Shown here piece after piece: positions 1 through 64,000 of a stretch of DNA of 64,000 nucleotides. The translations under genes were made by a program, and so were the position numbers. The notes under the pieces are model-generated. The model saw only the letters and a list, made by a program, of their open reading frames with translations. It was not told the origin of the DNA and ran no database searches. Position 1 is the first letter of the stretch. The number at the start of each line of letters is the position of its first letter. Source of the stretch: Weissella confusa (GTDB taxonomy: Bacteria; Bacillota; Bacilli; Lactobacillales; Lactobacillaceae); the NCBI GenBank assembly GCA_014332815.1, contig JACSZT010000003.1:124001-188000 (forward strand), in the 5' to 3' direction.

Positions 1-1218
1 ACACTAGCAGCACTTGAAGCAACTACTTGGGTTGCATCAGTTGTCTTTGATGCCAAGTTAGCAATGGCATTTGCTTGTGAGTGACTCTGGTTAGCTACAC
101 TGCCAATTGCCGTTGCAGCACTTGAGGCTGTCTTAGCATATGAACTTGCGTCCGATGCATCGGTTGTTGCTTGCGTAGCAGCCGAACTCGTCGTTGCCGT
201 TGCTGAGCTAGCAGTCTTAGCAGCATCGGATGTTGCCAATGAGGCGTAAATCGAGGCAGCTGACTCAGCAACTTGTGCCGTACTATGCAACGCATTTGCT
301 TCAGAAGCGGCGGCGCTGGCAGCTTGGGCAGCACTTTGAGCCACTGCACTTGCACTTGACGCAACACTAGCAGCACTGTCCGCAGCTGATGCGGCACTGG
401 CAGCCTGTGATGCAGCCGAAGCGACGGCAACATTAGCTAGCGACGTTGCTTCAGCAAACGCTGAGGTTGCAACCGCTGCGGCGCTTGAGGCAATCGCTGT
501 CTCGCTCGCAGCCACGGCAGCAGCACTTGTAGCGGCTGAGGCTGCGCTAGTTGCTTCACTCGCAGCACTGGCAGCCTTAGCAGCGTATGAATCAGCTTCA
601 GATTGATCACCAGCTTGGGCAGCGACCGGTGCACCTGATGCGGCTGAAGTTACTGAACCTGAATCAGTTTGTATTGTTGGTTCTGCCACGTAGGCCGCTG
701 CAATCGGCGTTACAACGTTTGCGTCTTGCGTTTGCGTCACGACTTGATCCACAGATTGTGGTGTCATCGTTTCTGCAGTTGCGCGGTCATAAGCCGTCTG
801 TGCGGTTACCATTGCGACACTACCAATCAAACCACCCAAGGCGGCTAGCATTGATGCCAAAGCACCAGCAATCAAACCACGCTTCTTAACATCTGTTCCG
901 TCAGTTGGCTCACTTGTTTCCGTTGGCTCGACCGATACATTAATCGGCGTCGCACGGATGATCTTCTCATCAGCCTTAGTGCCAGCTTCGTACGGCAAAG
1001 CATTTGCTCCGCTAGACGTTGGCACCGGTCTGCAAAACCGCCATCGCGGGTTCGATTCCCGTCACTACCTCTAAAGAAAAGACCCAATCGGAAGTGTCGC
1101 TCCGATTGGGTCTTTTCTTTTTGTCGTGAAATTAAAACAAGCTCCCGAGGGATCAATTTGAAATCTCGAGAGCTTGTTTTTTATTGTTTACTTATCGTCG
1201 TTCTTCTTGCGCTTGATT
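1..1218 (-). CDS. Ser/Ala-rich surface protein, C-terminal part (5' end outside window)
   Basis: The reading frame uses minus-strand codons starting at positions equal to 2 modulo 3 and stays open through 1-1020, continuing into 1218-1188 (stop TAA 1190-1188). The product is a long, low-complexity Ala/Ser/Thr stretch. It is followed by a Pro/Glu/Thr segment, a hydrophobic segment (GLIAGALASMLAALGGLIG) and a basic tail KRKKNDDK. This tail is the kind found on sortase-anchored proteins, but I see no LPXTG directly before the hydrophobic segment. Serine-rich cell-wall adhesin is an inference from composition. The N-terminus lies beyond the window edge. Two terminator hairpins follow the stop. 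Confidence 0.75.
1079..1119. terminator. Rho-independent terminator hairpin after tRNA-Cys
   Basis: A long inverted repeat (AAGACCCAATCGG ... CCGATTGGGTCTT) is followed by a T run on the plus strand. It lies a few bases after the tRNA-Cys 3' end and is intact because it falls within one block. Confidence 0.85.
1136..1180. terminator. Terminator hairpin after the Ser/Ala-rich surface gene
   Basis: An inverted repeat (ACAAGCTC ... GAGCTTGT) is flanked by A and T runs just downstream of the surface-protein stop at 1188. It can serve both converging units. Confidence 0.7.
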
Positions 1219-1332
1219 ATAATACGGGGCTGGTTTTTCTTTTCAGTGATAGAAAACAGAAGTAAAGTAGTTAAATTTTTGTCCATATCGCGTGAGCAAA
1301 TTTCTTGACATCTCTGAAAGTTCCTTATTGAA

Positions 1333-1361
1333 TTGCAAGATGTTCACATTTCGCCTATAAT
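1333..1361 (+). promoter_or_regulatory. Promoter of tRNA-Cys
   Basis: A -35 TTGCAA (1333-1338) and a perfect -10 TATAAT (1356-1361) are spaced 17 bp apart, 34 bp before the tRNA 5' end at 1396. The whole element lies inside one block. Confidence 0.85.
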
Positions 1362-1416
1362 ATGTATTCGTGGTATAAAACTTTAAATATATTTTGGTAG
1401 TGTAGCCAAGTGGTAT

Positions 1417-4400
1417 TCATCAATCACTTCTGGACCAACAATCGTGGCACCAACCGTAAGTGCCGTCATTCCTGCAATTATCCAAGCAGGCTTTTTCTTG
1501 GCGTGATCATCCGCCTTTGCAAATTCGTTTTTATTCATTGTTCCCGCCTCAATAGTCACTCAAATTTTTGTGTATACTAAAATCCTAAGAATTTCGATAC
1601 TTTCCCTACTTTGAACAAATTCCGAGTCAACTTTGTCTTGAGTAACAACGTGTTTGTGATTCCCATCGTTCGCATCAGTGACATCACTGATTGCTGCCGC
1701 TTCGGCTGAGCGCGAATCAAATAAAATGTTTCCAATCTTCGTTAGACCAGAAGCATTCTTCTTCGCTTTAACCGATGAGCGCGGTTCATTATTACCCGTC
1801 TCAACTTGAATTATTCCCGCTGGTGCCTCAGTATTATATCTAGCCATATTAAGGTTAAATTTAATCGTCCAATTGCCTCGCATATCAACTTGCTTATTAA
1901 ATGCTAATCCACCTTTTTCGCCTGATGCATTTCCAGCTGTCAAGGTAGTGAAAACAGCTCGGGTAGAACCGCCGTACGACCCAATACCATTCGTGGCACC
2001 ATTAGAAGTAGAATAGTCCCCTGCATTATTAAACGTGACATCTCCCATGTCAGTATTGTTATATAAATCAAATCCCCAAAACGTTGCGTTCTTAATGCCA
2101 TCTATACCCAATCCTCCACCAGTTGCACCTTGTGTTCCGATTTCTGTTGGCGTAACAGGCGCAAGCAGCATACCAAGTGAATCCCCGGCTCCTCTGGGAC
2201 TAGTTAAGCACTTCGCACTAGTCATATCTGACCCTGTATTTTGAGCACCCAAAAGGGATGTTGCGGCCACTACGTTGTTACCACTTGTTTTCCCCTCGTA
2301 ATCAAATACCGCCGAATCGTCATCGGCGCTGGCAGCTAACAATTTACCCGTGCCATCAGTTTCACGGAACCCAACTGCGTGTTGTCCATCATTGTTCGAA
2401 AGCAGGCCCAGTTGAGAAAATTGACCGCCGTCTGAAGCCTTAAACCCCAACGACATAATTTCATTCGTGCTCGTGATATCAAAAACTCTTGTTGCTGTAT
2501 ACGTTCCATTCGTTGTAATTTTCAAAGTACCTTTTCCACTACTTGGATCGTACGTATAAGCTGCAGTAACAGGAACTTCGATATTCGGGTCCGTATTTGA
2601 ATCTCCAGAGATCGCAGGGGCATCAAAAGTGTGTGCTGTACTAGTTGGGGCCGTATCCCCCCCAGACTTAACAATTTGCAACGTATCTCCCGAATTCGTC
2701 GAAATTTTAGTGGCATCTTTAATAACATTGCCTGCTGTATCTTTATAATTAATCGTAGTTTCACCAGTTGGCAAAAACAAATCAAAATTAGTTACCGTAA
2801 CGTCATAATTGGTACCAGCTGTTCCCAATTCAACTGAAGGCACAGTTGAAATAACCTTACCGTTCTGGTCAACAAAGACCGTCGTCAGCTTGGAATTTTT
2901 GGCATATTGCAGATTAATAACATTATCAGCATCTGTATTTGATACAGTTAATGACGTCGTACCTGCGGCTGTTCCATATGTCGAACTTAAGTATGTGTAT
3001 GCAGCTGGCGTCAATTGGACGTAAACCGTCTTATCAGATGATCCAAATGTCGCAGATGACAGGTCAGCACCCAGCTTAGTCGTAAGCCCTGAATCCGAAT
3101 AAACGCCCGATACCGCACCGGTATATCCAACCTTCGTTGCAGCTTCCAAGGCCGCTGTATACTCAGAATAATCAGCCGCATCCGTACCCTTTTGCCCAAA
3201 TCTGTATCCAAAACAGTTCCATCACTAGCGGTAATCTTCGCCGTAAAGCCATCCGGCACCTTAATCGTGTTCGCTGAATAAGCCCCGTCCGTGACACCAG
3301 TCAAAGACGTTGCCGAACCACTAATAGCTGTTGAAAGCGCCGTCTTTCCGGCGTCTCAACCCATCTGGTTGTGTGTAGCTGATAGTTGCTGTTTGCCGGC
3401 ATAATCCGTGAACGTATTCTGGTTAACAACATCCGTTGATCCATCTGGGTACGTTGTGGTCATGTTAACTGCCTTTTGGGCGTATGCGACCGTGAAACTT
3501 GGCACGGCTAGCGCTCCGGCACTAGTCATATTGAAGGCACCAACAATCGTGTATGTGCCATCGCCATTGTCCTTGTAGTACATTGACTTCGTTAACGTTT
3601 GCGCATCGTTCACAGCCTTCAATGCATCTTGCACTGATTGATCACTTGCAACAACACCAGCATCTTGTGGTGCATCTTCATAAGCAACCGTGTGTGCAAT
3701 GTTATCGGCACCAAAACTACCCGCAGCAATTGATGTTGCCTTGTTATTATCAACGAACGACACCTTGCCGTCTTGTTGCTTGATGCTTTGTTGTGTCTTA
3801 GCATCAGCCAACCAGCCAGCAATATCTGTGTCGGTTGAGTTGTCAACCGCAATTGCCTCAAGTTGCGTAATGTCACTCTGAATTTGCGCAATGTTGTTGT
3901 TGATTGAATCAATATTCGCTTGGACATGCTTCTTTTGCGCATCCAATACAGCAGCGTTGTAGGCCGATAATGCGGTTTGATAATCAGCCGAGGCCAAGTT
4001 TGAAGCTGCGCGAGTCTGGGCACTCAACAAATCGTCATCTGCAATCTTTTGTGCTGACGCAGCCGCTGCACTGTTTTGATCAGTACCAACTACAAGGTTG
4101 TTGGCATCCGCCATCGACATCGTGTCACTATTTAAACTTTCAAGAGCCGCTTGGGCTTGTGAGAGCGCCGTTTGCGCATTCGTCAAATCATCAACAGTCG
4201 CTTGCGCAGCCTTAGCATCTTCCAAAGCCTTTTGTGCTTCAGCTAACGCGGTTGAGATTGTTGTATTACCTGAGTAATCCTTAGCCAATTGCTCCAATGC
4301 GGCCACGTCATCTGCAATCGTGTTCGTGGCTGTCGTATTGTCACTCGTGACCGCAGTTGCAGCAGACGTTGCGGCTTCCTTAGCCCCCAATTGTTGTTGG

Positions 4401-7400
4401 ATTGCTGCCTTTGCTGCCGCTTGATCGTCAGCAAGCACCTTTGCAGCTTCAGCCTTCGCAGCTGTGACTGCATTATTAGCAGTAACCAACATGTTTTGCA
4501 CGTCCTTACCGGCAGCATTAACGGCCGTTTGTTGCGCAATAACTGCTTGCACTGACGTCAAATCTGGCACTTCTTGCGCAGCAACTTCTGCTGGCGTTGT
4601 TGCGTCTTGAGAGTCCGTCATTGCTTCGGCCAACGTCTCCAATTGCGCGTTTGCCGTTGCTAATTGTGACTGGGCGTCAGTCAAAGCAGCTTGAATATCC
4701 GCATCCCCAGGATTATCATCGAGCAATTGTTGAATGGCATCAATGTTAGATTGAATCGTCTTAGCATTCGCATCAGCATCATTGATGTCGTCATTGATTT
4801 GCGCAATGTTATCCGTAACTTGCGTCAATTTATCACCAATTGCGGTTTCCGCAGCTGATTTTGCAGCTGCCAAATTAGCGTCAGCCTTCTTTTGCGCATC
4901 GGCCAAATCCGTTGTTGATTGTGTCGTTGCATCAGTAATTTTACTTGCAGCGGCTGTCGCAGCATCACACGCTGCTTGCACAGTAGTTGTGGCCGTTGTG
5001 GCTGTGTTTTCCAAAGCCGTCACTGCTGCCACTGTAGTTGCAGCATCAATCGCCGCTTGGGCATCCTTGATTGCTGTTTGTTGCGTCGTTGCTGTCGCTA
5101 ATTGTGACTTGGCATCATCCAACAAAGCAGCAATCTTAGTGTTTTCTGGATTATCAGCTGCAATTTGCGTCAGCTGCCTCGTGTCACCAGGGTTGTTATC
5201 AGCCAACGTTTGAATCGTGGCGATATCCTTTGTGATTTGGTCAATTTGATCTTGAATAGCTGCAATGTTGCTATCCACTGTGGTTGTTGCTGCCTCTTGG
5301 GCGGCCTTCAAATCGGCAGCTGCCAACGTCTTCGCGTCAGCCAAATCTTGGTCGGCGGTTGTTTGCGCTGTACCTCCAGTCGTCACGTCTTGCGCTGACT
5401 GTGTGCCAGCCGCTTCAGCATTAGCTTGATCCTCGGCTGCTACCGTCGTTACTGCTGCCACAGCCGCTGGCGTTGTCGTATTAGCGATTGCTTCCTTTTG
5501 AGTGTTTGCATCAGTCAAAGCTGCGTTAGCGTTATCCAATTGCTTCTGCGCATCAGTCAATGCATCCGAAATTCTTGTTTGTTGCGTAAGTGCATCAGCC
5601 AACTTATCCGCAATTTCTTGATCATCTGGATTATTGTCTGCAAGTGTTTGCAACGTTGCGACGTCGGTTGCGATTTGCGCGACAGAGTCGTTAATGGCAT
5701 TGATGTTGTCTTGAATAGCATCCTTGGCAGCCTCTTGAGCGGCCTTCAAATTGGCATCATTCTTAGCTTGACCAGCTTGCGCATTGGTCAAGTTGTCCGC
5801 AGATTGTGATTGTGCAGTCGTCACATCCGTACTTACAGCATCAGCTGCTGCCTTGGCTGCGTCCTCATCCTTTTGACCTTGCGTTGTCAAAGCATCAACG
5901 CCCGCTACCGTCGTTGCGGCATCCACGGCCTTCAATTGTGCTTCGGCATCCGTCAAAGCATTATTGGCAACTTTCAATTGTGCCTCGGCATCCGTCAAAG
6001 CATTGTCAGCAATTGTCTTTTGACTCTCAGCGTTCGTCAAAGCATCTGCAATCGCCGTATCACCAGGATTCTTTTCAACCAAATCTTGTAGTGATTCGAT
6101 TGTATCTGCAATCGCTGCTTGGTCCTTTTTGATTTGGTCAATGTTTGCTTGAATGTCCGTCTTGGCTCCTTGAATGTCAGTGATATCTTCAGCAATGGCC
6201 GTCTCGGCAGCTGTCTTGGCATCGGCCAAATTGTTCGCAGCCTTATCCGTTGCCGTATCTAATTGCTTTTGCGCATCTGTCACAGCCTTATCAGCTGCAG
6301 CTTGATCGGCTTGGGCGGCATCAGTAATTGTCGTCACATCTGCCAACGTCTTTGCATCATCAACTATTTGTGTTTGCACGTCAGCAATTGTCGTTTGATC
6401 AGCAATCGCATCCTTGGCCGCTTCAGCAGCTTCTTTTTGTGCTTGGGCATCGGCCAATTGTGCTTCAGCATCCTTCAACTTGTCAGCAATCGTTGTGTTG
6501 TCTGGGTTATCAGTCGCAATTTGCTTCAGGTCATTAACATTGCTTTGAATACTATCGATATTCCCTTCCAATGCCTTAATGTCATCTTGAATATCACCAA
6601 TTTGATCTTCAATTGTTGAAATTGTTGAATCAACCGCCTTTTGCGCAGTCGCTTGGTCAGCAGCCAAGTCGGAGGCTGCTGCCGTCTGAGCATCGGCCAA
6701 ATCATCCGCCGCTATCTTGGCATCTGTATCAGAAGTGTCCTTGGCAGTATCGGCAGCATCAATGGCTTCCGAAGCTGACGTGCCAGCATCCGTCGCTGCC
6801 TTTTCAGCCGCCGCTACTTCAGCTGGTGTCGTGGCACCTTCGATAGCTGCCTTTTGCTTTTCAGCCGTATCCAATGCCGTCTCAGCTGTTGTTAATTGGT
6901 TCTTAGCATCCGTCAGCTTGTCTGCAATATCTGAGTCATCCGGGTTCTTAGATGCGATAACCTTCTCAATCACCGTATCGCCTGGATTATCAGTTGCTGT
7001 TTGTTGCAAGTCATCAACAATCGTTTGGATATCGGCAATATCTGACGTGATATCGGCAATGTTTTGATCCAACGCCTTATCAGCTGCATCCTTGGCTTCA
7101 GTCAAGTTACTGTCAGACTTTGCTTGGGCGTCTGTCACATCTTGGTCAGCTACACCCCCTTGTTCGTCAGCCGTCTTTTGATCAGCTTGCGCGTTCTCCA
7201 AATCCTGAGCTGACTTTTCAGCGTCTGTTTGACCAGCATCAACCGCTGCCTGGACATCAGCCAGCGTCGTTGCGTTATCGGCATTGTTCTTTTGCGTTTC
7301 AGCATCGGCCAATTGTGTCTTAGCGTCCGTCAATTGTTGCTTGGCATCTTCCAACCCCGTTTCAGCTTCAGTCAATTGCTGTTGCGCATCCGCCAACTTA

Positions 7401-10400
7401 TCCTGAATCGTCTTATTATCAGGGTTATCCGCTGCAATTTGCGTCAATTCGGTAATATCGCTATTGATACCATCGATATTCTTTTGAATCGTCTCCAAGT
7501 CAGCATTAATCGCGTTCTTGGCGTTTGTTTGCGCGTCCGTCAAGTTTGCAGCTCCGGTTTGTGCAGCCGTTTGGTCAGTTGCCAAATCAGAAGCTGCCAA
7601 ATCCTTCGCATCGGCCAAATCTTGGTCAGCTTGGTCCTTGTTACCAGTCGTTGATGTTACGGCATTCGTCGCAATTTGCTCTTGCGCATCTACATCAGCT
7701 GGCGTTGTCGCACTATCAACAGCCTTCAAAGCATCTTGCGCTGCCGTTTGTCCATTTTCAATGACTGCCTTTTGATCAGTAGCCGTCGACAAAGCATCTT
7801 GGGCATCAGCCAATTGTTGCTTGGCATCGGCCAGCTTGTCAGCAATCGTTGTGTCGTTAGGATTATTAGTTGCAATATCCGTCAAGTCGGCAATATCATC
7901 ATTAATTCGATCAATGTTGTCGTTAATATCGCTAATCGCTTGATCAACTCACTTAACGTCATCGGTAATCGCATCAACGTTATCTTGCAATGACTCCTTG
8001 GCTGCCGTCTTTGCATCAGCCAAGTTCTTATCCGACTGCGTTTGGGCATCCGTGACATCCTTGTCAGCTGCGGCTTGGGCAGTATCACCCGCTGTCGCTG
8101 CTTCAGTCGCCTTATCTTGTGCAGCCGTCACTTCAGCCGGCGTATCCCCACCAGCGTCAACTTGATCCTGCACATCAGCCAATGTCTTGGCGTCATCAAC
8201 CGTGTTCAATTGGTTTTGCGCGTCAGTCAAAGCGTCCTGGGCGTCTGTCAATTGTTGTTGCGCATCCGCTAGCTTATCAGCAATATCTTGGTCGTTAGGA
8301 TTGTTGTCGGCGACCTCTTGCAATTGGTCAACGATATCTGTAATTCCCGTCGCAATTTGCTCCAATGCTGCAATATCGTCGGTAATCTTAGCGATGTCAT
8401 CATCGATGCTTGCCATTTGGTCAGTAATCGCTGCCGTCGCGTCCTCCTTGGCATCGGCCAAATTGCTATCTGATTGCGTTTGCGCATCCGTCAAATCACC
8501 TTGAGCCTTTGTCAAAGCATCCTCAGCCGCCTTTTCGTCAGCTACAGCCGCCTTACCAGCCGTATCAGCATCGCTAACAGCGTCTGTCGCAACTTGCTCT
8601 TGGGCAGCAATGTCAGCCAGCGTCGTTTGTGAGTCAATAGCATCCAATGCCTTTTGTGCATCATCTTTAGCCGTTTCAGCGGTCGTCAATTGCTCCTTGG
8701 CATCAGCCAACTTATCGGCAATCACCGTGTTATCAGGATTAACACCCGCCAACTTACCCGCAATCTCAGTATCAGCCGGATTCTTAGCGGCAATATCCGT
8801 CAATTCGGCAATGTCATCATTGATATCAGCGATTTGATCCTTGATATTGTCGATTGTGTTATCAACTGCCGTTTGCGCAGCTGCTTGGTCTTCAGCCAAA
8901 TCACCACTAGCTTGGGCCTTGGCGTCCGCCAAATCTTGACAGTTTTGGTCAGACTTCGTTTGGGCGTCCGTCACATCTTGCGCTGATGCTTCAGCTGCCT
9001 TAGTTGCTGTGTCACCATCAGTTGTTGCTTGATCACGAGCAGCTTCGACTTCAGCTGGCGTCGTTGCATTTTCGATAACCGACTTTTGACTCGTCGCATC
9101 AGTCAATGCATCTTGTGCCGTCTGCAATTGTTCCTTTTCTTGCGTCTTGGCAGCTTCAGCTTCATCCAATTGTGTTTGCGCATCATCCAACAATCCCGCA
9201 ATCTTCTCATCACCCGGATTCTTATCAGCTAGGTCTTGCAACGTCGCAATATCATCGGTGATGTTCTTGATGTTGTCATCGATTGTCGCGATGTTATCCG
9301 TAATCGTTGTCTCAGCCTGTTTCTTAGCATCAGCCCGGTCATCAATCGTCACCTCAGCTTGTGCCTTGGCATCTGCCAAATTATCAGCGCTTTGCTTTTG
9401 GGCATCTTCAACGTCAGTTTGCGCTTGGTTTTCATTCTCTTGCGCTTCAGAAACTTGATCAGCTGCGTCAGACACTACATCAGCAACATCAGCCAACGTC
9501 GTTTGATCCTTTACCTTATCCAAGTCAGCCTGTACCAACGTTGTTTGATCATCCAGCGCATCCATCGCTGCCTGGGCATCCGTCTTATCTTGCTGAGCCT
9601 GGGCCAATTGGTCCTTGGCATCAGCAAGCTTGTCGGCAATGTCCGTGTTCGTTGGATTATCCGTCGCAATTTGCTCCAACGCTTCGATGTCTTTGTTGAT
9701 AGCTGTGATATTGTCATCGATTGCCGTCAATCCTTCATTAATGGCATTGATATCATCTTGAATACCTGAAATTGTTTGGTTAACAACCGTCTTTGCTGCC
9801 GTTTGGTCAGCTAGCAAATCTGCGGCAGCAGCATCTTGTGCTTTCTTCAAATCAGTATCCGCTTGCGTGTTCGCACCATCGGTGCTCTTAGCAGCAGCAG
9901 TAGCGGCATCAACTTGATCTTGAACCTCGATACCTGCCGTCTTTGCCTTTTCTTCTGCTGCCGTCACTTCTGCAGGTGTCGTTGCATCAGCAATCTCCTG
10001 CAGTTGATCTTGCGCCGTCGTCAACGCCGTCTTTGCATCCGTCAAATCTTGTTGTGCCTTAGCCAAGTCATCTGCAATTTGCGTATCACCAGGGTTCTTA
10101 GCCACCAAATCCTTCAAGTCAGCGATACCATCAGGATTCTTAGACGCGATATCCGTCAATTGCGTGATGTCATCCGTAATCTTCGTGATGTTATCCGTAA
10201 TTGACGCGATGTCTTGGTTAATCGTGTTCGTTGCCGTTTCCTTAGCGTTGGCTAGATTTTCAGCATGCTTGTCTTGTGCATCGGCCAACGCAGTAGCAGC
10301 ATCCTTTTGGGCCGTGTCAGCAGTTACCAAATCTTGATCGGCGTTCGTTTGCGCTGTTGTTCCAGTTGCCTTATCAGTCGCTGCTTGGTCAACTAACTCT

Positions 10401-13400
10401 TGGACATCTGCTGTCGTTGTTTGCTTGTCGACATCAGCCAATTGCGTTTCCGCATCCGCCTTAGCCGCTTGGGCATCCTGCAACTGAGTCTTCGCATCAG
10501 CTAACTTTTGAGCAATTTCACTACAACGCTCTTGCGCATCCTTCAAATCTTGGGCAATTTGATCATTGGTTGGATTATCGGTCGCAATTTGCTCCAAATC
10601 AGCGATATCTTGCTCAATTTGCAAAATGTTATCACCAATCGTCACCAATTGTTCCGTAATCTGATCCGTGGCTGCCTTCTTAGCATCTGCCAAGTTCTCA
10701 GCACTCTTCGCTTGCGCATCCTGGTCAGCTGCCAAATCCTTGGCTGCTTGGGCCTGGGCATCAGCCAAATCGTTGTCCGCCGTCTTTTGTGCCGTCGCTG
10801 CGTTTGAAACTGCCTTATCAGCAATTGCTTCTTGAGCAGCCACATCAGCCAACGTTGTTTGACTATCAATCGCGTCCTTTGCATCTTGCGCTGCTGTTTG
10901 AGCGGCTTGTGCATCCGTCAATTGGTCTTGCGCATCTGACAGAGCATTTTCAGCTGTCGTCAATTGATTTTGTGCGTCCGCCAACTTATCCGCAATCTCA
11001 GTATCATCTGGATTCTTCGCTACCAAATCCTTCAAGTCCGTAATGTCCTTGTTGATAGCCACGATGTCATCCGTGATGTTGTCGATTGACGTATTGATGG
11101 CCGTCTTAGCTGCTGCTTTGGCCGCAATGTTATCCGCAATCGACTTGTCAGCTGCATCCTTAGCCGCCGCCAAGTTTTCGTCACTCTTCGTTTGCGCATC
11201 CTTGACGTCCTGATCAGCCGTCGTCTTGGCCGTGTCGGCCGTCGCTTCTGCTGTTTCGGCCGTTGACTGTGCTGTTGCTACATCAGCCGGAATCTTGGCA
11301 TCGTTAACGGCTGCCTCGGCCACATCAGCTAGCGTTTCAGCTGATGCGACATCGGCTGCTTGTTGTTTAGCATCCGCCAACTTGTTTTCAGTTGTTGTTT
11401 GCTGTGCCTTCGCATCAGCCAACAAATCGGCAATCAACGTATCATCTGGATTCTTCGCTGCAATATCCGTCAACGTTGCGACATCATCCGTGATGTTTGC
11501 CAATGAGGCTTCGAAGGTTGCAATATCAGCCGTGATGTCTGAGATATTTTGCTGAATTTGCTTAATATCATCAGCCAAACTCGTATCAGCAGCTGCCTTA
11601 GCTGCCGCCAAGTTTTCGTTGCTTTGCGTTTGGGCACTCTTAACGTCGTTATATGCTTGCGTCTCAGCCGTTGTTGCATCCGTTTGATCAGATGTTGCCT
11701 CGTCAACAAGTTCATTTGATAGCGTTGTTTGCTTATCAGCTGAGGCAACCAAATCAGCAACATCTGCCAACGTTTCAGCTGACGCAATTTGGTTAGCCGT
11801 GTTTTGCACGTCAGCCAATGATTGATTAGACTCACTCAATTGCGTCTTAGCATCCGCCAACAAGTCGGCAATCGTGTTATTACCAGGGTTCTTGTCAGCC
11901 AAGTCTTGCGCAATTTCCGTATCGTTTGGATTATCCGTCACAAGTTGTTGCAACTGACGAATATCCTCGTCAATGCCGGCAATGTTTTGGTTGATTGATG
12001 CAATGATCTTGTCAGCATTCGTCGTCGCCTTATCTTGCGCGTCCGTCAATTGCTTGGTTGACTCAGCTTGCGCCTTATCAACATCATCTTGCGCTTGCGT
12101 TGCATCCCCTTGGGCGTCGGCCAAATCTTTGTCAGCCGTTTCCTTATCGACACCAGCCGATGCATCATCATGGCTCAATGCATTGTTGATATCTGTGATA
12201 TCAGCCAATGTTGTCGCCTTGGTAATCGCATCCTTTTGCGCTTCAGCATCTGACAATGAGCTGTTTGCATCAGCCAATTGTTGTTGTGCATCAGCCAACT
12301 TGTCACCAGCCTTGTCCAATTGGTTTTGGGCATTCGTCAACGCAGCGCCGATTTCTGAATCACCTGGGTTCTTCGCAGCAATGTCTGACAAGCGGTCAAC
12401 GATACGTTGTGTCTCATCCACATCATCTTGGATAGCTGCGATATCATCCGTCAAATCTTGCTTAGCAGCTGACTTTGCAGCGGCCAAATTCTCGGCAGCC
12501 TTTATCGCATCAGCAATCGCGTTATTCAAGTTATCAGCAGACTTCGCACCAGCATTTTGCAAGTCAGTATCGGCAGCTTGACGAGCAGCTTCAGCAGCAG
12601 CCACGTCAGCATCCCCTGCAGCCGTCTTTTCATCAACTTGCGCCAGCGTCTTCGCATCATCAACCGTTGCCAATTGATCCTTGGCATCAGCCAATGCCGA
12701 CACCAGAGCGTCCTTATCAGCTTGTGCATCCTTATAACGGCCTTGTGCTTCAGTCAATTGCTTATTGGCATCGGCCAACAAATCGGCAATCTTCGTGCTG
12801 TTTGGATTATCCGCAGCAATCTTTGACAACGCTGCAATATCATCCTTAATTTGCTCGATGTCTTCTTGAATAGCAGCCAAATTAGCATCAGCTTGCTTAC
12901 TTTCATCATCAACACGGTCCAATTGTTGTTGGATTGCATCCTTGGCTGCTTCCTTAGCATCCGCCAAGTCATCCGCTGCCGTCGTCTTAGCATTCGCCAA
13001 ATCTTGGTCAGCTTGCTTACGGTCAACATCGGCAGCCGTTGTCTTATCAGCAATGTCATCGGTCAAATCAGAAACTTCAGCCAAAGTTGTGGCTTGATCA
13101 TCATTGATCGCCTTAGCATCATCAGCTGTCTTAGCTTGGTTAACATCAATCAATTGATCAACAATCGTGTCCTTGGCATCCTTTGCGTCAGCCAATTGTT
13201 GCTTAGCATCATCCAATGCCTGTTGAACCTCAGGCGTGTTTGGATGATCCTTCGCCCATTGCGTCAACTCATCGATATCCTTCTGAATTTGCTTGTGAGC
13301 TGGCGTTTCCGCTGTCTCAATTGCTACCAGCTGAGCACGAGCATCTTCAAGGGCTGATTGCACCTTGTTCAATTGATCCTTGGCTTCAGACTTGGCATTG

Positions 13401-14088
13401 GCCATGTCATCAGCAACCGCCTTCTTAGCATCAGCGACATCCTTATCAGCCGCCTTAACCGCATCGGTTGCCTTTTCACCAGCTTCTTGGGCGACCGTTT
13501 CAGTAACCGTGTATGGCAACATGGCTGTTTGTGGTACTGATTGACCACTACCGAGCGCCTGTACAATCGTTGCCGTCGTTGAAAGACCATTAGCAATATC
13601 CTGTGCTTCACGCAAGAGTTGTTCTGCACGTTGCGTTGCTTGGTTACCAACAACTTGGTCAACACCAATTTGGTTCGTTGCTGCGTCAATTTGAGCATCA
13701 TTAGTCTTCGTTTCATCATCCGACTTAATTAGTCGGTCTTGGATACGAGCGCCACGGGTCGCCTTACCTTCAGCCAACAAACGTTGACCAACATAAGCTG
13801 CGACACCTTCAACTGGCAATTGCTCACCGACTTGCGTTGCCACCGCTTCAGTTGCTTGCGCAATACCTGAAACTTGGGTTGGCAAAACAGTTTCATTGTG
13901 TGCTTTTCGTATGAAACGTTGATATATCAACGTTTATTATTGTTCATTTTCCTTCTTTTTTGTTGGCAAGAAGAACCATCCAAGGAACATACTGAACAAC
14001 AAAACAGTTACAAGCGTAAATGGTTGTAAGTTCCAGTCCTTGCTAAATCGTCCGCCTAGATAGTATGGACGATCCCAGAATCCACTAA
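1417..14088 (-). CDS. Giant L-type lectin-domain surface protein with Ala/Asp-rich repeats (about 4,180 aa)
   Basis: The start is ATG 1538 (MNKNEFAKADDHAKKK, then a signal-peptide-like hydrophobic stretch) after a GAGGCGGGAA ribosome site; the stop is TAA 13939-13937. Restored order: signal region; a legume/L-type lectin-like domain (NWTIKFNLNMA, GDSLGMLLAPV, GIDGIKNATFWGFDLYNN); a beta-rich region with MucBP-like segments (to about 3600); then over 3,300 residues of Ala/Asp/Gln/Thr-rich, coiled-coil-like repeats with recurring NPxDxxIADKLADAQ-type phrases; then a C-terminal transmembrane segment and tail KKKENEQ. The apparent 1,509-aa and 1,993-aa proteins are halves of this one gene, split by a stop made at junction 7950. 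Near 3355 the frame moves from phase 2 to phase 1, consistent with two lost bases or a genuine frameshift. Role: likely carbohydrate-binding adhesin (inference). Confidence 0.8.
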
Positions 14089-14105
14089 CTAGACCATGCG
14101 ACCAA

Positions 14106-14178
14106 TGGACGTTACAGGGATCGAACCTGTGACCCCCTGCTTGTAAGGCAGGTGCTCTCCCAGCTGAGCTAAACGTCC
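14106..14178 (-). tRNA. tRNA-Val (TAC)
   Basis: A complete 73-nt cloverleaf lies inside one block: acceptor GGACGTT/AACGTCC, anticodon loop CTTACAA, T loop TTCGATC. It is the first gene of a tRNA cluster with its own promoter upstream at 14225-14253. Confidence 0.95.
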
Positions 14179-14224
14179 ATTATGTTTTGTGCTTTGCGAT
14201 ATCTCTCGCTCAACAACAAAAATT

Positions 14225-14253
14225 ATTATACATACCTTCTGAACACTTTGCAA
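14225..14253 (-). promoter_or_regulatory. Promoter of the tRNA cluster
   Basis: On the minus strand, TTGCAA (14253-14248) and TATAAT (14230-14225) are spaced by 17 bp, the same -35/-10 pair as at tRNA-Cys. It lies about 47 bp before tRNA-Val. Confidence 0.85.
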
Positions 14254-14369
14254 CCCCTTTTTTAAAATAAAAAGCACACAATGCATTCGAACCCCCACCA
14301 ACGGTTTTGGAGACCGTCGTTCTACCGTTAAACTATACCCCTATAATGGAATGTATTATTAAATTCCAA

Positions 14370-14429
14370 TGGCGCGGGAGGGAATCGAACCCCCGACACT
14401 ACGAGCTTCAATCGTATGCTCTACCAACT
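14370..14429 (-). tRNA. tRNA-Phe (GAA), 5' end missing (chimeric with tRNA-Asp)
   Basis: D loop, anticodon arm (loop TTGAAGC), T arm and acceptor 3' strand CCGCGCC plus A are present. The expected 5' acceptor strand and first half of the D stem are absent; the sequence begins directly after the tRNA-Asp T arm. Both tRNAs at this junction would be non-functional if the sequence is right. Confidence 0.75.
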
Positions 14430-14579
14430 CACAACGGGATTCGAACCCGTGATCTTTCGCGTGACAGGCGAACGTCCTAACCATTGCGGGAACTGGATTT
14501 TGAGTCCAGCGCGTCTGCCTATTCCGCCACAACGGCATATCTAATATTAATCGGATGATAGAAAGTTTAAAACTTTCAA

Positions 14580-14654
14580 GGGCGGTAGATGGGAATCGAA
14601 CCCACGCATGTCGGTACCACAAACCGATGTGTTAACCACTTCACCACTACCGCC
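14580..14654 (-). tRNA. tRNA-His (GTG)
   Basis: A complete cloverleaf lies inside one block: acceptor GGCGGTA/TACCGCC with discriminator C, anticodon loop TTTGTGG, T arm GTGGG TTCGATT CCCAT. Confidence 0.93.
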
Positions 14655-14710
14655 ATTATCTATCAAGCAGGGGTAGAGGGAACACTTGTAACCCGAAGGT
14701 CTTTAGATTA

Positions 14711-14794
14711 TGCCGTCGGTGGGGGTCGAACCCACACTCCCTTGCGGGAACTGGATTTTGAGTCCAGCGCGTCTGCCTATTCCGCCACAACGGC
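14711..14794 (-). tRNA. tRNA-Leu (CAA), copy 2
   Basis: A complete 84-nt class II tRNA lies inside one block, the second tandem copy at the end of the cluster. A strong terminator (15047-15078) follows after restoration. Confidence 0.94.
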
Positions 14795-15046
14795 ATGATT
14801 ATTATTAGATAAGACCTGAGGCCTGCTTGGAAACCCGAAGATTTCCGATGCCGTCGGTGGGGGTCGAACCCACACTCCCAGCTTATGACAATAATTTAAC
14901 CGAGCCACTACAACCCATCTCCTACAATTTATCATTGTTTTCAAGCCAAAAGAAAAAGTTCCCCTATAAAAGACAGCGAGTAGCGCTATACAAGTAATAA
15001 TAGTCAAATATCGAAAATAATACCGATTTATCGGAATGTTAGATGC

Positions 15047-15078
15047 AAAAGAAAAGACGTTCGATTTCTCGAACGTCT
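15047..15078 (-). terminator. Terminator of the tRNA cluster
   Basis: Minus-strand AGACGTTCGAG AAAT CGAACGTCT is followed by TTTTCTTTT. In restored order it comes directly after the second tRNA-Leu. Confidence 0.85.
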
Positions 15079-16662
15079 GGCATCGTCTGCGGCGTTTTGA
15101 ATCAACCCGTTCTTACCGTTTGTCACATTTTCCATGACAAAACCTCCAAATTATCAATTTGGATTGCGGTCTCAGTACTATTCAGTTTTACGCTTATCGC
15201 TAAATATTTAGTGGTATTCGTATGCTAAATGCTAAATAAAAGTCATAAAGAATTTCGTCCAACTTGGCTGTTGAAAGGCAATCAATGATGAAATCAACAC
15301 AATTGACAATAGCAAGTAGTGATATGTTGCACCACCTGTTACTGACGTTACCCAATTACCCGGATCCATGTAACCAACTGCCACCAAGGCACCTGGTCCA
15401 GAAAACGCCCAGAGTTTACGCCAAAAAGAGCCGTTCTTTGGCGGCACAATTGACCCGTTAACTTCTGCCAAACAGATCATTGACCAACCGAACAACAAGT
15501 GGAGCGCGATGGCACCACCGATAACTTCGGCGATATCAGTGGCCATCAGTGCCAACTCAGTAATAATCCATAGCGCAATACCGCCACCTTTACTGGTACG
15601 GTTTCGTGTTGCTTGCGCCAAGTCTTCACCAGTAACCATCCCCATCTTTCCAGCCATATACTGGAGCATCAGTGTGTTAACAGCTTGAATCTTTGGCAAA
15701 TAACCACCAAACATCGCTGCAATATCAGGTCGTGATAGGACAACAAGATACAAGAATACAAACAAGATTGTCATAATCAACGTAATAACAATCGCTTCAA
15801 TCTTTCGGAACCCAAAACGCATCAACAACAATAGCAACAAAACATCAAATGCCGTTGTTAAAACAGATACAACAAACGCCATTGAAAGTTGGATGTTTGA
15901 ATCCCAAGCCATAAAGCGAACAGATTCCTTTAACTCTTCCTTGTTCTCGCGGTTAACCTTACGCGTTTGGGCGATAGATGAGTGCAAATATAAGTTGTGC
16001 GGCATAACTGTCGCACCAATAATACCCAGCGTCATAACCAATGGTGAATCTGCGCCCGCAATACCATAGGTCAACGTACCCGTGATTGTTGAGTTTTGAC
16101 CTGAAGCCAACAACGCAACGGCAAACAACGTTGAAAGAACTGGTGATGCAATCGCCCCCGCAATCGTCTTATCACCCAAAGCGTTGTACATTTGACCAAA
16201 CGTACCAACTGAATCTGCGTGTCCGAAGAACATCGCAGCCCCCAAAATCAACAACATTGAGTTAAGGAGCGGTGCCATCGCAAATGGCAAAGCAACTGAC
16301 AAGAAGACTTGTGAGTACACAAGCAATTGATCCAGCTTATCTTCAGCACCACCGTAAATCAGTGTAAAGGCAACAACCGGAATCAAGGCCAAGCCACGTG
16401 TGATGACACGACGTAGCCACATTGGTACGCGCAAGTGCAAGAATCCAGCCATGATAATTTCACAGTAGGCTGTTTGAATATCTGATAGTTCCAAAGCCAT
16501 TTCATTATCCCCCGAAAATTAAAGTAACTTGCCCACAATTTGAATTACCAATTGAATGTTCAAACCAGTCAACAACAAGAAGACCAACCAGGCGACAATC
16601 GTCATCCACTTTGAAATGATGAACTCTTCACCCATAATCTTCTTTGAACTGGTCATCCAAAC
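15079..16662 (-). CDS. mntH: Nramp-family Mn2+/H+ symporter MntH
   Basis: The start is ATG 15135 after TTTGGAGG; the stop is TAA 16521-16519; 462 aa after restoration. The product imports divalent manganese across the membrane by proton symport. Family signatures are visible: DPGNW in the first transmembrane helix and MPHNLYLHS in the sixth, with about eleven hydrophobic helices overall. In the given order the C-terminal helices come first and the N-terminus last, which shows the block reversal clearly. The usp gene starts about 20 bp after the stop, so the two are probably co-transcribed. A palindrome at 15200-15211 may be the operator. Confidence 0.93.
15200..15211. promoter_or_regulatory. 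Palindrome CTAAATATTTAG upstream of mntH (candidate operator)
   Basis: A perfect 12-bp palindrome lies in the mntH leader, with related TTTAGCA copies just upstream (about 15222-15240). Placement before an Mn transporter makes a metal-responsive repressor of the MntR type a reasonable guess; the match to a known MntR box is not demonstrated. Confidence 0.5.
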
Positions 16663-17256
16663 CGTTTGCAAGTTCTTTTCTAAATCTTCACGACGCTTAT
16701 TCACAGCTGACAAGCTTAAGACGTCTGTTGTTGAAAGATCCCCAAGTTCCAACACAGTCGCAATCGTCAACTTCGCTTGATCTTCTAGCGCCTGATGGAC
16801 AGCACTTGCTAGTGCAACTTGTCCTTGTTCTGATTCATCAACCCCAACTAAAACATGTTTCTTAGCGTGTCGCGCAATGTACACCGCTTGTGATCCCAAT
16901 GATGGCCACATACCTTGCTTTGAGTGCGCGCCGACAATGAGTAGGTCAGCCTTAATCTCAGGTGCCAATTCCATTGCTAGTACTTCACCAGCTTTAGCAC
17001 CATCCGCCAAAACCGACTCGACTTCCGTCACACCTTGCTCGATAGCGTATGCCTTATAGAAACTGACAAAATGCCATCATTCGCCCCCATCACGGATGCA
17101 CGAATCAAATTATTTCGTTGTGCTAATGTTTGTTTATCCTTTGCCATCTTATTCACTTTCTAATTCGTTTTAAAACTAAAAAGCGCCTTTGATTATGTAT
17201 CACACACAACCAAAAGCGCTTAACCTTGCTTAACGACGGGCAATCAATGATGAAAC
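16465..17256 (-). CDS. Universal stress protein (UspA family)
   Basis: The start is ATG 16500 ([20 protein letters not shown]); the stop is TAA 17232-17230; 152 aa. It is a small cytoplasmic alpha/beta nucleotide-binding protein. The N-terminal strand [11 protein letters not shown] and the C-terminal segment [16 protein letters not shown] follow the UspA ATP-binding pattern G-x2-G-x9-G-S only loosely, so ATP binding is uncertain. It follows mntH directly, which suggests a link to manganese or stress responses, but the target is unknown. Confidence 0.85.
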
Positions 17257-17850
17257 GCAAATTCTTCGTCGTAACGATTATTCAATGCATCATTTTGCAC
17301 GGCTTCCGCCTTGATTTGCGCATCATTTTGGGAGTGCACGGAAACATATTCTCCCATCGCCATTGAAACTGTTCCAGCTAGCGCACCAGCGAAACCGGCG
17401 ATAAAAATAGCGAATGAGTTCGTCGTTGCTCCAGCGACACCAATAACAATTCCGATTGGCAACAATGATCCAAGCGGGAATGAGACCACCGATGCAATCG
17501 CTGCCCCGACGGCTGACATTTCATGGTGCAACGTGAACCCATATCGCTCACGAACCGTCGTCCCCAGCGCATCCTTTTCCATCATCTCTTGCGTTGCCTT
17601 GTTTGCTAGGTGTTCAGAAATACCTTGTGCTTCATACTTCTTTTGTACGAAGTATCGGCCAATCAACGTTCCAATGTAGAACGTCACAATCATTGTGAAC
17701 ACACCAGCGACGACATTACGTAGCGTCGCTTTCTTCTCATTTGCCCCAGACAAATGCGCTGCTGAATAACCCGTAATCGCCAACGCAATCAAAACGGCTA
17801 CTCCAGTTGCAGCAACACGAATGTGTGGTGGAAATAAGGTAATTGCCAAG
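17059..17850 (-). CDS. VIT/CCC1-family membrane protein, first copy
   Basis: The start is ATG 17147 ([20 protein letters not shown]); about 232 residues. The [11 protein letters not shown] motif near the N-terminus, a Gly/Ala-rich helix pair and a central charged cytoplasmic segment (HLANKATQEMMEKDALG) fit the vacuolar iron transporter-like family, which moves Fe2+/Mn2+. Its partner is a second VIT gene immediately downstream. In the restored sequence no stop separates them: the frame reads through the join 17653/18048 into the second ATG. One missing base at the join would create TAA or TAG, so either a natural two-domain fusion or an indel is possible. Confidence 0.85.
17172..17222. terminator. 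Terminator between usp and the VIT genes
   Basis: An inverted repeat (AAGCGCTTTTGGTTG ... AATCAAAGGCGCTTTTTAG) lies inside one block just after the usp stop at 17230. Confidence 0.75.
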
Positions 17851-18642
17851 AAAGCACAGGCCAACAAGTCTGCCAAACCAGCAATCAGAATTGTGAACTG
17901 ATTGGTCGTGGCAGCACCAACCGAAAATAGTACACCAACAACTGTTAGAATGCCGTCATTTGAGCCGAGCACACCGGCACGAATCGCATTCAAACGTTCT
18001 TCCATTGTTTGATGTGTCTTAACATTTTTCATGGTTGCACGCTCCTCGAAAGGTGACTTGGCCATCAATTCGATCGCGATTTCTGCAGCCGTCGCTTCAG
18101 AAACCCCACGGTCTAGATAGAATTGACGAATGTCTGTCGCCACGCCATCTGGATCAACGCGCAAACGTTGGGTCTCAAGGTCAACAACAACCTTTTCAGC
18201 GTCCGCTTGTGAGCTAACTGACGCATACTCACCAGAAGCCATCGAGAAGTAACCCGTTAGTGCTACCGCTACCGTCGTTGCTAGAATGGTTGCCCAGAAT
18301 TGCCAACGAACTGGTGAAAAGTACAATGCTAGCAATGGGAATGCCCCACCAATTGCTGCACAGAACAATGATGAAAACGCTGCAGCCCAAGGACTGACAT
18401 AGTGGCCCAATTGCACATTATATTTCGTTGATAGAATCGTTTCGCGTAATGACAGTCTATCATACCTCCCGTTTGTATCTCAGTTGTATCTCACGCACAG
18501 AAAAAGCGCTCAATTTCTCGAGCGCTTGTTATCTTTCTAGAAGAATAATCCAATGGTGTAGTGAATGGCAATCGTCAGCAAGCCGATGACCACATTACGC
18601 TTAACTGCTCGGCTAGCAAAGCCCTTTCCAATTAACGCACTA
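17851..18642 (-). CDS. VIT/CCC1-family membrane protein, second copy
   Basis: The start is ATG 18032 after CGAGGAGCG; the stop is TAG 18539-18537; 227 aa. It has the same architecture as the upstream copy: GSNDGILTVVG, SMASGEYASVSSQADAEK, a charged insert and C-terminal helices ending VVIGLLTIAIHYTIGLFF. Tandem paired VIT genes are common in lactic acid bacteria. With mntH nearby, metal (Mn/Fe) handling is the likely shared job. A terminator follows. Confidence 0.88.
18459..18490 (-). promoter_or_regulatory. Two-component operon promoter with direct-repeat operator
   Basis: Minus strand: two copies of GATACAA (18490-18484 and 18479-18473) on an 11-bp period, then 8 bp, then the -10 TATGAT (18464-18459). 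There is no -35 element. This is the layout of promoters activated by OmpR/PhoB-type regulators, and the response regulator gene is the first gene downstream. An identical layout precedes the LCP gene (21223-21254). Confidence 0.75.
18501..18528. terminator. Terminator after the VIT genes
   Basis: An AAGCGCTCGAG/TTGAGCGCTT hairpin with a T run on the minus strand, directly after the stop at 18537. Confidence 0.85.
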
Positions 18643-19434
18643 CATCTTAGGCAACGTGATATCCAATAACACTAAGTCAATCTTTGTCGATTGCAAGGTC
18701 GCAACGGCGTCTTCACCAGTGAACGCTTGTACGATATCATACGTATTCATCAAACTCATTTTGACGAGCTGGTTAATTCGCACACTGTCGTCGACTATTA
18801 GAATTGTTCGCTTCATGACAACTGCCTTCCTTCACTAATACTCATCGGCATGACCGTATACCCGACGCATGACCGCTTCGACACGACTCTTCAGCACTTC
18901 CAAGTGGAATGGCTTTGTGATGTAGTCATCCGCTCCCAGTTGCAAGCCCTGCACAACATCCGCTACCTCAGTTTTGGCCGTCAAAAAGATGACCGGTATT
19001 TCCTTATCCGTGATATACGGCAAAACATCATAGCCACAGACAGTTCGTGTATCCACCATGTCATCCGCAAAGTCCCAGATATTTTCATACAGTGTTTCAC
19101 GGGCCAAAGTGACCCCTTGATTCCGCACAAAATAAACCAGCAGTTCAAATTCCTTATTGGTTAAATCCACCAACTCGTCATTTCGACGTACTGTTTGTTG
19201 GGTGACATCAATTACCAAATCACCGTACTTAATAAGCTTGCAGGCCACTTTCAAAACTACGATGCAATACCAACACACTGTTGATCGATAGTGATGCCAC
19301 CAAAATAACAATGAAAGCAATGAACAATTTAATCGAAATTTTCATAGCGTCTCCATTCGATAACCAACGCGGAACACTGTCGTAATCCGGTCAGCTAGGT
19401 CCAATTTTTTACGAAGTCGTTGCACATGCAAATA
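18643..19434 (-). CDS. OmpR/PhoB-family response regulator
   Basis: The start is ATG 18816 after GAAGGAAGG; the stop is TGA 19344-19342; 220 aa. The receiver domain begins MKRTILIVDDS (acidic pair), has the phospho-acceptor Asp in LVLLDITLP and the Lys in VIFLTAKTE. It is followed by a winged-helix DNA-binding domain (VDLTNKEFELLVYFVRNQG, HVQRLRKKL). The stop overlaps the kinase ATG (ATGA), so the pair is translationally coupled. It probably binds the GATACAA direct repeats upstream of this operon and of the LCP gene (inference). Confidence 0.92.
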
Positions 19435-20820
19435 AACGGTTAGCTTGCTTAACTGCCATGTCCTCATGGTAGATCAACTTTTGCTTCGCATCCCAAATCA
19501 ACACATTATCTTGCGTCGTGCCGACGAACTTAATGACTTGGGCTTCTTGAATACCTTTATCTTGTTGATAATCCAACTGTTGCACTTGTCGCGCCGTCTG
19601 CTTATTAAGGACCGCTGCACTTGATTCCTTTTCTAAAAACAGTACCAACAAGTTAACCTGCACATCTCGAAGCAAGCGATTTTGCGTGGCATAAACAGAA
19701 TTCAAATTCGTAAACGTACTGATGTAATACGTCTTACGTAGCAACTGGACCTTAATTGTCGCCACGACATACTTCCGATTACCATCTAGCAAATATTGAA
19801 TCTGTTGTTTATCACCCTCTAGCAATTTCTGCTCTGATGCCACCATCGCCTGAATTTGATGTGCCATCTGATTAAAATCATTGACCAATTCTGTTAATTC
19901 ATCATGACGCATCGGCTTCAAAGGTTGATAACCCATTGGATCCGTCTGAAACGACCGACTAGCCTGACGTAGTTGATGCACTGGCACCAAGATTTGTTTC
20001 GTTAAGACATAAATAATTGCCGTCGACGTCAGCTGACTGATACGGCTACCAAGTTGCTTTAGTCGCGTACTTTCATCCACAATATAGCGCACCGCCTCTT
20101 GCTTCACCTCTTCAGTGACGTTCGATTCAGCAATAAGCTCGGCATAACCCAAAATAATCGTCAGTGGCGTATTAATTTCGTGAGTTAAATGACTCGCAAA
20201 CTCTTTTTGAAAAGCCGCATTTTCATCATTATCCAGCAGATTGACCAACATTTCTGAAACCAAGCCCATATCTGTATGCAAACGATAGTCGGCCTGACTT
20301 GCATAATCAAATTGGAATCCATGAGCTGTTTGTTGTCGAATGCCAAGCGCAATATCTGTCACCTTTTCGTGCAACATCTTGCTGCTAATGGGTTCTCGTT
20401 GCAAAGTCACGTGGTCATATTGACTTTTGACAATCGACAGCCCTAAGCCAAGATGATCATCTTCGCCGAGCTCGCTATCTGTCACGAATGGTTCAAAAAC
20501 ATCATCAACGGCTTGTTCATCTAATCCATGACCATTGTCAGTTATTGTGATCGTTAGTCCCGTTTCATCCAAGTTCTCTGCCACCACAATTCGACCGCCT
20601 TTCTGCGGCAATGCTTTGACAGTGATTATCTTGCCAGCGTACAAAAAGTTGGAGCATGCCAATTACTAAGAAGAAAAAGAGAATCGCCAAGCCGAGCACA
20701 AGCCAATTTTGCTTTTGTTTCATCGTTCAATATCTTGCGCCGGCACCTGAATGCTGACGGTCACTCCTTCCCCAGAATTATTAGTTAGGGTCACACGCCA
20801 CCCCAAAGCCGTACTAATTT
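19237..20820 (-). CDS. Sensor histidine kinase
   Basis: The start is ATG 19345; the stop is TGA 20722-20720; 465 aa. Restored order: N-terminal transmembrane helix (KLFIAFIVILVASL), extracytoplasmic sensor of about 130 residues, second helix, HAMP linker (TKQILVPVHQLRQ), H-box HEINTPLTIILGYAEL with the phospho-accepting His, N-box MLVNLLDN, and ATP-binding glycine boxes TDNGHGLDE and LGLGLSIVKS. The stop overlaps the ATG of the next gene, giving a three-gene coupled operon. The signal is unknown; the LCP target promoter suggests envelope stress. Confidence 0.92.
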
Positions 20821-21414
20821 AAATCATTAGGAATGTTGCCAATTACTGGTTCCAGGATTCGCTTTAAATCCACACCACCCGCTTCGTCAACATCACTTTT
20901 AAACTTAATCGGATTGGCGTATTCGGTCACAACAGTTAAGGCCTCAGCATTGCTTAACGGCATCTGTTGCTTATTAGGCAAGCTGTACGACGTTTGATGA
21001 GGCGTTTGCCGACTATAGTTGCGCCAATTTTGCGCAATTGTTTGCAACGGCAGGTTAACACCGTCGCCGAACCATTGCAGATTCAAAATTAAATTGTTAC
21101 TAGGTACAAACTCAAAATCGATTTCATTTATTTTGCTCATCGCACTAACATAATAGGTTGTCACAACCTCACCGTTCGTTGAGTGATACACCCGTTTTTC
21201 AACATCAAGTATCTGCTGCTTAAGCATACGGAGAAGTTGTATCTAACTTGTATCGTAAAAAAAGCCCGCAAAATTGCGGACCTCCTTCTAGACAAGTGTG
21301 ATTACTAAACTGGCATTTGATTTCGCAAATCGATAATTAATGCCCCCTACGAATTGTTGACTGATTTCACCATCAGCTAAACTTTCCTGATGCCGTAGCG
21401 TCACGTTGATGTTT
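20623..21414 (-). CDS. Membrane-anchored protein encoded with the two-component system
   Basis: The start is ATG 20723 (MKQKQNWLVLGLAILFFFLV), overlapping the kinase stop; the stop is TAG 21290-21288; 207 aa. One N-terminal transmembrane helix is followed by an extracytoplasmic domain without a family I recognise (motifs SNAEALTVVTEYANP, VVTTYYVSAMSKI). Operon position suggests an accessory that tunes the sensor, by analogy with other three-component systems; this is inference. A terminator follows directly. Confidence 0.75.
21223..21254 (-). promoter_or_regulatory. LCP-gene promoter with the same direct-repeat operator
   Basis: GATACAA copies at 21254-21248 and 21243-21237 (11-bp period), then 8 bp, then the -10 TATGCT (21228-21223). 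Spacing is identical to the two-component operon promoter, so both are probably bound by the same response regulator. Confidence 0.7.
21256..21287 (-). terminator. Terminator of the two-component operon
   Basis: Minus strand GGTCCGCAATTTTGCGGGC followed by seven T. It separates the operon from the LCP promoter. Confidence 0.85.
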
Positions 21415-22602
21415 CTTGATAAGTCTTGTCGACCACCGTCTTGGCACGCATCGACGCAAAGCCCACAACACCGACCAACGCTAACAGCACAACGACTATC
21501 CCTGTACCAATAACGCGTCCCCAACGGATGTTGCGACGCTTACTAACACGCAATCGCTCACTTCTATTCTGCTCTGTCATGTTCACTAAACTCCTCTACA
21601 CAAAGTAATATACAACTAAAGTATCACGCGGAATCGACATAATCGTCGTTTCCTCTTTTTGCGGATTGATCGTCATAATCATCAGTGAATCCGTGCGACC
21701 CTTGTCGTTACGCCCAAGTTCACCCGTATCAGTTCCCATCAACAAAACAGAAAACGGCTTCCCGTCTCGAATCGTTGCGGATACATCACGCGACTTTTTC
21801 ATATCCGCACCAAACGTGAGCGGTGACTTCACTTTCACACCACCAATTTCATCAACAACTTGCTCCAAGCCCCCCATATTAACGAGTGCATAATAGTCAA
21901 TTGGTATATTCAACCAATCTTGCACCGTTTTAATCGCTGTCTTGGCTGATCCCAATTCATAAGCGGCGTTAATCTTTTGCGGGAAAGTATCTTCATAACC
22001 AGGCACAAAACGTTGGCGTTGTTGACGACCATAATCACCGCGCGGATCATCGTAACGCATGCGTGAGAAAGCTAATGCGGCCTTACCATCCATTTTGGTA
22101 TACGTCTTTGTTTTGCCGTCCTCACCAGTATGCGTAAATGTCGAACTGTCCTTTACAAAGCTATACAAATTCCCGGGTGTTGCGTGTGCAGTATCTGGAT
22201 TATAGTACGCCAAGTCGTACCCCTGTCCTTGAATATAATCTGACTTGATATTCTTTGTGGCATTTAAATACTTCGTGCCAATCGTTGTCATATCGCCAAA
22301 CGTCAAATCGGTCTTCACGGATTTAGATAGCGATGTCATGAATCCATCCGTTAATAATTTTGTGGGATTAGCCTTGGCCTTATCGACAACTGTTTCCAGC
22401 ACTCGTCAACTAGTCTATTGCGCTTGCGTTGCTGTACCAGCAGATGCTGCCATTGTTGGCACACCGATTGCGGCAACATCTTCATCAGAAATCTTACCAG
22501 CATACAAGTTACCGGTTTCGGCTGCATCCAAGTTCAATGACCGGCGCAACACATTCGTCGCACGTTGCTCTTCTTGACGTGACACAACTTCAGTAGACCC
22601 CT
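21415..22602 (-). CDS. LytR-CpsA-Psr (LCP) family cell-wall glycopolymer ligase
   Basis: The start is ATG 21580 after GAGGAG (a GTG six bases upstream is too close to the ribosome site); the stop is TAG 22417-22415; 381 aa. The cytoplasmic N-terminus is basic, then one transmembrane helix (GTGIVVVLLALVGVVGF), then the LCP catalytic domain: PFSVLLMGTDTG, GRTDSLMIMTI, IPRDT and AFSRMRYDDPRGDYGRQQRQ with the conserved Arg/Asp. It transfers wall teichoic acid or capsular polymer onto peptidoglycan. The promoter carries the operator of the adjacent two-component system. Confidence 0.9.
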
Positions 22603-23394
22603 CACCGACATTCGTGCGGTCATCTAATGCTGAAGTCAGGAGCATCGGCTTACGTCCCTGTACCTCATAATTATGGGCCACTTTCAGAATTTCAATCGAT
22701 TTTCCCGAAGCCATCGTGCCGTATACAAACGTTAATTGCGTCATAGCGTCCAACCTTTCACTCTCAATGATGCTGTGTCTTCATTAAGTGTACTAGATTA
22801 AACCAAACGCCATCACCGGGATATCCAAATCATCCACAATATGCGCTAATTGCATGACTTGTTCACGCGTCATAAATTGCGCTTCATCAATCAACACAAT
22901 CGCCGGTTGTTCAGCTTGCCCCGCAACCATTTCGAAAAGGTCGTCCGTGGCATGAATAATGCCCGCGTCCTGCTTAAGGCCGATGCGCGACGAAATTTAA
23001 ACTGGCAGATATGCTTCATCCCCACCAATTTCAATTTGTTCACCTTCATACACCGGCTTACCATCATGAATACGTAAATTCATCGTCGCCTTTTTCGTGC
23101 CAAATGAATCAAGCGTCTTCATTTCTTCCAACTTGTCCGCAAAAATCAACAATGCCTCAGATCCCGGAAACAGGTGATTTGAGAAATCATTTTTCCTTGC
23201 ACAACACCCTCAGTATCCGTCATCATATATGCCGTTGTTGTCATCTCGTTATCCCCCAAAACCTATTTCTTCCAATATATCATGAATATGAAAAAGCCAC
23301 TGTCGCAAAAACGTCAGTGGCTTGATTCACTAATTTTGTTTACGGAAGCGGGCCGCAATAGCCGCTTCATCCGGGTGATAGTAATGATAACGAG
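22603..23394 (-). CDS. tdk: Thymidine kinase
   Basis: The start is ATG 22744 ([20 protein letters not shown]) after AAAGGTTGG; the stop is TAG 23332-23330; 200 aa. It phosphorylates thymidine to dTMP in nucleoside salvage. The P-loop GTMASGKS and the Walker-B-like LIDEAQF are plain. The lasso region that usually carries zinc-binding cysteines here reads [10 protein letters not shown] with no Cys, so the structural zinc site may be lost. A terminator follows. Confidence 0.92.
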
Positions 23395-24384
23395 ACCAAC
23401 TGTAAACGCCCCTGACTTCGACGCCACTACCGTTCCACTCACATCAATTCCGGGAACCATTGGATATTGGCGAATCACGCCACCCTTAGGCAAACTTGCC
23501 AAGTAATCTTTGTAGTTCACACTTGAAAAAGCTGTTTGAATTTGAATTTCACCAGCTGATAACTCAGGCAAGTCACGCTCGACAAAATCGCGAGCAACGC
23601 GCATCCCCAACCCTTCCAACTTCATAATGGCCAACCCAGCCGTAAACCCAGCTGTGCCAATTGCCATCGCATCTTGCAAAGAAAGACCAGTTGGTAGCTT
23701 AACTGCCCATTCCGCTGGCACTTGCACTTGCGTCGCAAAACCACCGTCATGACGAACGCCGAGGTCATAGCCAGTCACCAACACTTCGTGCGTGTCGATA
23801 ACATAGTCGTAAGTTTGCGACAAAAGTGACTTATTCGGCAATGCCAGAATATCATCGGCCGTCATTTCACCTTCTCCACCGCGGTGCACAATCGGCGTCA
23901 CATTTTGATAGCCACTAGTTTGCAACAATGCCAATGCAACGCTACCTACACCACCAGCTGCACCAGTCACGGCAATCTTGGGTTGATGAGCCGCGAAACG
24001 TTGCCACAATAATTGGCGTGTTGGCATATCCGCTGCCACTGAATCAACGCCCAATATGCTAACGCCACGCAAAATCATCGGGAACACTGACGTTGGTAAA
24101 TCAACACCACCCGCATTTCCTGTCATGGCAATAGCTCCGTTATAGTGAAGCATCGCAATCAGCTTAGCTGCCAGCTCACCACCAAGACCGTCAATGGTGG
24201 CCAGTGGGTACTAAATCAATGAAAAAAGACGCCAATCAGGTCTATCCAACCTGATTGGCGTCTTTATTTAGAATGTCAAAATCGTACGTCCCTTATGCGT
24301 ATGTGCCGCAAACGCATCAAGTACATCTGGCAACTTTTCAAAAGGTACTTGTTCAACTAGCAACTCATTCATCACATGCCAATC
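23197..24384 (-). CDS. YhdH/YhfP-family quinone/acrylyl-CoA-type oxidoreductase (MDR family)
   Basis: The start is ATG 23244 ([20 protein letters not shown]); the stop is TAA 24270-24268; 318 aa. It is a zinc-independent medium-chain dehydrogenase/reductase: an N-terminal GroES-like fold ([19 protein letters not shown]) and a Rossmann NADPH site [15 protein letters not shown]. The family reduces acrylyl-CoA or quinone-like enones; the substrate here is not predictable. It converges with the secreted-protein gene on a shared bidirectional terminator. Confidence 0.9.
23290..23323 (-). terminator. Terminator after tdk
   Basis: AAGCCACTGACG/CGACAGTGGCTT hairpin followed by TTTTT on the minus strand. 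Confidence 0.85.
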
Positions 24385-25176
24385 TTAACTAATATCGGTC
24401 CAAACGGCGCCACAACACCTGGCGCGGATGTCGTCGTTAAATACCAAGGCAGAGATTACCATGCGAAACTCTCAAATCTTCACTGGGATTATACTGCAAA
24501 TACATTGGTCGCAACCGCGTATTCGAATGTATCTTGGTGGATTTTTTACGGTACCGTTTCCAGTTCCGTGAAGTATGACATACCATATACGAACGTTGGC
24601 CAACTCTATTGGTCAAATAGTTACAACACCCTGGTGTCCAGTAATGGCACACAAACTTCTATTTGGTTCGGTAACATCTGGCCACCTGTCACAAGTGCAA
24701 CAAACGGTAAAGTCACCGGCACCAATTTGGCAGTGGTAGATGCTATGAAATTGTTACACCAAATTTATTATTCACAGGATGCTTACACAATTCTGACCTT
24801 CAACGGCGATATGAATGACGCCAACCGTATTCGAGATATAACGGCAACGATGACGGCACAAACCGATCAACTAAACAAAACCGTCGCTGCGCTACAGTCA
24901 TCCGAAGGTCGCTCTGATTTTTATACCGTGTATTTTAACAGCATGCCAAAATACACCTACACACCATTCACAACACCAGGATTCCGTCAACAACGCTGTT
25001 AAAGATGCAAGTTCTGCACAAACCGCAGCATCAATAGCTACAGCCAAGGCCAATCAAGCAAACTCATCAACAAACACTTCTAACGTTAATCAATAAGTGT
25101 TATGAAAAGGCGGATATCAACGATTGTCGTGACTGCAGTCATCACACTGATTGCGACAACGACTGTATTTGCTAGG
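24187..25176 (+). CDS. Secreted protein of unknown function
   Basis: The start is ATG 25102 (MKRRISTIVVTAVITLIATT, a clear signal peptide); the stop is TGA 24220-24222; 234 aa in restored order. The mature part contains a predicted helical segment (TATMTAQTDQLNKTVAALQS) and a beta-rich C-terminal half (SIWFGNIWPPV, GRDYHAKLSNLHWDYTANTL). It lies 5 bp after the lipoprotein stop, so both are probably made together at the cell surface. I do not recognise the family. Confidence 0.75.
24222..24270. terminator. Bidirectional terminator
   Basis: AAAGACGCCAATCAGG/CCTGATTGGCGTCTTT hairpin with A and T flanks, between the converging reductase and secreted-protein genes. Confidence 0.88.
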
Positions 25177-25572
25177 TGCAGCTATTTCTATCACTACAGG
25201 TTTTGACGGAGATAAAAATGCCGCAACTTCGGCAATCAATAATCTGACTAAACAATTGGGCACCACAGCTAACACTTTGGGCACCACAGCCCAAAACTTG
25301 ACGACTGAAAAGCAAAATCACGCCGATGATGTGAGCTTTGCTAACGACCAAATTGGTAAGGCCAACGCGTACGAACAGACTTTTTGCATCATACATACGG
25401 GATGTTACTTATTTTTTATTAGCCGTTAAAAATCAGTTATTCGTCCGTTACATATCCCCTACTATAATTCAAGTTATGAAAGGGGTTACATTATGAAAAA
25501 ATCATGTCGACGCTTCGCTAAGCGCACACTTATCACTCTCGCAGCTTTGACTGCTGTTTCTACTGTCGGATG
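24979..25572 (+). CDS. Small lipoprotein
   Basis: The start is ATG 25493 after GAAAGGGG; the stop is TAA 25094-25096; 131 aa. The signal peptide ends in a lipobox, VSTVGC, which is formed exactly across the join 25572/25177, so the lipid-anchored Cys is only visible after restoration. The mature chain is short, helical and Asn/Thr/Ala-rich (TTANTLGTTAQNLTTEK), ending in a flexible tail. It is co-transcribed with the secreted protein downstream. Function unknown. Confidence 0.82.
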
Positions 25573-25770
25573 ATACTCCTTAAATATGTGTGCGATTAAA
25601 GGTTGAGTTAAGGATAACACCGAACTTTCTTCATGACAATATGCATTTTGTTCATATTTATAGTTAAACGTTTTAAAAAAATATATACATTGACTATTAA
25701 TGTTCGGTAAGTAGAATGTCGAGTTATTTATCCGTAAATCAGGACTTCATCCACGATGCAAAGCTTATTA
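25573..25770. other. AT-rich leader region upstream of phnD, no gene seen
   Basis: This block holds the spacer between the divergent lipoprotein and phnD units. It is rich in A/T runs and ends in AAGGAGTAT, the ribosome site for phnD. I see no convincing reading frame. Confidence 0.5.
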
Positions 25771-26760
25771 TTAGCAACTTTTCCAGTGGCTTAGCCTTCG
25801 CTTGAATCGTGTCAGCTTGTGATGATGGAACAAATTGAACGTTCAACTCCTTCAAGCTAACCTTCTTTGATGCGGCATCAACTGATGCGGCTGGCAATGC
25901 GGTAACAAGCGTTGATGCTGCAATCGTAAGTGCAGCCCCTGCAACAAGCTTTTTAAACATGTCCCTCATTGAACCGTCGCCCTTCTTGTCATTAATACCG
26001 TAACGCTCTGATTGCAAGATAACCTTGGCACCGTATTGCTCATGTGCGTGTACGTATGGGTCAGGTGGCAAGAATCCCATATCGACCTTCTTTGAACCCA
26101 TCGCCTCAACAACTGTGTTGTAGTCAGTTGAGATGGTTACGTGCACTGGAATCCCCAATTGCTTCATAACCGTAACTAGGTCAGAGTCCTTCACAACGTT
26201 CATACCCTTCTTCTTCAAGTCAACGACTGGGAACATGTAACCCGCGTCTGAAGTCGTATCTTGAACAGCAATCTTCTTACCCTTCAAGTCCTTCACTGAC
26301 TTGATCTTTGAGTCCTTCTTTACCAAGACAATCGCGCGGTAGTAATCAACAAGCTTGTCCGTGATAGCCTTTGAATCCTTAGCTGAGATACCCTTACGCA
26401 AAGCAATTGTATCGTTAGGAATCTTTGACGTGTACATCAAAGCACGCGTTTGCTTGAAGATATCTGGGTTGTCCTTCTTAACAACGTTACGAGCATCATC
26501 AAAGATAAATGCTGCGTCTGTGTCACCGTTCAAGACTGACAAAACACCTTGGTCGTGACCCTGGGCGATGCCAGTAAAGCCCGTTCTTCTCGTTTTATTT
26601 AGACATCAAGCTTACTTGATGTCTTCAATTTGCTTTTGGTAATCGCGGACGATGTCAAAGTTTGAATCCTTTGACTTCGCAACACCAGCCCAGCTGTAGA
26701 CATCGTTCAAAACCTTCTTACCCTCAGCCGTCTTTGATACCTTGATCATGGCGTTTTGGA
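25771..26760 (-). CDS. phnD: Phosphonate ABC transporter substrate-binding protein
   Basis: The start is ATG 25960 (MFKKLVAGAALTIAASTLVT); the stop is TAA 26614-26612; 310 aa. It has a cleavable signal peptide ending near AASVDAA, with no lipobox Cys. The PhnD fold is visible in NVQFVPSSQADTIQ, GSKKVDMGFLPPDPYVHAHEQ, YRAIVLVKKDSKIKSVKDLKG and LNGDTDAAFIFDDARN. It captures phosphonate or a related phospho-ester outside the cell for the PhnC/PhnE importer encoded next. Confidence 0.92.
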
Positions 26761-27750
26761 CTCACCTGAAGCGATATCCAAGTTAATGTTATCCAAACCA
26801 ACCGTTCCGTTCGGATAAATCTTTGAAACGTTGTTAACTTTAATCGTGCCTTTTTGGGCTGTCATAATAACTCTCCACTCTTATTTAACCTTGTTAACCA
26901 AATCCAGCGAAATTTGCTGAACCGTTTTACATGATATGTACGAAGAACGGACCTCACTCGATGCACGTTTTACCAAGTTAAAGTTTTGGAAAATCATGGC
27001 GATGTTACGACGCAATTCACGAAGCTTACGTCCCTTCGCAACCGTAATATCTTCACCATCAATCAAGATTTCACCTGACGTCACATCGTGTAGTCGGTTG
27101 ATGGCACGCAACAACGTACTCTTACCGGCTCCTGAAAGACCAACAATCACAACGAGCATCATGGCACGCGCAATGGCGACACGTTGTTGTTGTCCACCAG
27201 ACAACTCATCGGCACGCGTGTAGTATTTGTCGAGCATGTTAACCTTATCCAAGTTTTCGGCTGCCTTCTCCTTATCTTCCTTAGAGAAAAGTCCAAACGT
27301 GCTCTTGAACGTTGAGTAGTAACCCACGCGTCCAGCCAATACGTTTCGTGCCACGTCATAAACAAGTTGACCCGCACGCAACCCAATGATGCGCGTTGCG
27401 TATTCCATGGCAAGTGGCACACTGTGCAAGTTAACCACAACCGTCATGCCCATTTCCGTGTTCAAACGCTTCAAGTCATCCATAACCATCTTGGTCGTCT
27501 TTGGATCAAGTGAGGCGATTGGCTCGTCAGCCAAGACGACTGTTGGTGATTAGAAATCAGTTGAGACACCCGTCATGCGTCCTGATCCAAACAAAATTAA
27601 TACAACTAGAAGCGTTGCCAGTAGACCCTTGACGTGCCATTTTTCGCTGAAACGCTGTTCAGGTAAACTTACATTCATCGTCTATTCTCCATCTGTTGCT
27701 TCAGCGTAAATACCGTCAAAGTCATCCTTGTTAACTTCTGCGATTGGCTA
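26761..27750 (-). CDS. phnC: Phosphonate ABC transporter ATP-binding protein
   Basis: The start is ATG 26865 after GGAGAG; the stop is TAG 27684-27682; 255 aa. Walker [10 protein letters not shown], signature [15 protein letters not shown], Walker [14 protein letters not shown] and the H-loop His in VNLHSV are all present in the right order once blocks are restored. The stop lies just upstream of the first permease ATG. Confidence 0.94.
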
Positions 27751-28542
27751 GACGATACCACGCACAATCGTGTTCTTCATCAAATTACGGGCTGCCAACA
27801 AACTAAACGGCACCGCAATAATCGTTCCCAACAAAGTTCCAACCAAAGCCATTTGAATCGTCTGCAAGATTGGTGTAATCACCGCCGTGACGTATGACCA
27901 ATCTGGATTCATCATCTTAATCAAGATATCCATGAATTGTTCCCAACCGGCCCCCGCGGCCGTCAACGCTTCAATTGGTCCTTCATCAATCGTTTCGATT
28001 GCTTCATAGAACAACTTTGAAATCATACCAAAACTGAAAATCGTCAAAGCGCCGACACCGGCCATCGGACCAATACCAACAATCGCAACGAACAACGCTG
28101 CCAACAACAAGTCAGGCAAGGCACGCACCAAGTTCAAGAAGAAACAGGCCAAGATAACCACAGCCGTGCGATCGTAACGGAACATTGAAAGTGTCTGACT
28201 CAAGAACAATCCAACACCACCAGCTCCCAAATATCCAAGCACTGTTGAGGCACGGACATTGATTTCCAATGTGTATAGGAAGTAACTCAAGAATTGGTTG
28301 AAGACTTGTGGGATAACCGCAAACACAATCGTTTGCAAGCTGTATCGTAATCAATAGTGCTTGTGGCTTAACTGATGACATTGGAATCCCAGAAAAAGCC
28401 CAGGCAAACAATGCAACAACCAACACTGTAATAATCCAAGGACGATAACGGTGCCAAGGACTTTGCTTAACTACTTGCATTATGCCAACGCCTCCCGCAA
28501 TCGATTTGAAATACCGTCAACAATCACCACGACAACCAAGAA
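27553..28542 (-). CDS. phnE: Phosphonate ABC transporter permease, first subunit
   Basis: The start is ATG 27678; the stop is TAA 28482-28480, overlapping the next ATG (TAATG); 260 aa. It has hydrophobic helices with the inner-membrane permease loop EAIETIDEGPIEALTAAGAG that contacts the ATPase. It pairs with the second permease. Confidence 0.92.
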
Positions 28543-29334
28543 CCAACGTTGAACGTGGCGTAAAGAACCCCTTCTTCGTGCGGGCTGCCAAGAAGGCGAA
28601 TGGCACTGACAAAATAGCTGAGATGAACGTTCCTAAGAAGGCAATGGCCAGCGTTTCAACCAACGCTGTGATCAAATCTTCGCCATCCCCTGTATAAACG
28701 TAGGACCAATCCGGATGGAACAATCCTGTGAAAATAGCCGCACCAGCTGCCACGATGGCTTCATTTGGTCCGCGGTCAATGTTTTCAACCGCTTCTGAGA
28801 ACAACTTACCCAACATACCAATTGAGTGAATTGAGACCGCCAACACACCAGCGTAGGCACCAGGACCAACCGCCTTGATGAACATGATGGCCATCACGAT
28901 TTCAGGGAACACACGGATAACCGTCAAAATCACCTTAGCTAGCAAGATGATACCAACCTTTGGCCATTGACGTGTTTGCAAAGCAAAAATCAATGGCGCA
29001 CCGATACCACCGGCACCAACCATACCCAAGATAGCCGCTGAACGAACCGCGATTTCAAATCGGTATAGCGTGTAATTCATAAATTCAGGCATGACTGCTG
29101 GCAACGTTGCCAACGTCAACCCATCAAGCGCCGATGATTTTGTAATGGTCGACGGAAATCATCAGCTCGAAAATAACCGTGGACATCAGAAGTCGAAATA
29201 ATAGAAACCTGCATGTTGTACTCCTTTAAACAGAGAAGGCCACCGAGTACTCGATGACCTTCTAACCTATTAGACTAGGCGCTTACGCAATTGACCTGAC
29301 AAGAAGTCAATGACCGTCACCATGATGATGATGG
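28345..29334 (-). CDS. phnE: Phosphonate ABC transporter permease, second subunit
   Basis: The start is ATG 28480, overlapping the first permease stop; the stop is TAA 29272-29270; 264 aa. The coupling loop reads SEAVENIDRGPNEAIVAAGA, closely parallel to the first subunit, so the channel is probably a heterodimer of two related PhnE proteins. A hairpin terminator separates it from the nucleotidase gene. Confidence 0.92.
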
Positions 29335-30918
29335 ACGCACATCATAACCAATCGTTTCAGCCAGATCATCATACAAACTCACCGCTGATCGATCGACTTT
29401 TTCAATGTAATTCGTTAATGGTGACCCTTGAATAAAATCACCATTTTCAATTGTAATGATGACATCTTCGGGATTAGCTTGTTCACGCAACGTTTCAATA
29501 ACTGTCGCTGCGCGGGTCAAACCCAAACCATACCAATTCGGCACGTACTTGGTAATCAATCCAATGACACCAACCTTCACCCCACCACGTTCAATAATCG
29601 TGTATGGACGACCAATGAACGGCTCACCACTTGTTTCGTCCAATACATTGGCATTCAGTAACAAATCGTTTTGTCCTAAAACGCGTTCAAGATAATCACG
29701 CCCGTAATTAAATTCGTGATTACCCAAAAGTGAGACTTGCAGCAATTGGTACCCTTGGTTTTCACCCGTCAAACGTTCCAACGGTTCACCAGTCTCCAAA
29801 TCTTCAGCAAAACCGCCGTGATAAGCCAATACCAGCACATCCACTTGTGGGCGCAATTCGTCAACATAACGTGTTGCAACTTCGACCGGGTCAGCAAACG
29901 TTAACCCATGAATATTAGCAGGTTGTTGCTTCACCGCATCGTTCTCAGGGAACACCGCTGTGGCAATCAATTGGGCGTCACGGTTGGTAATTTGGTGTTC
30001 GTCATTCAACGTAAGCGTCATCAAACCAACTTGATCAGCGCGATAGCCAGGCTGCGTTGTCGCAACATGATTGATAACCGCTGCCAGTGTACGATGTTGG
30101 TGACCAGTCACAACAGCATCAACACGCACTTCGTTGTTAAACAACGCCGTATTAGCAATCGTCGTTTGTGTCGCATCCATTTGCACTTGGTTAACCAAAG
30201 CGATAAATGGGTGGCTGTGCAAACGCGCTTCGAAGTGATTCGTCACTTGCATGTTGTGGCCAACGTGACCGACTGCCGTATCAAGCCAGTGATTCGTCGC
30301 CACGTGTACCGGCTCAACGACCGAGTTATAGTGTTCAACCTTAGGCTCCAAAAACGCTGGGTTAACGGTTGGTTGACCATTATCATCCAAGACAAAGTAG
30401 CGTGCGTTCACTTCAAGCGCATCTTTAATATCTTGCCCCGTCAACTTTTCGACAACTAACGTATTTGGATAAATGTAATTCGTCATGATGTCACGCAACG
30501 TCACTTCATCAGCCAACCCCTTTCGTTGCACTTCACGAACCACTTTATCCAGTGAGAAGGATGCGAAGTTACCTGCACCACCCGCACGGTAGTTATTCAT
30601 TGCAACTTCGTATTCGCCGGCCAAATCAATTGGCTCACCATCAACAAGCACTTCAATCACGCGCTCACCTTCACGACGGCGCAAATCAAAGGTGTAATCA
30701 ATACCACTCCAAACATCATGGTGAGTACATGATGATGATGCCACGTAAAGCCTACCAAAGGAAATATTGGTCTGATAAAGACTAGCTAAAAAGCCGGTTT
30801 CGTCTGCACATAGACGAAACCGGCTTTGTTTTTAATAAATCACATGGAAATTCGTTGGTTGGTCAATCTTAATATCTGGGTGACTCATAATGTAATCACC
30901 AATCAAATCGGCCGTTTG
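29137..30918 (-). CDS. Bifunctional metallophosphatase/5'-nucleotidase (UshA family)
   Basis: The start is ATG 29214 after AAAGGAG; the stop is TAA 30834-30832; 516 aa. The five metallophosphoesterase motifs appear in order after restoration: [29 protein letters not shown] and TGHQHR. The C-terminal nucleotide-specificity domain contains [14 protein letters not shown]. No signal peptide is seen, so the enzyme is probably cytoplasmic. It hydrolyses nucleotides or cyclic nucleotides to nucleoside and phosphate. Position behind phnDCEE suggests that the imported compound is a phospho-ester rather than a C-P compound. Confidence 0.9.
29229..29266 (-). terminator. Hairpin between phnE and the 5'-nucleotidase gene
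   Basis: AGAAGGTCATCGAGTACTCGGTGGCCTTCT folds as a stem loop just before the nucleotidase ribosome site; the U tract is weak, so partial readthrough is likely. Confidence 0.65.
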
Positions 30919-31512
30919 TTGCCGACCGTGGCGACAGCTATCGCCCAGTGATTTTCGTAGCGAATGATGAGCAACGACAAATTGCCGAGGCGTCAAAGCG
31001 CGCCTTAAATGATTCTGATCGTTTCGACGCACCAATCGTTACAAGCATTGAAGACGCCAAGCCGTTTTACGATGCCGAAGAAGAACATCAACAATTCTAT
31101 AAGAAGAACCCTTTGACCACGGCTGGCATCCAAAAGGTGCGTTCAGGTTACACTGGCGGTTTCGTCGCCAACCCAACCTATGCACAGGTTGCATCACACC
31201 AGACTGGCCACACAGAAGCCGTTAAAATTTGGTTCGATGATGATATCGTTTCATACAGTGATCTGGTTGAACTATATTGGCAGCTTGCCGACCCGACAGA
31301 TGCCATGGGCCAATCCTCACTTAACTTTTGTCAGTCATTATTATAACCAAAAAAGTTGCAATAACGATTTTTCAAGGGAAAGTCTTGAAATATTGCTTTT
31401 GTTTTTGCACCAACTGAGTAGAATAAGAACCAAACGGAGGGGAACAATATGGCAATTCAAACAGCAATTTTCGCAGGTGGATGTTTCTGGTGCATGGTCG
31501 AACCATTTGAGA
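30721..31512 (+). CDS. msrA: Peptide-methionine (S)-S-oxide reductase MsrA
   Basis: The start is ATG 31449 after GGAGGGGAAC; the stop is TAG 30783-30785; 174 aa. It repairs methionine-S-sulfoxide. The catalytic motif GGCFWC is at residues 10-15, and [25 protein letters not shown] and [16 protein letters not shown] follow; the last motif is formed across the join 31314/30919. All three joins are base-exact. The gene is divergent from a 92-aa protein gene. Confidence 0.95.
30787..30830. terminator. Bidirectional terminator between the nucleotidase gene and msrA
   Basis: A long perfect hairpin (AAAGCCGGTTTCGTCT ... AGACGAAACCGGCTTT) separates the two converging genes. Confidence 0.9.
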
Positions 31513-31908
31513 ATAGGAATTGCAAGTAACCACGTACCAATTCATCATCAGGCAAAGCTGACAACTTTGGCAAGCGCTCTGATAACTCTGGCGCTGACAA
31601 AATCATTTGCTCATTCGCACGCGCAATACGTGGAATGCTCTTGCGAATCGTTTCTGCCATTGAAGCAACCATCGCGTCATCAATTTGAAGTGTAATACCC
31701 ATTTCTCTGTGAGGTGACTTAATCGTAATCATAATAATCTCTCTTCACTAATCATATGTTTTTATTTTACACGTACCACTTACAAAAAAGCCACGCAAAC
31801 GCGTGGCTTTAAGAGTTTCTCAGTAAATAACCGTTGCTAGTTGTGACGTCAAAAATAGATCGACGTAAGCACGGTCCAGCAACATCTTCGTATCATTCAT
31901 TGACATGG
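31513..31908 (-). CDS. Small conserved-looking protein, unknown function
   Basis: The start is ATG 31702 ([20 protein letters not shown]) with GTGAGG contributed across the join 31315/31710; the stop is TGA 31822-31820; 92 aa. It is mostly helical and acidic/neutral, with no transmembrane segment and no motif I can assign. It is divergent from msrA and ends in a terminator before map. Confidence 0.65.
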
Positions 31909-32700
31909 CTTCATTCACTGAAACGGTCGTGGCGTATTCATAGCCTTCAAAGCCGATTTGCGCAGCACGTCCGCCGTGACTCTCAATGTATTGGCGACTA
32001 AATTCTTCAATCTCCCAGGTTGAAATACCTGGCTTAATAATATCGCGTAGTCCTTGGTGCATACCGGCAATGATTGCCCCAGACTTACGCATTCCCTCTA
32101 TCTCAACTTGTGCTTGTTCAATTCCGATGTACATTGCTTCTTTGGCAACATCCATCAAGCGTTGGGCTTCAGGTGAGACTTCACCAACGGCATACGTCCA
32201 AGCTGAATCTGAATAATAACCATCCAATTCAACCACCGTATCAACTGTGACGATGTCTCCTTCCTTAAGGAAAAGTGCCTTACGTGGAAACGCGTGCGCA
32301 ACCTCCATCGGCTCAATCGTAATTGTCATACCAGGCTTCAAGCGTAGGCCACGCCCCGCAACACCATAGTGGAACACATTTGGATCTTCGTGCATCGTTG
32401 GTTGAATACCGTGACCAACATAATCACGGACATTACCATAGCCGTTTTCATCTTCAACAAAAGCGTTGATGGCAGCCCCAATATCACCCAAACGGTTACC
32501 ATCTTGACCAGTCATGGATTTACCTCCTGCAAATTATAGATACTTTGCATCGAATTCAGGATCCTGACTTGTCAAAATCTTTGGACCCTCTTCCGTAATT
32601 GCAATCACGTGCTCGTATTGAGCTGACCATGAGCCATCCAACGTCGTCACTGTCCAACCATCTTCTTCAGACGTTTCAACTTCCCACGTTCCCATGTTAA
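31711..32700 (-). CDS. map: Methionine aminopeptidase, type I
   Basis: The start is ATG 31732 ([20 protein letters not shown]); the stop is TAA 32536-32534; 260 aa. It removes the initiator Met from nascent proteins. Metal ligands are visible in the pita-bread fold: Asp in [18 protein letters not shown], His in [12 protein letters not shown], Glu in MTITIEPM and Glu in [14 protein letters not shown] second gene begins about 20 bp after the stop. Confidence 0.94.
31783..31811 (-). terminator. Terminator between the small protein gene and map
   Basis: AAGCCACGCG/CGCGTGGCTT hairpin with TTTTTT on the minus strand. Confidence 0.88.
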
Positions 32701-33492
32701 CAGCCACAATGGCAACTACGACAGCCAACAACAAGAACAGTGCTCGCTTGCTCTTACCACTAGATTTTTTCGCAACTGCTTTGGGCGCTGGCGCTACTAC
32801 CGGTGCTTCTTCAGGTTCAAAATTACGTGCAGCAGCTGCACGATATTCTTCACGGCGCGCAACGCGCCCATGTTCTTTGCGGAATTTATCTTCCCATGCC
32901 GTTGCAACAACGCCAGGTGTGCTACCTGAAAAGTCCGACGCCTTGGTTGAACTTGATGAGCTTGAACTACTACTTGAAGAAGAAACAGCACTTGATGCCT
33001 TATTTGTTGCAGCCTTTGAAACTGACTTAGCTGACGATGCAACCTTAGCTGTGCCATTGTCATACTTAGAGTGCGTCAACTTGTATGTCATCGCAAGACT
33101 CACACCGCCATCCCCAATCAATGAATATTGCACACCAATACCGTTTACACCAACGCCAAGGTGCAAGCTTCCTTTACCAGATCCAACACCGCCAACCGTT
33201 CCGGCTGTAATACCGTTTACATCAGTGGCCGGCTTGTTATATCCCGACATAACCACCTGTGCAATAATCTTTGCACGGTCAGTACGGCTTAAGAGTTTTG
33301 TACAATCACGCAAGCTAAAAAGTTAACTAATTTTTTAGTCACCCATCGCGCTCACGTTTTGATCGGTAACCGTCACGTCGCCAAAGGCTTGGCGCACCGC
33401 ATTAAGGTCGTGGTTTGCCAACCAATCATTAACATCGATAGAGAAGTCGTGCATACCGTCGCCATTACCGCCGCTATAACGACCTGTAATTC
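32503..33492 (-). CDS. Membrane-anchored Ser-rich linker protein, possible frameshift at N-terminus
   Basis: The candidate start is ATG 32516 after GGAGGT; the stop is TAA 33337-33335; about 325 residues. Parts in order: a charged cytoplasmic N-terminus ([20 protein letters not shown]), a Pro/Ala/Lys linker, a transmembrane helix ([17 protein letters not shown]), a Lys/Ser region with a long poly-Ser run, and an extracellular Gly-rich C-terminal domain ([20 protein letters not shown]). The ATG is one phase off from the rest; a one- or two-base indel at the join 32503/32898 would explain this. Family not recognised with confidence. Confidence 0.65.
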
Positions 33493-33506
33493 TTGTGAAA
33501 TTAAAT

Positions 33507-33544
33507 AACCCCGACATACCACTCGTAGGCGGCATGTCGGGGTT
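33507..33544 (-). terminator. Intrinsic terminator of the SAM riboswitch
   Basis: AACCCCGACATGCC/GGTATGTCGGGGTT hairpin directly after the aptamer and followed by a T-rich stretch. It forms the off-switch expression platform for metK. Confidence 0.85.
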
Positions 33545-33557
33545 CAGTCGATATGCG

Positions 33558-33645
33558 CCTATCTGCTAGAAAGTACCACATCGCCCGAAACGGGTAAGTT
33601 GGCGTCAGATCAAAGGGTCTAGTCCCTCCCTGAACTCTCGATAGG
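33558..33645 (-). promoter_or_regulatory. SAM riboswitch (S-box, SAM-I type) upstream of metK
   Basis: The whole aptamer lies in one block, so it is undisturbed. P1 is closed by CCTATC (33645-33640) and GATAGG (33563-33558). Inside are GAGAGTTCAGGGAGGGAC, the AGACCC stem and GTGGTACTTTCTAGCAG, matching the S-box layout. SAM binding favours the downstream terminator and lowers metK transcription, which is feedback control of SAM synthesis. The class call rests on pattern, not a covariance search. Confidence 0.8.
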
Positions 33646-33690
33646 AAAGTCGAATTTATTTACTTTTTAATACCTAAATTACTATACGTG

Positions 33691-35076
33691 CACCGAAGAC
33701 GTTAACGTAACCAGTCGTTACTGACGTTTCAATGGCCGTACGTGCTTGTGGGTCTTCAGCCAAAACGGCATCCAAAATGGCATCTGAGATTTGGTCTGAA
33801 ACCTTATCTGGGTGTCCTTCTGAAACTGATTCTGACGTGAACAAACGCTTTTCTGACATATAATCTAATCTCCTAAAATAAAAAACTAATGGATCAACAC
33901 CACCGTCTTCACGGTGCTCGATAGCTGAGTCAACACCTTGCGCAATGTCAGGTGATTGCTCGTCCAACGTTACCCCAACGTGGATATCGTCAGCCAAGAA
34001 ACCAGCTTCCTTGTCATCGTAACCGATGCGCTTCAATGTGTTACGAACAATTTCGTTAATGTTAACGTAGGCCGTCGTTGACATCTTGTCGTTTTCATCC
34101 AATTCAACCGTCACTTGCGCCTTAGCGTCAGGCAACAAGTATGACAACTCACCTGAACGGCGCACGTCAGCTTGCTTCTTAACCAACTTGTGTGACAAAA
34201 CAACTGACAATGGCAAGTATTCGTCCGTTTCGTTCGTGGCGAAACCGAACATCAAACCTTGGTCACCAGCACCAATTTGGTCCATCATACCGGCATCACC
34301 CTTAGGTCCTCCGATTACGAAGCGGCCAGTTGGGTTGATGTAGTAACGCGTCTCGTCGTCAACCATGTCGGCTGGCAAAACTGGGTCGATGATGAACTTA
34401 CGAACATCGGCACGCAATTGCTCCAATGAGATTGACTCACGGTGTTGCGTTGACAAAACGACAGCATCGATACGGATTGGCCCCGGCTTTGCCACACCGA
34501 TAGCGTAGGCAACTTGGATTTCAACCTTTTCAGCCAAACCAGCTGCAACGATGTTCTTGGCAATGTGACGCGTTGCGTAGGCAGCCGAACGGTCAACCTT
34601 GGTTGCGTCCTTACCTGAGAAGGCACCACCACCGTGACGAGCGTATCCACCGTACGTATCAACGATGATCTTACGACCATTATCCAAACGCTCCCATGGC
34701 AAGTCCAATTCAGGACGACCGAAGTGACCGTAAGCGGCAGTTGCTTCATAACGAGGCTTGCGCAAGTCCAAGTCCTCGATGATTCCGGCTGGACGCAACT
34801 CGAACAAGTCACGGATTGCAGCTACCAATTCATCATCAGAAACCTTACCCGTACCGAACGTGTTGACGTTAACTGAAATTCGGCAATCACCTTAACATCA
34901 TCATTGTCCGTGTAATTAGTAATCTTGAACATGTATTTACCCCTCCTACATTTAACCTCATTATCCCATACATATTCATTAGAATACAGAAAAAACGTTG
35001 CAAGTCCTAAGACTCACAACGCTTCTAAATTATCTTATTTATTACTTGTTAAAGTATGCCTTCAAAGCATCAACCA
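33691..35076 (-). CDS. metK: S-adenosylmethionine synthase
   Basis: The start is ATG 33859 ([20 protein letters not shown]) after TTAGGAG; the stop is TAA 35044-35042; 397 aa. It makes SAM from methionine and ATP. Signature segments: [32 protein letters not shown]-like [10 protein letters not shown], and the phosphate loop [19 protein letters not shown]. In the given order these appear in reverse block order. It is controlled by the SAM riboswitch just upstream. Confidence 0.96.
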
Positions 35077-35868
35077 TTTGATGCCCGTCGTTGCTTTCAC
35101 ATCACCTAACATCCATTGCATCGCCCCAGCTTGAATTGTGACATCAGCATTTTGCAAGTTAATCAACAACTGCTTCTTCTTAACATTCATTTGTGTCATA
35201 AAGTATTGCACTTGTGCATCAAACGGCGAAACACTTAAATCACGCTGGAACTCAACGACCTGAAACGAGCCCTGCTTCAAGCCATCTTCACTTGCCAAGT
35301 AAAATCCGTCATCAATGACAACTTGTCCGCCCCACTCGGAAACATCCAACAGCAGGATATGCTTGTACGTCGGCTCCAGCGCTAGCATACCAGTTCCCTT
35401 ATACTCCGGCTTGATTGCAGCTTCACCAGTCACTGATCCTTTAATCATCTTTCCCAAAAAGTCACCAGCACCATTCAATGAGCTAGACCATGCAATCGCT
35501 AAATTGCCGTCGATTTTCAAAACATCATCTTTTAGTTCAACTTCAATCAATTCTTCTTGTGGTACTGGTGACTCTAGCGCCGCCACACCATTTCCAACTA
35601 GACTCAAGTTAAACAAGCCTTCACCACCAGCCACGGCTGATGAGAAATTACTACGCGCAACCAACTTTTTAAATGCATCAGCACCTCATTAGGCACTGAT
35701 GCATTTTTAACATAGTTATTATTGTTCCAAAGCGCCTTCAAGTGCACCAATCTTCATTGATCGTACTGGCGTCATCAAAACCTTACCTGTACCACGATAA
35801 ACATTGACCAAACCTTCGCCAGATGCAGCTGACCCAATCAAAGACTTACCAGAACGTTCCACCGTGAT
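34879..35868 (-). CDS. AIM24/TIGR00266 family protein
   Basis: The start is ATG 34932 after AGGAGGGG; the stop is TAA 35721-35719; 265 aa. Repeated beta-strand segments ([71 protein letters not shown]) fit the AIM24 beta-prism family. The bacterial function is not established. A terminator hairpin follows. Confidence 0.85.
35671..35714 (-). terminator. Hairpin after the AIM24 gene
   Basis: AAATGCATCAGTGCC/GGTGCTGATGCATTT stem. It starts exactly at a block edge, and the restored downstream bases lack a long T run. Confidence 0.65.
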
Positions 35869-37254
35869 CGACATAAACCGTGCCCGCTTGTTGCCAGGTG
35901 TTCCTGTCAATCGCGGACCAATGTCAGTCGCCAACACTTTCAGATGTTCTTTTATTCTTGTCATATTACTCACCTTTCTAAAATCAGTTTATCCGGTAAA
36001 TTCGCTTATCTTCCGGCTAATTCCAGAGAAGGGTGAGTCAGAATGTTGAAATACGACACTATACTCTTAAGTTGGCAGTTTGCAGACTCTCAAGTGTATC
36101 AACAATCACTAAATCACCAACCACATTTGCTGGATTACTATAGTCAGCTGATTGCACCGGAATTTCTTGACCGTCCACCTTTAATGTCGCACCGTGATCT
36201 TCCCAGTCCATAGCATCAAATTGTTGTTGCTCAACTTGATAACCAAGTTCTCGCAAAACGCCAAGAACCGGTATCTCAAAATCGCCGTCTTGGATAACCG
36301 CAGTCGGCTCATCACTATGGCTAACAGAAATAATCGCGGCCGGTTCGCCTGATTCTAAGGCGGCAATAATCTGTTGATGTGATTCAGGGTTATAGAACGT
36401 AAAGTTTTTCGGCATCAACACTTCCGCTGTTAACTCACCCGTGAGCACACAAATTCGCCCCTTTGCAACACCACTAGCATTATCCAGTGCACCAATTGTT
36501 TTGGGCGCTGTATCAATATGGGCAACAATTGCAATCTTCTTTCCTTCACCCAAATAACCAAGGACATTTTCACCAGTACTCTTAGATCGACTAGTCTTAA
36601 TAACAACCTGCGCCCGATGGCCACTTTGCAGCTTTTCGCCGTCATTCTGAGATACGCCCCAATACGCAATTTTACTACCGCGCATGCCAATACCATCTAA
36701 ATTCACGACGATTTTATACGTGGCCAACTCAGCTGCTAGTTTTTCTGATACCACCATTTCACCCGGCATGGCATAATTATCCTCGCCGTTCATAATCACA
36801 AACTCTAACGCCGACTTACCGTGATAATCCTTCAATTTTTCAGCAATCGCCAATAACCCCGCGTTATCTGCATCCCCGTGTAATGAGTCCATTTGCGCAA
36901 AAACATCTGCCGACGTCAATGCAATCGCAGGCACGCCCATTGCGACGTAAACCATATGATCACCCATTGGCCACGGATCAACGGTTACGAATTCCTCTCC
37001 CTGTGAAAAAGTCTTCTCAGAAACTTCCTTAAAGTCATCTGGCAGTTCATAGTCTATTCACCCACCAAAAACATGCGCAAACCGTGATGAAGCGTAGAAA
37101 AAAAGCGTTGCACAACGAGAATAATTCTCGTTGTGCAACGCTCGTATATCGACATATGCCTTATTTTTCGTTAATGAGCTGTATCAGTCTATTGCTTCAA
37201 TAAACCGAGCAACTGCATCTGCCACAACATCACACATCTTCACATCAACAACAA
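35869..37254 (-). CDS. M28-family zinc aminopeptidase, frame break near N-terminus
   Basis: The start is ATG 35964 (MTRIKEHLKVLATDIGPRLT) after AAAGGTGAG; the stop is TGA 37186-37184; about 408 residues. Zinc ligands and catalytic residues appear in family order: VAHIDTAP (His, Asp), ALDNASGVA (Asp), NGEDNY (Glu), VNLDGIGM (Asp), and SLHGDADN (His). The frame shifts by one base between GNKRAR and VLRELGYQV, around the join 35869/36264; one extra T in the preceding TTT run would restore it. It could be a sequencing indel or a real pseudogene. Confidence 0.85.
37103..37143. terminator. Terminator after the M28 peptidase gene
   Basis: AGCGTTGCACAACGAGAA/TTCTCGTTGTGCAACGCT hairpin with T run, inside one block. 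Confidence 0.9.
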
Positions 37255-40200
37255 CTTATACATCCGCTTGCGTTGCTCGGATGTCCCCAAGGCTTTGTCT
37301 GCCTTATTCATTTTTAAACCCCCACTGTTATATACTCTCTAACGTGTTCCGACCTCGTCCCTCTCGGAGCTCACTCACCACTCCACAAGGTCAATACAGC
37401 TTAGTTTTAACACATATCCAGTAGCGGTACCAAAGATAGCTATCGCAACGGTCCCAACCGGTAGTGATTCCGTTGCATTCGATGTCGTTTCGACGTTCGT
37501 AAACAATTGACCATCCACGATCGCTGCGTCAGCCGTTCTTTGGACCAAGTGAACGCCATTGCGATCAACCGAAATATCCGGAAAGTCTAACGCTACGCCC
37601 CCGCCTAACGTCAAACAGGAAATTCCGGCAATCACCCACATCTTCTTGGCCAGTTCCAATGCATCCACAACTGGATCAAGAACCGTCCCCAGTCCACCGA
37701 TTACTTCAACGTGCACTTGAATTGGCCCAGCTGCCTCAATATCCGTCCCAGCTGGCACCTGCAATGCCACTTCTCGTGACGTGTCGCCAAGTACTGAAAC
37801 ATCAGCCGCACCACTTGCATCCATCGTGAAATCAACATTAGTTGGCTGTCCCAATCCGCCATCCAAATCCACCGACAAATACTGACTGCCATCTGGCAAC
37901 GTTTCTACTGTCGCTTCGCTAGGATCAACTGTGTAATCCGCTGTAACAGCACCGTTTTTCAAATTGTCTAATGTTTTATTCAGGTTATCTATAACTTCGG
38001 AACCAATCGCCGCTTTTATGATTGTTGTATCCAATCCCGTTAAGAAGCTACCCAAAACAGCAGCATCTACCAATTTATTAACAGTATTCCCTGTTCCTGA
38101 AGACAAGCTGGTAATGGTCGGCGTCAGCACACCATCAATGAGCGGTGAAGTTATCGAACTGATATCAACACCCAGAACACTAATACTTTTCACTGTATTC
38201 AACAAATCAGTCAGAGTCTTGGTAAGCGTTTGACTCAAAGCAGACGTCAATGCAGTCAAAGCATCAATCTGTGCGTTTGCATTTGCCTTCGCTGTCGTCA
38301 AATCAACTAAGACATCAGTCGAACTCGCGACACCCGCAAACAGATCAAGATTAATCGCATCTGAACTCGCAATTGCTCCCTTAACTTCGACTGGTGATGT
38401 TGAGCCATCCGGCGTGATTGTCGTCGGAACCGTGACCGTTGGCGTCGCACTCGCAACTTGTTGCTTGTATGCAGCCTTTTCATCATCGGACAAATAAGTT
38501 AGCGCATCAATCGCAGCGTTAGCGTCTAACTTTGCTTGTGCCAACTCGTTTGCCGATTGTGCAGTCGTGACAATCCCATCAATCTCATCTGTACTAGTCG
38601 CAGCCTCGACCTGACTCTTATAGTCTGCACGTTCGACATGGTCAGCTGTTTGGGCAGCCGTAACAATTTGTTCAACTTGCTCGGTCGTTGTTGCGCCTTG
38701 TATTTGTGTTGTGAAACTTTGCTTCGAAGCATCATCTAAATTCGTTAGGCCGGCGACTTCGCCAGTTCCCCATGTCTTAGCATTTGCTAAATTTTGGGCT
38801 GTTGCTGCCGTCACCACATTATTCGTATCTTCAACCGGGGTGATTTCATCATTCGCCCAAGACTGGGCATTTGCCAAATTTTGATCAGTTGCATCAGACA
38901 CAACGACATTCACACCAGCCACGTCAGTTGCACTCGCCACCTTCGCTTTGTAGTCATCCTTTTCAGCGGTCGACAAATAAGCCATGCCATCAATTGCGGT
39001 CGTGGCCGTCGTTCGTGCGTCAGCAAGTGCGGTTGAGTATCCAGCTACTTCTTCCGTCGATAAATAGGTCAACGTATCAATGGCGGCGTTGGCCTTCGTA
39101 CGTTCAGCTGCCACAACGGCTGCATCCGCCGCTTTAGCATCGGCCACAATCTGTTCAACTTGCGCCACAGTTGTAGCAGTCGTCACCTGGTTAGCGTAGC
39201 CTTGTTTAGCATCAGCATCCAGGTTAACCGACTAAATTTGTTCAACATCTGCCACTGTTTTGGCATCAGCCAATTTATCGACGTACGTTACCTGATCATC
39301 TGATGCCAAGTTAGGTAACGCATTGATTGCTGTTATTGCCTTGTCTTTAGCATTCTCAAAATTCGTCGCCGTGGCTTGCGTAACCACGTCATCCACACCC
39401 GTGACAGTCGTGGCATTTTCAATATCTTGCTGCCGTGCATCCGCCACATCAGCATTCTTTGCTTGCGCAACAATCGCAGCAACATCGGTCACCGTTTTAG
39501 CATTGGCAATTTGATTCTCAAAGTCCGTTTTCTCGTCTGAAGACAAGTAGGTCAACGCATCAACAGTCGCTTTCGCCTCATCTTGCGCATCCGCCAATAC
39601 GGCTAAATCAGCTACATTTGCGTCAGCAAGCAAATACGTTAACTCTTTAATTGTCTCAGTTGCTTCAGCCTGAGCATCCTGCAATGCGCTTTCGTCAGCA
39701 ACCTTCGCATCAGCCACGATTTGTTCAACCGTCGCCACCGTTTCAGCATCCGGCAACTTAGAAATAAACGACTGTTGTGCATCAGTATCTAAGTTATTCA
39801 ATGCACTGATTTCGTTTGTTGCCCAAATCGTCGCCTTGTTAGCTTGTTCTGTATATGTTGTTTGATCCCCTTCAGACAGGTTCGCTAGCTTGCCAATCTC
39901 ATTCGTTGCTGATGCCTTAGCATTCGTCAAGTTATTGGCAGTCGCATCAGCCACAATATTATCAACATCAGCAATCGTTGTTGCGTCATCGATGGTTTGT
40001 GTCGCAGTTGACTTGTCTGTATCTGGGGTTGCCTCAGTGACGACCTGCGTCACATCTGTAATGGTTGTTGCGTCGGTTACTTGTTGCTCGAAGTCAGTCA
40101 GCTCATCCGCTGATAAGTACGTCAAATCAGCAATCGTTGTATCAGCTGCTTTTTGCGCTTCGGCTAACGCCAACTCGGCCGCATCCTTCGCATCCGCGAC

Positions 40201-43194
40201 CGCTTTTTCAACAGTCGCCACGTGGATTTCAGCTTGCGCATCAGCTTTCTGTCCCGCTAATTCATCAGCCGATTTGGCATCAGCAACGATTTGCTCAACT
40301 GCGTCCGTCGCATCTGCATTAGTAACTTGTTCAACAAACGTTTGTTTCTGACTATCATCAAGATTTTTCAAACCGTTGATTTCATCTGTACCTGATCCCT
40401 TGGCGTTGGCTAAATTCTGGTGATTGGCGTAATCAGTCCGCTCGGAATCTGATAGATTAGCCAGATTGCCAATTTCAGTTGTTGCTGAATCCTGAGCGTT
40501 CGCCAAGTTAGTTGCATCCGCTTCGTCGACAGCCTTGTTCACACCGGTTGCATCAGTTGATTCGGCAACTTGATTCTTATATGTCGATTTCTCATCATCT
40601 GACAAATACGTCATAGCATCTGTAACCGTCTGTGTGACTACTTCAACGTCTTTTGCATCAGCAACTGCTTGCTTAAACTCAGACTTTTCATTCGTTGACA
40701 AATAAACCATGTCATCAATGGCGGTTTCTGCTAACGCTTGCGCATTTTTCAAATCAGTTGCTTGTGCATCGGCAAGAATTTGTTCAACCGCTGCGACATC
40801 ATCCGCCTGCGTAACTTGTTGTGCATCGGCTTTTTGTGCAGCCAATTCATCAGCTGCTTTGGCGTCAGCTACAATTTGCTCAACCGCGTCCGTTGTCGTG
40901 GCGTCAGTAAGTTGATCAATAAACGTTTGCTTCTGGTTATCACTCAAGTTCTGCAAATCAGAAATTTCAGTCGTTGCCGATTCCTTAGCGTTCGCCAAAT
41001 TTTGTGTCGTGGCATGCGTTGATTGGTCAGACTCAGACAAATTGACTAAGTTGCCAATCTCAGTTGCCGCGCTTTCTTTTGCATTTGCCAAATTCGTGTC
41101 AGTCGCTTCGTCAACAACAGCATTAACACCTGTTGCATCAGTCGCATCTGAGATTTGTTGCCTATAATCAACCTTCTCATCATCAGACAAGTAGGTCATA
41201 TCATCGATATCCGTATCAGCAATCGTCATGGCATCAGCTACTTGTTGCTGAGCATCATCCTTTTCATCCGCCGACAAGTACGTCAAATCAGCAATCGCTG
41301 TGTCTGCGTCTTTTTGCGCTTCCGCCAACGCTTCCTTATCAGCGTTCTTCGCATTAGTCACTGCTTGTTCAACAGTCGCCACATCCGTCGCCTGATTAGC
41401 TTGGCCTGTATGGTCCGCCAGCTTATCAGCCGCCTGCGCATCGGCAACAATCTGCTCAATGGCACTAGTTGTCTTTGCCACCGAAACTTGATTATCAAAT
41501 GATTGCTTCATATCTGTATCCAAATTAGCCAGCCCAGCAATTTCACCATTCGCCCAATCCTTGGCATTCGCCAAATTTTGGTCGGTCGCTTCGGACACAC
41601 TCTGCTCAACAGACAAGTTCGCTAAGTTACTAATGTCAGTCATCGCTGCTTCTTTGGCACTGGCCAAATTTTGGTCAGTTGCGTCATCAACCACGGCATT
41701 AACCCCCGTAATATCAGTCGCATCTGAGATTTGTTGGTTATAAGCTGACTTCTCATCATCAGCCAGATAGGTCATGTTATCAATTTCGGCCTGGGCATCT
41801 GACTTTTGGTTAGCAATCTGTTGCTTAAAGTCTGTCTGCTCATCTGATGACAAATAGCTTAGATTATCAATCGTCGCTATTGCGTCCTTTTGTGCTTCAG
41901 CCAATGCTGAGTCAGCTGCCTGCTTTGCATCGGTGACCGCTTGCTCAACTGTCGTGACATCTGTCGCCTGATTTGCTTGATTCGTATACGTCGTTTGGTC
42001 AGTTTACAATTTGGCATTTGCAACGATTTGCTCAACCGCTGACACTGTATCCGCATTCGAAATCTGATCAACAAACGACTGCTTCTTATCGTCAGCCAAA
42101 TGCTGTAAGTCATCAATCTCAGCCACTGCGTCAGTCTTAGCATTCGCCAAATTTTGGTTCGTCGCATCAGTGACAATTGGTACGATATCGGCAACATTCT
42201 CGGGACTGATTTCGTCATGTGCCCACTCTTTTGCATTTGCCAAGTTAGTTGCTTCGGCTTCGTCAATAATCGTTGTGACCTCATCTGAAGTTGTCGCATT
42301 TACAACACGGTCCTTGTATGACGCTTTTTCATCATCAGACAAATACGCCATTTCATCGATTTGCGTCTCAGCGGTTGCTTGTTGTTGTGCTAACTCGGCC
42401 GGTTCGTCCTTTTGATAATTTGTGGTTGTTGCAGCATTACTCGTTGGAACTGAATCACTTTCAGCTGTTTGTTCCGGTTCGGGTTGCTCATTGGCAGCCG
42501 TTGCTTCCTCCACAACTTCTTCTACTTCGGCCACGGTATCTGAGTCACTGGCTTCACTGCTAAACGAACTTACCAAACTAGCTGACAAGTTAGTCAGGTA
42601 ACTAGTTGCTGTCTCACCCGCTGGGGTGATGACATTATTCTGTAGACCATTATCGTTCCAAATAGGCGTGTCCGTCGATTCCGTCGCCGTGCCAACTGTC
42701 GCTGCTTGAGCGTTACTCAAAGGCAACGGTGCTGCCACTACGTTATTCGTTGACTCGTCATTCGTCGCTACGTTTATTGCAGTATCAACCGCCACTGTCT
42801 GTTCGGTTTGTTCATCCGTTTCCTGTGACTCGATTTGGCCATCCGTTACTTCTTTGCTTGAGCCATTGTAAACAATGCGATCATCAATTGCCTGACCTTG
42901 GCGTGAGGCTCCGTTAGTTGCGACGTATGGGTTCGATGCACCTGACGCATCCCCATTAGACGAAATCATCTGGTCACCCACCGCATTGGGTAGTGGCAGC
43001 GTCCAGATTGTTTGTTTCATAGTATTTTTCTCCCCTAAACCCACCTGTTTTGCCAAATTATACCAAACAGATTTGTTTATTCGAGTTTAAGGCTCTCACT
43101 ATTGGTCTTTCTTGTCTTTACGACGCATAATCCACGCTAAGAACATCGCACAGAATGCAAAAATACCAACAAGATATGGTCGTACGTCAGCCAT
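37255..43194 (-). CDS. Large surface protein with GA-like (albumin-binding-type) modules, about 1,898 aa
   Basis: The start is ATG 37311 (MNKADKALGTSEQRKRMYKA) after GTGGGGG; the stop is TAG 43101-43099. The N-terminus is a KxYKxGKxW-like signal (RMYKAKKMWVIAGISCLTLG) formed exactly across the join 37255/37650. Next is a beta-rich region of about 450 residues. Then come over 1,200 residues of three-helix modules of the pattern AKxxAxxEIxxLxxLxxxxKQxFxxQIxxATxxxxVEQIVADAKxAD, like GA modules. It ends in a Glu/Ser-rich stalk, a transmembrane helix and tail RRKDKKDQ. All pieces share one frame; the stops near 39234 and 42006 exist only at block junctions. Adhesion or host-protein binding is inferred. 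Confidence 0.85.
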
Positions 43195-44976
43195 TAAAAT
43201 GACCGTAAAGATTGGATTTTGCATCAGCACCTGTCCTACGTTTGAGAGGGACATAAACGGCACTTCATCAAGCCATTGACCGACGTACAACAAGCCTTTC
43301 AAAACTGGCACGACGATAACTGAAATTAAAATCGTAATCGAGAAGAACAGCCGACTCAGCGTCCATTTCGATTGCCAAAACCGACGCCATAGCGGGAACG
43401 GCAATACGACAATGCCGTAAAACAAAATCAACAACCATGCCCCAACTCCACCTTGACGCAAACGATGCAAAGCAGTCTTCATCACGCTTGTTGCAGTCGG
43501 CCGTTGCCCCTCATGTACAGCCGAAAAACCAATCGTGTAACTGGCCAATTGACTGATAAACACCGTTAATAGAATCAGCACCGTGATGAAGTTTTTGATT
43601 GCCAATCCCGCTTTATGTTCAGCCAGCATGATTTCCGGCAATACGTAGAAAAAGCGAATTGCGAAAAACAACGCTGCCAAGCCGAGCGCCCAGATAAGCG
43701 TTAACATCCACGGTGTGCCGGTAATAGTCGGCCACACGAATTGTGGAATGATTAAATCCGCCGTTAATTGCGAGTGGAATGCCAGCAAATCAATCAACGT
43801 CGCAAACGTGAAGGTCACAACTGCTGTTAACGCACTGACCATGAACGGCGCAAACCAATCGACAATGTATTGCGCACTCCAAGTCAATCCAAAGACAATC
43901 AACGTTAGCAAGCCAACCAAAATCGAACCAGCCAACAGTGTCAGCGCTAATTTAATACCTTGCGCGCCACTTGTTTTGCGCCAACACAATGGTCGGCTAA
44001 CTGTATTCACAACGAAGAACAATGACGGTCCCGCTCCTTGGATCAACGCACCTAGCATTAGGATTAACCCAACAACACGCTTTGTGTGGCGTGGCTTCGT
44101 AGCATAATCAACAAGCTGCACAACCTGATAATCACGAGCCATCAGCCCAATAATGAACTGCAAACTCATGATACCAAAGAAAAGAGAAACTGACTTGTCC
44201 GAAGCGCCCTTTGTCAAAGCTGCCAAATTTGGATCGTGCATCACCACCCATTTACCATCCTTAGTTTGGCGGATGTCCATTTCCACAAAACTCGGACGAG
44301 CATGCGACACCGTATCAATCATCGCCGGAATGGTGTTTTGCACCCCGTTACCGTCATCCACACCACGGTGCGACAAGGTCAGTTTATCCATTGTTGTTTG
44401 GAATTGATTCAAGAATGAATCAGCTAAGTCAGACGCATTAGTTCGTTCTGTCTTAATTTCGACTAGTAGTTTTACATTGCAACGTTCTGCTGCTCTGGCA
44501 TATTCTTCAAAGCTCGGAATCTTAGCTTGGTGACCATTCTCATAGACGGTCAACTTAGTTGCTTCGGCTAACGTCAAATAGATTCCCTTACCACGCTCAT
44601 TCAAATCATCGACCTGGCTTTGCGTCAAATAAGAGTATTCCATCGTGTAGAAATCCGCCTTCGTCACTGGTGCACCAATAAAGTCACCCGGCAAAATCAT
44701 GCCGACTTGCAACTTCTTATCCAGCGTCTTCAAACGCTGCACAACTGAATAGTTCAAACTGTGCATCTGCCAACCGTTCATGCCTCGACTTTCCATCATT
44801 TATTAATTTGCCAAAATGTTAACAATATACAATCCTAGCTTCTGGTGCATCACGTGTGCCCGGTGTGTCTCTTGCACAACCGACTTCAACTCTGACACAT
44901 CATCAGTAATTTCGCCTTGGACACCCTTAGCATAGGTTTCAACCATGCCTTGTGAGTCATTCACCGTCCAGGCATC
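42997..44976 (-). CDS. Membrane glycerophosphodiester phosphodiesterase (GDPD)
   Basis: The start is ATG 43020 (MKQTIWTLLWRRFWQSKWTL) after TTTAGGGGAG; the stop is TAA 44805-44803; 593 aa. An N-terminal multi-helix membrane domain of about 340 residues is followed by a GDPD barrel: SHRGVDDGNGVQNTIPA, VEMDIRQTKDGKWVVMHDPNL and LLVEIKTE carry the catalytic His/Glu/Asp set. It hydrolyses glycerophosphodiesters, possibly from lipoteichoic acid or lipid turnover, outside the cell. A hairpin across the join 44779/45174 acts as terminator. Confidence 0.9.
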
Positions 44977-45174
44977 TATAAAACACGAACATTTATTTCG
45001 TTTTTAACAACTTAGATATCATAACCCGAACTTATGACGTTGTAAAGGGTATATTTCGTAATTTAATCGTTTTAACTGGAAAATACCTTACTAACAAACG
45101 GTTAAAACACGAACTTTAGCATTATCGTTTACATAAAGTTCGTATTTAGAACAAAAAGTCGAGACATCTCATTT
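44977..45174 (-). promoter_or_regulatory. PurR-box promoter region of the BMP gene
   Basis: Minus strand: -35 TTTACA (45046-45041) and -10 TATGAT (45023-45018), spacing 17 bp. CGAAC motifs, the core of Gram-positive PurR boxes, occur at 44986-44990, 45027-45031 (inside the spacer), 45110-45114, and reversed at 45138-45142. This predicts purine control of nucleoside uptake; the regulator itself is not in the window. Confidence 0.6.
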
Positions 45175-46362
45175 TCAAACCTTGCCAAGCTGATTGTTGG
45201 AATGACTTGTCATCGATACCAGCTGCATCCGTGATCAACGCAACAGATGTGTGCTCGTTCTTAGCTTCAACTGAGCCCGAGTGCATGTATGCCCCAATCC
45301 CTGCACCAACCAACACAACAGCACCAATTCCCAAAACAACTTTACGATTCATTATGAAATCCCCTTAATAGCTCATAAAGTTGTTCTTTGGGTACTTCTT
45401 AGCGGCCGCATTAATTGATGGCGTCTTCGGGAAGCCAATGCCGTAGATGTTCTCGTAAACATTTGAAACAGCTTGGTTGATGTTTGTCTCAAAGTCAGCT
45501 GACGTCTTGGCTTGGAAGTATGTGTAACCACCCTTACCTTCCTTCACATTATTCGCCTTCGCCCACTTCTCAGGGTTAACTGACTTAGCACCCGCAATAA
45601 AGCCAGCTTCAAACGTATCAACCACTGCTGACTTCATGCCACCAACAAAACCAAGCTTGTTCGTCTTCGTCGTTTCAGCTGCCGCAACACCGGCTAGGTA
45701 TGATGACTGTTCTGAGTGGAACGTTACTGAGACAACATTCTTACGTGTCTTTGCAACGTCATCAATAACAACCCCGATAACCCAAACCTTGTCGGCCTTT
45801 GTTTGCTTTTCGTTCAAGTCCTTCGCCTCAGTAAAGACACCCGTACCAGCGCCACCGGCAGCTTGGTAAATGATGTCCGTGCCATTTTGGTACATTGAAG
45901 CCGCGATTGTCTTGGCCTTACCAGCATCAGCAAAATCACCAACATATTGCACATCAACTTGAATAAACATGTTACCGCGCGTCACAGCAACACCCTTATC
46001 ATCCAAACCGTAAACCAAGTGCTTACCACCTGGGAACTTGTTTTCATCTGCCATCTTCGTCACGTCAGTCACAACCGTGCCAACGCCCTTCGTTGCTGAC
46101 GTCAACGTGAAGTTTGATGCGCCGTCAGTTGCCTTGTATTCACCATCGGCTGATTGATCAATACTCGATGAACGATATTCAAAAGGCAGCTGATTTCACC
46201 AATGTGAAATCAACTGCCTAAGCGAGGTCCAAAATATTAAATTTTACTAGTCATCAGTACCATCTGACTTTGAGTCTCTTTTCGTTTACTTCACTGGCAC
46301 CTTCACGTCACCAGAAAGAATTTGCTTCTTAGCTGCTTCGACTGCAGACCATGCCTTATCTG
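45175..46362 (-). CDS. BMP-family nucleoside ABC transporter substrate-binding protein
   Basis: The start is ATG 45352 after AAGGGGA; the stop is TAA 46288-46286; 348 aa. The N-terminus is a signal-anchor type helix (VVLGIGAVVLVGAGIGAYMH) without a lipobox Cys, which is unusual for this family of lipoproteins. Motifs: VALITDAAGIDDKSFQQSAW, NGTDIIYQAAGGAGTGVF, LGFVGGMKSAVVDTFEAGF. It binds purine nucleosides outside the cell for uptake by an ABC system not found here. PurR-like boxes upstream fit this role. A strong terminator follows. Confidence 0.9.
46187..46229 (-). terminator. Terminator after the BMP gene
   Basis: AGGCAGTTGATTTCAC/GTGAAATCAGCTGCCT stem followed by TTTTG on the minus strand. 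Confidence 0.88.
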
Positions 46363-46560
46363 ATGCATTTCATTTCAAATATTCGATAATAACAATTATA
46401 AAAATATGAACGAAATAATTAAAATACATTAATAGCATTTTTGTTTTTAAACAACAAAACATTATGAGCAAATGGCCCTATACCACTAGATAAATAGTTC
46501 ACCCCAGACACCCTTTTACTCTTCTACTTCTTGTTGATTAGTTTCAAAAATAGCTTATGT
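46363..46560. other. AT-rich intergenic block, no gene seen
   Basis: It is strongly A/T-rich compared with neighbouring genes and marks the left edge of an AT-rich segment that runs to about 48930 (peptide, GtrA, ABC exporter). I find no supported reading frame or RNA. Confidence 0.5.
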
Positions 46561-46596
46561 ACGTCCTCTAATCACTTAGGTCAGTATATTGTCAAA

Positions 46597-46665
46597 TTAC
46601 CCCCACATGTTGTGCTTAATACGGTAGTTTGTATATGCCGTAATCCACTTACCAATCGTACGCAT
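46597..46665 (-). CDS. 22-residue peptide, possible leader or signal peptide
   Basis: The start is ATG 46665 with a very good ribosome site GGAGGGG seven bases upstream; the stop is TAA 46599-46597. The sequence MRTIGKWITAYTNYRIKHNM plus Trp-Gly is basic, aromatic-rich and has no hydrophobic helix. It lies inside one block, so it is unaffected by the inversion. A hairpin (AGAGGAC ... GTCCTCT with T run, formed across the join 46561/46956) separates it from gtrA. It could be an attenuator leader or a secreted peptide for the ABC exporter. No homologue is known to me. Confidence 0.45.
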   Translation of the reverse strand: MRTIGKWITAYTNYRIKHNMWG

Positions 46666-46758
46666 GACATTCCCCTCCTGCTGATAAATATTTGCAACTC
46701 ACTATGTTCATTACATAACAAATTATATCTCTAACAAAAAATTTATCATTAATAATAG

Positions 46759-47352
46759 CAGCTAGTAACCATGAAACAACAACAGCTATTTGCACGTTTA
46801 TTCCAACGAATAAAAATAATGCGTACGAAACAACGTTGATAATTGTTGTTGTTACTCCAAAAATTCCGTATAAAATAAGTGCCTTATATTTTTCAAATCT
46901 GGCAAACATGCGTGGACGCTCCTTTGTAATAAATAAAATAGAGGACGAAATTTCTTCCACGATATTATCAATAATCTTCCAAACAATAGGATCCTGATTT
47001 AGGAGTTGAACCCCAAACCAAATTATCACCATCTCCACAACCAGCGTCGCTAATCTAGCAATCATAAAAGAAATGAACTCGCGCAATAATTCTACCTTGG
47101 TAACTGCTCCAGAATTGAATACCCAGACTCTATTAGTTAAGTAAGCAACAATTTAACAGTACCATCACCTTTTTGGGGACAATCAATTGACTAATGACCG
47201 CAATTATTCCGAACAAAATCCCTACAGAAAACAATCTCCATTTAGGTTTTGCATCATTTATCAGTACTTTATATGCTTTTAGCCTTACCACGCCTATATA
47301 TTCCTAATTTTAAAAACAATCAGTTTGCTGATTATATAATTCAAAATGATGG
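46759..47352 (-). CDS. GtrA-family membrane protein
   Basis: The start is ATG 46909 after AAAGGAG; the stop is TAG 47296-47294; 135 aa. Four transmembrane helices are visible, with [36 protein letters not shown] and [12 protein letters not shown] typical of GtrA/DPMS-type proteins that help move lipid-linked sugars across the membrane. AT-rich codon use differs from the flanking genes. The next gene (ABC exporter) starts 2 bp after the stop. Confidence 0.85.
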
Positions 47353-48936
47353 CCCGTTTTCCATGTTGAGTTAAACGCCATTGAATATTTTAAATAACGA
47401 TCCCACAAAGAAATTCGGAGTTTTTGAATAGCTAATTGTCCAAACTTTGCAAGTATGTACCCCGAAATCATCGCTGCTAATATTTCTACAAGAACCCAAA
47501 TAATCACGCTAATTAAATCATCTGATTTGATTCCTTTGGAAAAATTATCCATTGAAACCACAGGAACCACTAATAATAAAAACATGGGTAGCGAAGTAAG
47601 TAAAACTAATGAGAATTGCCAATTTAATGTGAATAAAATAATTACCGTCCCTAAAATCAAAATAATCGACTTTATTAACTCAGGAAGTGTGACAGATAAA
47701 AATACATTTACAGTCGTTATATCGCTAGTCAATCGAGATATTTTTTCTAGGGGCACAATAACGGATTCATACGCAGTACCTTTCAAGGCCGTACTATATA
47801 GCTGATTTATATTTTTCGTACCTTGGTTTACTTCGAAAACTTCCGTGCTGTTTATCTTTACTAGCTGGATATTGTCTAACACTTCAGTTGCATCACCAAT
47901 AAAAGTGGCCATATTCTTCTGATTTTTAACCGTTAGTTTTTCTAATTTGACTAATTCATTTGAGCTTCCCAGAGCTTTACTAGTTTCTCCAACCAGCTGG
48001 CCCATTTCCGCGATTGGCGCAACCAGCTGAATAATATACATTAGAGAACTAACAAGTATCCCCAATGTAATTTGCTTATTCGCTATCTGGTAAACTCCAA
48101 AAGATAGTATGCCAAAGATATCCAATATCACCAGCATAGTTACGGACAGTATAGTAGACTTACCACTACCAGAGGGGCCAACTATTGCCGTTACTTCTCC
48201 TCTTTTCGCCTCGAACGACACATCTTTTAAAACATTTTTTTCAGCGTCGTGATACGAAAAAGTGACATTCTTAAAATTTAAATTCCCAGATTTAATAACG
48301 GAAAATCCTGAAATCAAATCCTCAGTCTTATGATTAAATAAGGAAAGGGAAATATTTTTTTCATTAACGGGTTTTGATAGTCCGTAGATTAAATTATCAT
48401 TGACGGTCCCTGTGCGAAGAAAAGGCCGCTGTGTGACGTAACCTATATAGTTGCGCCAACTGCTTAATTGGTAGTCCTTTATATTCGTATCGCCGTATTC
48501 AATACTTCCGGAATCAATGTCATATAGCCGTTCAATAAGAATAATTTTCTCCGTTTTTGAATCTAATGCAGAAGTCGCTTCGTCATACAAAACAATATCT
48601 GCATTTTTTAACAAGATTCTTGCGATTGATAACCTTTGTTGCTGCCCGCCGGAGATATTAGCACCGCGGATACCTACACTTGCCTTTAAACCTAATGGCA
48701 TATTATTAACGTCACTCAAAAATCCAGCTTGCTCAATTCAACACAACTAAATAATCTGGTTCTCCACGTATTCTCGGTAAAGCGGATGTGTATTCATAAG
48801 TTCGTCGTGTATTCCAAATCCTGTAACTTGCCCGCTTTCTAAGAAAATTATTTTATGCGCATCAACAATTGTAGAGAGCCTATGAGCTACCACGATTGTG
48901 ACTTTATCAGGAGCTTGACTATACATAGTATTTTTG
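47155..48936 (-). CDS. ABC exporter, fused transmembrane and ATPase domains
   Basis: The start is GTG 47291 ([20 protein letters not shown]), 2 bp after the gtrA stop; the stop is TAG 48749-48747; 570 aa, the normal half-transporter length. Six helices are followed by the ATPase: Walker [11 protein letters not shown]-loop [11 protein letters not shown], signature [15 protein letters not shown], Walker [13 protein letters not shown] and H-loop AHRLSTI. It exports a peptide, lipid or drug. The low-GC operon with GtrA and a tiny peptide suggests an acquired module. Confidence 0.9.
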
Positions 48937-49530
48937 TCACGTGTTTACTGACGGTCCTATTCAAGAGGGCGGATTGCGTTACTGCATTAACTCAGCAGCG
49001 ATGCGATTTGTGCCGGTTGACGAACTAGATCAACAAGGTTACGGCGATTACAAATCATTATTCGAATAACGTAAAAAAGACGGCAATCATATGCCGTCTT
49101 TTTTATTCTAAATATTTGGTATAAAAACCATTGCATGGTTCGATGACGGCATCTATGTTGATGTTGTGAGTGGCGAACCTTTATTCAGCTCAACTGACAA
49201 ATATGACGCTGGCTGTGGCTGGCCATCATTCACTAAGCCAATTGAGAAAAAGGCCGTTAAGCGCCACCTTGATACCTCACACGGCATGTTCCGAACTGAG
49301 GTGACATCAACAGATGCTAACTCTCACTTAGGCTTATTTATTAATAATGATACCAGCGTTTGCGATGCAATGGTAATCATGAGACACTACTGGTAGATTC
49401 ATCAGAAAGAGGGGATATTATCGATGACAAAATATGATAAAGAAGCATTACGTCAACGGCTCACACCTGAGGAATACGCCGTCACACAAGAGGCTGCTAC
49501 CGAAGCACCATTCACTGGGAAGTATGACGA
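48937..49530 (+). CDS. msrB: Peptide-methionine (R)-S-oxide reductase MsrB
   Basis: The start is ATG 49424 ([20 protein letters not shown]) after AGAGGGG; the stop is TAA 49067-49069; 145 aa. It repairs methionine-R-sulfoxide and complements MsrA encoded 18 kb away. Motifs: GCGWPSF, HVFTDGP and the catalytic Cys in LRYCINS. Of the two zinc CxxC pairs common in the family, none is visible. Joins 49530/49135 and 49332/48937 are base-exact. Confidence 0.94.
49072..49106. terminator. Terminator after msrB
   Basis: AAAAAGACGGCA/TGCCGTCTTTTT hairpin two bases after the stop. Confidence 0.9.
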
Positions 49531-50520
49531 CACTGTGCGTGTTGAGAACATGTTCACCATGCGAATATCTGCTAGTATCGCAGTTGCGGCATCGGCATTC
49601 TTGTCTGTAATTAAATCGACCAACTCGTGGTACGTCTCAAGGCTCTCAAAATCAGTTGGCGTTAGGATTAGTTCGCCATAATCGTCAAACATTTCATTTA
49701 GTAACATGTAATACCATTCCAAACTCTGGCGATCAATCAAATCATCCAGCGTCACTTCAATGTGCACATCATCGTTCTCAATGCGCCAAGGCAATTCCTG
49801 TCCGTTCTTCAAATCGCGGTCTGAAACCAACGGCGCTACCATCGTCCCCAGCGTAATCATAATCAAGCCATCAACCTGGTTAATCGTCACATCAAATTGC
49901 TTGGTGGCATCTTCAAACAGCATCCATGGTTCAACCGGTTGCTCAGGCATACCTGCTGCCAATTGGGCAACCAACTCAAAACGTAGGTTCTTCATATCCA
50001 ACAATTGCGCTTGGAATGAAATTGGCGCTTCATCAACCACTGACCGCACAAACTTAGGCAACAAGCGCTTTGGGCGCGTAATTGGCGCCGATAATTCTGA
50101 GAAGAATGCGTAGATACTCATCTGCATCATCTTGCCACTATATTCTACTGCCAAAGCGCGCGCCGTTTCGTCTTGCGTTGGCACAACCGCCACAAAAGAG
50201 CCGTCATCCAAGCGATACATATCCACTAATTGCCCCGCATCATTCAACAAGAATGAAAAATCAATCAAATGGTTGTAGTCGTCAAACTTGAATGGACGCT
50301 CATCCACGCGTTCTTCGCGGACGTGTGTTCGAATAGACATACTTATCTGGATTACGTTTTAGCTTCAACGAATAGTTCAAAGCAAAAATAACCGCAAAAA
50401 TCGCGACCAATCCAACTATAATACTGACCCATCTTTTCATCGTGCATCCCCCTTTGCATTCCGAATGAGTGTTTAATTCATTTTTTGTCCGTGTTCAATG
50501 ACATAGGCTACTGAAACCGC
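49333..50520 (-). CDS. Acidic protein, possibly MecA-like adaptor
   Basis: The longest start in restored order is ATG 49380 ([20 protein letters not shown]); the stop is TAA 50475-50473; 295 aa. It is acidic, with no membrane segment. The C-terminal part ([47 protein letters not shown]) resembles the C-terminal domain of MecA, the ClpC adaptor, but the N-terminal half does not match well and the start is weakly supported. The family is a tentative call. Confidence 0.55.
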
Positions 50521-51312
50521 TATTACGATTATCTGAAAATACCACTTGCACCATTGGATTAAAACGGTTCTTATCCCAATGACCTGACAACTTCACGTGA
50601 CCATCATCAGTCACGCGCGCCGTCAGCATTTTCTTAGCCGCCCCAGACTTTTCAGCTGCCCGGACTAAATCCTTCGTTGAATTCAGCGTGCCACCATAAC
50701 CGTGAATGAACAAGGTTCTCCCATCGAAGTGACCTGCAATCGATACTTGCTTGCGTAACTTTGGCAATGACTTATCTTGACCGTATGTCATTTCATAAGT
50801 CATCAAGCCCAGGTTTCCCATCGAATGTGCGACGGCATTGAATGACTTAATGCCATACTTATGCTGCAATGCAACCACGACATTCTTTATCCACTTGGCA
50901 TCCGTTTGATAATCCTACTTGGCCGATGTCGTTGAAACGCGCCCGTCCGAGTGCGTGCCATCATCCAAATCACCGTAAATGTTCAACACATCAACTTGGT
51001 TCTTTGGATAATTATCTTGGCGGGCCAACAACCAATCATAGTACGACACCGTCTTTTCGGGCTTACCGAGACCATCCAAATGATTATCGGCAACTTGCTT
51101 ATCAATGCCAACACTATTTTCTCTCGTTTATCCTTTTTAGTCGCTTTCCATTATAACTGAACTGAATTACTTCGTGCGACCCCACAAGAAATCAATCATT
51201 GCATGGTTCACCTGCTGATTGTTTTCGTGCAGCTTACTATGTTGTGCTTCAGGACCACTAATCAAGCGCTCTTGATATGACTTTGGCCGGTCACCGAGCA
51301 AGTATTGCAGTT
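50323..51312 (-). CDS. DUF915-type alpha/beta hydrolase, membrane-anchored
   Basis: The start is ATG 50440 ([20 protein letters not shown]) after AAAGGGGG; the stop is TAA 51169-51167; 285 aa. An N-terminal anchor helix is followed by an alpha/beta-hydrolase domain: oxyanion region LFIHGYGGTLNS, nucleophile elbow AHSMGN with the catalytic Ser, and NIYGDLDDGTHSDG late in the fold. The substrate is unknown; the family is common in lactobacilli. Confidence 0.88.
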
Positions 51313-52698
51313 GAATTTCTACAACCTTGGCACGACCGAACTTACGGTTGACCTGCGTCACCTCAAATAAAATTTTCTCGCCTTCGAAGGCATTTTCCAA
51401 ATGAATTGGATAATCATCAACCATGATGACTCCCAATCCAGTGTAAAGCACGTCGATAACAACACCTTCGCGTTGCTCACCCAGCTTTACCGGAATAATT
51501 GTATTACTCTTATTGCGATAGTGGGTTGGATTATCCATCCCGATGGTTGGCGCAACATCGACATCAATACCGTATTCCTTGTACAACTTTTGCACTTGTT
51601 GTTGCTTCAAACGCAATTGCGCATCGTAGGCCAAGTTGACATACGGTGCGATACCAGCCTCAAGCAAATAGTCCTTACCAGACGCCACGCGGTCTGGTGA
51701 CGCTTCAATTTCACCTTCTTGGGTATCGTCATCAAAAACCGATACCTTGTGGGCGTCCAAAATATCACGCACAATCCCGATGATTTGGTCGATCTTCTCG
51801 TCGTTAACGAAGTAATCGTCCAATGGCACAATGTCACCTGGCGTACGCTTCTTAATGAAGCCAGTCGTCAACTTGCCATCAACATACTTCACTGGCACAA
51901 CTGTCTACAACGTGCGATTATCGCCTGACGTCAAAACATGCAAGCTACGTGGATTGTGGTTCAAGATGATACTCTTGATGCCGTCAACCGCCTCAGCAAT
52001 GTCCGCAGCAATCGCATCTTCATCCGTCAACGTTGGCGTTTGCGTTACTAATACCACCATGACTTCGTGACTGTAATAACCGCGACGTACCATGATGTAG
52101 CGCGCACGGTCAGCGACCGTCAAACCAATTGTTCCAATACCTGAATAAGCATCGATAACCGTGTCAGATTCCTTCAACTCACCCTTTGTTGCGGCCATGT
52201 CATACAACACTTCCGTCGTTTGTGGGTTAACTTGGTAGAACGAATTTGGGCCGATTTCAAAATCGATATCCAACAACTTGTCGTGGATAGCGTCGGCGCC
52301 CTACAAATCTTCCGTCAAACCACGACGAGGCGGATCAACAAAGATAACGTCTGGCTTCAAGCCACCGTCTTTCCACTTTTGCATTTGTTCCGGTGCGTCA
52401 GCCGTGACGAATTCAGCGTTCTTCACGTTGTTGTTGGCGACGTTCTTTTGCGCGTCAATCACGGCACGCTCAATCACTTCAACACCCAACACCTTGTCGT
52501 TTTTATTTTACTTATTAATTGGCTCAAACACCGCCACTGCCTCAACGTGAGCAGTTTGTGGAAATTGATCCAACGGTTGAATGTCACCCTTGATGCGGAA
52601 ACCCTTATCAATCAAGTACTTAGCATCGCGTGCCATTGTCTCTGGGTTGCATGACACATAAACAAAGCGGTCAGGATTCATGTCCGCAACGGCATCCC
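51313..52698 (-). CDS. 23S rRNA (uracil-5-)-methyltransferase, RlmD/TrmA family
   Basis: The stop is TAA 52510-52508; about 460 aa. It has a TRAM-like N-terminal domain ([20 protein letters not shown]), SAM site [27 protein letters not shown] and the catalytic Cys in [12 protein letters not shown]. No ordinary start codon is in frame at the N-terminus: around the join 51115/51510 the sequence reads AAAATAAGAGTAAT, and one additional G would give ATGAAGAGTAAT at a good distance from AAAAAGG. Either an indel or an unusual start is present. Confidence 0.88.
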
Positions 52699-53292
52699 TG
52701 GTCTTGAAGACAAATGGTTTGGTGTTGTTGCTGAGTGACAACCCAGCCAACCTAGCTGACGCCCAAGATTACGTGGCACAATTGCCAACGGATTCTTATG
52801 GCGTCCAAAAATACGAAGACGTCCTAACCGGCGAAACCGCCTTGTTAATCCAACGTCGTTAATCAAAAAACTCCCTGAGCCCGCAAGCTCAGGGATATGT
52901 TAAGGCTGAAATCGACGACGTTGCCACATCACTTTTCTTGAGTGGTTTGCACAACCGCGTCGACCTAATCAGCAAGGACTTCTCAGCCGTTACCAACTAT
53001 TTGGACCCAACAAAGCCAATCGCCGCTGCCTTGTTCCAAGTTGACGAAAACATGGATACAGAGACATTGACGGCGACCGTTAAGACATTGTTGCGTCGAA
53101 GGAACTTATTTTCAAATATCAAACACGAGAGGTTTTCGAACATGCGATCAACTCAGAATCTAGCGCAAATCACGCTGAATGAATATTTAGTACCAGGCGA
53201 CTTGGCCATTGATGCCACAATTCGTCGTGGCGACATCACGCGCTTCCTCGCTAGCCGTGTGGGTGACACTGGTAAGGTCTTGGCCTTTTCAA
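52699..53292 (+). CDS. YtqB/MnmM-like class I SAM methyltransferase
   Basis: The start is ATG 53142 ([20 protein letters not shown]); the stop is TAA 52860-52862; 170 aa. The Rossmann start [20 protein letters not shown] stands where the family has DATxGNGxDTxFLA, so the glycine motif is altered. [20 protein letters not shown] and the C-terminal strand ETALLIQRR fit the rest. The family methylates the wobble nucleoside of certain tRNAs. Its start overlaps the PAP2 3' end by about 40 bp. Confidence 0.75.
52871..52896 (+). terminator. Terminator after the YtqB-like gene
   Basis: CTCCCTGAGC/GCTCAGGGA hairpin; its T run (TTTTATTTTA) is supplied across the join 52896/52501, another exact match to the block rule. 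Confidence 0.82.
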
Positions 53293-54084
53293 CAATGCCG
53301 TGCTATTATATGGTTCATTGATTGTTCTCGTACATTATTACTTGAAACAACACGACCAGGTGCGCTATGCCATCATGACATTATTCGCCGCGCTGGTCGT
53401 CGCCATCCCCCTCAGCCGTGTCTATCTTGGTGTCCACTACTTATCGGATATCCTGGCCGGGTTCGGACTTGGTACCTTTTTCCTAATTAAGTTAATTGTG
53501 ATGACGGCGACCGCCATTGTGGCATTGCTAGTTCGCAAAATCGACGTAGCCGTGTTTATCGTTTTGAACGTCGGCGTCTTCGGACTTGGTGTCATGGCAC
53601 TACTTAAGCACGTTTTCCACCGCCCACGACCTGACATTTATCACGTCATCAGCCAAGGTGGTTTTTCCTTCCCATCGGGTCACGCACGTAAGTTTGATTA
53701 TTTTCAGCTTGCGGTTGCCTTTGCGGGGTTAATCCTATTTATTTTATTAGCAATTGGCTATACCCACCATTTGGGTTATATCGATTGGATTGACCAGTTT
53801 GGCTTCAAACATATCCGGCAACCAGTCACGCCAGAGCGATCTTGGTTCTTCCGTAACATCACGCGTGCCGGTAACCCAAAGTGGACCTTTTCTACTTCTT
53901 TGTGTTGATATGCCATGATTGATAACCTCACTTTAATGTTCTAACTTTAACAAAAAAATGCCGTTCTTTCAATAAATGAGCGGGTTTATACCGGTGTTTC
54001 ACACGACTAATAATTAATCCAAATTGTGATACACTTAGTTAATGAAAAAGTAGTGAAAGCGGGTGTCCATATGTTTCAAATGCA
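53095..54084 (+). CDS. PAP2-family phosphatase
   Basis: The start is ATG 54071; the stop is TGA 53180-53182; 231 aa. Six hydrophobic helices carry the three PAP2 motifs: [16 protein letters not shown] (formed across the join 53688/53293) and [12 protein letters not shown]. It dephosphorylates lipid phosphates such as undecaprenyl-pyrophosphate or phosphatidate. It is divergent from leuS, and the ytqB-like gene overlaps its end. Confidence 0.9.
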
Positions 54085-56658
54085 CATTGGGTGCAAAACA
54101 TTGAACCCTTGCATACGCTTCATACGTGAAACGATATCAGTTGCCGTGTAACCTTCTGGGTGTCCAACGTGTAGCCCTTGCCCTGATGGGAATGGGAACA
54201 TGTCCATTGCGAAGAACTTTTCCTTTGAGTGGTCTGATGACGTCTTAAAGGTTTGATTCTCTTCCCAGAAGCGTTGCCACTGCAATTGTTCGAAGATCCA
54301 TTGCGTCCACTTGTAGTACTTAGGGTCAGTCGTGTTAACCTCACGTGACCAGTCATATGACAAACCAAGTGTCTTCATTTGGCGGCGGAAGTTCTTAACG
54401 TTCTTCGCCGTCACGACACGTGGATCCTCACCCGTCTTGATTGCGTACTCTTCAGTAGGCAAACCGAACGCGTCGAATCTGTCTAAATCTTCCAACAAGC
54501 GATCAGCGTAAGCCGTGATCTTCAATGCCCATTGACGCATTGGGACACGGTAAACTGGGAAGCCACCACGCTCCGTCTTACCGTCGATGATTTCTTCGTT
54601 GGCAACAACCGTTCCACCATTGTAATCAGGGGCCCAGTTAACCATGATTTCATCTTCGTATGCCAAGCCCTTCTTGTGATCAGAAACAATTTCTGATACC
54701 AAAGCGTGTTCTGGTGACAAAACCAAGTACGTCACACCGTACAACGTATCAGCACGCGTCGTGAAGACTTCAACTTCAGCGTCTGAATCCTTCACCTTGA
54801 AGTTTACAGAAGCACCGATTGAGCGACCAATCCAGTTACGTTGTTGTTCCTTAATGGCGTCTGGCCAATCAACATGAACGGCCATCACGGCACCCGTTCC
54901 GTATGATGAAAGGACATAATCACCGACCCAAATTGGCAACTCTTCACCATTAATTGGGTTAATTGCAACGGCACCTGTGAACACACCTGACTTATCCTTA
55001 TTCAAGTCCGTACGCTCCAAATCTGACTTTGAAGCGATTGACTTCTTAAAGGCTTCGATAGCATCCTTTTGATCACCAACACCTTGCTCTTCCAACCAAG
55101 CGATTGCCTTTTCGATAGCTTCTTGCTTACCCATGCCATCCAAGAAGCCTGAGTTGATGTGCTCACCATCGCCAGTATAAGCTCCTTCAGCGATGTCACC
55201 GCCGGCCAAAACTTGGCGCATTGGCAAATCGTACTTCTTAGCAAATTCGTAATCACGCGTATCGTGAGCAGCGTCGTCAACGTTAACCAATGGTGACTCA
55301 CCAGTACCTGAAGGCATGATGTTATCAACTTCTGGCAAACGCAATGGCAATTGGTCTTCTGGTACAAGCGTCTTTTCACCATCTTCCCAGTGGATGACAG
55401 GAATTGGCTCACCCCAGTAACGTTGACGTGAGAAGATCCAGTCACGCAAGCGGTAGTTAACTTGCTTGTTGTGCAACACAGCGTGCTCAGCACCACCGAT
55501 GTACAAGTCAACGTTCTTCCAGTATGCCTCAGCCTCTGGTGAAACAATTTCCTTGTCGTTGTGTGGATCCATGTAGCGCAAGTAGTACCATGATGAACCA
55601 GCCCATTGTGGCATCGTGTTCGTCTCGCGCTTACCCTTGCGGCCGTTTTCGTCAACCACGTTTACCCTTTCGTACAAACGCAATGTGTCGGCACCATATT
55701 CTTCAACCACGTCATCAGGGTTAACAACGTTACCCTTAGACTTAGACATCTTCTCGTGGTTTTCACCCAAGATCATACCTTGGTTAGCCAACTTTTGGAA
55801 TGGCTCCTTGGTGTGGACAACACCCAAGTCGTACAAAACCTTGTGCCAGAAACGTGCGTACAACAATTCGTAGTCTTCCGTAACCTTCTTAACCGTCTCG
55901 TTGTAGATCTTGTCCAACTTGTGGTCGTTAACCGTCGTGATGTGGTCGCGTAGCTTGTCTTCATCATCGATGAACAAACGCCATACACGATCCAACCAAC
56001 GACGTGAACCAGCCAAACCATCTTCTGACCAAGCGATTGATTGTTCCAAAGGTCCCATGAACAGGTCAAACGTTGGCCATGGTTGGTACGTCACTGATTC
56101 GTCCTTGTGCAAGAAGCTCCACAATTCTTCCGTCATGTGAGGGGCAATTGGGTTCAACAACTTGATGAATCCTTCAACGTATTCAACAGGCAAGTTTTCT
56201 GCCTTGTATGCTTCGTTGATGAAAATCATCATTTGTGAGATGGCCGTGTTGAAACGTAGACGAACGTTCACCAACTTACCTGGCACAGCGATAACCTTCT
56301 TTGGTTGTCCGCCATCCAGTTGCTTTTGAACGGCTTCGTCAGCGATTGCCAACTCAGTCATCTTCTCACGGTCAGCGTCCGCAGGAATCGTCAAACGACC
56401 GCGAACCTTACCGTTAACTTGCAAAACGATTTCAATTTCATCTTCAACCAAAGCAGCCTGCAGTTGCTGCTCGCTTCATGCCACCCATTCCCAGGTTCTC
56501 AACAACCATCAAAATTCTCTTTGCCATGCCCTGCACCCCCTTGCTTTGCATACTAAAAGAGGAACCCCCACAAATGCGAGAGTTCCTCTTCAGTATAGTC
56601 ACTATTGTTTAAAAAGTGGCGCTAGATGTCTTAAAACCTGACATGCAGATTACAAAAT
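53887..56658 (-). CDS. leuS: Leucyl-tRNA synthetase
   Basis: The start is ATG 53916 ([20 protein letters not shown]) after GTGAGG; the stop is TAA 56652-56650; 804 aa, the normal length. The HIGH-type motif is in [12 protein letters not shown], the KMSKS loop is EKMSKSKG, and the editing (CP1) domain contains [14 protein letters not shown] and [10 protein letters not shown]. In the given order the C-terminal domain comes first and the HIGH motif last. Thirteen consecutive blocks rejoin without a base lost, ending [10 protein letters not shown]. Confidence 0.97.
53944..53972 (-). promoter_or_regulatory. Promoter of leuS
   Basis: -35 TTGAAA (53972-53967) and -10 TAAAGT (53949-53944) with 17-bp spacing, about 27 bp before the leuS ATG. 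I see no T-box leader. Confidence 0.65.
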
Positions 56659-57846
56659 CATCAATTTTCTCTTCAATCAAAATATCAGCCAAATCGGTCA
56701 TTTGTTGCTGATAGGTGTGCAATGGATCAGGGCCATTTGCTGGCATGACCGGATGAGGCGCCGGAATTAAACGCCCCTTCAACTCGTAGTACGATAGCAC
56801 ATCAGCCATCTGGTAAAAAGCAACCGTGGCGAATTCAGTCATGGCATTGCCAACATCTAAATCAGTTTCCGTCAATGCCACCACTGTATCGGCCGCTTTG
56901 ACACCCGCCACAAATTCAGCTCGCATGTCACGGTAATACTGATTAAAGTAGGTATCGATATTGTTATGCATCCAGGCAATCGTTTTTAGTTCAGGGAGTC
57001 GTGACTTCAGGTATGGAATAAAGCTCGTTAAGATACCGGCATTTAAAATCACAACTTCACCAGCAATCGCAATCTGCCAATCATCCGGTAGCTTCTTAGC
57101 CAAATTCAACATAATATCAATGCCCTTATGCTGAATGGCAATGCGACCCGTGAACGCAATCGTATGCTTAGTTAAATCAGCCCGACCACTCACTGGCATC
57201 GTCAACGGATTCCAAATTTTAATAGCCCGGTCAGTCACTGTTTGGAAGCCTGGAATCGGCAAGCCAAAGCTCATCGCCTCGACCAGTACCAAGGGCAAGC
57301 CTTCCCAACGCGATGTGGCGAGGAAAATAGATGCCTGACGATAATGCGCCGCCAATTCCTCATCATGTAAGCCACCACGATAAATAATTTTATCCGCGAC
57401 TTCATTGGCTTTAATTAAACGCTCAAATGACGCCATGTCATCTGGTAGCTCTTGCCACTTTGCCAGAATTGCCGACAATTCAAAATCTTTGGCACGTTCC
57501 AATGACTTCGTAGCCAATAAGCAACGCATTTCATAGCTTTGCAACATCGGTTCTAAACGATACCACAATGCGTCAGCGTTTTTAGCTGCCAACTCACCAT
57601 ATATACCACCGTCCAAAATTTCGACCGCTCCAGTATTGTCCGTCGATACGTTCCCCTTTCTTTCATAAAAAAATGACGCTACACAGACTCGAACTGTGAT
57701 CTAAGACTTAGGAGGTCCTTGTTCTATCCTGTTGAACTATAGCGCCAAAGTATTCCAAGTAACTATTATACACAAGAAAACCCGTTGTTTGTAGTTGATA
57801 TGTAATATCAACCCATCCAACGGGTATTTCATTTAGGCGACAATGG
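56461..57846 (-). CDS. Glycosyltransferase family 4
   Basis: The start is ATG 56527 ([20 protein letters not shown]) after AAGGGGG; the stop is TAA 57835-57833; 356 aa. It has a GT-B fold: an N-terminal acceptor domain, then the donor domain with [20 protein letters not shown] and the EX7E segment [20 protein letters not shown]. It probably adds a hexose to a cell-envelope polymer or lipid. Confidence 0.9.
56553..56588 (-). terminator. Terminator after leuS
   Basis: AGAGGAACTCTC/GGGGGTTCCTCT hairpin followed by TTTTAG on the minus strand. Confidence 0.8.
57674..57746 (-). tRNA. tRNA-Arg (CCT)
   Basis: A complete 73-nt cloverleaf lies inside one block: acceptor GGCGCTA/TAGCGTC, anticodon loop CTCCTAA, T loop TTCGAGT. 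A -10 TATAAT lies about 20 bp upstream. Confidence 0.93.
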
Positions 57847-60024
57847 TCGCGTTACCACTTCTGCCACTGAGTGCGACTGCGTAGGTGTCGTTGTCGCTTC
57901 TGATGTTACCTTCTCTTCATCACGTGCTTCAAAGATATCATCAATCGTGGCCCCATTAAGGAGAGCAGCCAATTCTTCAAACGTGATGTCGCGTCGGAAT
58001 GGTGACTCTTCATACTGGGGTGATTTTTCATCAGCCATGTTGACGCTAGCTGGACTAACAGCCGGCGCAACGTCAATTTCACTAGCCGGCTCATCTAGTT
58101 GCGTTGGCAATTCAGAACTTGCTGGCAATTGCACGTCAGCTGCAGCTTCATCAATTGCTTCACTCGCGACCGACTTAGGCGTATCCTCACGAACAAATGT
58201 ATCTGCAACTTGGTGTACCTTAATCGTTGATACTCCTTCAGGTGCCAGGCTACCAATCGTCATCCAGGCAGAACCACGCAACATACGTGATTCCGCGTTA
58301 CTATCATCAACTAAATCAGTTTCAATTTCTGGAACGGTCGTTAATTCATCGGCCACCATAATTGGTGCCTCGGCCAATGTCTCCGCTTCTTCCGCGAAAG
58401 CCTCAGGCAGAACACTTGGCTCAGATACCGTAATCGTTTTCACGGCTTCATAGTGACGTGAAACGCCATATTCTGCAACCAAACGTGCCAAGACATTGGG
58501 CAACCCTGCCGTCGCAATCAACAAGGCCACACTATAAATTTGGTAACCTTGTGCATATAATGAGTTGGCAGAATTGAAATACACATTTCCAATCATTGCC
58601 ACCCATGGAATAACATACAAGGCACCTAGCACACGCGCCATGAACTCGAATCCTTGCACATATCCGCGCAACATCGATAGCGTTGGAATCAACACCAACG
58701 CAGCCGATAGCGAACGGATAACAGGCACCACGTTCGCATCCCCTTGTGATAAGACTCCGGCCAGCAAGTACAAGATAGCACCGGCTGCAATTCCTAACAC
58801 ACCACCAAACTGCAACGCTTGACGGAAGATACGACGAAAGAACTTACGACGCTTCCAGATACCAAATACCAAAACGATGATTCCGGCTAGCGCACCCCAG
58901 AAGGCAGCCAACGTTGATTCAACCGTGGCATCGACCCATGTTCCGTGATGACCAACCATAATCCAGTACGTCATTCCCAACATGTAAGCCACACGAATCA
59001 ATTGTTCAACAAACTGCGACAGCGCCGACAATCGAAACATCGCTTGCATCGCATTGTGCGTTGCTGACGTGAACGCCCTCATAATGTGGAAGAACGTATA
59101 TTGGTCAATCACTTGCACAATCGCAATCGCAGAACCAGCAAAGATGACTGGCAATGATTGGCGCGCCATGCGAATCATGATTTCGCGTGGGTTGAAATCC
59201 GGCGCCGGAATATTCATCGCCATCTTTTCAGGAACGGCGGCCATCCCCAATGAGGCAGGCACCATCACAAACGCTAGCAACTTAAAGGCGAATTGAATTT
59301 GATCACCAATATTCTCGCGGTCACCAATCTCTTTAGCTCGTGCCAACATTGGCAATGCCGTTTCCGCCATACCAACGGCAAGTGACACAACCAACATGAC
59401 CAACTTGTTTGAGTTAAAGGCAAATTGGGGCACTTGCAAGATCAACTTCAAGATCAAAATCAATCCCAACACCTTCACCGTGAATGACAACTCATTCAAC
59501 CCTTGGTAGATGGCCAAGACAACCATGTACAAGCCCAAGGCAATGGCCGTGAAGCTGGCGAATTGCAAGATTAACGTTCCATTTGTTGCATCATTCGTGT
59601 TATAGAACAGAATGTATAGTGGATGTGCCAACGTGTTCGTCAAAAGTGCTACCACAGCGTACATAACCAAGCCCCAGAATAGGATAACCATCAATGAGAA
59701 ATTGAACGGTGCCCATTCGATGGCATATAGCACGCTAAGTCGGCGGATTGAAATAATCAAGCCAACCGCAAAGGCTAGGACCGTCGCCATCAAAGGACCG
59801 GCACCTTGCAACCAAATCGTCAAAGACGACTGCAACTAAATGCAATCGGCTAATTTCGTTTACTTCAAATGTAATTTGTGCGCGATAGTTGCTGCGCGTT
59901 GGCCAAGAACACTTTCACCAACGTGAGTCTTCAGCATTGCAACACCGTAGATACCAGCACCAACTAGACCAACCACAACCGTCACAACCAATTGTGCCAT
60001 CTTTGTATCAGGCACGAATAGCGG
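57847..60024 (-). CDS. Polysaccharide/lipid flippase (YtgP/MurJ-like, MOP superfamily) with long N-terminal extension
   Basis: The start is ATG 58038 (MADEKSPQYEESPFRRDITF), with the ribosome site AAAGGGGAACG supplied across the join 57649/58044; the stop is TAA 59862-59860; 712 aa. The first 160-170 residues are acidic and disordered (Glu/Ala/Thr/Pro). The membrane part then begins RGSAWMTIGSL and holds about 14 helices (GALYVIPWVAMIGN, NVLARLVAEYGVS). It flips a lipid-linked cell-wall precursor. The acidic cytoplasmic extension is much longer than usual. Confidence 0.88.
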
Positions 60025-61212
60025 CAACAATCGTCCTTTGGCGATCAGGATTTTTCCGCAAATAATCACTTACAGCAGAGCCTTTTTCAGGTTCTGCTTT
60101 TTCTATTTTTCTTGTGGATAACCTGTTGAAAAGCAGCTAACCTTCCCACAAGAAAATGAGACTTATCCACAAAACTCCAGACTTTTGCACACCTACTTGT
60201 GGATAAAGCGGTGCAAAAAAGTGCGTTTCAGACGCCTTTGTTAACCTAGCCAATTCAAACCTGAACTGGACAATGAAGCTGTTGACGGTCTCATCAATCG
60301 TCCTAACGGTGCCCAACATTGTGTCAGGGTTCTTCGGTCAAAACGTTGACCTTCCCTTCATGCACACCCACATGGGCTGGATTGTGACGCTCATCATCAC
60401 CTTTATTATGATGACCATCGTCGATCAATTGATGGATTTGCAGACGGATTTGATTTACCTATTGAATTCTTTGCACACCGACCGCGACTTGCTACGCAGC
60501 TACAAGGCGCGCCACAACATTCAATTGACTGATCACCAATCAGAACGTATTGATGACGTCACGGTCGAGTTGCAACAAGCCATCGACACCGGTGAGTTGT
60601 CACAACTAGTTACCAACTCGGATTACGTAGACAGCTACCTAAGTGGTACCGAAGTCAGCCGCCGTCCCTTGCCCGACCACGCCACGCCGCTTGATGTCAT
60701 TTTGAATGGTACAGAGCTACTTTCTTCAAAGTTTATGTCGGCAATTCTTGAAATCAATCGCCGTCGTACGCCAATTCAAAGTGAAATTCGCAAGACGAAG
60801 CAAACGCAAAAGACGTAACTCATCCCCAACGAACTCCTAAGTTATGCCGTCGACCCATACGAAAGTGCCCGTATGGAATATGACGAAGCAGCTGATTTGA
60901 CGTTGATGATTTTTGACGTCGTCACACCAACATCACCTCGTGCCACAACTGAACCCGTTGGCATGCTCTTTAGTAATGACCAACAACGCCTCTACACCTT
61001 CACTCGTGAGGAAGAGTATACCGATAAAAACAAAGTGCGTCAAACTTTTATCCCAAATCCGTCAATTTTTCATCGCGTATAAGTTGTGAACACCAGGTTC
61101 CCGCCGTATACTAAGGTTACTATGATTACACAAAAAACAACTTTCCCAGATTTCGTCTGGTTCCAAGTACATGATATGACTCCTGAGGAACGAGAATGGT
61201 TGACCAAAGACA
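60025..61212 (+). CDS. corA: CorA-family Mg2+ transporter-like protein
   Basis: The start is ATG 61122 (MITQKTTFPDFVWFQVHDMT); the stop is TAA 60063-60065; 307 aa. A cytoplasmic funnel with a long helix (DLIYLLNSLHTDRDLLRSY) is followed by two C-terminal helices: LTVSSIVLTVPNIVSGFFGQN and HMGWIVTLIITFIMMTIA. The position of the GMN selectivity motif reads GQN, so ion selectivity may differ. A promoter with 17-bp spacing precedes the gene. Confidence 0.87.
60073..60105 (+). terminator. Terminator after corA
   Basis: AGCAGAGCC/GGTTCTGCT hairpin followed by TTTTTCTATTTTT on the plus strand. Confidence 0.85.
60113..60206. promoter_or_regulatory. Cluster of three perfect DnaA boxes
   Basis: TTATCCACA occurs at 60163-60171 and as its complement TGTGGATAA at 60113-60121 and 60198-60206, all within 94 bp of a single block. 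It lies between the converging flippase and corA genes. No dnaA or dnaN gene is in the window. It may be a DnaA titration or regulatory cluster (inference). Confidence 0.7.
61084..61112 (+). promoter_or_regulatory. Promoter of corA
   Basis: -35 TTGTGA (61084-61089) and -10 TATACT (61107-61112) with 17-bp spacing, 9 bp before the ATG; the leader is nearly absent. Confidence 0.65.
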
Positions 61213-61235
61213 AGTAAGCTACTGATAAAGTCAAA

Positions 61236-61373
61236 TTACTTTGACTCCAATTCAGCCTTACCCTTGGCCCATTGTTGGATGTTAACAACTTCAGCCACAC
61301 GAGCCTTCTTTGCAGAATCGTGTGATGTTGGTCGCTTACGAGCCCATGAGTTGTATGGTGATTGAACAGCCAT
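61236..61373 (-). CDS. 45-residue basic protein, unknown function
   Basis: The start is ATG 61373 (MAVQSPYNSWARKRPTSHDS) with the strong ribosome site GGAGG ten bases upstream; the stop is TAA 61238-61236. It lies wholly inside one block, so it is not affected by the inversion. It is Lys/Arg-rich with a helical C-terminal half (KARVAEVVNIQQWAKGKAEL). It could be a small nucleic-acid-binding protein; this is a guess. Confidence 0.6.
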   Translation of the reverse strand: MAVQSPYNSWARKRPTSHDSAKKARVAEVVNIQQWAKGKAELESK

Positions 61374-61410
61374 GATCATTTCCTCCATTTATGTTATCGA
61401 TAACTTTACG

Positions 61411-62796
61411 CGACTTGATTGCCGACATGTCAAAGGGCTTGGATGCCTTGTAATATTGATAGAGTAAACTCCCCAACGATTTCGGTCGTTTGGGGAGTTT
61501 TTCGTTAGGTAGTTGGTGGTTAGTGTCCGTCCACCACTAACTAACACTCAACCAAAAGTGCAAAATAAAAACCGCGTGAACGTATATCTACGTTTCACGC
61601 GGTTTTTTGCTACAACCTGGTTTGGATGTTAAGAAGTTTGTTGAGAACTTGGATGTCTTCTTGTTGGCTGAGTCACTTGGTGGTGTTGAATCATTGATTG
61701 AAGTACCAGCAGTGATGACCCACGCTTCTATCCCACGCGAGATTCGCATTGCTAACGGCATCAAGGATGAGTTGGTTCGTATCTCAGTAGGTATTGAAGA
61801 TATCGTTTCATACATGGTGCAACGTTCAATTAAGACGTTGGCTTTGCGCGTGCAACGCCACAACGAAAACACGATGGCCTTGGCTGAGTTCTTGAACAAC
61901 CACCCAAAGGTTGCCAAGGTTTACTTCCCTGGTTTGCCAGGTACGCCTGATCACGAGATTGCTAAGAAGCAAATGCGTGGATTTGGTGGCATGATGTCAA
62001 TCGTGGTTGATAACACATTCGCTTCACCATACAACCAAAACCCATTGGACTTGGGTGCTGACGTGGTTGTTCACTCAGGAACGAAGTACTTGGGTGGTCA
62101 CGCCGACCTATTGTCAGGATTCGTGGTCGTGAAGGACGCTAAGTTGGCTGAGCGCATTAAGTTCATCCAAATGTCTATTGGTGCAGTCTTGTCACCACAA
62201 GACCGCTTGGTTAACCGCATCATGGCCGAGTTGGGCATTAAGTTTACGGCGGTTGATACAGCTGATAGCGATGCTTTGAAGGCCGCAATGACGCCAGAAA
62301 CAAAGATGGTTTACTTGGAATCACCTTCTAACCCATTGATGCACGTGACGGATATTGCTGAAGCATCAAAGATTGCCCACGAAGGTGGTGCAATTGCCGA
62401 AGGTGGTGGCGCTAAGTATGAGTACACGCGCGGTGAGAACCCTACCCGCTTCGCTTTGGAGTCAGTTATGGCTGACATTGAAAACGGAACGGATGGATTT
62501 GCCTTTTCATCAGGAATGGCTGCTATCCACGCCACAATGAGTTTGTTGAAGGCCGGCGACCACATCGTCATGGCCAACGACGTTTACGGCGGAACTTACC
62601 TCTTTTTCTTGCGGAAACATCACCATGTCCTTACAATAAGTCTATTCATTTCATTGTTAACATTTTCAAGCAAAGAAGGGGACACAAACATGAAGTTTGA
62701 AACAAAGGTTATTCACGGTGGTACACAAGGGGATCCAGTTACTGGTGCTGTTACCACACCCATTTACCAAACATCAACCTATCACCAAAAGGAGCT
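61411..62796 (+). CDS. Cystathionine gamma-lyase/synthase family PLP enzyme
   Basis: The start is ATG 62690 (MKFETKVIHGGTQGDPVTGA) after AAGAAGGGG; the stop is TAA 61451-61453; 379 aa. Cys/Met-metabolism PLP fold: YEYTRGENPTRFALE, FAFSSGMAAIHATMSLLKAG, YLESPSNPLMHVTDI, and the PLP-binding Lys in HSGTKYLGGHADLL. It interconverts cystathionine, cysteine and homocysteine; synthase and lyase cannot be told apart from the sequence. On the plus strand as given, its pieces also run in reverse order, so the rearrangement affects both strands alike. Confidence 0.93.
61468..61504. terminator. Terminator after the cystathionine lyase/synthase gene
   Basis: ACTCCCCAACGA/TCGTTTGGGGAGT hairpin with a T run. 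Confidence 0.88.
61570..61608. terminator. Second terminator hairpin
   Basis: AAAACCGCGTGAACGTA/TACGTTTCACGCGGTTTT, near-perfect stem ending at a block edge. Confidence 0.8.
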
Positions 62797-64000
62797 AGTT
62801 CACCTCATCATCAGTCACAACACCAGTCGCAAAAGATGATCGCAAAGTCGTTGGTGGAAATACGACGCGATTCTTTATTTCAACACCATTCGCCAACTTG
62901 AATGGTTCAAGGAATTTATAACTCATTGTCATTAACTCTTTCTTATTATTAGTGACACTATTATAGCATTATGTACAACTATTAAATTTTTGCAGTGCAA
63001 TACGGCCACCAAACGACAATTGCAAAACCGGCACTGATCCACGGTTCTTAATCACGTCCGCAATCTTCTTCAACCCTGAAATCTTCTCATCAGAGTCAAT
63101 GCCAATTTGACCAACGTATGTCTTACCAGCCATTGAAACGTATGCCATTTCAACGATGACCAAACCAGGTCCACCAGCACGCATCTTGTAGAGCATCGCA
63201 TACATGTTGGCACCGTGTAACTCAACACCGGCAAAGCCAGCTGCAATGGCACGGCGAGTTGCTTCACCAAAGTCGGCGATACTTTGACGAATTTCCTCAT
63301 CGGTCATCGGACGTGGCGTAGCCATCCCTGGTTGGTGACCTGGTACATCAGAAGGGCCAACGACGTCATCGTGCAATACCGCTGCCGTTAATGAATCCGT
63401 AAAGCGAATACCAGGCGTCGTTGGCTCTTCAGGTGATTGACGGTAACCAATAATGAATTGCTCATCCGCAAATTCATCACGCGCTGCGACTACGGCATCC
63501 AAAACTGCTAAACCGTAACGCATGCGGTCGTTCAAATCACCACCCCATTCATCAGTGCGTTGGTTGGCGTGCTCTGAGAAGAATTGTTCTTGCACAAGCG
63601 CTTCAACTTGCTCTGGCGTACGCAACAAACCAGCGACAATCAACGGAACGTCACCCAAAATTGCCTTGTACTTGGCATAAAGTGGCTCCTTATCTTCCTT
63701 ATTCATAAATGGCGTTTGGAACGCATCCTTTAATGAGATGTGGAAGTATGAAATTGGTCGCTTGATAATTTCTTGAGCCATCGCTCGCTCATCAGTTGAG
63801 ACAACGAGCCCCTTCTTAAAGCGCGTCAACAACCAGAAACGGAGTGGCTCAGGGATACCAAGCATCTCAAAATCACTCGTTGAGATAGCATAGCGAATCC
63901 CTTTTTCATCATTATTCATGACTTTTTGCACCCAGTTTGGATCGACAATCAGTTCACGTGCAATCGCAGCTCCATCAACGCCGACCAGGCTTACCTAACT
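62797..64000 (-). CDS. Old-yellow-enzyme-type NADH:flavin oxidoreductase, truncated by window end
   Basis: The start is ATG 62936 (MSYKFLEPFKLANGVEIKNR) after AAGAAAGAG. The restored protein runs at least 370 residues to the window edge. OYE barrel features: PPTTLRSSF, VLQLSFGGRI, GFAGVELHGAN, TDEWGGDLNDRMRYGL, VAGLLRTPEQVEAL and ARELIVDPNWVQ-type C-terminal strand. It is FMN-dependent and reduces enones with NAD(P)H. The last complete block ends at 63984; the remaining 16 bases belong to a block cut by the window. Confidence 0.88.

Follow-up and report, generated by a model that had tools for sequence, protein, structure and literature searches.

A 198-base pattern of reverse-complemented pieces in a Weissella confusa assembly, very probably a computer artefact

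RESULTS

Genes and tRNAs before and after undoing the pattern

The window, which is the whole 64,000-nt stretch of a Weissella confusa assembly that was analysed, carries the housekeeping genes leuS, metK, map and msrA together with several tRNA genes, and as given these genes are found in pieces. When the pattern described below is undone, in units of 197 flipped bases and one kept base (197+1), the 12, 6, 3 and 2 pieces of the four genes each become one full-length match, as the earlier note had predicted. In particular, leuS lies on the plus strand at 54039..56465, where the given sequence has a block permutation of it in a minus-strand open reading frame (54076-56451); its 12 HSPs become one of 809/809 residues at 99.75% identity, and its NCBIfam match changes from 12 stretches (798.8 bits, over the cut-off of 548.4) to a single stretch of 1123.1 bits. 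The methionine adenosyltransferase gene metK (33647..34909, plus strand; permuted minus-strand frame 33674-34828 as given) goes from 6 HSPs to one of 421/421 at 99.5%, and from 6 stretches of TIGR01034 (414.8 bits, cut-off 309.4) to one of 549.3 bits. The type I methionyl aminopeptidase gene map (31886..32665, plus strand; permuted minus-strand frame 31820-32515) goes from 3 HSPs to one of 260/260 at 100%, and from 3 stretches of TIGR00500 (171.7 bits, cut-off 171.35) to one of 278.9 bits. Further, the 2 HSPs of msrA (30856..31377, minus strand) become one of 174/174 at 97.1%, and its restored protein scores 194.9 bits with TIGR00401, in a scan of the restored order only. All three permuted proteins with a measured score thus exceed their family cut-offs, and annotation therefore need not flag them. 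Across 27 other genomes of the genus, leuS is over the family cut-off in all 27; in the present assembly it is in pieces.

The predicted change in tRNA genes is also observed. The tRNA-Cys(gca) gene (1167..1238, minus strand) appears only after undoing, and the plus-strand cluster at 14195..14852 changes from Val, Trp, Asp, His, Leu to Val, Asp, Trp, His, Leu, Leu. As a multiple of three, the 198-base period preserves the reading frame, and long open frames remain: stop-to-stop frames of at least 100 residues total 26,111 residues as given versus 27,232 after a 198-bp undo, and gene finders would therefore report permuted proteins. For the same reason, totals of open reading frames are a weak reference-free test of the phase. 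Block reversal without complementation was rejected, as it lowers the total to 7,831 residues.

A fixed period across the window

The window was compared with W. confusa DSM 20196 (JQAY01000001.1, L026; coordinates as G005:C1 and G028:C1), to which its pieces have a length-weighted DNA identity of 96.2% and a median of 97.8%, values at which the two probably belong to the same species. The earlier note had taken the DNA for Weissella, and this was correct: LeuS, once rebuilt, has 98% identity to that of DSM 20196. The comparison, which the earlier note had proposed, finds leuS, metK, map and msrA whole in the reference and the chunks of the window in the same order there. The pattern consists of 323 successive periods of 198 bases (31..63984) in a single phase across the whole window, irrespective of content, and the pieces stand in reversed order. 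Each period has 197 bases that are reverse-complemented in place relative to the reference (31+198k..227+198k), followed by one base that is untouched (228+198k).

All 34,409 of the 34,409 unique 21-mers common to the window and the reference contig lie on the minus strand, and 264 of the 297 anti-diagonal steps between neighbouring runs (the number of runs minus one) are exactly 396, or 2 x 198. Only 143 of the 34,409 shared 21-mers span a kept base, versus about 3,649 expected without breaks. Moreover, 298 of the 323 chunks map to the reference, the other 25 having no match in that strain, and 298/298 mapped chunks are flipped whichever strand their genes are on, which upholds the claim that both strands are affected alike; neighbouring chunks are collinear in 291 of 292 pairs. 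The window also contains a strain-specific insert of about 2.6 kb (46364..48935, seen as an HSP gap from 46363 to 48936), whose flanking anchors at 46343 and 48968 are only 200 bases apart in the reference. The period is constant through genes and beyond this insert, with an equal phase on either side; together with the 396-base steps, this shows that the block length is independent of sequence content.

One base in each period is kept

The kept base equals the direct reference base at 91/91 testable junctions in the leuS region, at 273/277 in the window, and at 1748/1774 in 23 stretches from nine contigs. The complement is found in 5 of the 26 junctions without a direct base, and some mismatch is expected from a reference of a different strain, whose identity to the window is 96.2%. 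By comparison, the two possible conventions for a whole 198-bp flip fit 403 and 400 of the 1774 junctions, which is close to chance. A count that needs no reference gives 183 purines (A 94, G 89) and 139 pyrimidines among 322 kept bases, opposite to the 45.9% purine share of the whole window; such an excess is expected if only the kept bases lie on the original strand.

The earlier note had described an exact 198-bp inversion with base-exact joins. Its period, constant phase and reversed piece order stand, while its unit has to be changed to 197+1, and each of the four joins that it named has a kept base on one side. Similarly, the inverse operation that it proposed, flipping whole 198-bp blocks, restores gene order and needs a one-base correction: it is contradicted by the kept base, and it yields a LeuS identity to the reference protein of 98.39%, versus 99.75% with 197+1. 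The tRNA total is identical (8) under both models, and as 14 of 198 phases reach 8 tRNAs, such counts leave the phase free within about -9 to +4 bases.

Spread over the contigs and the register of the period

The pattern extends beyond the window and is carried by 9 of the 24 contigs, in a classification that leaves out C1, C16 and C2-C7 (1.9% of bases) and that rests on sampled stretches, several of them without a reference match, rather than on end-to-end reading. It is present in every stretch sampled from contig C18 and likewise in eight further contigs. In the same genome, seven contigs are intact where a reference is at hand, with longest matches of 6,830 bp (C8), 11,745 bp (C13), 4,943 bp (C17), 15,000 bp (C21), 18,058 bp (C22) and 16,940 bp (C23), and with 4,000 bp of a 4,000-bp query matched in C12. 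Two of the nine are mixed, having a chunked part and then an intact minus-strand part, with intact matches of 19,781 bp (C24) and 17,912 bp (C20); collinearity after reversal is seen in part for both, and the match of G005:C2 to the region of C20 from 4.7 to 15.8 kb is of lower identity.

It is the contig start that sets the register. The phase is 0 in C9, C10, C11, C14, C15, C24 (read from 20 kb on, the first 20 kb being without a reference) and in the initial parts of C18 and C19; deeper inside C19 and C20 other phases occur, and C20 shows an apparent first piece of 140 bases. C18 has phase 0 through base 60,472 and phase 82 from 61,265 onwards. This scaffold is made of two contigs, 1-60472 (305 x 198 + 82) and 60473-312453, and the phase change at 60472/60473 is the contig end; the order of the two contigs is opposite in the reference, as in a reversed scaffold. 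In the cases examined, contigs follow one another in the order and orientation of a correct reverse complement, and the error is confined to the order within contigs. The 27 other genomes of the genus have a listed completeness of 95-100%, and the present assembly one of 66.51%, a sign that the damage probably lies in the assembly itself.

The last piece at four contig ends

At all four contig ends that could be judged, the last short piece is flipped completely. A full flip fits 91/92 testable bases in C9, 22/22 in C10 (best of three offsets), 52/52 in C11 and 82/82 in the first contig of C18 against one of two G006 flanks, versus 22, 3, 19 and 23 bases, respectively, if the last base were kept. 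For two complete periods, the rule that the last base is kept fits 198 and 197 of 198 bases. Against the second G006 flank, the end of the first C18 contig matches 39/82 bases ungapped and needs an indel; at the next offset, one half matches at 41/41. The 140-base first piece of C20 fits at 132 versus 133 of 140 bases under the two rules.

DISCUSSION

The pattern is real in the data and is an artefact: it represents no biological novelty, and gene order inside the affected pieces is uninformative about the living bacterium. It very probably arose in a computer, before or at scaffolding of the assembly, by chunked reverse-complementation with a newline slip. Contigs needing the opposite strand would have been passed through a faulty routine that took an unwrapped sequence line via a 198-character buffer. 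The final character of every 198-character piece would have been mistaken for the line end, and the remaining 197 reverse-complemented in place and the piece written back, so that the order of the pieces was never reversed. The shorter final piece, truly closed by a line end, would have been flipped in full, and contigs already in the right orientation would have been left intact. We infer the buffer size, the newline step and the pipeline stage, as the simplest reading, from the 197+1 unit, the contig-start register, the last pieces, the co-occurrence of chunked and intact contigs, and the reversed-scaffold order of the contigs in C18.

An alternative, a FASTA file with 198-column lines that was reverse-complemented line by line, would likewise produce the 198-base period, begin each contig at phase 0 and flip the last line completely, but it predicts that all 198 bases are flipped, and the direct 198th base at nearly all junctions, where whole-block conventions fit at chance, makes it very improbable. 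A deliberate transformation after deposition, such as a planted test, is improbable and less likely than a file-handling error. A script can produce any pattern, but this one would have had to treat only some contigs, begin afresh where a contig starts inside scaffold C18, spare one base in every 198, turn over the last piece completely and place contigs in reversed order; further, the low completeness would fit an error predating that figure. The earlier note's preference for file handling is therefore borne out by the fixed period in file coordinates, the contig-start register, the different last piece and the spared contigs of the same genome.

Invertible DNA is known in bacteria, and chimeric or palindromic reads are able to create inverted segments during assembly. 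The read-based error has a negligible probability, since it would give no single exact period with a contig-start phase over hundreds of kilobases. That the strain itself inverts a multitude of short segments, by a programmed or site-specific process, is next to impossible: in file coordinates, the 198-base period is fixed and continues across genes and tRNAs and beyond the strain-specific insert, one base per unit is unflipped, and leuS, metK and map are all permuted, the first of these being a gene that scores over its cut-off in all 27 other genomes of the genus that were compared. The segments are not bounded by genes or promoters, as leuS, metK, map, msrA and tRNA-Cys are cut, and a search for a site common to the 322 junctions finds none, the maximum being 0.052 bits within 25 bases versus 0.063 over all 198 residues.

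The value of the finding is that of a data-quality warning. On the affected contigs, which together hold about half of the genome, no analysis of gene order, domain order, strand or skew is reliable. The signature is easily screened, as family matches fall in many pieces within one open frame with the profile order reversed. It is possible, if doubtful, that the same buffer error has gone unnoticed in other public assemblies of the same pipeline and that protein databases hold sequences permuted in 66-residue blocks; with a period divisible by three, these would be taken for ordinary open reading frames. A survey of rpoB for the same error finds 292 of 295 genomes of the order over the cut-off, a weak test since the present genome's own rpoB matches well. 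Among the matches listed, and by their E-values, the three genomes below the cut-off are presumably G221 (72% complete), G228 (71%) and G230 (89%), whose assemblies are in 120 to 510 contigs. Among the papers listed by a literature search for such a reverse-complement error, none was relevant, and the error could be linked to no named program.

The window shares its chunk order with W. confusa DSM 20196, probably of the same species, and differs from that strain, in which leuS, metK, map and msrA are uninterrupted. Shufflons and phase-variable promoters are invertible DNA segments, and they resemble the present pattern in having segments in inverted orientation; in contrast, the pattern has no shared junction site, no association with genes and a fixed period, and it breaks essential genes. 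Buffer-length and off-by-one errors are a familiar class of bug in sequence-handling programs, and the pattern has their features: blocks of constant length, a single character in each block taken as a line end, and a last block that is different.

Flipped chunks and a single kept base

The window lies at positions 124,001-188,000 of contig C18 (312,453 bp) of the Weissella confusa genome under study (G000; 2,294,552 bases in 24 contigs). When rebuilt from the exact 198-bp block inversion proposed in an earlier note, its LeuS has W. confusa DSM 20196 as nearest named relative (98% identity, 804 residues), and this strain's record served as reference. All 103 matches between the window and 22 kb of that record are flipped and follow one another in collinear order. 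Against the whole reference contig, there are 318 matches of at least 60 bases, with an identity of 96.2% (length-weighted; median 97.8%); 137 of them are exactly 197 bases long, and 214 measure 190-200. Every unique 21-mer that the window shares with the reference contig (34,409/34,409) falls on the minus strand, and 264 of the 297 anti-diagonal steps between these anchors are of 396.

Neighbouring 197-base chunks are in each case separated by a single base, in the window as in the reference. In the leuS region, this base is identical to the reference base at its own position, with no reversal or complementing, at all 91 testable junctions. Of the 1774 junctions that could be tested across 23 stretches from nine contigs (C9, C10, C11, C14, C15, C18, C19, C20 and C24), 1748 have it direct and 5 complemented, as against 403 and 400 that fit the two whole-198 conventions, which is near chance. 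The flipped chunks and the period of 198 thus stand, while the unit becomes 197 bases reverse-complemented in place plus one kept base (197+1). In the window alone, the kept base is direct at 273 of 277 testable junctions; shifting the phase by one base either way leaves just 55 and 52, and the shifted positions fit as ordinary flipped bases of the neighbouring chunk (261 and 266 of 277). In unbroken sequence about 3,649 anchors of the window should span a kept base, and only 143 do; at six residues tested in intact sequence of C21, from the same genome, anchors are not depleted in this way. The strand bias of the kept bases is opposite to the window's, which needs no reference: 183 of 322 are purines (56.8%; A 94, G 89, T 78, C 61), compared with 45.9% in the window.

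Genes and tRNAs

Undoing the 197+1 pattern joins leuS from 12 matching pieces into one (809/809 residues, 99.75%), metK from 6 (99.5%), map from 3 (100%) and msrA from 2 (97.1%); the 198-bp model yields lower identities (98.39, 98.6, 99.2 and 96.6%, respectively). Curated-family scores rise from 798.8 to 1123.1 bits for leuS, from 414.8 to 549.3 for metK and from 171.7 to 278.9 for map, with msrA scanned as the restored protein only. Across three tRNA-bearing stretches, the tRNA count goes from 6 to 8 with either model, tRNA-Cys being gained. Once undone, window 14195-14852 carries tRNAs for Val, Asp, Trp, His, Leu and Leu, and the matching part of DSM 20196 only Trp and His (ARAGORN).

Window 3356-13930 and 37375-43056 are occupied by very long open frames of repetitive sequence that by eye resemble surface proteins; they may hold part of the 25 chunks (of 323) with no reference match. 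At 46364-48935, about 2.6 kb have no counterpart at the matching place in DSM 20196; within it, an open frame (47310-48719, given order) resembles by eye permuted pieces of an ABC exporter.

Extent, register and contig order

The pattern occurs in nine contigs totalling 1,129,274 bases (49.2%), at one sampled place or more in each, and seven contigs (1,120,591 bases, 48.8%) are intact wherever they could be compared with a reference; for contigs above 20 kb, the samples were at most 20 kb long, several of them with no reference match, and the call for C12 is based on 4,000 bases. C1, C16 and C2-C7 (44,687 bases, 1.9%) were placed in neither class. C1 seems mixed: it begins with three matches that look like chunks, and those further in are intact. 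It is a short contig (L010) with 100 N, and it matches stretches of genome G006 that the end of C18's first contig also matches, probably an rRNA operon. C2, C3, C4, C5, C6 and C7 consist of N throughout in the copy analysed.

The phase is 0 in C9, C10, C11, C14, C15, the first parts of C18 and C19, and C24 (read from 20 kb on). C19 has phase 143 at 116-119 kb, and C20 has phase 140, behind an apparent 140-base piece. C18 keeps phase 0 to 60,472 and phase 82 beyond; since 60,472 = 305 x 198 + 82, an original contig ends inside C18. Last short pieces are flipped whole: 91 of 92 testable bases in C9 (22 if the last base were kept), 22/22 in C10 (best of three offsets; 3), 52/52 in C11 (19) and 82/82 in the first contig of C18 against one G006 flank (23). 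Against a second G006 flank, the latter end fits only with an indel (39/82 ungapped; 41/41 for one half at the next offset). In two complete periods, the same test gives the opposite result, the last-base-kept rule fitting 198/198 and 197/198; for the first piece of C20, the two rules give 132 and 133 of 140.

In reference coordinates, C18 runs from 252.8 to 313.9 kb and then from 0 to 252.8 kb, both contigs being flipped in chunks; this contig order is what a correct scaffold reverse complement would give. At their meeting point in the reference, the matches of the two contigs share 3 bases (L146, 12757-12759), and each contig has additional sequence there (C18:1-51 and C18:312152-312453; L007, L131) with matches to other contigs; the arrangement resembles an insertion sequence that DSM 20196 lacks, flanked by a 3-bp target duplication.

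Chunked and intact parts occur together in C20 and C24. In C24, the chunks have climbed to reference C22:243 kb by C24:219.6 kb; an intact minus-strand match along reference C22 19,780-1 begins no later than 240,370. Chunks at 36-40 kb of C20 match reference C3:60-64 kb, and the end of C20 is taken up by an intact match to C3 20,000-1 on the minus strand. If the chunked parts were reversed as whole contigs, the compared portions of both scaffolds would follow the order of the reference; C3:20-60 kb and C22:20-40 kb lay outside the comparison. A lower-identity match of C20 4.7-15.8 kb to contig C2 of genome G005 was not reconciled with this order. On the simplest reading, the program was intended to reverse-complement whole contigs.

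Origin of the pattern

We infer that a buffer-and-line-end routine produced the 197+1 unit. A reader would fetch at most 198 characters per go from an unwrapped sequence line, assume the final character of each fetch to be a line end, and flip and write out the remaining ones. The outcome would be a 197+1 unit in register from contig starts, a last piece flipped whole, as its line end is real, and a right contig order with a wrong order inside contigs. Flipping each line of a FASTA file with 198-column lines would produce this period too, but is excluded by the kept base. A biological origin of the periodic flips is in practice excluded as well: the phase stays constant in file coordinates across the 2.6-kb strain-specific insert, the junctions have no common site, and essential genes are permuted. 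A deliberate transformation at a later stage is less likely and would require several odd choices; the low listed completeness of G000 (66.51%) suggests that the assembly itself was damaged.

Comparison with other genomes

G000 is the one exception among the 28 genomes compared for leuS, the other 27 exceeding the family cut-off; its leuS pieces sit inside one open frame of 799 residues. Across the order, rpoB exceeds the cut-off in 292 of 295 genomes, a weak test, as G000's own rpoB matches well. Genome G251, a single contig that is 83% complete, has six rpoB matches, perhaps through indel errors. A literature search of titles and abstract openings found no published account of such a chunked reverse-complement error. 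Overall, the pattern is real yet no biological feature; the earlier note's attribution to file handling holds, its unit becoming 197+1 and a specific mechanism being proposed.
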